DNA from: Saccoglossus kowalevskii
Lineage: Eukaryota; Hemichordata; Enteropneusta; Harrimaniidae
NCBI RefSeq assembly: GCF_000003605.2
Contig: NW_003154743.1
Span: 107,756-148,400, forward strand
DNA: 40,645 nucleotides
Direction of reading: 5' to 3'
A program made the translations under genes and the position numbers. The notes beneath the pieces are model-generated. The model was not told the origin of the DNA. It saw only the letters and a program-made list of their open reading frames with translations, and made no database searches. This document shows positions 1 to 40,645 of this stretch, piece by piece (position 1 is the first letter of the stretch; every line of letters starts with the position of its first letter).

Positions 1-1244
1 ATATTTCACTTACAACTCCACGAGAAATTTGCAATTGTATTGACGTTTGTTCGTTTTGAACAAAATTAAGTTTTTGACAACTAAAGCCATCGTAAAAATT
101 ATATTTATTCTTGACCTATTTTCAACTGCGCAAATGTACTTTTTTAAGTGTCTAGGTATGTGAAAATTGATTTACTAGGCAATAAATGATCGAAATCGAC
201 ATACCTGTAAAAGGTTGCTATCAATGTGGGACGCAAACACAAGACTGAGGAAGTCCATGGCAGCACGGCAAGCTCGGTAAAACAGTTCACATTGTATCGA
301 TGTGAATAAAACGAAGTCCTATTAATATTCAAATAGGCGAAATAATTAAGTGATCGTGAAATACATTGCACTATTTCCTAAGTATGTTATTTACATTCAT
401 TTTTTTAATTATCATTTAATTTTCGAGAAAAAAAAACAAAGAAGCAAGACTAGATGACCCCCCCCCCGAGATGCTGTCAACTGGATAACAGCCGAATCCA
501 CATACATGCTCGGTAATGTTCGGCTGTTTAAAAATAACTTGTGACCCGTATCTTGCAAACACTGTAATTGTTACATTTGATATATGACACATACTACGTC
601 ATATACCAACGACTGCAAACAATATATCCCATAATACAACTTTAAATCTATAATTTGAGAGCCTGATTCTATCTCACCGGCTATGTATATTAACAAACTC
701 ACAATGAACGCATCCGTATTTTACTAAATGTCTCCTCCACAAACAGTGAATTCCTTTATTCCCATCATGCATTGCTGTAGAGAATATTCTCGATCACTGT
801 GCCAGGCGTTGGTTTTAAGAGAGTAAATTCATCAACAAGTTTGAGCCAAGTTGTCATGCTTTATTTGCCCCTCACATAAAATACCACACGACTAGTAATT
901 CCTGTGTTATTTAGATATATTACCATCCCAACCTCCGTATTGGTTTTTCATAAGCTATATAGTTTATTTAGAAAATTCAATCAAATATTTCCTTCTGAGA
1001 TTCATAGTTTTGCGGTATGCGCTGAGTGGTTAGCTCATAACCCGCAAAATGTCACGTGGTTTCATCATACCTCACTACAGACCGATACAATATACAGTAT
1101 ATAATTATTCCTAATTACGCTTAGTGTAAACAATCCCAAGAGCCGTTTGTAGTCGAAGTGTTGTTTTTAAATTCACGGCATTGTCGACATTCTCTTCTAT
1201 TTGGCTTTTGTTGGTTATAGCGCGTAAATCAAATACAAACAAAA

Positions 1245-1712
1245 TAAATTATCAAGGAATTTCATTTACTGTGGCAACAATAGAATCAATAAAAAATGGG
1301 GACATCACAAACTACTCCATATTGCTGATATGCTCAAACAATGGTATGACTGTGCCATAAAGAGTTGCATTGAAGTTAACGGTAAACAAATACTAAACAT
1401 AGGAATCAAACTTGCCACTGTAGGCAGGTGTGTTCCTCATTGAAGCTACAGTCACTGTCTTAAAAAGGAACACTGCTAAATAGAAAGTAATTGAAGAATC
1501 AGACATTTTTCGTCCCAGTGACCGGCGTGTGACTCCCGACCAGTCTGCGTGTGTAAATTAGTTACGTAGTGTGAGATTGTGTAGGGACGATAACATAATT
1601 TTAAAAATAAAATTAATGATCAAGGAATTTTAGTTACAAGGGTAACAATTGAATCAATAAAAGTGAGCAGGGTCATTTCAATCTACTTTCTATTGCCTGA
1701 AATTTTCAAACA
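1245..1712. repeat. Diverged direct repeat pair
   Basis: Two stretches of about 100 bases, near 1245-1345 and 1612-1712, share the same order of words: ATCAAGGAATTT, then GTAACAAT or GCAACAATAGAATC, then AATCAATAAAA. A second similarity (CTTAAA-GA-ACACTG) recurs near 1459 and 1728 with different spacing. This looks like an old duplicated or nested repeat. No function is inferred. Confidence 0.45.
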
Positions 1713-3065
1713 TAGTCTTCTCACGACTTAAAGAGATACACTGTCCTATGGCGATATTGAATGTAAGCGAAGATGCACTTAAGTTATTTCCAGTTCAGCC
1801 GTTATTTTGCAGCAAAAATACAATTTCAACTGTTGATCTTCATTTATATAAACCATCTTTTTGAACATTCTTATACAATAATATTGATTTCAGAATTATT
1901 GAACGCATCCTTCTCAACTTTTAAAAACGGTCAAGTTGAGTACACGATTCGTTAGATTTATGTGTACATTACCCATACCCATGGAGAGTGTTCTTACAGT
2001 TACTTATCACGAACGTAAACAACTATGATCGCAATCTTTACCTTGTTATCAGCCCGGTAGATAACGATCGTGTTAGAATGTTGGGTTGATACGTGGATAA
2101 CGGCGAGTGTAGTTTATTGAACAGAATGCCGTCATAAAAAATACAGATTGTAACGTAGTAACCTGATAAACAGGCATGGACGTTGTATCACGTATCACAA
2201 TAACATTCAATTGTTCGGTTGATAACTCCTGCAACGTCAGTCTGATTTGTTTATTTGTTGCTTTTATGAGTAATTATAAAGATACTTCTAATTTGTGCAT
2301 TATAATCATCAGAAGAAAACCCAAAGCACGAATACATGCATAAGGTCTAAAATAGGGTCATATCTATTAATAAACTATAGACCCATTTCAGCGGGCGCAA
2401 ATGAGATTCGTACAGGTATAAACTTGTAACTTCCCTGGGAAACTCCTTATTAATGTCTCACCCCCCCCCCTCCACCCGTCAACTTCCCCGGACGGTTGAA
2501 GCGACCGCAAATACTAGTACGATTCATGCGGATCAAAATTCGTATTGTGTAGTCACAACAATATTGCAATATGAAATTAAACAGCAACAAAAATGAGTTG
2601 TCCAATATCAAGTGGCGTCAGGTGATGAGATTGTAGCAATTCGCCGATAAGAAAGTCCCTCACTATATTCAAGTTGCATGTATTCTAGAGTTTGCTAAAT
2701 CCATGCACGAATCTTGCGCCTACTGTAAAGTGTGCCATAAACCCTACAATGTCTCGGCGTCCAAATTTCGTTCATATGCACTCTGTGGTCTATAGAATGG
2801 ATTTATTTTTCTACCAATGCATCTAACACATCTGCCGTTCACATGAATATTTATTATTTGGTTGTCTTTGTAACCAAGGCAACTTCAAATACCTGTGCTT
2901 ACTCTATTAAAATACGGTTTTTTATTACTATACTGTGTCAAGGTGGCGAATATCGATTTATATATGTAATATTTAAGTTCTATGTTGGCCCTCGCTGGAT
3001 GGTTACCGTGGTACGTCATGTCAAAGGTTACGACTATTCGTAAAAACTCCATTTGGTCGAATGAA

Positions 3066-3135
3066 CATTTGATCTAATGACAATTTCAGCGAAAGTCCGT
3101 TTGGTCCGAATAACCATTTCGACCGATGGGTCCAT
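3066..3135. repeat. Short inverted or degenerate repeat cluster
   Basis: The words TTTGGTCGAAT, TTTGGTCCGAAT and TTTCGACCGAT follow each other within 70 bases. The first two are direct copies and the third is approximately their reverse complement. This resembles a fragment of a dispersed repeat. Confidence 0.4.
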
Positions 3136-3455
3136 GCTCAGATCACTATGATTTGAGATCAATGTTGGTTTTAGCCGGAGGGGGAGGGTAATGGATTGTT
3201 TTTTGAGAGTTCAATCACATTCAGTCAGTGGCTCAATACATGATTGAAACACCTGTTTTTCAAATTGCTTTTCTATGGTGTCGAGACAATTGGAATCAGC
3301 ATTCGACCTTATTTCGGGCATTCTGCGGACACCCATAACTGGTTTCTTACGCGCATCACAGTTTCTCTACATGGGAACCGTAAGTTTATATTCTAGTGTG
3401 ATTATATTTCATTGCAACCACGGCGCAACGGATAAGATTGGCACAAGTAATAAAG

Positions 3456-3463
3456 TGACGTCA
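3456..3463. promoter_or_regulatory. Candidate CRE (TGACGTCA)
   Basis: A perfect palindromic cAMP-response element octamer lies 300 bases upstream of the initiator ATG of the large gene. An 8-mer occurs by chance every few tens of kilobases, so this is only a candidate CREB/ATF site in the putative promoter. Confidence 0.25.
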
Positions 3464-3762
3464 TCACCAGTGAAATCTGATTTGCATTGTTTTATAACGA
3501 CTTGCAATGCAAGCGAGTCCGATACCCGGAAGTACATCTTGCGTAAAAGACTGCGTCACCAGCTGCTGGCATCCAGTGTTAAAGTTAGTCGCTGATGGGT
3601 ACACAGGTCGTGAATGGCATACGTTTGGTATCCACGTGAAAGCATTAACCCGAGGTGGACACGAGGTAAACACATGGAGTAACAGATGAATATAGCTATC
3701 GTTACTTTGTAGAGGACGTTGACTTTAAACCACGGTTACTTCTTTTAGTAATAGATATTATT

Positions 3763-4090
3763 ATGGCGAGACGTCAACAACGCTTACAGTTAACACTAAT
3801 TGTATTAAGTACAATGTGCTTCGCATGGGGGCAAAGCAGTGTATGTTCGATCTCAAGCAATCTTGTGGTGGACGTAGGAGATACCTGTACCATACAAGCC
3901 GGGACGCATACAGGTCAACTAGATTCAGTCCACATAGCTGGTACAGTTATTATTGAATCTACAAGTAACGCGTATGTCACAATCACTGCGAGCAGTGTAG
4001 AGATAACGGATACGGGACACATCTCTGCTGACAGGCAAGGGTATGCTGCCAGGCAGGGAACAGGTGCTGGGAACACAGCTGGGTCTGGAG
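3763..4090 (+). CDS. Exon 1: signal peptide and N-terminal beta-rich segment
   Basis: The start is the ATG at 3763, which has A at -3 and G at +4, a good animal initiation context. Residues 1-24 form a classic signal peptide: basic MARRQQR, hydrophobic core LQLTLIVLSTMCFA, and likely cleavage near AWG-QS. Then comes a short beta-strand-rich stretch ending in ISADRQGYAARQGTGAG, the usual lead-in to a Gly segment. The exon ends at a GTAGGT donor in phase 1 and joins exon 2 to give GSGASYGGRGG, the same wording as exon 10. The open frame stops only about 10 bases beyond the donor. Confidence 0.88.
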
Positions 4091-6200
4091 GTAGGTTCTA
4101 ATACGTAATGTCAATGGTGGTTCTTAACCTTTCTATGTTTACATCATATCAACGTGCAATTATTTGTCGTAACATAATGGAGCTTGGTAGTACTCCAGAG
4201 CATTCTCTCTTCTTTGCAAAGCTGAGTTATTACCGGGACTAGACTCGCTCGATGGTGTCAGATTCCATGTAGACTCGCTCTCGTAAATCACAAGGTAGCA
4301 ATTAACAAACTAAAAAGTTCGGCGATAGTGTAGAACTTTCAAAAGTGGCGTGACTAATAATTATTGGTAGACAAACATCTCATCGTGTTTCTGATTGTTT
4401 TCAACTCATTAAAATCAATGCAAGATGCTTAGGTCTGGGAGGCGGGGTGTCACAGTGAGAGAACTCAAGCACGCAAAAACAATCATCAAGCAAAATGAAC
4501 AGAACGTGGAGTACAAGAAAAGGGGGGTCCTTTCAAAACCTCGATACTTTCTACGCACTTAAGATGCAAATTTGCCAGTTTCACAATTGTTAGAATTTTC
4601 GAAAATGTTCCTGTGTTGCTCACGTATTCAGTCAAAACTATCTCTGTCTCACACAGGGAATAGCGTCCATGATAAACTTAGGTTGTGCCATACACAGTCC
4701 CTCTATCGACTGTGTGCCATGTTAGTACTTTTTCTGACTTCTATGTCCATTGTGATATAAATAAGTGACGTTTGACATGTTTACTGAGACCCAGTTCCGT
4801 ATGTTGTAGCTTTACTGATGCCATTAAAAGAAAACACATTCTTCGGAGTTGCGTAATTGATCATAATAACATTGTAGGTTTCCGAGAAATGTGAGAATGG
4901 TTTAATTATGTTTGCTTCATGCTCTACGTGATGACTAAAGGTAGAAAAGTCAGATTTCACCAAAAGAAAAAGTAACTTATACAATCGAGTCCCAAACAAG
5001 CTTCTGGAGGTCGTGAAGGTATAAGTTGAATTCAAAATGTCAATTTTCTGTGTCGCATAATTAATATATTAGAGTTATCCGATGTTTCCACATCCGCTAC
5101 TTGCCACACCCAATGTGTGCGCGATGTGACGTTTGAAAACGCGATAACGATAAAAACGACATAACAATAGATCTTTGTTTGCCCCGAAGCCATGTAGCAT
5201 CACACACATGTGTTCACAAGTATTTGAGTGATTTCCAACTGTAGAAATCGTGTCTGCATACGTTGGAGCAGTTGTGTGACCTTACGTTGACTGTCCGGCG
5301 CTGATGTGACTTAGCCGGTTTGTGCGTGACTGCAGGCACGAGATCCTCGCAATGACACGGTCTCACACCTACCACATGTCACGTTATGTCAGATGTTATT
5401 TGTTGTATTACTGATCCAGAAACGCGTTCTACAAAATAAATAAGAGTATTGGAATTGCAAGGTGCAAGCAGCGAGGTCGCTGACCAACGCCAATGAAATC
5501 ATAAACGCAATAAAGAGACGCCTGCTGTTTGTAGAACGTTGGCCGAGTTTAAAGGCAGTCGTCGTGCCGCGCCCTGTTCGATATAGGACTCATAGCGGCA
5601 TATATAACGTGTGTAACCACGACCACCGCACTTTAATAGGCGGTACGTACCGAATGTATTCTGCTATTTTTCGAAGCCATCAGATGCATCTAACAAACTG
5701 GCTTTAACAAGTTGGTTTGAACAAAACAATGTAAGTCATTGTAAATCAATGAAAATATGTTCTCCCATTGTGAAAGCGGTGTGGCAGTGTGAGACTGACT
5801 GATATGGCGGCGATAACGTTGTCTGCGTGCGGATTAAAAATAAATTATTGGCCAATTGTAGAACTAACGCACTTTGTTGCTATGCTGCTTTTGTTGTAGC
5901 AACACAACATGTTAATTTCCGAGCTGCCGCATACCTCGCTAAGAACCCGATGACCCAGATCTTTAGGTTGCGCCTGACGTACCGTGCTCATGGCACAGTC
6001 TACCGTCTTTGGTTAAAAACTGCTGCCTTAAGCAACATTTTATGAACCGTGACATAATTGAGTTCATTTTGAAAGCGAACATTTTACTTGTGTGGGACTT
6101 TGGGACAATATCATGAAAAACAAAAGTGTTTGTTACATGATGCAGAATTCAAGTTGTTACAAACGGTACATCCACGGTATTTGTATTTGTACACCCTATT

Positions 6201-7614
6201 CAGTGGCGGCGGCACGGGGGGGGGCGCCGCCTCTACAAAATCAAGCTGAAACCCTTTGTGCAAAATGTGCCCCTCAAAATGCAGGAAATAGCGTTTCAGA
6301 TGGTCTAGATTTCAACATTTTTAAGGGACAGCATGCCCCGGGCCCCCTAGTAAGGTCGCGGCTTCGGCGCAAAGTTGGTGAGCAGATCTCGTCCCCATGC
6401 ACAATGTTGTGCCTCCGCCTCCGCTATTTAAACAACATTCATAAATTCCAATGGCAGTTGAATCAAGACTATTGCTTGTCTGAGATCCAGTCAACCGACC
6501 AACGAGAGTAAAACAGGAGAATGGGGCTGTGGTCGAGAAAGTAATAGTAATTATCGGAATTTATAAATCAGGTTTAAAATCAAAATGTACATTATCGTAA
6601 ATATTAGTTGTAAATATAAAAACTACATTAGATACAAACAAATCTGTGTAGACCTGATATACAAGATTTGAAACATTTAAAGATTAACAAGTTTGTGGTT
6701 TTGTTATTTGAGATTGAGAAAATATAATTTTGCGAATATATTAAATATTTGAACTTACCGACGTGATGTGTTCAGAACTATGGACAGTACAAGTCATTGC
6801 ACAACCTGTGAATATTTGAACTTAACGTGTGTCTGGCCAATTAATAACGTAGTTTTCTCTCGGCCATTGCCCGCTAGAACGGTTTTGTATTCGTTCATCC
6901 TTCTCTCTTGGAGGCAGTAAGTAGAAACTTTATACCTTATAATTAAAGACGACATTCGACATAATTGCGCGATTTTTCTTTTAAGACTACGTTCATATGA
7001 GTTGCACTAGACTCGCACGAGTCATGGGGTGTCTAACGTGACACCTGAGATCATGGGTATCATTACCAGAAGGGGCGTGTGATTGTGTTTGTGTGTATGT
7101 TTGGAGTGGGAGCTCGTCGGGACCGTACACATGTTTGGAGTGGGAGCTCGTCGGGACCGTACACATGTTTGGAGTGGGAGCTCGTCGGGACCGTACACAT
7201 GTTTGGAGTGGGAGCTCGTCGGGACCGTACACATGTTTGGAGTGGGAGCTCGTCGGGACCGTACACATGTTTGATATTGTCGCTAACAGCCTTCTTTGGA
7301 TCGGCAGCACAAACTCTGATTGTTTCATTACACCCTTTTGATAATAATAACAATCACTGATAGTGATAACTGCTTCATATTTTTATATTACGTCATGACG
7401 AATGCAGAGGCCGCGGCACGAAATTCTGAATGGGGGCGAGATCTGCTCAGCATCCCTTGCGCCGAAGGCGAGGCCCGACCTCACTAGTGGATCCGGGGCA
7501 AGCTCCCCCTTTTTAATATCTAGACCCTCTGACACGCTATTTCCTGCATTTTGAGGGGCAAATTTTGCACAAAGGGTTTCAGCTTGATTTTTCCACCCGG
7601 TATCGCCGCCACTG
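6201..7614. mobile_element. Foldback transposon-like element with ~210-bp terminal inverted repeats
   Basis: The sequence from 6201 to about 6424 recurs as its reverse complement from about 7404 to 7614. It starts CAGTGGCGGCG and ends CGCCGCCACTG. Shared internal words include AATCAAGCTGAAACCCTTTG, CCCCTCAAAATGCAGGAAAT and GAGCAGATCTCG. Similarity is high with scattered substitutions and small indels. The interior of about 980 bases holds no transposase frame that I can recognise, so the element is non-autonomous. No clear target-site duplication was found at the outer ends. The same CAGTGGCGG terminus occurs in the smaller element at 14418-14550. Confidence 0.75.
7099..7268. repeat. 34-bp minisatellite, five copies
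   Basis: Five virtually identical 34-base units start at 7099, 7133, 7167, 7201 and 7235. Each unit contains GTTTGGAGTGGGAGCTCGTC followed by GGGACCGTACACAT. Because 34 is not a multiple of three, the array stays open in several frames and yields artefactual Gly/Ser/Arg-rich open frames on both strands. It lies inside the foldback element. Confidence 0.95.
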
Positions 7615-8457
7615 TTCTGGTATATGAGTACAAGAAATGTCAGTGCGACGTCACACGCCTATTTAAAACAACACTGAAAATACTGATCTAGTTTAATTTC
7701 GCACTTTGCTTGTGTACATTTTCGTTCGTGTAAACTACTGAGTTTTCCCAAGTTTGTTCATTTCGTTATAAATAAATGGGATAGTAGTTTAAATTTGTCA
7801 CGCGAAAAAAAAGAACCGTAAACAAAGTTTCAGATTTATATTTGTAAAAAAACACATATAAGTTAGAAACTTATAAATGTTACGAACTATAAGAAAATTC
7901 GGATAAATAATATTCATTTTTTAAGAGACAGTGCTTTAATACGAGTTCATATCAAAAATGTTTTTTTGTGTGTGTGTACACTTTCAGACAGTGTTTTTCC
8001 AAAACATAATGTGTTATGTAGGAATAGAAGCTGTAAAATCAATTAGTACTATAAAATTATTTAACATTTAGGAATCCTAATTACGTTTACACCCCTGTTT
8101 ATTAGTCCCGGGATCTAATATGTTTATTTATTACGCAAAAAATATTGTAAATAGGAAAAATAAAGCTGTATATTTTTTGTCATTTTTTCTCTGTCCAAGT
8201 ATATAAGAAATAAATATCGTTTCATTACGCTTCGTCACTCTATCCACGCAGCCAGACAATTCTATTCAGTATAAATTGTTCATTCAACCACGGTGCCCTA
8301 ATGACACGAATCGCAAAATGAATAGTTTCGATCTATCAACATACCAGTATATACAACCACAGTCAGAGAATCGGGGGGGGGGGCATATTCAGTGACATAT
8401 AGACTATATACGTTATAATTATTGATAACTGTAAATGCATCAATTTTCACCTGTATT

Positions 8458-8586
8458 CAATTTAATTTAATTTAATTCACACGTTGGTATGGAAACAATT
8501 ATACATGTTCACGTCATATTGATTTACAATGTAGTTGATTTCACTTATATCCGCGAAAAATAATTAATGATTAATTAATTAATTCG
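8458..8586. repeat. AT-rich short tandem repeats
   Basis: A (TTTAA)n run lies near 8459-8477 and a TTAA/AATT-rich run near 8563-8586. These are simple repeats in intron 1. Confidence 0.6.
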
Positions 8587-11010
8587 GTTATAGTACGGGC
8601 TTGATATAACTACTGTACTATAGAATATAAATATACACATCACTATATATCACGGTAAATCATTCAAAGATTGCTGTGTGATGATTCATATACATACCCC
8701 TCATTCATATTTAACGTTTTTACGGAGAAAGAAGGATGTGTTTCCAAGAAAATATATGCAAAATAATCTAAAAAGCGGCCATTTTGGAACAGTTGAATTT
8801 TCGAGGTCGTTTTGTGGAAAACTTTAATTAGTAGTTTGTTGATCATATATATTTTTCAGAATTTTGAACATTACAGAAACCCAACCCCTCTTGTTAGATT
8901 TCAAGCAAAAAGTCTACTCATAATTGTTGAGAAAGTTGGTCATAAATCGCATGACAATGTTTATTGGTTTAATATTTAACATTATGAAGCTACAGTTCTA
9001 TGGCACAATAGAATAACATGTAACACAATGTTAACAAAATTGCATTGTCCACCTTTTAAACCCCAGATTTTAAAAATAATTCAGGACAACAAAAATACCA
9101 TATAACAACATATTTCACCAGCAATCAATTTGAAATATGGCATAATATCTCTGCCATGGGAACCTATGCTAAAACATTTTAATAGTGCCAAAATGGCAAC
9201 TATCCACCAAAATACAACAATCATTTATTTTCAAAAATAAGGCTGATGACCCCAACTTGTTCTTATATTGCCTTCGTCTAAGTGTACAAATATTGAAAAC
9301 ATTGAATAAATTCTGGTTATTTATGCATAGGCTTCAACCTTAACTAAGTTTTAAGTTTATGGAATAAACAGTACTTGTCAAATTTGAAGACTCGTTTGAA
9401 TTTAATATAATCCAGTCAGTGTCTGTAATAAGCCATACAGAGTGGTCCGACTCAAAGCTACTGGAGATCACATGGCAATCGCAATGCCATAATGTTATAT
9501 ACATAAGCAAAGGCTTTGACAGGATAAGCTTTGTCATGTTATTTTACGCCATGTTACGACTTTATGTCATTCACCAGGATAATTTCAGCATTGCGGGCGA
9601 TCAACTTATCTGGCCGGGAACAGTGTGTTCTATGATGCGTCATTTTTACGGCTTATTACCCCGGGAACAGTTCAATCTGCAAACAGGGTTACTTCGAAGA
9701 TAAATCACAAACGTTCATTAATTTTATTATTTATACATTATATTGGTGATATACCACTAAACGTTATGGTAATTCTTTTATCTTTCGCGACAATTACTAA
9801 GATTTGGCTTTCTGATTATGAGAATAACAATTGCTACAAACTACAAGTTGTTCTTGATATGCCGCCCAATGACAAACGTCACACGAATCTGGGACTTGTC
9901 AGTACATGATTACATGTACAATTTGTCAACTCCGGGGTAGTGCTACTGTGAACAAAATTTTGCATTATCGACTTTCGCACAGTATAGTGTCAAACTATGT
10001 CTGCTGTGAGTCATGACTTGACACTGTCTTTTAAGTCGCTGTTTTTTTGTATCAAACGATGGAAACTTTAGTGTTTACACAAGAAAGTCAAAGTATACGA
10101 CATTATTGGGAATAATTTTATTCATTAAAGCTAAGTGCTTAAATCGTTTACATATCAAACGAAATTGATTTGACATTTAACATGTGTTAGATATGAAACG
10201 CAAAGACTTGTATACAAACCGACGTAGGCGTCTTATCCAATCAACTACATGTACGTCACACATGTCCACGTGATATGTTTCAATATACACCTTGTCAATA
10301 AACGAAAGCCAGGTACCACGTATTTCGACAGAATTGTTATTTAATTAATTACGTCGTTTATCATTTACTCGCTAAACCACTTTTTAATTATTCATAAAAT
10401 TGTTGTTACTATAGACTTATTGTGTGTGTGTGTGAAAAAGGGTCGGTCAGTTGATTAGTGCTCCCGCAATGTCGGGAGGAGGAAGGAGTCGCTCGCCACC
10501 ATTGTTGATTTGGGGGACAGCTAGTATTTACACTAGTATTTAGTATTTATTAATTTTTGAGCTACACTGATTTGAGGTCAGAACAGTTGTTTATGGCAGA
10601 TTCCCAGTACTCCGGTGTTGATCGATGTGTATGTTTGGTAATAAACACGAAGCGACGTGATTAGTGGGTGTTTGGACGTCTTGGATGCCTCCGGACAAAC
10701 CCGTTAGAGCATATAACTCTTTTTCGTTCTTCGGTACTCCTCTGATGCCGGTCAAATCCAGATCTGACTTGTTCAAAAATGCAGTTTAGATCAGACTGTC
10801 ATTTGATCGAGGCTCCTAGCACCAATAACGTGTATATACTTTGTTTTAAACAGACTTGTATCTCGGCTTGCACGGCGTTACATCCGGGGGGAGATACATA
10901 GAACTTGCCTAATGGGGACGTGCCCCTGAAATGGGTCTCGTTTTTTGGATTTTAGGTATAACTATCGGTCTTATTTCTGGTCAAGATAGGTATAGAAATG
11001 GTACTTTGGT

Positions 11011-11040
11011 ATAAATATATATATATATATAAATATATAG
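11011..11040. repeat. AT dinucleotide repeat
   Basis: An interrupted (AT)n run lies within intron 1. Confidence 0.8.
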
Positions 11041-12281
11041 ATTTTGCCACTATCCAGATATAAAAATGACCACACTTTTGAGCACTCTCCCTACCCAGCT
11101 ATGTATTAACTGTCCCCCCCCCGCGTTAAATATCTACATATCGTGAACCAAAATATTGAACGAAAACTTGCAGTTATGAAATATGTCCATATGTCCCTTT
11201 TCTAAACGCGCCGAGCACGCACACAACATGCGGAAGTATCGTACTTCTCAGAACTCGTTTGTTTTGCCGCGAAACGTGGAAGCACGTCTGATGGTCGTAC
11301 ATTGACACTGGGATATTGGAACTTGAAAAAAGAGGTTCCTAGACTCGTTAGCGAGGGGTTACTACTGTTATTAGACAAACGTGTCCTATCATGTATTCCT
11401 AGAAGTCATTGCGCAGTTTATTTTAGCACTTTTTCTGCATCAAATAATCGATTTGTTGTAATCGATTGTACGCACACACTAAGAAGTAATATATTACAAT
11501 CTAGAGGAGGTTGTTGTTTGACTTTGATAAATATTTACTATTACTGTTAACCTCGTCGATCCCATTTATTTAGGACTGTGCAAAATTGGTTTATGGGATC
11601 AATAAGGTTAATAAGGTTAATTGTTTATTTTCAGTAAGGCATTCAAAATATTAATGGCGGTTAATATTACCCGACAAAGATATATACATTTCCCCCAAAT
11701 CATACTTTTGATAATTTAAAACGTGGTACAGAAAATGTTCAATTTTGTCGTAAACAATTTCGATGCAGACTTATTTGAAAAAATAGACATGCATGTAAAC
11801 CAAATAAGCACGATTTTTGTTTTTTGTCGTTACGGGCTGTGGTATATCTCTTATTTCTGAAAAGAATGAGTCACTGCGTCCTATGGTAATAAATGTTGTG
11901 TATGCATTAATTACATTAATTCGGTTTACAAGAATGACAAATTATCTATAATTGGATCTGATGACATGATAATGTTAATGATTATTTTAAATTATTTTAA
12001 ATTCGTCTGGGATGGAGAAAGTCATTGCAATTTGAAACCGTCATAAATGTAACTTGTTTTTATGGCTAAGGCGTCTTTCCACCTTTATACTAGGAGTTTT
12101 TCAACAGAAACCAAAACGACACTACTGACTGAATTTAAATTTGATGTAACTTGATGAATAAAATCAAACAAAATTCGACATGTAGATCACTCTATCGATA
12201 GGCGGGGAAAGGTATTTTAGAAAAATATAATTAGTTTTATCTCAGTAATTGTAACTATGCAAAATTCATTTTTACTTGCAG

Positions 12282-12680
12282 CTAGTTATGGTGGCCGTGG
12301 AGGGCGCCCTGCATCTGGATTTTTGTCCGGAGGCAGTGGCTATGGGAACTTCATCCGTCCCCTTGCATCAGGGAGTGGAGGAGGGGGCTCAAACGGTGGC
12401 CCAGGTGGCGGCGTCATCTATATCATCGGAAACAATACTGTCAAAATTGATGGTGTATTATCAGCGAACGGTGGTGATGCGTCTGGTTCGTCGAGTGGTG
12501 GCGGCAGCGGCGGGAGTGTGTTTGTTTGGACAGCTGATCTCAGTGGTAATGGCGGTCTCATTTCAGCCGTTGGTGGACGAGGGGGTACAAATGGAGGCGG
12601 AGGATCGGGGGGAAGGATCTCGCTACATTATAACGATTATGATTTTACTGGTAGAATGTTTGCACATGGCGGACGCCCAG
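12282..12680 (+). CDS. Exon 2: first glycine-rich segment
   Basis: The acceptor is TTTACTTGCAG. The exon is 133 codons long, phase 1 in and phase 1 out. Joined to exon 1 it reads GASYGGRGGRPASGF, then NTVKIDGVLSANGGD, GGGSGGSVFVW, GGGGSGGRISLHYN and AHGGRP. This is the same order seen in every later module: IDG-SANG, GGGSGGS, GGGG-GGRI, GG-P. The donor at 12681 is GTATGG. The frame stays open only four codons past the donor. Confidence 0.93.
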
Positions 12681-13197
12681 GTATGGATTTTTAAAATTAT
12701 TTTCCCGTTTATTTGTATCGTGTTAAATCATTGAAGGCAGCACTTAATCTTTACTAGTAGGCAATATTATAGTTTTCGGACGATGATGCACTTTCCAAAT
12801 ATTAAAACCGCTGAATACGAAACGAGGTCAATAATTTCTCTGAGGGTCACTATATGTTTTATTGTAACGAATCATTAAACACAACATAAATCGTTCTCGA
12901 AGTCTGTTGTAGACGACACTTCTGTAAACTACTCATATCGAGGATTTTCATTATTGTCTGCATACTTTCAACTATTTTTTTTATAGTTTTATAGCTTTTT
13001 CGTGTGAAATTGTAATTCTTTCCCACTGCCTATTTATGACCGGTAATATATTTATATAATGCCTGAATAAGAAAACGTCTTCCATGGTGCATTTTGTAGC
13101 AGTCAGCAACAAAGCCAAGTCATGTGACTTAATCTATGATTTCAGCTTTGTGTTACTTGATTGGACACAATGTGAAATATTTAAACATTTTTTTTAG
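12681..13197 (+). other. Intron 2, no recognised element
   Basis: AT-rich intron with a long T tract before the acceptor. No repeat or gene was recognised. Confidence 0.6.
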
Positions 13198-13490
13198 ATG
13201 GAGATGTTGACGAATATCAAACAGCGTCATCAATGTATGCATCGTCGGTTAAACCAGGATATGATGCCGATAAAGGCAGATTAGAGAATGGCAACACAGT
13301 CTGGCGACCACTGACTTCTCAAACTGGAAGCTTTATAAGAATCACTTTTGAGATTCCTCTGTATATAACATCAGTTTCCACGAGGGGATGCAAAGGAAAT
13401 AAATGTTACCAAGGCGACGAGAACACACAAGAATGGGTCAAGAAATACTATGTAAAAATTGACGATGGCAGTGGATTTGTTGAATATAAG
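13198..13490 (+). CDS. Exon 3: discoidin (F5/8 type C) domain, N-terminal part
   Basis: Entered in phase 1 after TTTTTTTAG and left in phase 0 at GTAGTT. The translation carries the landmarks of an F5/8 type C fold in order: TASSMYASS, NTVWRPLTSQ (the usual W-P position), FIRITFEIPLYITSVSTRG (strand following the hydrophobic core), and EWVKKYYVKIDDGSGFVEY (usual W-V-Y-V-DDG-W-Y region). An unusual Cys pair lies in RGCKGNKCYQGD. Such domains bind lipids, glycans or collagen in other proteins, but the ligand here is unknown. The frame stays open to 13862 past the donor. That extension is intronic, because the domain continues in exon 4. Confidence 0.9.
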
Positions 13491-13529
13491 GTAGTTAAAA
13501 TTACTGTTTATTTCAATCTACCTAAATTT

Positions 13530-13605
13530 ATTTGCATCACCACATATACCTGGAATTATTTGCATAAACCTGAAATTATTTGCATAAACCTTCAGTCATT
13601 TGCAT
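13530..13605. promoter_or_regulatory. Four POU-type octamers (ATTTGCAT) in intron 3
   Basis: ATTTGCAT, the reverse of ATGCAAAT, occurs perfectly at 13530, 13558, 13578 and 13598. The last three are spaced exactly 20 bases apart within a degenerate 20-bp tandem repeat that lies 40 bases after the exon 3 donor. It may be a POU-factor enhancer or simply a small tandem duplication. Confidence 0.35.
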
Positions 13606-14417
13606 ATACCAAGGGTGTGTTTGTGTCACGTACTGCCTTGGGGTGCTTCGAGTGGTGTGGCAATAGAGACACGTGGCAACAAAAGGCTTCAGAGAGAGCT
13701 GTGTTGTTATGTTATCGATTCAATCTGCTAGGATGCATGTTTCGAGAGCTTAAAAATGGAGGTTTATCAGACAATAACAAATGTACGTCTGAACTTCGTC
13801 GAACACCCCTGACCCTGATATCCACAGTTAGAGGTTGCACTATCAAAATAGCGTTGTGGTAGCTTGTTGATTTGTAGCAATAAATAACAATATATTAACA
13901 CATGTACACCATGTAGTCACATGATTGTATTGGTTAATGCTATGCAATTGAAACTCATGTGAAATGTTATACATTATTTTAAAAAGACTTTCAGTTTGAA
14001 AAAATTACCTATCAATTACGTTGCTAGCTATCTTTTCCCCAAAGGAACCCTGCACTGTGATCGGTAAAAATTGCCTGAGACGTCCCAGGATGAGGTCACA
14101 TAGCAGTCAAACAAAAACTGGGCAGGCTTGAGGCATCTCAAGGCAGCGACGCGAACATACTCCTTTAGTAATTTACATGAACCTATAATAATATACCTAC
14201 ACAGTTCAACTATGCTGTATATCAGCTTTTCAAAAGAATGCAATTTATATCTGACCAATTTAGAAGTTAGAATTCTGTTGTTTGCTGGTTTTCAAAATCT
14301 CCTCACACATTTCACCCATCTGAATGAAAAATAGAAGTACAGTCTGGTTTGGGCTGGTTTACATTGTTGTCTTACTATGTATGAGAATTCAATTAGAATG
14401 CATGGCTAGTCATAATG

Positions 14418-14550
14418 CAGTGGCGGATCTGGGGGGAGGGGGGTTCTTGGGTCCGGGACCACGAAAAAAATATAAAAAAATCATTAACTTAATCTGGCGA
14501 TTTTGAAGTTTTGCCCCCCCCCCCCATAAAAAATCCTGTATCCGTCCCTG
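14418..14550. mobile_element. Small terminal-inverted-repeat element (MITE), 133 bp
   Basis: It starts CAGTGGCGGATCTGG and ends CCTGTATCCGTCCCTG. The two ends are imperfect inverted repeats. The element is flanked on both sides by TAATG (14413-14417 and 14551-14555), a likely 5-bp target-site duplication. Inside are a G run and a C run. It shares its terminus with the foldback element at 6201-7614. Confidence 0.65.
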
Positions 14551-14617
14551 TAATGACTATGAAAACATCAATATAAATAAGCTGGTGTACAATATTCATT
14601 CAATTATTCTATTACAG

Positions 14618-14780
14618 CCATTTGGGAATACACGTACGATATTTGATGGTAATGTGGATGGTACTAATGAGAAGAGAAATGACTTTGATTTTCCTGTATT
14701 GGCCAAGTCAATCCAGGTGCACCCAACTGAATGGCAAGGGCAAATCTCATTGGCTGTTGGTTTCTATGGTTATACAAATG
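14618..14780 (+). CDS. Exon 4: discoidin domain, C-terminal part
   Basis: Phase 0 in (acceptor TATTACAG), phase 1 out (donor GTATAT). It reads PFGNTRTIFDGNVDGTN, then DFPVLAKSIQVHPTEWQG and ISLAVGFYGYTN. This matches the C-terminal half of F5/8 type C domains: F-GN-D, P-A+-I-+-P-W and L-E-G. The terminal Cys usual for the family (LGC) is replaced by FYG, so the canonical disulfide that clamps the domain is probably absent. The frame runs on into the intron to 14968. The exon 5 join restores a sensible linker (GYTNDDVGNT). Confidence 0.85.
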
Positions 14781-15008
14781 GTATATTTACGCTTGATTGT
14801 ACAAATAAAAGACATTACCGTATTTGCTTTATTCGAAGTACTTGTCTATTAGAGGTACCAGCATGTACTAAATTTAGTTTTGATTATCTTTGCTTAATAA
14901 ATACAACAAACTCATGGTTTCATTTATGCTATCAAATGTACATGCTTCTAATAGAGCACATATGGTAGTGGTTATTAGTTATTGAATTGAATACAATTCA
15001 AAAACAAT

Positions 15009-15045
15009 GACTTACAGATGGCCTCTGTACGAACATCTGTAAGTC
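15009..15045. repeat. Perfect 12-bp stem with 13-nt loop
   Basis: GACTTACAGATG (15009-15020) is followed 13 bases later by its exact reverse complement CATCTGTAAGTC (15034-15045). It lies in intron 4, about 135 bases before exon 5. The right arm contains a splice-donor-like word (CTGTAAGT) and the left arm an acceptor-like word (TTACAG). Confidence 0.7.
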
Positions 15046-15179
15046 TATGTGTATATGTGTCCCCACCAACAACTGGGATATAACTTGTTAAATATTTATT
15101 TGATGTGTTGCTCTAATCTGTAATGTGCAACTTATTACATGTAAATTGTCTGTAATTATTTCTTTGTTTATTCTCACAG

Positions 15180-15224
15180 ATGATGTTGGAAACACACCAG
15201 ATACTGATTGTAATGTTGTCAATG
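15180..15224 (+). CDS. Exon 5: 45-nt linker microexon
   Basis: Acceptor TTCTCACAG, donor GTTAGT, phase 1 on both sides, 15 codons. The peptide DDVGNTPDTDCNVVN is acidic with one Cys. It links the discoidin domain to a GPGT motif. Being symmetric, it can be skipped without a frameshift, so alternative splicing is possible. Confidence 0.72.
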
Positions 15225-15742
15225 GTTAGTTATGTTTTACTTTCATGATTACATTATGGTAGTCTGCTATTGTAGGGTTTTATCTTAAGCCTAATCTCAC
15301 AACAAATTTATTTTCTGGATTAAAATTACAATGGATAACAAAGGATAGATTAACTTTATAAATATCATAAACAATAGTGTCCCATGATTCTTTGGTGCAA
15401 TCCCTGGGCTTGGAAGGTTCCCCTTTAACAAACAACAAGTAGCTTTGTGATGAGTGGCCATTGCAGTAACTGATCCTTTCATCAGAGTTAATGTTTAATG
15501 TGTCTGGTGTCATTAACAACTGGTGTTAATCTGGGAATACCATTGTTAGGAGCTGTTAATTTGTTCTTATGATTTGGGCAGTTTCTCTGGCAGGGGTTCC
15601 TAAATAAGACCTATGCTATTCAACCGGAGCTTGATGCTTTAACACTTTTGCGTAAAATGATCAAACTTAAGTTTAAATTTTAATCAGCACAATTTCATAA
15701 TTTACTGCTAACCTTCACAAAACTTGTGCTTGAAATTCACAG
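15225..15742 (+). other. Intron 5, no recognised element
   Basis: Nothing recognisable. A minus-strand open frame near 15280-15519 has no support. Confidence 0.55.
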
Positions 15743-15831
15743 ATGCTGAAAGTGGTGGTCCTGGCACAATTTACACACTAGAGGGCGCTCAAAAACGACT
15801 GAGAATCAGTAACATGGGTAATAAACCTAAA
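15743..15831 (+). CDS. Exon 6: GPGT/leucine linker of first module
   Basis: Acceptor AATTCACAG (phase 1), strong donor GTAAGT (phase 0). It reads DAESGGPGTIYTLEG, then AQKRLRISNMGNKPK. This is the counterpart of GGPGITYLSG-NLRIDN in exon 12 and GGPGTVFIYH-RTLLLENN in exon 28, which is strong internal support. Confidence 0.88.
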
Positions 15832-16071
15832 GTAAGTAAAATTTGACATTCACGTTTTCTTGTAATGCTGCTAACCAGAAAAATTATGAAAAATCAAATG
15901 CACTACAGATTCCTAATATTTTGCTGAGAAAAAGGTTTTATCAAATAAATTGAACAGAACAAATGGAAACAAACTTGTTTTTATGGAATCAGCGACATTG
16001 TGATTTCTCCATCACATTAATCCCTACTTGGTGGCCATTTTTTGTTGAATTTTTTTTTGGTCTTATTATAG

Positions 16072-16117
16072 ATACCAGTGACTGCAGACTGTACTAAGTA
16101 CCGATATGCTGAGTCAG
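16072..16117 (+). CDS. Exon 7: 46-nt microexon
   Basis: Acceptor TCTTATTATAG, donor GTAAGA, phase 0 in and phase 1 out. The peptide IPVTADCTKYRYAES corresponds to exon 13 (VTRPTGDRATEEHYDEYIST), which has the same position and phases in the second module. Confidence 0.82.
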
Positions 16118-16344
16118 GTAAGATTTCATAAGTATGACTTTGGGGATAAATTGAATTCTGTTTTAGTCTATTAATAAATGTAATAATTATATTTTTGATC
16201 TAAATTTATTTCAAAAATAAAATTGTTGAACATTTATTATCACATTTATTTAAAAAAAAATGTACTCAAACAAATAGTGCTGCTTGGTGTACATAATTTA
16301 TGTATCTACAAAATATAAAAAATGTGGAGTTTTGTTTAATAAAG

Positions 16345-17391
16345 GTGCTGTTGCCTGGATACCAGCTGATGAGGTGGATGAGTATACGTTGCACGAATTG
16401 ACCTTGGAGAACGGGGGTCAAGTTGTTTTCAACCACAACGCAATTGTATCAAACATTAATGGAGATGAAACATCCATTGTACACATCGCTGAAGGAATTC
16501 AGTTCCACCTTGAAGAAAGCAGTGTCACCACATCGGCACTGTATTTATATGACGATGCTGCTCTGGAGTTGGTTGGTAACATATGCCATATTAAGCGATC
16601 ACTTGTAGCCTGGGGAGAGATTATAACTGACCATTCAGACTGGTTGACGTTTGGTGGATTTCTCCAAAGTAAAATGATACTTTACCCGAAACTATACAAC
16701 AATGAACTGCATCTCAATGCCTTTACGATTAAAGAAGACGCAGAGGTAATTTTAGTAGAATCTGATGAGCCTGATATCTGCGGGTATAGTCTACATATCG
16801 ATGGAGGATTTGCTGAGTTACAAATTGAGGAACGAGGGAAAATTAAAGTCTCCTGTCCATCTACATTTGTTGGTGGTAACTTTCAGATGGGATTGAATTC
16901 TGAAGCTGTGATAAGGGTAGACAGCATGCTAAGATTTGATGAAATTAACATAGCTGGTTCTCTGAGCATCACCAACAAAGCCATCTTTAGTGGCAAACTG
17001 GAATATTCAAAAATGCTGCAGTTTAACATCTTAGAAGGCGGAGCCATATATTTAGATACTAATAACCAGCCTCTTGTTGTCAATGGCACTGAGAATGCTG
17101 ATATTACATGGTCTTCTCTTTACGCGGGAGATGTTGTAATTGCTGGTATTTTTCATCCAAAATTGCTCAAAAACAACGATGGAGACTTGTCTGGGTGGGA
17201 GATCCTAATTGTCAATGCCAGTGGTGTCTTCAATTTCACAACTGCAGGCAAGTTTCAAGTGGATGACATTGATGTTGCTGGAAAGATTATCGTTCAAAAC
17301 CCGATATGGATGGAGTCAAGAGCAGACAATGTGAAGCGTGTTAACTCAATTACAATAGAGGAAACTGGTGAAATCCGATTAGATGAAACAG
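16345..17391 (+). CDS. Exon 8: AWIP segment and first beta-helix-like repeats
   Basis: Phase 1 in and out, 349 codons. The start is set by the acceptor TTTAATAAAG, which joins exon 7 to give AESGAVAWIPADEVDEYTL. This matches the AWILP-S-YTFEELQI signature of later modules. The rest consists of alternating short strands and Gly/Asp turns (for example FDEINIAGSLSITNKAIF and VDDIDVAGKIIVQNPIWM), suggesting stacked beta-helix coils. About two repeat units of about 100 residues are present. Single NxS/T sequons such as NGT and NAS occur. The exon ends exactly at a repeat boundary (RLDETG). Confidence 0.93.
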
Positions 17392-17451
17392 GTTGGTCGA
17401 GAAATCTTTTGTTTACTAGTAAATCTAGTTTTACACAGGAATAGATGATTT

Positions 17452-17995
17452 ATTAGTTCCCGTTCGGACGCAGTTCGAAAACAGGGAATGTGTTTCTAGT
17501 GCCATATCTCCGACTTGTTTTGTTTTGTTTTAATGAATGGGTTTCCAGACCCATATGTCTGACTTGTTTTGACTGATTATGTTCAAATTTTTATTATTCA
17601 TTATACATCATGTCATAGATATACCGGTACAGATATATTGGTTTGACGATCCTTTTCAAAGTTGCCAAATGGTGGCTATTTTTGTGCTAAAAACAAATCC
17701 TCAAATATCAAGCATTTCTTGCATTTATGGATGGATTTTGTTCAAACTTGGTACATATATTAGACATTATGGGGGCCTGATGCACGTCATTTTATTTTTC
17801 AGATTGGATTCAAAATGGCTTTCAATATGGACAAGTACTTGTTTGACGATCAGATACAAATGTCAATCATTTTAATGTTAAAAAATCATATTCCTGACAT
17901 GTTTATATTTCAGCTATATTACTATAAACAAAACTTTATATCTTAAATTTGATAACTAATGGGGACTGTGCCATGCATGGCTTGTTTCACTGAAT
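17452..17995. repeat. Dispersed repeat copy in intron 8
   Basis: It starts near TTAGTTCCCGTTCGGACGCA and ends near GCCATGCATGGCTTGTTT. The same beginning (CCCTGTTCGAGCACAGT), middle (CTGACATGTTTATGTTCCAA) and end (ATACATGGCTTGTTT) recur at about 31494-31830, so this is a family with at least two copies here. No coding capacity was recognised. Confidence 0.6.
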
Positions 17996-18536
17996 ATCCA
18001 TCTGGAAATATCAGGAATACAGAAATTCAATGTGTATGATTTATTTGATTTGATGTTTGTAAAAACTTTGTATATAAATACCAAAAATGTTTGTCTTGGA
18101 GGATTTTACCTCATAATATATTCAAATTATTTATTGTATGATTTATTTATTATATTCTCAAAGTTATTCAATGCTGCACAGTTGTTGTGTTGTGTTGCAT
18201 CATGTCGTGTGGGTCCCATGTAACATATATAGGATAAAAAGAAATTTGTGGTGCACATTTACTCTGGTGCTTCAACTAAGAGATTGCAAATCATTGTGTA
18301 ATTATGTGTCCTTCAGAACGGTATTATGATGTCATTCTAATTATTATAAAAACAACTCTAATGAGATAGGGACAATTCGCATAATACATTGTATTCCATT
18401 TTTACTATTAGCTATCTAACTAGAATACTGTAAATGCAAATGCACTTGGTTTAAATTTCACAATTTTTTCACTGATAAGTAAAATCTGCTAAATTAAATC
18501 TATGTAAGTTACTAATTCAATTTTCATATTCCATAG

Positions 18537-19907
18537 GGAGAATCACTGGTGCATGGTCATATGAGTCAACTTTACTGGTAAAGCAACTAGTCAATAAGGG
18601 TCACATGTTTGGTGGTTTGATATCTGTTAACTCCACTGATGTGCATGGTTGGGACTATTTGGTGGTGGATGGAGCGGCAGCAGTGTTAGAATTTGATGTT
18701 GAGGGTGCATTTCGATGTAATGATATCAACATCATGGCAGGGACAATGCAAGTACTTAATCCAGTAGTTATCCAGGGGAAAGATAACGTGCTGTGTGATA
18801 GTTTTGTGGTCGGTGCATCAGGAATTGTACTTTTAGACATGAACGGTGGATCAAGTCAGGATTGGCGACAAGATGCGTCAATCTTGTATATAGAGGAATT
18901 TGAAGTAAATGGTACATTTCATGGTGGTGCGTTGACATCTGGATCAGGTTGGCATGCATTCAGTATTGGCCCCAATGGTGTGGTAACATTTCAGAGTTTT
19001 ACTTCTAAAATACTGATAGATACAGTTTGGATCGCTGGCACCCTGGATGTGCTCAACCCAGTCATTATCAAAGGTCGACAGAGGTCACACAGCATATCAT
19101 TTACAGAGACACCAGAGGGCGACATCACACTTGACAGTGGCCATTATGAAGGATCTGATTTAACCAATCTGACATATTCAGGTCTGTGGGCTGATGTTAT
19201 TATCCTTGATGGACAGTTCACCTCACACAATTTGTCAATAAGTACCACTGCATTTACAGTAGGGGGCACTGTAACATTTGAACCAGGCATGGTAGAGCAA
19301 ATTGACATTTTAACTGTCAGTTCAGGCGGACGACTAGAAGTTATTCGACCAGTCACTTTCCGTGGATATGCCAGTGCAGATGGCAAAACAGAATCGATAA
19401 CTGTGGATGGTTTTATGAAACTAGACATGTTTGGTAACCATGACGATAAGCTATGGTCGTCAGATATCCCATCAGAGTTTCATCTCCATGATCTGACTGT
19501 AAATGGTGAGTTGCATGCTGGGTATCTTTCTGATGGCAATGGCTGGGACTCCCTAACTGTAGGAGAAGGTGGTATTATGAACTTTGACCCCAACGGCACC
19601 TGGTACATCATGGAATCTATAATAGCAGGAAGTGTTACATCATTCCGTCCATTTTTGCAAGGTGATCCCCTGACAGGTTCCAGACTGGTAATCAACACTA
19701 CTGGTACATTGGATTTAGTGTTCAAAGGAGAACCTTTAGATACTGGTTCTGGTGCACCATATTCATACCTTGTTTTTGACATTGAGATTATTGTGAATGG
19801 TGACTTTAAAGCTGGTTCCCTCAACATCACAACACTTGAACTTACTATTGGTAGTACAGGAACAATGAATGTAGATGGTGGTGGTTTTCTCAGTGATCAA
19901 GGCATTG
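18537..19907 (+). CDS. Exon 9: tandem ~100-residue beta-helix-like repeats
   Basis: The acceptor is TTTTCATATTCCATAG, the donor GTATGT, phase 1 on both sides, 457 codons. It holds about four and a half repeats. The recurring order is VNGTFHGGALTSGSGWHAFS, then IGPNGVVTF, DTVWIAGTLDVLNPVIIKG and GDITLDSG. Counterparts are seen in LDGQF, VNGELHAGYLSDGNGWDSLT and VNGDFKAGSL. The regular hydrophobic strand and Gly/Asn turn pattern suggests a parallel beta-helix or a related solenoid. It ends MNVDGGGFLSDQGIG, leading into the next Gly segment. No enzymatic residues typical of pectin lyases were identified. Confidence 0.95.
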
Positions 19908-20154
19908 GTATGTACTATACATCACTTAAATTATTAACAAAATTACCAAAGTAGAGGTTACTGTTCAGTTTTATTGACCTGAAGAGAAAATTATTGACTG
20001 AGGTGCAGGTCATAAAAACTGAATATTGGCCGACATTATGGCAACTTTTTGTTTTATTATACCAACATAAGCCAATTGTTGGAGTGAACTATGCATGTGC
20101 AATTGAGTAATCAGGGTCACTGGATTTTCAGTTATTGACTCTACTCTATTTCCT

Positions 20155-20307
20155 ACCATGTGACCACGTTCTGACCAATCAACATGCTGTTCTTGAGGTA
20201 TAACAACCTGTTGATGTGGTTGCTAAAGTCATTTGACCATGTTCTGACCAAACAATATAATGTGTTTGAGGTATAATAACAATCTGTTGAAGTGGCTGCT
20301 CAAGTTA
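20155..20307. repeat. ~73-bp tandem duplication in intron 9
   Basis: GACCACGTTCTGACCAATCA to TTGATGTGGTTGCT is followed by a second diverged copy, GACCATGTTCTGACCAAACA to TTGAAGTGGCTGCT. Two copies only. Confidence 0.6.
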
Positions 20308-20589
20308 TATCATAATGTACATTGTGTATTATTTCCCTATTGGTTTTTCATTTTGTTGCTTTTTGTCATCTTTCACAAAATGAAAGCAACATAATTTCTA
20401 AAATTCTGATCAAGTTCTGTAGCCAATAAAAATACATGTCCATTTCCCAAACAATTTTAAAAATAGAATTTTGCATCAATATGTCACCCAAAGATTAAAA
20501 TTTACTTACCAACAAATAAAATCATAGTATTGTATAAGGGAAATCTTTTTGAATTGTTCTGATTCATTTTATCATTATGTTATCCCAAG

Positions 20590-20852
20590 GTGCTGGACAG
20601 AGTTCTTCAACAAATGGAGGATCTGGTGCTAGCTATGGTGGACGAGGTGGCCAAGGCTGTAGAAGTGCAGTTTATTGTACACCATCAACTATGCCATATG
20701 GAAACATATTTAAAGACACTGATATTGACTGGGGCAGTGGTGGGGGTTCTGGTAGTGGATTAGGTGGACGCGGAGGAGGCAGAATATATCTTAGGTTACG
20801 CGATTCCTTTACGATGAATGGACACATCTCTCTTAATGCTGAGCATGCACCG
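20590..20852 (+). CDS. Exon 10: second Gly segment, cysteine-bearing variant
   Basis: Phase 1 in (ATCCCAAG), phase 0 out (GTAGGT). It reads GAGQSSSTNGGSGASYGGRG, then CRSAVYCTPS, MPYGNIF, GSGGGSGSGLGGRGGGRIYL and MNGHISLNAEHAP. The YG-I-GSGGG and GGGRI-L motifs match exons 17, 24 and 28. The C-x5-C pair is shared in spirit with the C-x4-C of exon 29 and is absent from the exon 28 copies. Confidence 0.92.
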
Positions 20853-21450
20853 GTAGGTTATAAAAATATTATATGATAATATTTATTGTATAGTCATATG
20901 AGAAAAGTAGGGATTTTTTGATTGCATGACCCATATATCCTACCTGAGTTGACCACCTACATGTACAAGGGATCATCCTCTGATTTCACAGACTCAAGGT
21001 GTAGTAAATCATTCATTACAAAATGTGACTATTTTGATTTCGACTTTTTGGATTTTGGTGTTTTTGGTGTTCGGCTGGGTCTGACTGGCTCTGGGATAGA
21101 ACTTGAATGCAATAATGCCATTTTTAAAGCAAGATCAAATATTTAATTTAAAATATTTTAATGGATTTGATGCTTCAGGGATATTCAGTGTGTTTTAAAT
21201 ACATTGGTTTGTGACGGAAACATTCATACTATAGTTAACATTTGTTTAATTCAACAAATTTACCTATCAAAGAAATAAGGAAAAATAAAGGCCAAGTCTC
21301 ACAATGTACACAACTGTATAACAATCCTATTCAATTTCAATATAGCTAATTTAAAATTGTCATGCTTTGCACATATATTTATTGAATGTTAATTAAATTA
21401 TAAATTCAAATTTTCTTTAATTAACATTACTGGCACATTGCATATTGCAG
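20853..21450 (+). other. Intron 10, no recognised element
   Basis: AT-rich, with no recognised repeat or gene. Confidence 0.5.
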
Positions 21451-21637
21451 AGTTACAGTCGTGGTGGTGGTGGGAGTGGAGGAGGATTATGGGTAGAAGT
21501 TAAACAGTTCCAAGGTAGAGGTACTATTAGCTGTAATGGTGGTGATGGTGATTATTATGGAGGAGGTGGAGCTGGGGGAAGGATTAATATCTACTATGTA
21601 ACTGGAGATTACCACAGTGGTCAAATTACATCTAAAG
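21451..21637 (+). CDS. Exon 11: glycine-rich GGGSGGG / GGGGAGGRI segment
   Basis: Acceptor CATATTGCAG in phase 0, donor GTAACA in phase 1. It reads SYSRGGGGSGGGLWVEVKQF, then GTISCNGGDG, YYGGGGAGGRINIYYVTGDY and GQITSKG. This is the direct counterpart of GGGSGGSIW-L-G-G-NGGDG-GGGGAGGRI in other modules. Confidence 0.93.
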
Positions 21638-21835
21638 GTAACACATGATTGCATGATAGAATATCATCTATCTATTTTTAGTTTCAGTAGTTACTTTATT
21701 TTGTTTGCCATGTAGGAAATTACTAATTTGATACATTTTCTACAGTATATATGGATGTACCCCAGTATATGGATGTGAAAGGTATTTTTCTATGGGATGT
21801 ATGCTCTTATAGGAGGTGATTTTATATGAATGGTG

Positions 21836-22130
21836 TACTATGGGAGGTGTGTTTCTATGGGGGTGGCTTCTGTATGTGATAGCATTCTATGGGTGCTTCT
21901 ATGAAATGTAGTGTTCTATGGATGATGTGTTTCTATGTGTACTATGGGAGGTGTGTTTCTATGGATGGTGGCTTCTGCATGTGATAGCATTCTATGGGTG
22001 CTTCTATAAAATGTAGTGTTCTATGGATGGTATGTTTCTATGTGTACTATGGGAGGTGTGTTTCTATGGATGGTGGCTTCTGTATGTTGTTAGATTTTGT
22101 AGGTGCTTCTTTGGGATGTATTTTCTCTTG
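21836..22130. repeat. ~104-bp tandem repeat, about three copies
   Basis: TACTATGGGAGGTGTGTTTC recurs at 21836, 21940 and 22045. The third copy decays towards 22130. A related shorter TTCTATGG motif is sprinkled through the unit. It lies in intron 11, 135 bases upstream of exon 12. Confidence 0.85.
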
Positions 22131-22264
22131 TTGGTATGTTTTTTGTATACAAATCTGCATAGAAATCTTCTTTTTTCTCTCAGAAAGTGTCTTGATCTGC
22201 ATGTGTGCTTTGTCTCTTCAATATAGTTTATCTATAAATGACATCATTGTTTTGTTATATTTAG

Positions 22265-22380
22265 GTGGAATTGGTGGTAGGACATATTCAGAACCTGGTG
22301 GCCCTGGAATCACTTATTTGAGTGGTACACAACCATTTCACAGAAATCTGAGAATTGACAACAAATGCCAGAATGCACAT
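22265..22380 (+). CDS. Exon 12: GGPGIT linker
   Basis: Phase 1 in (GTTATATTTAG), phase 0 out (GTAGGT). It reads GGIGGRTYSEPGGPGITYLS, then GTQPFHRNLRIDNKCQNAH. The GGPG-x-x-Y and RNLRIDN pattern equals the GGPGTV-Y-HRTLLLENN step of later modules. The donor is immediately followed by an eight-copy 79-bp minisatellite. Confidence 0.92.
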
Positions 22381-22383
22381 GTA

Positions 22384-23014
22384 GGTATTTTCATTTGAAC
22401 TTGTCTAGCACCTCCTAGTGGCAGTCTGTGGAGAGTCTCCAGTAATGTCAATATAGTGCATAGGTATTTTCATTTGAACTTGTCTAGCACCTCCTAGTGG
22501 CAGTCTGTGGAGAGTCTCCAGTAATGTCAATATAGTGCATAGGTATTTTTATTTGAACTTGTCTAGCACCTCCTAGTGGCAGTCTGTGGAGAGTCTCCAG
22601 TAATGTCAATATAGTGCATAGGTATTTTTATTTGAACTTGTCTAGCACCTCCTAGTGGCAGTGTGTGGAAAGTCTCCAGTAATGTCAATGTAATGCATAG
22701 GTATTTTTATTTGAACTTGTCTAGCACCTCCTAGTGGCAGTGTGTGGAAAGTCTCCAGTAATGTCAATATAGTGCATAGGTATTTTTATTTGAACTTGTC
22801 TAGCACCTCCTAGTGGCAGTCTGTGGAGAGTCTCCAGTAATGTCAATATAGTGTATAGGTATTTTTATTTGAACTTGTCTAGCACCTCCTAGTGGCAGTC
22901 TGTGGAGAGTCTCCAGTAATGTCAATATAGTGCATAGGTATTTTTATTTGAACTTGTCTAGCACCTCCTAGTGGCAGTGTGTGGAAAGTCTCCAGTAATG
23001 TCAATATAGCGCAT
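22384..23014. repeat. 79-bp minisatellite, eight copies, abutting a 5' splice site
   Basis: Units start at 22384, 22463, 22542, 22621, 22700, 22779, 22858 and 22937. Each contains GGTATTTT(C/T)ATTTGAACT, CTAGCACCTCCTAGTGGCAG, and GTCTCCAGTAATGTCAATAT. A few alternating variants (CTGTGGAGAG or GTGTGGAAAG) suggest higher-order amplification. The first unit starts 3 bases into the intron, so the real donor and the array share sequence. Confidence 0.95.
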
Positions 23015-23146
23015 TGTGAACAATGGTAGCACACTCACTGTTTTGATGAAAAATATTGTAAAATCATGAAATTAACAAGACAACCTAAAATTGTGAACAA
23101 CTATTTTGATTCTGTTGTATTATAAGCAAGCATGAGCTCTGTGGTG

Positions 23147-23505
23147 TACTGTAAAAGGGTTAATTATTCACTGGGTTTTAATTTTGCTTATTTTGCTGAC
23201 TGGAAAATGCACTAAATTAAAACCCAATGAATATGTAAAATTTAGCATAAAACACATTATCAAAATGATAAAACGGTGAATTTAAAACCTACTGAATATG
23301 CCTGAAATGGTAAATCAGCGAAATTTAAACCCAGTGAAAATTACTCATTTTACAGTATTTCGTTGACTGGAAAATGCGCTAAATTAAAAATTTAGCATAG
23401 AACACATTATCTAAATGATAAAATCTTGAATTTAATGGAATGAATATACCTGAAATGGTAAATCAGCGAAATTTAAACCCAGTGAAAATTAGTCATTTTA
23501 CAGTA
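23147..23505. mobile_element. MITE-like element with internal duplication
   Basis: The left end is TACTGTAAAAGGGTTAATTA followed by TTCACTGGGTTTTAATTTTG. The right end is AAATTTAAACCCAGTGAAAA followed by TTACTCATTTTACAGTA (to 23357), an imperfect inverted repeat. A second right half (about 23358-23505) repeats the interior (GACTGGAAAATGC, ATTTAGCATA-AACACATTAT) and ends AGTCATTTTACAGTA. No coding capacity. Confidence 0.65.
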
Positions 23506-23650
23506 ATTTCTTATAATATTATCATACCAAAGGCACACCTTATTCGTTTCAAGTACAGCCCTTGAGAATTTATAAATTTAAACTCATGTTGCAAATGACA
23601 ATTAATTTTTGTAAATAATAAAATAACTTTAGTCAATAAACTGTAAAATA

Positions 23651-23821
23651 TACTGTGAAATACTTTATTTTAGCTGGAATAAATTTTTGCTGAAAAGACT
23701 TTTTGGGTGTTTTGTATGGAATTTATTTCCATAGATTTTTGACTAGTTGAATGTAAAATATAAAAAAAAATCGTTCCTTCAGCGAAGATTAGTTGCAAGT
23801 GAAACAAAGTATTTTACAGTA
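23651..23821. mobile_element. MITE family 1 copy (TACTGT..TAC..ACAGTA ends)
   Basis: The left end TACTGTGAAATACTTTATTT mirrors the right end AAAGTATTTTACAGTA. The next interior words (GCTGAAAAGACTTTTTGGG, TTGTATGGAATTTATTTCC and CCTTCAGCGAAGA) are shared with copies at 25286 and 32620. It is flanked by TA on both sides, which would fit a TA target-site duplication. Confidence 0.72.
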
Positions 23822-23925
23822 TAAGTTTGATTTGAACAGCTTTGAGCACCATAATATCTACATTTGCCACCCCCTGAGTTAATAGCCAGTCTACAGATAC
23901 ATGTTGTAATTTACATTTCTATTAG

Positions 23926-23986
23926 GTGACTAGACCAACAGGGGACAGGGCTACTGAAGAACATTATGATGAATATATATCAACAG
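23926..23986 (+). CDS. Exon 13: short linker exon
   Basis: Phase 0 in (TTTCTATTAG), phase 1 out (GTATTC). The peptide is VTRPTGDRATEEHYDEYIST. It corresponds to exon 7 and to the H-IIENYNDL-type linker in exon 28. The donor is the first unit of a pentanucleotide microsatellite. Confidence 0.82.
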
Positions 23987-23987
23987 G

Positions 23988-24079
23988 TATTCTATTCTAT
24001 TCTATTCTATTCTATTCTATTCTATTCTATTCTATTCTATTCTATTCTATTCTATTCTATTCTATTCTATTCTATTCTA
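23988..24079. repeat. (TATTC)n pentanucleotide microsatellite, about 18 units
   Basis: An essentially perfect run of TATTC (the same repeat as ATTCT) starts at the second base of intron 13 and is followed by a few degenerate TCTAA units to about 24092. Confidence 0.96.
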
Positions 24080-24228
24080 ATCTAATCTAATCCAAACTAT
24101 TGCGCCCCAGTTTAATTCAAGTTCAGTTTGATTCTGCGATAAATAAAATCATTTGTTACTGTTCTTTGGCTGTTGTCATCTCAGTTTACCTGTAAGCTAC
24201 ATCATTATTATTGTTCTTACTTCTCCAG

Positions 24229-24413
24229 GGGCCATTGCTATTTTACTACCATTGGTAGAAGACTATACATATGAGTTTACTGATATTGAGATCTATGGGG
24301 GAGCTGAACTGGCATTTTCAGCTAACACTACAATGGTGAAGACACAGTATATCTATGGGGATGATACAGGATATGTACACGTTGCACCATACCAGACACT
24401 GGAAGTCAATGCT
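24229..24413 (+). CDS. Exon 14: YEFTDIEIYG / GDDTGYVHV segment
   Basis: Phase 1 in (ACTTCTCCAG), phase 0 out (GTAAGT). It reads GAIAILLPLVEDYTYEFTDI, then EIYGGAELAF and IYGDDTGYVHVAPYQTLEV. It aligns with LPQSG-DYTFEELQIYG-AHLAVL and MIGDRSGTVHIG-NQTMDL of the other modules. Confidence 0.93.
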
Positions 24414-24429
24414 GTAAGTATTCAAACTA

Positions 24430-24655
24430 CAGTAAATGATTAATTTTCACTAGTTTTTAATTTCACTATTTTCACTCAAAATTAAAATTTTCTAAATTAA
24501 ACCCTTTTGAACACGTGAAATAACAATTGTAGAACTTATTGTTTCCCTTGCCAAGTTCATGAACTCAAAACCCAGTGAAATTGCTCAAAACATCAAAACA
24601 GTGATATTACCGATAGATGGCAGTGAAAATAAATGGTTATACCGTATTCTCAACT
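24430..24655. mobile_element. Possible diverged MITE remnant
   Basis: ACAGTAAATGATTAATTTTC near the left edge and CAGTGAAAATAAATGGTTAT near the right edge resemble the ends of the 23147 element, with interior AAAACCCAGTGAAATTGCTC. Similarity is partial only. Confidence 0.35.
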
Positions 24656-24786
24656 AACATACATTTGTACTGATTGTCTTTTTTTATTGCCAATTACGAA
24701 TTATTAAAAAATATAGAATATATAGAAGCAATATATGGTTCTGGTGACGAAAGCATTGTTTTTATATTCAAGTTTATTTATTGTAG

Positions 24787-25003
24787 GTGTCACCGTATAA
24801 ACGTGTGAATGTAACCTATGCCCCGTACATCTATGAAAATGCTACTTTCAAGTTACCTTCTGCAACAGTCGAATTCCGGCCATCATTTGATTGGAATGAA
24901 GTAACTGATGTAGACAGTTGCCATAGCGATATGCTAATCAGTGCAGTAGATACCATCTGGGGTATATTGGATGGATCCAATGCTCATCTCTTGATTGCTA
25001 CAG
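24787..25003 (+). CDS. Exon 15: beta-rich segment with two Asn sequons
   Basis: Phase 0 in (TTATTGTAG), phase 1 out (GTAGGA). It reads VSPYKRVNVTYAPYIYENAT, then FKLPSATVEF, DVDSCHSDML and WGILDGSNAHLLIATG. It matches the LPFNVRVY-GGYLGLAP-TFVH-V-I-GTL region of exon 28. It is more diverged than other exons but phases and position fit. Confidence 0.88.
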
Positions 25004-25285
25004 GTAGGAATTTCAGTTAATATGTAAAGTGTTCTATGATTGGCTAGAAAGTTAGGTTTTTGGGTTGGGTAGCCAATGAGAGGATGTCTTACAAATCAGC
25101 TATATTTCTGTTATACAAAAGAGTGAGTTCCTGCTTGATTGGTTGAAGTACAGTGTTGGCGATACTATACACCTATAGATTGTACATGGCTGTGTTTGTA
25201 TATTGTATAGCCAAATACAAAATATAGTTTATCTTTACAGTTCTTATACTAATCCATGACAGTGGTTACCAGCCTTGCACAGTAT

Positions 25286-25499
25286 ATTTGTAAAACACTT
25301 TATTTTATCTGCAATTAATTTTCGCAGAAAAATATTTTCTGGTGTTTTTGTATGGAATTTATTTTTACTGATTTTTAGCAAGTTGAATGTAAAATATAGG
25401 AAAAAAAGGTGTATTCGCTAGATTTTATTTTCACTGAAACATTCCTTCAGCGAAAATAGCGGAAATTAATTCCAAGCAAGGATAAAACATTTTACAGTA
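25286..25499. mobile_element. MITE family 1 copy
   Basis: It shares with the 23651 copy TTTATTTTATCTGCAATTAA, GTATGGAATTTATTTTTACT, CCTTCAGCGAAAATAGCGG and the right end ACATTTTACAGTA. The left end is mutated (TATTTGTAAAACACTTTATT). Confidence 0.7.
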
Positions 25500-25564
25500 T
25501 TTGTAATGAATATAGTTCTAGTGCATGTACAGATGTTCCACAACATTTCCTTTTTTATATCCAG

Positions 25565-25692
25565 GTGAAACCTTCATAATGGAACTGCCTTCTAGAAGAG
25601 AATTGGAATTTGTTGGCATGACAATTCAGGATGGTGGAATACTCAAGTTGAATAGTTATACAGAGATACAAGATGATAGATGGCATGTCAGA
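25565..25692 (+). CDS. Exon 16: short beta-rich segment before the gap
   Basis: Phase 1 in (TTTTTTATATCCAG), phase 0 out (GTAAGT). It reads GETFIMELPSRRELEFVGMT, then IQDGGILKLNSYTEIQDDRW. It is the counterpart of exon 22 (LTVGDGCRLLLSPTG...SLIVKNNGEIAP). The next expected step, L-IEGGG-x-ITID-GG-LSADG-GY, is not found before exon 17. Confidence 0.88.
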
Positions 25693-26058
25693 GTAAGTAT
25701 TTTACATGTAGTTCAGGGATTTAGGAGGTCTGGACCAAATCAAAAATTAATTTATAATTAGTTTTATAATTTGAGTTCATATCATAGAACGGACACACAC
25801 AGTAAATGCAAAATGTTTCATTTCTAATCAAAAATCCCTCATAATTTCTGTCCAATGATAGTAACATGATCAATAGATACAAAATTTCTATCTCATAATG
25901 CATTGGTATAAGCTCAGTATTATGCTCAATAGTTGCAAAACTTGAATTTCTATCCCATAATGCATTGGTATAAGCTCAGTAGATCTTGTTTGTACAGTTG
26001 GCTGTGAGTATGTAGATGTTTGGTCTGACGCTATCGGTCAAATGATTATATTACTATG

Positions 26059-26556
26059 NNNNNNNNNNNNNNNNNNNNNNNNNNNNNNNNNNNNNNNNNN
26101 NNNNNNNNNNNNNNNNNNNNNNNNNNNNNNNNNNNNNNNNNNNNNNNNNNNNNNNNNNNNNNNNNNNNNNNNNNNNNNNNNNNNNNNNNNNNNNNNNNNN
26201 NNNNNNNNNNNNNNNNNNNNNNNNNNNNNNNNNNNNNNNNNNNNNNNNNNNNNNNNNNNNNNNNNNNNNNNNNNNNNNNNNNNNNNNNNNNNNNNNNNNN
26301 NNNNNNNNNNNNNNNNNNNNNNNNNNNNNNNNNNNNNNNNNNNNNNNNNNNNNNNNNNNNNNNNNNNNNNNNNNNNNNNNNNNNNNNNNNNNNNNNNNNN
26401 NNNNNNNNNNNNNNNNNNNNNNNNNNNNNNNNNNNNNNNNNNNNNNNNNNNNNNNNNNNNNNNNNNNNNNNNNNNNNNNNNNNNNNNNNNNNNNNNNNNN
26501 NNNNNNNNNNNNNNNNNNNNNNNNNNNNNNNNNNNNNNNNNNNNNNNNNNNNNNNN
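26059..26556. other. Assembly gap (498 N)
   Basis: A run of 498 N bases. Apparent open frames across it are artefacts. Its position between exon 16 (phase 0) and exon 17 (phase 1) makes it the likely location of a missing coding exon. Confidence 0.99.
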
Positions 26557-26845
26557 GGATAGATCTTTGATATCTATGCTCTCTTCTGGTTCCACTATCA
26601 ATTCCATGGTTACTGATGCTCATTCAGGACATTCTGTGATGATCTTCAATTGACATATGCAACATATTCACATGAAAACAAATTCTTTTACATGAGTACA
26701 TGAGTTTCCTTTGTACACTGTATAATTTAATTTTAGTAGTGTTTTCATCCCATTATTATAAAAGTTACATATCCTTATTGCTGTATCTACACCTACCTTA
26801 ATATTATATTACCGGTAATGACAAATCACTCTTTGTGTTTTGTAG

Positions 26846-26926
26846 ATATAACAGTTGGTGTTGAGTATGGTTCCATTACCGAACCAACAGACTTTGGTAG
26901 CGGTGGTGGATCTCAGGGAGGAATTG
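26846..26926 (+). CDS. Exon 17: YG-EP-FGSGGG segment
   Basis: Acceptor TGTTTTGTAG, donor GTAAGC, phase 1 on both sides, 27 codons. It reads ITVGVEYGSITEPTDFGSGG, then GSQGGIG. It matches TGQPYGDIYEPEQFGSAGG of exon 28. Its 5' boundary coincides with that of exon 28, so the preceding GAGHGGRGG part should be on a separate upstream exon. Confidence 0.9.
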
Positions 26927-27114
26927 GTAAGCAGATATCACTATACAAAATATTATATCATTGTACACATTAAAAACAATAGAAAATGTGTGGCGATTGA
27001 CTAGAGCTTACTTTATGCGTGAGAAAAATGTGCATGAATTCCCAAAATTGCAAAATTTGTAACAGTGAAAATATCTCTAGGGTACTTCAACACCGAGTGT
27101 CTGTGACATTCACA

Positions 27115-27560
27115 AATTTTTTTTAGCACCGCTGTCAACTTTGTCATATGAGTGATTGTCCGTCGGCGTCCGTCGTCTTCTGTCGGCATCTGTCTTCGTC
27201 CGTGTCAATGTTTTACTTTTTTGACTTCTTCCTGAAAACTACAAGTCTGAATGCTTTGATACTTGTTGTATGTGTACATTGGGTAGACCTCTCTTAGATT
27301 TGTTCATTTCATGATGATATCTTTAATTCTCTAATTTTGGTGAATATTTTTGTCATTTTTGGTAAAAAGTGGTATTTTTGACTTCTTGTTAAAAACTGCA
27401 AGTCTAATTGCTTTGCTATTATATAGGTACTACAGGTAGACCTCTCGCAGATTTGTTCATTTCGTGATGATATCTTTAATTATCTCATTTTGATGAATAT
27501 ATTTGTCATTTTTGGTGAAAAGTGATATTTTCGAATTCTTGTATTTTCGAACATATTGTT
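27115..27560. repeat. Dispersed repeat with internal ~190-bp duplication
   Basis: After a GTCCGTCGGCGTCCGTCGTC tract, a unit containing TTTGACTTCTT, AAAACTACAAGTCT, AGACCTCTC, AGATTTGTTCATTTC and TGATGATATCTTTAATT occurs twice (about 27220 and 27380), with a third partial match after 27530. No frame with domain similarity was seen. Confidence 0.65.
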
Positions 27561-27753
27561 CATTTTCTAATGATATTTTTAGTTTTTTAATTGTAATGTG
27601 CATTGCTAACAGCGGAGCTATCTCAGCTGACAGGCTGCTTGTTCATAAATGCCATAAAATCTTGAAAGTATTTTGCATGAATACCTGGGTTAGACAATTT
27701 GTGTACAATGTTTTTCCAATCTGAATGAGTGTTTCTAATTTATTCTTTTGTAG

Positions 27754-27908
27754 GTGGTGGTATTCTTCGGCTGATAGTGCATACTTCCCTCACCATAGAG
27801 GGCAGTATAACAGCTAATGGTGATACTGGTGACACTTACACAGGAGGAGGGTCAGGTGGATCTATATGGATATCTACATTTGAACTTGAAGGATTTGGTG
27901 TTATACAG
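27754..27908 (+). CDS. Exon 18: GGGSGGSIWI segment
   Basis: Phase 1 in (TTCTTTTGTAG), phase 0 out (GTGAGT). It reads GGGILRLIVHTSLTIEGSIT, then ANGDTGDTYTGGGSGGSIWI and STFELEGFGVIQ. It closely matches exons 2, 24 and 28. Confidence 0.94.
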
Positions 27909-28528
27909 GTGAGTATTGACTAATAACAAAAAGTGTTATAAAAGATTAATGTTAAGATATCTCACGAGCAGAGAAAAACAGGTATATACTTTTGATACAG
28001 TGAATATTCTACTGGTGTTTTTAGTCTATGCATGATGCACTGAGTACTTCTGTAATTTTCATGTTGGATAACTACAGATCAAATGATGTTGATGTTTTGA
28101 ATGGCCTTTGTGCCATCGATTTACATCACTGGAGGGCGCAATTTATATGAAAGGTGTATTGTGGTATGTTAAATTCCTTGAAGTTATTTTTCAATCTAGA
28201 GGCATTGTTTGTTTATTTTATACTTGAAATTTTAAGTTATAATATGTGCTGATATAAAAACTGACATTGTTTTACATCTGAATGCCCTATTGCACAAAGT
28301 GAATAGAATAAACTTGTGAGAAAATCAGTTATATGAGTTTGAATTTGGAAACTACATGTATGGGATTTCTACCACTAAGTGAAAGTTGAAATATATGTAT
28401 AATATTAATAATACCGGTAAAGGTTTTTATGAGAATATCCCAACATATGTTTGTACACTTTTCAACCATTTTGTTGATATCACTGAGAAATTTTAGTATA
28501 ATATCTGTATATATCTGTATCTCAATAG

Positions 28529-28684
28529 GCAAATGGTGGCAGTGGCGGACTTGGTGGTGGTGGAGGAAGCGGTGGACGAATCGCTATTTATTGGGATTCC
28601 CAGAAGTACTGGTATGGACATCTTGAAAGTTATGGTGGGTATGGCAGCTATGCTATCGGAGGGGCAGGCACAGTGTATATGGAG
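28529..28684 (+). CDS. Exon 19: GGGGSGGRIAIYW segment
   Basis: Phase 0 in (TATCTCAATAG), phase 0 out (GTGAGC), 52 codons. It reads ANGGSGGLGGGGGSGGRIAI, then YWDSQKYWYGHLESYGGYGS and GGAGTVYME, the standard continuation of exon 18. The Trp and Tyr content is high around the strand after GGRIAI. Confidence 0.94.
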
Positions 28685-28854
28685 GTGAGCCAAGATTTAG
28701 TTATTAAATAAAATTGTAATTTTAACAGTAGCTGATTCTAAGGGCGAAGTATAATAAAGATTTTGTATTTTTGTATGAGAATATTTTTAGCCATTTGGTT
28801 CTTTGAGTTTTTATTATGTTTTTGTTTTTTTGTTTTTTTAAGACTATAATTTTA

Positions 28855-29035
28855 ATCAAATGCTGAAATCTAATTCTGAGGTCAGAATCATAATCTAGTG
28901 CAGGAATCTGAATCTGAATTTGATTATAGAGCTGGAATCTGATCTGTAAATAAAATCTAATCTGGTCTTGGAATCCAATTCAAAGGATAAATTTGATGCT
29001 AGATTATGATTCTTAAGCTAAATCTGATCTTAGAA
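28855..29035. repeat. Degenerate AATCTGA-rich repeat
   Basis: Variants of GGAATCTGATCT and AATCTAATCTG recur about eight times without a strict period in intron 19. Confidence 0.45.
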
Positions 29036-29122
29036 ACTGTTTTGTTTGTTTTAATACAATTATACAATTATTTAATACTATCATATTGCTTTTACATTGA
29101 ATTATTTGGATTTTATTAACAG

Positions 29123-29325
29123 AACATAGAAGAACACGTCAAAAATCGATCACTAATTATCAATAATAATAATCAATCACCTGTCACCCCTTACGTTGAT
29201 GACTTTGATAACTATAGTAGCGATTCCAGTCGAACCTGGTTACCAACAAGTCAACAAAATTATTATTTTGAGGAAATACAGATTTTCAAAGAAGGACATT
29301 TAGTATTGCATCCTGATATATTACG
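29123..29325 (+). CDS. Exon 20: RSLIINNN / WLPTS / YFEEIQIF segment
   Basis: Phase 0 in (TTTTATTAACAG), phase 2 out (GTATGT). It reads NIEEHVKNRSLIINNNNQSP, then DDFDNYSSDSSRTWLPTSQQ and YYFEEIQIFKEGHLVLHP. It matches HRTLLLENN-NYSDL-AWILPQS-YHFEELQIY-AHLAIL in one piece. Modules two and four split this region differently. Confidence 0.93.
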
Positions 29326-29654
29326 GTATGTAATTATTGTCAGTGTTTTGGGCAGCAATAGGTTGATAATTTAAAAAACAAAACAAATGAGCATTTCACC
29401 TTGATGAAATTGAATTAAAATTGCCATTAAAAAAATGACAAACAAAGACATTTTTCAAAGTGGCCATAGAGGGCGCTCATAACGTCATCAATATGGAAGA
29501 TCAATACTTGTGATAACATATATAAACAAAGATTTGTGGAGAAATCTAATTCCTACAAATAGCTATTTTTGACATATAATGAATTTAATGATTTTATAAT
29601 AAACTCATTTTGCATTTCATCTTTTTTTTTATTTCATCAAAATTTTATTTTCAG

Positions 29655-29843
29655 GCTAAATGGACTACATGTTTTTACTTTTATTGGTGATGGAACTGGA
29701 TGGCTACATATTGGACCTGACCAGTATGTTGTCGTTGGCAACAGTCGCGATGACGATTTTGAAGTAAATGTTCATATCCATGAAGAAGGAGAGTTAGTAT
29801 TGCCGCCTACATTCACATGTCGTCAAATTACCATCATTGTTGA
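29655..29843 (+). CDS. Exon 21: IGDGTGWLHIG segment
   Basis: Acceptor TTTTATTTTCAG, donor GTAAGT, phase 2 on both sides. It reads LNGLHVFTFIGDGTGWLHIG, then PDQYVVV, DFEVNVHIHEEGELVLPPTF and CRQITIIVE. It is equivalent to HMIGDRSGTVHIGPNQ-MDL and FNVRVY-GGYLGLAP-TFVH-V. Confidence 0.94.
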
Positions 29844-30224
29844 GTAAGTCTGTTTTATTTGTATTGGGTTTATTGTGTATTCACCAGACTCTTTGATCAT
29901 CGTTATTTGTGCCAAAATTTTGTTGTGAATTGAGATGTTTCTTACACAGTGCACTTCGGCCTACATCGTTACGTATTATGTGCTCTATGATGCATGGGTT
30001 GTTCATGTGACTAAACAGTAAAAAATTATTATTTAGTAAAATTGGCCGTCTATAAATAGCTTGGACAAAAATTAGTATGGCATATGCACTACTGTATTTA
30101 CCTATCTAAGCTTTAAGATTAAGTATAGGTTGTTATAGTAGCATGCTTAGTAACTTTAAGAGAATGTTTGAAAATATTTTTTTTTGACACTAAAACTTAT
30201 GTCATATGTTTTGTGTTGTAATAG

Positions 30225-30432
30225 AGGTATACTGAGTGTGCATGATTTAACAGTCGGTGATGGATGTAGATTACTTCTTAGTCCAACTGGTCGGTCCCAT
30301 CTAATCTCAGATGATGCATATACGGAGATTACATCTGGTGAATACAGAATGGATTCCCTGATTGTCAAAAACAATGGTGAGATTGCACCAGTGGACTGGT
30401 TAGATGCAGGTGATAGAAAGATAGTCCTAACA
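30225..30432 (+). CDS. Exon 22: GILSVHDLTVGDGCRL segment
   Basis: Phase 2 in (TTGTAATAG), phase 0 out (GTAAGT). It reads GILSVHDLTVGDGCRLLLSP, then TGRSHLISDD, EYRMDSLIVKNNGEIAP and GDRKIVLT. It corresponds to GTLAHVDHITLHHDGLLAL-YGGQT-FHFDRILIQDTASI of exon 28. Confidence 0.92.
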
Positions 30433-31121
30433 GTAAGTTATTAGCGGTTTGTATATTCCCATACAATTGTGAAGATCTAAAATCGAATGCAATGCCAAGA
30501 AATAAATTCTTTCACAATTGCCATCCTCATTTACTGTATCGTATTTGCTCCATGTACATTACAGGTGTGTTTCTATATGAAAAAATATCATATTTTAATG
30601 ATTCATTATGCAATGCAACTGTTTATATTTACTTATATTTGCTGTGCTTCTCATTCTTGGCTGTTAACAAATTTATTTGTCATCTGTCTCGGTCCTGTCC
30701 TGTCTCAAATCTAAATAGCAAATTAGGTACTATAGAAATCTGAGCATTACAATTCTTTCCCAAATTATAGTGGTTCCCAATGTCAAATATATTATTCATT
30801 TATGCTTGAAATCTGAATGTATACTGTGCAGTGATTGTCACTTTAAATAAAGTTTGATGTTAGTAAATATCACACGCATATGTATGTTACTTTTGTAACA
30901 GATTTAGTATCAAATATAGGAATCATGAAAATCTGTTGCCGTTGACAACAATCATCGTTGTTGTAGAAATGTACTGTAAGCTGTTTAAATTCTGTGAGAA
31001 GAATAAAAATCACAACATTTTGTTGCACTAAACATTTCACTGGGCCCATAAATCTAAAATATTTAATATAATACAAAATATCAATTCCATCTTTTTATGG
31101 TACATGTTCTTTTATTTGCAG
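30433..31121 (+). other. Intron 22, nothing recognised
   Basis: AT-rich. The overlapping short open frames near 30487-30743 have no domain, repeat or splice support. Confidence 0.5.
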
Positions 31122-31302
31122 GTTGAGAATTTTCATATAGAAGGTGGAGGTCATGTTCATGCTGTTGATCTTGGTATTAATGTTGTCACCATGGTAATAG
31201 ATGATCTTGGTCGACTGGTGGCTGATTATCATGACATTCCGTGTAATGTGTCTGATGGAAGCGGTAAAAAACCAACTAATGACAACCTATCTGGTAGTTC
31301 AG
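31122..31302 (+). CDS. Exon 23: IEGGG / IDDLGRLVAD segment
   Basis: Phase 0 in (TTTATTTGCAG), phase 1 out (GTAAAT). It reads VENFHIEGGGHVHAVDLGIN, then VVTMVIDDLGRLVADYHDIP and SGSSG. It is the counterpart of VIIEGGG-FHVTRMMI-ENITIDDGGTLNADGTGY. An exon of this type is what is missing after exon 16. Confidence 0.93.
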
Positions 31303-31493
31303 GTAAATCCCACCAATGAATACATCATTTAATTTGTTGTTTGGGAACCTGTAATTTTGACGTGTTCTTGAAAGTGGAATGTGCCAAACAGTTCGAGTAC
31401 TGTAAATGGTTGGTTCTAAAGACTCAAGATACTGTAACAAATTTATTTTGAATTTAATTTTAGCAGAAGTGTTGGTCCAATGAATATACTTTT

Positions 31494-31830
31494 TTAGTCC
31501 CTGTTCGAGCACAGTCTGAAAACGGGGACTTATGGATTGACCGCTGTTTGTGCATTTGTGTGTGTGCATGCATCGAGAATTATATCCTAGACATGCCTGG
31601 ACCAATTACATTCAAACTTCACACATTTATCACACATAATATTATACATCATCAGATACAAGATGACTGAATGTCAAACTTTTTAATATTAAAAAATGTT
31701 ATAATCAAGCAACAGCTTCTGGATCTATCTATATCTCTGACATGTTTATGTTCCAACTATATTACAATAAACAAAACTATATTTTATAACCAATGGGGGT
31801 GTGCAATACATGGCTTGTTTCCTATATTTT
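31494..31830. repeat. Second copy of the 17452 dispersed repeat family
   Basis: It starts AGTCCCTGTTCGAGCACAGT and ends AATACATGGCTTGTTT. It shares CATCAGATACAAGATG and TATATTACAATAAACAAAAC-type words with the copy in intron 8. It is shortened internally. Confidence 0.6.
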
Positions 31831-31864
31831 ACATTCAACTCATCAAAATACAGGGAAAATAAAT

Positions 31865-32037
31865 TACTGTAAAATTTGTATTAAAAGCTGCGGCTTCTAT
31901 TAAAAGGGTACAATGCAACAGAGGGGATGCAGCTTCTATTCTTCTACACATATGGTGAATTTTTGGGTCTCAATTGTTCAAAAAGAATGGATGCGACTTC
32001 TATTAGGGATGCGGCATCTAATACAGATTTTACGGTA
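31865..32037. mobile_element. MITE family 2, 173 bp
   Basis: The left end TACTGTAAAATTTGTATTAA followed by AAGCTGCGGCTTCTATTA is mirrored by the right end TATTAGGGATGCGGCATCTA followed by ATACAGATTTTACGGTA. The internal GATGC-GCTTCTATT words repeat three times. Unrelated to family 1 apart from the outermost TACTGTAAAA. Confidence 0.65.
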
Positions 32038-32105
32038 CACATAAAATACCCAAAAAATCTTTTCAGCAAAAATTAATTCCAGCTAAAATAAAGTATTTCA
32101 CAGTA
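32038..32105 (-). mobile_element. Half copy of MITE family 1
   Basis: The reverse complement begins TACTGTGAAATACTTTATTT and continues TAGCTGGAATTAATTTTTGC and TGAAAAGATTTTTTGGG, as in the 23651 copy. Only one end is present, directly abutting the family 2 element. Confidence 0.7.
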
Positions 32106-32277
32106 GCCTGCTTTTCTCACTCCCAATGAGAACTCAACTGCCATTTGCATCTAACTCTGAACTTTCTCTGACTGTAAATCTTATGAAAAGTTTTGTCTCC
32201 TAAAATAAGCAAAATGATGTCTTACATGTAAGTAATGGGAAAGTCTTAGATAGTTTTACTATTTTTATTTTAATTAG

Positions 32278-32540
32278 GTGCTGGACATGGGGGTCGTGGT
32301 GGAAGAGGATCCAACCAAAGACTGACTGGTGCACCATATGGTCATCTGTATGAACCGGATCATCTTGGCTGTAATGGAGGTGGAACATTTGGAGGACGTG
32401 GGGGAGGGAAAATGATGATTACTGTGTCCGAGAGTCTAAAGATAGATGGTGAAATCAGTGCTAATGGTGAAGATGGCCAGGACAGTGGTTCTGGTGGTGG
32501 AAGTGCTGGCTCTATACGAATCAACACAACACACCTACAA
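32278..32540 (+). CDS. Exon 24: GAGHGGRGG to GGGSAGSIRI Gly segment
   Basis: Phase 1 in (TTTTAATTAG), phase 0 out (GTAAGC). It reads GAGHGGRGGRGSNQRLTGAP, then YGHLYEPDHLGCNGGGTFGG, GGGKMMITVSESLKIDGEIS and DSGSGGGSAGSIRINTTHLQ. This single exon holds what exons 17 and 18 split in the previous module. Confidence 0.95.
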
Positions 32541-32619
32541 GTAAGCTTCTCAAATTTCAATTTCTTGTATTGTAATTCATGTACCCAATACAAAGCTGTT
32601 TTACAAAGCTGGCTTTATT

Positions 32620-32801
32620 ATACTAATTGTAAAATACTTTGTTTTAGTTGAAATTAATTTTCGCTGAAAAGAGTTTTTTGGTGTTTTGTATGGAATTTAT
32701 TTTCACTGATTTTTGATTAGTAAAACAAACAAAAAAGTATATTCACTTGATTTTATTTTCACTGAGTCATTCATTCAGCGAAGAGAAAGTATTTTACAGT
32801 A
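32620..32801. mobile_element. MITE family 1 copy
   Basis: The left end TACTAATTGTAAAATACTTT, interior GAAATTAATTTTCGCTGAAA, GTATGGAATTTATTTTCACT and right end AGAAAGTATTTTACAGTA match the 23651 and 25286 copies. Confidence 0.72.
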
Positions 32802-33283
32802 AATAAGTTGGTGCAATAGCTTCACAACACAATTCTTTCAGTTTCATCTATACAAATTATGATTCTGCTTCCTACTGTTGAAGAAAATAGAAAGAAATTC
32901 ATGAAACAATCGTATATGCTTGCTTTATTACCATTGGAATCACATCTCTAATAGAAGGGTACCTGAAAACAAAAATTCATGGCTATCTTTGATTTTGTAT
33001 TTTTCTCTGCAGAGACGAGTCACAATATCAAGACATCTATGTTGCTGTCATTTGAAATTACAAATTATAAGAGTGCAGTGCATGTTTTCACTATTGAATA
33101 ACATTTACTACTTTTCAAATAATAATCTGTCCAATTTCTGATTTGTTTCTTGTAAAATGGAATCAAGACCTTAAAGTGATATCAGATCTAAATCTGTGAG
33201 ATAATTTTTGAGAATGTCAGAATTTATCACTCAACCATGTTCATACATGTGGAGAGTCAATCAAAGTTTGTTTGACTTTGCAG

Positions 33284-33485
33284 GGATATGGTAAAGTCCA
33301 AGTAAATGGTGGAAATGGTCACAATGGTGTGAGTGTTCAGGGGGGAGGTGGATCGGCAGGCAGAATAGCTGTTTATTTCTCATTAAATAGAACATATTCT
33401 GGATCATTTGAAGCATATGGTGGTATCCCAGGTGGTAGTGGTGCTGGAGTTGGTGCACCTGGTACTATGTTCTTTTACCATACTG
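33284..33485 (+). CDS. Exon 25: GGGGSAGRIAVYF segment
   Basis: Phase 0 in (TGACTTTGCAG), phase 1 out (GTATGT). It reads GYGKVQVNGGNGHNGVSVQG, then GGGSAGRIAVYFSLNRTYSG and AYGGIPGGSG, GAPGTMFFYHT. It equals the middle part of each exon 28 module. Confidence 0.95.
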
Positions 33486-33705
33486 GTATGTATAAAGTGG
33501 CTCCAATCATATTTACCTTTGTAAAAGCCCAGCCCTAATCATGATTGGCCTGTCAGATCTATAAATAGATTTTCCTGTTGATCTGCAAATTTAAAAGTTA
33601 AGATCATGTATAAAGTCTAATAAACCAACTTGAAGAAGGATGAGATGTCTTCAAACCAAAGAAGATAAACAACGTAGCTATAATATTTTTCATTAATCAT
33701 TTCAG

Positions 33706-33849
33706 AATATGATCACCTTTCTTTGATTGTTGATAACCATGGTAATGGACCTCGAGAAGATGAGAATGCAATTGAAAGTTATCATGATTTGTCAGAGGAT
33801 GAAAGTCGGGCTTGGATTTTACCTTCTTCTGCGGATCATATGTTCTCTG
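33706..33849 (+). CDS. Exon 26: LIVDN / AWILPSS segment
   Basis: Acceptor ATCATTTCAG, donor GTAAAA, phase 1 on both sides. It reads EYDHLSLIVDNHGNGPREDE, then YHDLSEDESRAWILPSSADH and MFSG. It matches HRTLLLENN-YSDIS-D-AWILPQSKVHVFASG. Confidence 0.94.
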
Positions 33850-34101
33850 GTAAAAATAAATAAATTGGTGTCATTATTGATGTGATATAGCAAGGATTGG
33901 GATTACGACTGTATACATGGCAGGAAAACCTCCATTCATTAGGTGGTAGATTGCACATATTTCATGGATTTAAAATGATATCAACCACCCATATTTATAA
34001 CTACTTGCTTAAAGTACTGAATTATTGATGTGGATTTACTATGCTTGGTGCATATTGCTTTTATTGTGATGTCAGCTTAATGCCACCACATGTTTTTTCA
34101 G

Positions 34102-34806
34102 GTGACCATAACTACCATTTTGACGAACTACAGATTTATGGCCATGCTCACCTCGCTATTCTGACCGATCCAGTTGATAGGGAAGCATCATTTCATTTTC
34201 GCCACATGATTGGTGACAGGTCAGGAACTATACACATCGGTAATCACCAAACCATGAACCTTATTAGAGATAACATTGATCTTCCGTTTAATGTACGAGT
34301 ATACAAAGGAGGATTCTTGGGACTTGCACCTGATACCTATGTACATGGCGTCACTATATACTTGAGTGGTGTATTGGCTCATGTCCGAAATTTGACGCTC
34401 CATCATGGAGGTAGGTTCTCGTTAATGAAGGAAGGACACACAAATGACACCACATCAAGTAATTATAACTTTGATGTAGTACATGTACAAGATCAAGGAT
34501 ACATTCATATGATCGCAGACCCGGTCGTTGATCCTGGAATATCATTCACCACAAGACTTTTCTGGATTGATGGTGGCGGTTTAGTTGAAGGAACCCATCT
34601 CTACATTAGATCTGAAAATATAACAATTGATGCTGGTGGTGTGCTCAGTGCTAATGGACATGGATACTCAATTAATCATGGCCCAGCAGTGTTTTCAAAT
34701 GGAACTCAAAATATCGGATTACATGGAGTGATCAACATAGGTCTTGGATACACATCTAGTGATGGCTCTGGTGCTGGACATGGTGGAAGTGGTGGACATG
34801 GCAAAG
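34102..34806 (+). CDS. Exon 27: intron-free signature segment of module four
   Basis: Phase 1 in (TGTTTTTTCAG) and out (GTGAGA), 235 codons. It reads DHNYHFDELQIYGHAHLAIL, then HMIGDRSGTIHIG, IDLPFNVRVYKGGFLGLAPD, VLAHVRNLTLHHGG, VQDQGYIHMI, IDGGGLVEG and LSANGHGY. It ends GAGHGGSGGHGKG. In module three the same region is spread over exons 20-23. The frame continues past the donor for 16 codons and then stops. Joining exon 28 gives GHGK-VVSMTGQPYGD, as in the continuous wording at about 37940 in exon 28. Confidence 0.95.
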
Positions 34807-34861
34807 GTGAGATTTATTGTAATTATTGGGATTATTCAGGTAATTTATTACTATGACATTG

Positions 34862-34899
34862 GAAGAATATATACCATTTAGAAGAATATATACCATTTA
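34862..34899. repeat. 19-bp direct duplication
   Basis: GAAGAATATATACCATTTA occurs twice back to back (with a one-base junction shift) just after the exon 27 readthrough stop. Confidence 0.75.
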
Positions 34900-35119
34900 A
34901 TAATACTATCAAAATGAAAGTGTAAAGGTTGGAGGGTTGAGTCGTAATATGTACTTAAAGATTACTAGTACATGTAGATGGACGGTTTAACTTTTTCATT
35001 TTTCTAAGATTTATCAAATCAAGATTTATCTCATTCCTCAGACTGCTTTCATAACCAGTGAATACATATCATATTTGGCTGTCATGTCTGCTGGATGTAT
35101 TACTGCTCATCCCCTGGTC

Positions 35120-35200
35120 AACCCCCCCCCCCCACTTTTGCGCAATTTTTATATTCGGGGTCACATTTGGCAAAATGATCACCCCTTCAAAATGCCACTA
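35120..35200. repeat. C-run associated repeat remnant
   Basis: A run of about 13 C bases lies near 35128. It is followed by GGGGTCACATTTGGCAAAAT and CACCCCTTCAAAATGCC, words that look like a decayed dispersed repeat. No ends were identified. Confidence 0.35.
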
Positions 35201-35369
35201 ATTAAAAACTAGATCTTTAGTCATTGCTCAACGAATAATGGTAATCGTTTTTATATGATACAGTGTGGATATCGATAGCTGTGAATATACCGGTAGTATG
35301 ATAATGGAAATAGACATGTTTCATAGTATAGTTATAGAGTAATTAAGAATTTATTTTGATTTTTCACAG

Positions 35370-38300
35370 TTGTTAGTATGACTGGGCAACCCTATGGTGA
35401 TATCTATGAACCAGAGCAGTTTGGTAGCGCTGGTGGTGGAACAGCAGGCGGCAGTGGTGGAGGGCGTATTTGGTTTAATGTCTCCAACACCTTACAGATT
35501 GATGGTGTTGTATCTGTCAATGGTATAAGCGGGGAGACTAACTCCGGAGGTGGCAGTGGTGGTAGTATCTGGATGCATGTATATCACTTGACTGGATATG
35601 GTCTGATATCTGCCAATGGCGGTGATGGAATTGGAGATGGTGGTGGAGGGGCTGGTGGTAGAGTTGCGCTATACTTCTCGGATAACTCCACATTTGAGGA
35701 ATTCTCTTATGAAGCACATGGTGGTGCACCAGGTGACTTAGCGTGTAATGAATGTGAGGGCGGGGGACCAGGAACCGTATTTATGTATCACTTAGTTGAG
35801 GATCATAGGACTTTACTTCTGGAGAACAACGGTTGGCAACCTAGACGTAAATCTATTGATTGGGACAACCTTCTTGAGGATGGCTGCAGAGGATGGATAC
35901 TCACAAACTCTGGAAGTCACCGTTTTGCCAATGAGAATCATGAATATCATTTCGAAGAATTACAAATTTATCAGAGTGCTCATTTGGCCATTCTCAATCC
36001 CAATGACACAACCCTTTACCACAGTGCACAGAATTCTGATATATTCCTGCCACGTTTACCAAATCTTGTCACCCTGTTTTTCCGCTATATGATTGGTGAT
36101 CGCACCGGTGCGGTTCATGTCCATAACAGACAAGAATTAGATCTAGAAAGAGAAGAGATAGATCTTCCATTCAGCGTGCATGTGTATTTTGATGGACATC
36201 TTGGTCTGGCACCCACCACGTTTGTACACGGTGTTGAAATACACATGGCCGGTATGTTGTCATATATAAGAAATCTAACCCTACATCACGGTGGGTTTTT
36301 ATGGCTACAGCATGGAGGACGAACTACTGGTGAACCATTCAGCACATATCAATTTGATTATGTACGTCTTCAAGATGAAGGTTTCATTAGTGCTGAAACA
36401 GATCCAATTTTAGACCCTGGGATAACCTTCATCACAAATGGATTTATCATTGAAGGTGGTGGAATTATGCATGGTACAAAGATGACTATACTGTCAGAGA
36501 ACGTCACCATAGATGGAGGTGGTAGATTAGCAGCCGATGGTCTAGGATATCAACCTCACCATAATAACGCAACACATGGTGGAGACTCATTGCATGGTGA
36601 TGTCAATATCGGACAACCCAACAGTGATTTGGGCGTAGGATGCGGAGCTGGTCACGGTGGAAGCGGTGGACGTGGCTCTCATTCTAATGGAGTGGGTGGT
36701 GGCTTTGCTTATGGTGACCTTTACGAACCATATGTATTTGGAAGTGCTGGTGGGTTCAGCCATGATGGAGAGCAGGGTGGCACAGGAGGTGGAATTATCT
36801 GGTTAAATGTCACAGGTGTTATTGATATTGATGGTGAAGTTACAGCTAATGGTGGCCATGCAGATGCAGAAGGAGGAGGTGGTGGTAGTGGTGGAAGTAT
36901 TTTGATGTATGCAAGTGTAATCAAAGGTTATGGTAGAATTGCTGTGGATGGCGGAGATGGCTCAAATAATACAGACGATCCAGGTGGTGGAGGAGGCGGA
37001 GGAAGACTTGCCATATATTTTGTCACGAATGAAACATCTACTGGTTTCAACTATCACTCTAGAGGTGGTCATTCCGGAAATAATAAGGAAGCTGAGAATG
37101 GTGGTGGTGGTACTGCCTTCATTTACCATATGGTATATACGCACCGTACACTGATAATTGGCAATGGCCATCTTGAACCAAGAAATCAGCACCATATCAT
37201 TGAAAACTACAATGATTTGACATCTGATGGCTGCCGGACATGGATACTACCACAGTCTGGACATCATTTCCTTGCAAGTGGTACCCATGATTACACTTTT
37301 GAAGAACTACAGATCTATGGAGCAGCTCACGTGGCTGTTCTTAATCCCACCCACTCAAAGGCTTCTCTGTTTTTCTTGCACATGATTGGAGATCGTTCAG
37401 GCACTTTTCATATTGGAGCCAATCAAACGATGGATCTCAAAATTGAACACCGTGATGAGATAGACTTGCCATTTAATGTCCGGGTATATTCAGGTGGATA
37501 TCTTGGTTTAGCACCAGAGACATTTGTTCACAATGTCAGTATCTGGTTACACGGCACTCTGGCACATGTTGATCACATTACACTGCACCATGATGGACTG
37601 CTAGCTTTACAGTATGGTGGACAAACTGAGTTTCTTAAACCAAATCATTTCCATTTTGACCGTATTTTGATTCAAGATACTGCTAGTATTACAGGTGTTC
37701 AGTCACCGATGGAAAACCTGGAAATGACTTTAACAACAAGATCTGTTATAATTGAAGGGGGTGGTAGATTTCATGTCACTCGCATGATGATTACAACTGA
37801 AAATATCACTATTGATGATGGTGGCACTTTAAATGCGGATGGTACTGGTTACCGATCAACTGACGTGCACATTACCGAGGTCAATACTGGTAAAGGTCAT
37901 GATAGCCTACTGGGGTCATCTGGTGGAGGTCATGGAGGGACAAGCGGCCATGGTATTGGTACTGAACTGACTGGTCAGCCCTATGGGGATCTGTATGAAC
38001 CTCAATATCTTGGTAGTTCTGGAGGAGGGGATAAAGGTGGGCAGGGAGGTGGATTGGTCTGGGTGAATGTCACTAACGTAGCATGGATTGATGGTGTTAT
38101 TAGTGCAGATGGTGCCAGTGCTGGTAACATACATAGTGGTGGTGGCAGTGGTGGCAGTCTCTGGTTGTACTTCCTGTACTTTAAAGGTGATGGGAATATA
38201 ACAACTAATGGTGGTGCCCAGTACATGTCTGGTACAGGGGGTGCTGGATCTGGTGGAAGAATTGCTGTATATTTCTGGGACAATACAACCTATCACGGCA

Positions 38301-39113
38301 CCTTTCAATCGCATGGTGGATATGATGAAATTAGTGATGGTGAACCTGGTGGTCCTGGTACAGTATTTATTTATCACATGCTTCATGAACACCGGACACT
38401 GTTATTAGAGAACAATAACCTAATCAGTCATCATGTTGATCTTATTAGAAACTATTCAGACATTTCGCAAGATAGTTTCAAAGCGTGGATTCTTCCCCAG
38501 TCTAAGGTGCATGTGTTTGCCAGTGGAGCTCTTGACTACCAGTTCGAGGAGCTGCAGATTCACAGTAATGCCCACCTTGCAGTGTTAACAGAACCATATG
38601 ATGCTGGTGTTTCTATTCACTTCAAACATATGATTGGTGATCGCAGCGGTTATGTACACGTGGGTCCTAACCAAATCATGGACCTAAAAAGGGATTACAT
38701 TGACACACCTTTCAATTCTTATGTTTATCATAGAGGTTATCTAGGACTCGCCCACAATACAGAAATCAGCAGCGTCTTTGTACACATGGAAGGAACTCTT
38801 GATCATGTGCATGACATGGAGCTTCTTAATGGCGGTGAACTCAGACTTTTCCTGACTGGTTCCACTAACAAAATGCAATGGCTGAATTATCGATTTAATG
38901 GCACAGTGATAGTTAAAGCCCAGAGTCTAATAAACGCATCAAGTCCATTTGCGCATCCTGAACAGTACCACTTACAAACTGGTAAACTTATTGTAGAAGG
39001 TGGTGGCAAAGTGTATGGTAAGAACCTGAGGATTGACTCTTTGTTTATGACTGTTGATGATGGTGGACATGTAAGTGCTGATGATGGTGGTTACCTTGCT
39101 GGTGATGGACCAG
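35370..39113 (+). CDS. Exon 28: three tandem intron-free modules, 1,248 codons
   Basis: Acceptor TTTTTCACAG, donor GTAAAT, phase 1 on both sides. Three module copies start at YGD-YEP motifs at 35393, 36710 and 37982 (spacing 439 and 424 residues). Each has, in order, GSAGGG or GSSGGG, GGGSGGSIW, GGGGAGGR-A-YF, GGPGTVF-YH or equivalent, HRTLL, a WIL(P) step, F(E)ELQI, HMIGDRSG or YMIGDRTG, PF-V-VY-G-LGLA, LHH-G, a V-I-GGG step and a final (S)AD-GG. Cys residues are few (for example LACNECEGG and DGCR). More than ten NxS/T sequons are present. Copy one carries an extra 18 residues before YMIGDRTG. The last copy ends ADDGGYLAGDGPG. Confidence 0.97.
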
Positions 39114-39178
39114 GTAAATAATTCACTGAATTGATCTTGCCTGTATTTATGATCCTTTGAATGTAAGCTTATGTTAAA

Positions 39179-39455
39179 TTTCACAAAATAGTTTTATGTA
39201 TATGTGCATATCAATTAGCTAATTTGTATATTATAGCTGTTTGAATGCCAATGTTAACTATTGTCTCCTTTCACAAAATAGATTAATTTATCATATGTGC
39301 ATATTAATTAGGTAATTTGCATATCATAACTCTTTAGATGCCAAAGTAAACTTTTATCACATTGTGTTTCATCTGTGCATATTATTCAGGTAATTTGCAT
39401 ATCACATTCACTTCAATTGCAAAGTAAACTTTTGCCACCTTTCACAAAATAAACC
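39179..39455. repeat. Diverged ~90-bp tandem repeat in intron 28
   Basis: TTTCACAAAATAG-type words recur near 39179, 39270 and 39441, interleaved with (A/T)TGTGCATAT, TTAGGTAATTTGCATATCA and TGCCAA-GT-AACTTTT. About three copies, imperfect. Two units contain ATTTGCAT octamers. Confidence 0.65.
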
Positions 39456-39786
39456 TGTTTTCATTTGGTCCAAAGTTAACAAAGAAATTAAAAAAAAAAT
39501 ATGTATAATTTTACAATGATGACATTCAAAAGGGTTTTAATTAATTCAATTCAATAAACTGAATTCAGTGTCATTTACAATTTAAAATCTTAAAAAACAA
39601 ACAAGGTGTTTCCTGATTTGCTGAGTCATACATGTAAACATGTAACTTAATGACAACTATCTTATTCAATTTTAAATGTTAAAATTAATTATTGATTTAG
39701 TGGTCAACCAGACAAGGTCAATTCTTGTGAAAGAAATGATCCTTGAAATCTGCTCAATGTCATCACATTGATTATTATTCTTACAG

Positions 39787-39957
39787 GTGCTGGTATCAAG
39801 CATAAACTTGGTAATTCAGGTGCATCACATGGTGGAATGGGAGGAAGAGGCGGATGTGGTCCAAAAACTTGTATATTAAAAAGAAATGTTCCATACTGTG
39901 GATTATTGTATCCAAACTGCTTTGGCAGTGGTGGAGCAGGATCTAAAGCTGGAATAG
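39787..39957 (+). CDS. Exon 29: start of next Gly segment, Cys-rich variant
   Basis: Acceptor TTATTCTTACAG, donor GTACCC (weaker than others), phase 1 on both sides. It reads GAGIKHKLGNSGASHGGMGG, then RGGCGPKTCILKRNVPYCGL, LYPNCFGSGGAG and SKAGIG. Four Cys lie between GGRGG and FGSGG. The gene must continue beyond the window, since GGG-I-L-IDG-ISANG is expected next. Confidence 0.9.
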
Positions 39958-40019
39958 GTACCCTCATTCCCTCATCAGTAATAATAACAATATTGGCCAA
40001 ATTTTATGGCAACCTGTAG

Positions 40020-40645
40020 TATTAACCTATATCATTAATGACAAATACAAATAATGGTCAAATACCAGTAATTACCTATACCAATTCTACCCAATACAAT
40101 ATGACCAATATAAATAATGAACAACCCACTGTAATAACCTATACAGTTATGACCAATACAAATAATGGCCAACTATCTGTAATAACCTTTACAATGGTGA
40201 CCAATACAAATAATGGCCAACTATCTGTAATAACCTTTACAATGGTGACCAATACAAATAATGGCCAACTATCTGTAATAACCTTCACAATGGTGACCAA
40301 TACAAATAATGGCCAACTTTCTGTAATAACCTTTACAATGGTGACCAATACAAATAATGGCCAACTATCTGTAATAACCTTTACAATGGTGACCAATGCA
40401 AATAATAGCCAACTTTCTGTAATAACCTTTACAATGGTGACCAATGCAAATAATGGCCAACTTTCTGTAATAACCTTTACAATGGTGGCCAATGCAAATA
40501 ATGGCCAACTTTCTGTAATAACCTTTACAATGGTGACCAATGCAAATAATGGCCAACTTTCTGTAATAACCTTTACAATGGTGACCAATGCAAATAATGG
40601 CCAACTATCTGTAATAACCTTTACAATGGTGACCAATGCAAATAT
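40020..40645. repeat. 48-bp minisatellite, about 10 good copies, running off the window
   Basis: From about 40140 a 48-base unit (AATAACCTTTACAATGGTGA, then CCAATACAAATAATGGCC, then AACTATCTGT) repeats with few substitutions to the window edge. More diverged, irregularly spaced copies extend back to about 40020. Because 48 is a multiple of three, the minus strand shows a 16-residue repetitive open frame, which I treat as an artefact. Confidence 0.95.

Follow-up and report, generated by a model that had tools for sequence, protein, structure and literature searches.

A spliced, repeat-built giant gene of Saccoglossus kowalevskii with a putative beta-helix module related to that of giant Patescibacterial proteins

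In the 40,645-nucleotide stretch of Saccoglossus kowalevskii DNA analysed here (the window), positions 3763-39957 of the plus strand are occupied by a spliced coding gene built of repeats. By profile comparison, the repeated module is of one family with the tandem repeat of giant Patescibacterial proteins, to which both of its halves are homologous. We consider it probable that the product is a giant adhesion or matrix fibre of the cell surface and that the window covers the 5' portion of its gene.

The curated model (Table 1) has 24 exons and 3,554 residues, fewer than the 29 exons and at least 3,780 residues claimed in an earlier sequence-only reading; it is stop-free and every intron is GT-AG, the longest being 8.2 kb (4090 to 12282). 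The start at 3763 reads MARRQQRLQLTLIVLSTMCFAWGQS and is signal-peptide-like by eye, in keeping with the signal peptide proposed before. Predicted exons at 5684, 9578, 10608 and 16072 were dropped as artefacts, the first three because exon 1 joins 12282 directly and in phase, at a junction that recreates GGSGASYGGRGG, as present at 20590, and the last because it is out of phase with 15224. The dynamic-programming exons at 24869-25003 were unsupported and were omitted. The junction from 24413 to 26846 is provisional, around the N run at 26059-26556, where exons may be missing. Gly makes up 16.4% of the model, and N-glycosylation sequons are enriched in the window part (43 versus 27.8 in shuffled sequence), an enrichment absent downstream (37 versus 35.5, and 52 versus 57.6). 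Neither tRNA genes nor Rfam families were found in the window. The gene extends past 39957, with further modules on the same contig and strand for about 64 kb.

Table 1. Exons of the curated gene model in the window
Feature	Position	Strand	Remark
Exon 1: signal-peptide-like start and N-terminal cap, end ...ISADRQGY	3763..4090	+	
Exon 2: module 1, Gly-rich half	12282..12680	+	
F5/8C (discoidin) domain, part 1	13198..13490	+	PF00754, spliced
F5/8C domain, part 2	14618..14780	+	alternative donor 14768
Exon following F5/8C domain	15180..15224	+	
Beta-rich exon without Gly runs	16366..17391	+	start weakly second-half-like (i-E 1.3e-6)
Beta-rich exon	18537..19907	+	~26% identical repeats, internally and with preceding exon (16366..17391)
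Module 2, Gly-rich half, part 1	20590..20852	+	
Module 2, Gly-rich half, part 2	21451..21637	+	
Module 2, Gly half end	22265..22384	+	
Module 2, second half (part)	24229..24413	+	
Module 3, Gly half start	26846..26926	+	upstream junction provisional
Module 3, GGGSGGS	27754..27908	+	
Module 3, Gly half end	28529..28684	+	
Module 3, second half	29123..29325	+	
Module 3, second half	29655..29723	+	GDGTGWLHIG
Module 3, second half	30225..30432	+	
Module 3, end	31122..31302	+	
Module 4, Gly half	32278..32540	+	
Module 4, Gly half	33284..33485	+	
Module 4, second half	33706..33849	+	AWILPSS
Module 4, second half	34102..34806	+	GDRSGT, LGLAP, LHHGG
Giant exon: modules 5, 6 and 7	35370..39113	+	35381-36691, 36692-37969, 37970-39113
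Module 8 start	39787..39957	+	gene runs on beyond window

Profiles and reversed controls place the giant spliced modular gene, as the sequence-only reading had it, far above chance. The three modules of the giant exon are 45-48% identical in pairs, and their profile found module pieces in many other plus-strand open reading frames and none on the minus strand of the searched region at E <= 0.01. In the spliced models, Gly-half and second-half profiles matched 20 and 23 stretches, respectively, at i-E <= 1e-3, part of them by construction since the profiles were built on 12 modules of the same models; the reversed proteins gave no stretch with either profile. The tandem modules are about 380-440 residues long. 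The window has seven Gly halves and the start of an eighth, where at least six copies had been claimed, and the whole locus, window and downstream, has 19. Between modules 5-7 and the exon at 34102-34806, pS is 0.73-0.80, near saturation, and pN is 0.32-0.40; the repeats thus arose long ago, and purifying selection acts on them.

No Pfam family was found in 35360-39121 at E up to 1, which agrees with the earlier failure to match the module to a named domain, and sequence searches of Pfam, PHROGs and the PDB gave no usable match to it. Matches to Bactofilin and FlgE were rejected as below cut-off. The discoidin-like domain was, as claimed, the sole domain above its Pfam cut-off in the window pieces scanned (F5/8C, PF00754; exons of 13198-15224 spliced, 44 bits versus a gathering cut-off of 28.2); the first exon frame unspliced reached 17.8 bits. 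Of the inserts downstream, two resemble F5/8C by eye, and neither passed a Pfam cut-off. No relative was found with the whole-module alignment in genome contigs and viral contigs, with the Gly-half alignment in viral contigs, or with module 6 in phages, and a single-module query matched this locus alone. A literature search, chiefly of sources other than subscription journals, yielded no description of the module, of an AgmC structure or of this architecture. Plant Gly-rich membrane proteins (At4g32920 and two others) are possible relatives.

The relatives that did emerge are Patescibacterial, so that the label "undescribed" holds for the curated libraries and not beyond them. Full-module profiles from the animal and from the bacteria matched with probability 100 (E 7.3e-48, 29% identity over 326 columns); the bacterial profile was made from 20 near-full modules of 7 genomes, with partial matches excluded. 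The Gly half alone gave 99.93, and the second half alone 99.05, or 98.5 with its Gly tail trimmed, while 20 shuffles in each of the three half tests gave at best 1.97 and second-half shuffles stayed below 0.4. A narrower comparison, of three rows with four, gave 99.0 for the whole module and 21.5 for the second half alone. The BroJett019 protein (Patescibacteria bacterium, BOKM01000001.1, a 3,989-aa ORF) has the homologous two-part module in tandem, at about 341 residues versus the animal 380-440, and its gene is one unbroken open frame, whereas the animal gene is spliced. LamG_3 is its only Pfam match at E <= 0.01; by eye, it has hydrophobic stretches near each end and a different C-terminal domain. 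Its N-terminus may resemble the animal N-terminal cap, which aligns weakly with bacterial N-termini (probability 92 with the Gly tail and 65 without, against up to 3.6 in 20 shuffles of the tail-less form). The module was matched in 21 of 379 Patescibacterial genomes. At least seven of these have matches covering most of it, and three or four consecutive full modules occur in four genomes; in most of the 20 genomes other than BroJett019 the matches listed reach the Gly half only or part of the module.

For the module, for which a structure prediction had been suggested, the AlphaFold2 model is an all-beta solenoid (pTM 0.82) that looks like a parallel beta-helix. The predicted solenoid runs across both halves, so that the Gly-rich half and the second half may not be two distinct domains, as had been supposed. 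Foldseek found no match in the PDB at E <= 0.001. The VIA structural match list, which includes EtpA, HMW1, TibA, antigen 43, polysaccharide lyases and epimerases, amounts to generic beta-helix similarity. Three matches from BFVD reached E <= 0.001, among them a protein of an Ostreococcus virus with probability 1.00, but their TM-scores were 0.15-0.24. The exon at 18537-19907 was modelled as all-beta with low confidence (pLDDT 55.8).

Downstream on the same strand, the last module exon is followed by an 11.3-kb N run, after which comes the first EGF exon. Beyond the run lie EGF domains and nine units of about 620 residues, delimited by EGF and laminin-G motifs and some with VWD, and the C-terminal end has one transmembrane helix followed by a cytoplasmic tail. 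In the best downstream pieces VWD (PF00094) scored 124.7 bits against a cut-off of 22.9, Laminin_G_3 (PF13385) 65.6 against 27.6 and EGF_Teneurin 57.6 against 24.3; two other large pieces stayed below the cut-off for VWD (21.2 and 15.4 bits), as did one for LamG_3 (19.7). The last five exons of the first downstream model were rejected, the EGF region having been read in the wrong frame. In the C-terminal model, two very short introns in long open frames and a final 21-base exon are probably artefacts, because the open frames run through. If all this is one gene, it spans about 140 kb and encodes more than 14,000 residues, and the helix would make the product membrane-anchored rather than freely secreted; the earlier term "secreted" is therefore doubtful, whereas an extracellular structural or adhesive role is still the best guess.

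Because the N run lies between the last module exon and the first EGF exon, there may instead be two adjoining genes, one for a secreted giant beta-helix matrix protein ending in the gap and one for a separate EGF-VWD-LamG transmembrane receptor. The gap falls exactly between the two domain kinds, the module is absent from the C-terminal model, and a start or stop within the N run would be invisible. However, both parts share a strand, the spacing is not far above the longest window intron, the module model is stop-free up to the gap, and the first exon after it resembles, by eye, the end of an ongoing EGF; a Patescibacterial relative likewise carries modules and LamG_3 in one protein. We regard two genes as rather unlikely. 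Less likely still is an ordinary secreted structural glycoprotein of cuticle, mucus, shell or tube matrix, lacking a membrane anchor, whose bacterial likeness would be convergence of Gly-rich coils. Many Gly-rich matrix proteins are known, and the Gly content, the signal-peptide-like start and the low second-half score in the narrow comparison would suit it, but the wider profiles matched the non-Gly second half alone far above its shuffles, and the transmembrane helix, if there is one gene, argues against it. That the beta-helix acts on glycans as an enzyme or lectin, like pectate lyases or epimerases, seems very improbable, the lyases and epimerases in the structural match list being what speaks for it.

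For the preferred single giant fibre, we infer the join across the gap, and the order would be a signal peptide, about 19-20 tandem modules with F5/8C and other inserts, EGF repeats, the nine EGF/VWD-like/LamG units, the transmembrane helix and the tail. The modules would wind into a long right-handed parallel beta-helix rod; beta-helices usually rise 4.8 Angstrom per coil, from which such a rod would have a length of the order of 100-160 nm. Anchored at its membrane end, such a fibre could bind or self-associate through the EGF/VWD/LamG part, while rod and F5/8C would keep contacts distant from the membrane, as in a stiff, long adhesion or matrix fibre.

The two-part block, present in an animal and in giant Patescibacterial proteins, may be a unit from which very long fibres of the cell surface are built and which has so far escaped notice. 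More tentatively, this kind of giant adhesin may span domains of life: the module, perhaps with the cap, might have come by bacterial transfer, itself unproven, or from a very old ancestor, and then have been multiplied to about 19-20 copies, acquired introns and been fused to EGF, VWD, LamG and a transmembrane helix, giving a fibre that crosses the membrane once and exceeds 14,000 residues. Animal proteins near this size are rare, and hardly any are known in which a beta-helix serves as a rod at the cell surface. The module is outside Pfam and yet is matched, at least partly, in 21 of the 379 genomes sampled from one phylum and in an animal; giving it a name would close a gap in the annotation of giant proteins. 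Attachment to other cells is the way of life of many Patescibacteria, and a common module suggests, in a form open to testing, how they and the animal may construct such long contacts.

Among known systems, the two-partner-secretion and autotransporter adhesins EtpA, HMW1, TibA and antigen 43 have the fold predicted for the animal module, and their use as long surface adhesins may be a further likeness. Identity of EtpA, HMW1 and TibA to the module is 13-19% in structural alignments, a level at which sequence similarity is not demonstrated; the 1,253-aa exon gave no Pfam match, a two-partner-secretion domain included, and the likeness to HMW1 and EtpA is one of fold alone. The export route of these adhesins is bacterial. 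The N-terminal domain of AgmC (NCBIfam NF047640), which we take to be a myxobacterial gliding motility protein, is most similar to the Gly half, and its model was touched far below its cut-off of 275 by the animal exon (28.9 bits, E 5.4e-07) and by a Patescibacterial ORF (45.3 bits, E 5.8e-12). Giant adhesive proteins of animals, such as the sea star footprint protein and flatworm adhesives, have EGF, VWD and discoidin domains, accessory domains as in the animal gene, but we know of no beta-helix module array or transmembrane helix in them. The nanohaloarchaeal SPEARE proteins are described as giant membrane-anchored surface proteins with proposed partner-cell binding, which differ in having Ig-like and VirB4-like ATPase domains, and LamG surface proteins are reported to co-occur with SPEARE in nanohaloarchaeal genomes (PMC10266531). 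A VirB4/TraG-like ATPase domain is not among the Pfam matches of the scanned parts of the animal gene.

The giant gene is a conserved, multiply repeated coding gene of extracellular type. Its curated model in the window has 24 exons and 10,662 coding bases without a stop codon, with GT at 24 of 24 donors and AG at 23 of 23 acceptors; one junction (24413 to 26846, around an N run) is provisional. Seven Gly-rich halves (Gly halves) of a tandem two-part module, and the start of an eighth, lie in the window. The Gly half of module 1 precedes an F5/8C domain, which scored 44 bits over a cut-off of 28.2; next come two beta-rich exons, which have ~26% identical repeats in common (BLAST E 2e-24 and 3e-10). 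The three modules of exon 35370-39113 show about 45-49% pairwise identity (outer versus middle, 49 and 46%), and in the module repeats synonymous sites are near-saturated and replacement sites are not. A three-module profile matched pieces along the + strand and none on the - strand of the region searched (E <= 0.01). In the spliced models, profiles of the Gly half and of the second half, both derived from modules of the very models searched, matched 20 and 23 stretches, respectively, and none in the reversed proteins.

Beta-rich exons of module 1 and tandem arrays in the window
Feature	Position	Remarks
Array, 34-bp unit	7097-7273	5.2 copies, 100% match; first intron; probably recent
Beta-rich exon	16366-17391	after F5/8C domain
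Beta-rich exon	18537-19907	after F5/8C domain
Array, 79-bp unit	22382-23014	8 copies, 97% match; starts at donor of exon 22265-22384, overlapping its last bases
Minisatellite, 48-bp unit	40095-40644	11.5 copies, 95% match; in intron at window's end

The modules continue past the window, where the profile counted 12 further Gly halves, three modules lying in one exon of 4,073 bases. The first of the 12 may be the remainder of module 8; with the seven in the window, this makes 19 Gly halves in all. An N run of about 11 kb comes after the last modules, followed by EGF exons, nine units of ~620 residues each (counted from EGF and LamG motifs), one transmembrane segment (hydropathy 3.47, versus <=1.88 elsewhere in the three models) and, in the downstream model, a cytoplasmic tail. 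Among eight downstream pieces, the Pfam cut-off was exceeded by VWD in one (three stretches there), by Laminin_G_3 in three and by an EGF model in five; other pieces scored under it (VWD 21.2 and 15.4, LamG_3 19.7). The putative join across the N run would make the module part and the EGF/VWD/LamG/transmembrane part a single gene. The models comprise 3,554 residues in the window, about 4,500 in the module continuation (4,678 minus wrong-frame last exons) and about 6,550 from EGF to tail, and further residues are concealed in sequence gaps. On the same strand of its contig (C4411), roughly 5 kb past the 3' end of the giant gene, a C2H2 zinc-finger-like open frame was noted by eye (C4411:257030-257719).

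When module 6 was searched against the whole genome (572 Mb, 4,830 contigs; 24 of 24 candidates scored), all 17 matches fell on the + strand of this contig, within C4411:120081-211881; the window itself occupies C4411:107756-148400. This search overlooked several Gly halves of the giant gene itself, so divergent copies may exist at other loci. A COX1 gene on another contig has seven in-frame TGA codons; in mitochondria, TGA is read as Trp. Like the GT-AG introns and the EGF, VWD and LamG domains, this gene indicates an animal genome.

The one relative to emerge from a pattern-based Gly-half scan of 84,980 prokaryote genomes was Patescibacteria bacterium BroJett019 (E 4e-13, computed relative to candidate stretches only). 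Its 3,989-aa ORF contains four full tandem modules, a fifth Gly half plus a short stretch beyond it, and three LamG_3 stretches; about 10 kb before it lies another module-bearing open frame, 1,598 aa long (G001 C1:644899-647541, G001 being BroJett019). With the BroJett019 modules as queries (E <= 1e-8), 21 of 379 Patescibacteria genomes matched. Among the matches listed, at least 250 of 341 positions were spanned in at least seven of the 21 (handles G001, G255, G297, G356, G230, G296 and G288); in the remainder, the longest open frames (10,041 and 6,205 aa) included, mostly the Gly half was covered. Very long module-bearing frames (3,989, 3,716, 3,629, 6,205 and 10,041 aa) occur in genomes of about 0.9-1.4 Mb.

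Wide profiles of 12 animal and 20 bacterial modules (seven genomes) aligned over the full module with probability 100 (E 7.3e-48), and by half with 99.93 (Gly half) and 99.05 (second half), or 98.5 (E 2.7e-15) when the second half was trimmed ahead of its Gly tail. Column-shuffled controls, 20 for each of these three half tests and none for the full module, reached <=1.97, and reversed controls <=0.43. In a narrow test (3 x 4 rows; reversed controls up to 1.5), the whole module gave 99.0 and the Gly half 99.3, but the second half just 21.5 (E 0.001). The segment ahead of the first Gly half aligned with probability 92, or 65 without its Gly tail, which is suggestive of an N-terminal cap common to the animal and bacterial proteins. 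The similarity of the module to AgmC (NCBIfam NF047640, gliding motility) is far under the cut-off of that family. In an unrooted tree of 32 modules, one branch (97/95) parts the animal from the bacterial rows; thus, the copies multiplied separately on each side. With a midpoint root, used for drawing only, one animal module groups with the bacteria (91/85). Being unrooted and having long branches, the tree does not separate transfer from old descent.

The fold and the accessory domains are already known. In the domain libraries and literature searched, we found neither the module family, nor its presence in an animal as well as in Patescibacteria, nor a single-pass protein bearing a rod of about 19-20 modules. 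Sequence searches for relatives covered this genome, prokaryotes and viruses, and the automatically annotated proteins of other animals may well include relatives labelled as uncharacterised. The modules are predicted to fold as a beta-helix rod. Since this predicted fold resembles bacterial adhesins, F5/8C, EGF, VWD and LamG domains accompany the modules, and giant Patescibacterial proteins carry similar ones, we infer that the gene product is a membrane-anchored adhesion or matrix fibre. Judged by eye from their hydrophobic ends, the giant Patescibacterial proteins look membrane-bound as well. For giant surface proteins of nanohaloarchaea, partner-cell binding is proposed (PMC10266531), and the likeness drawn here is one of role and not of descent.
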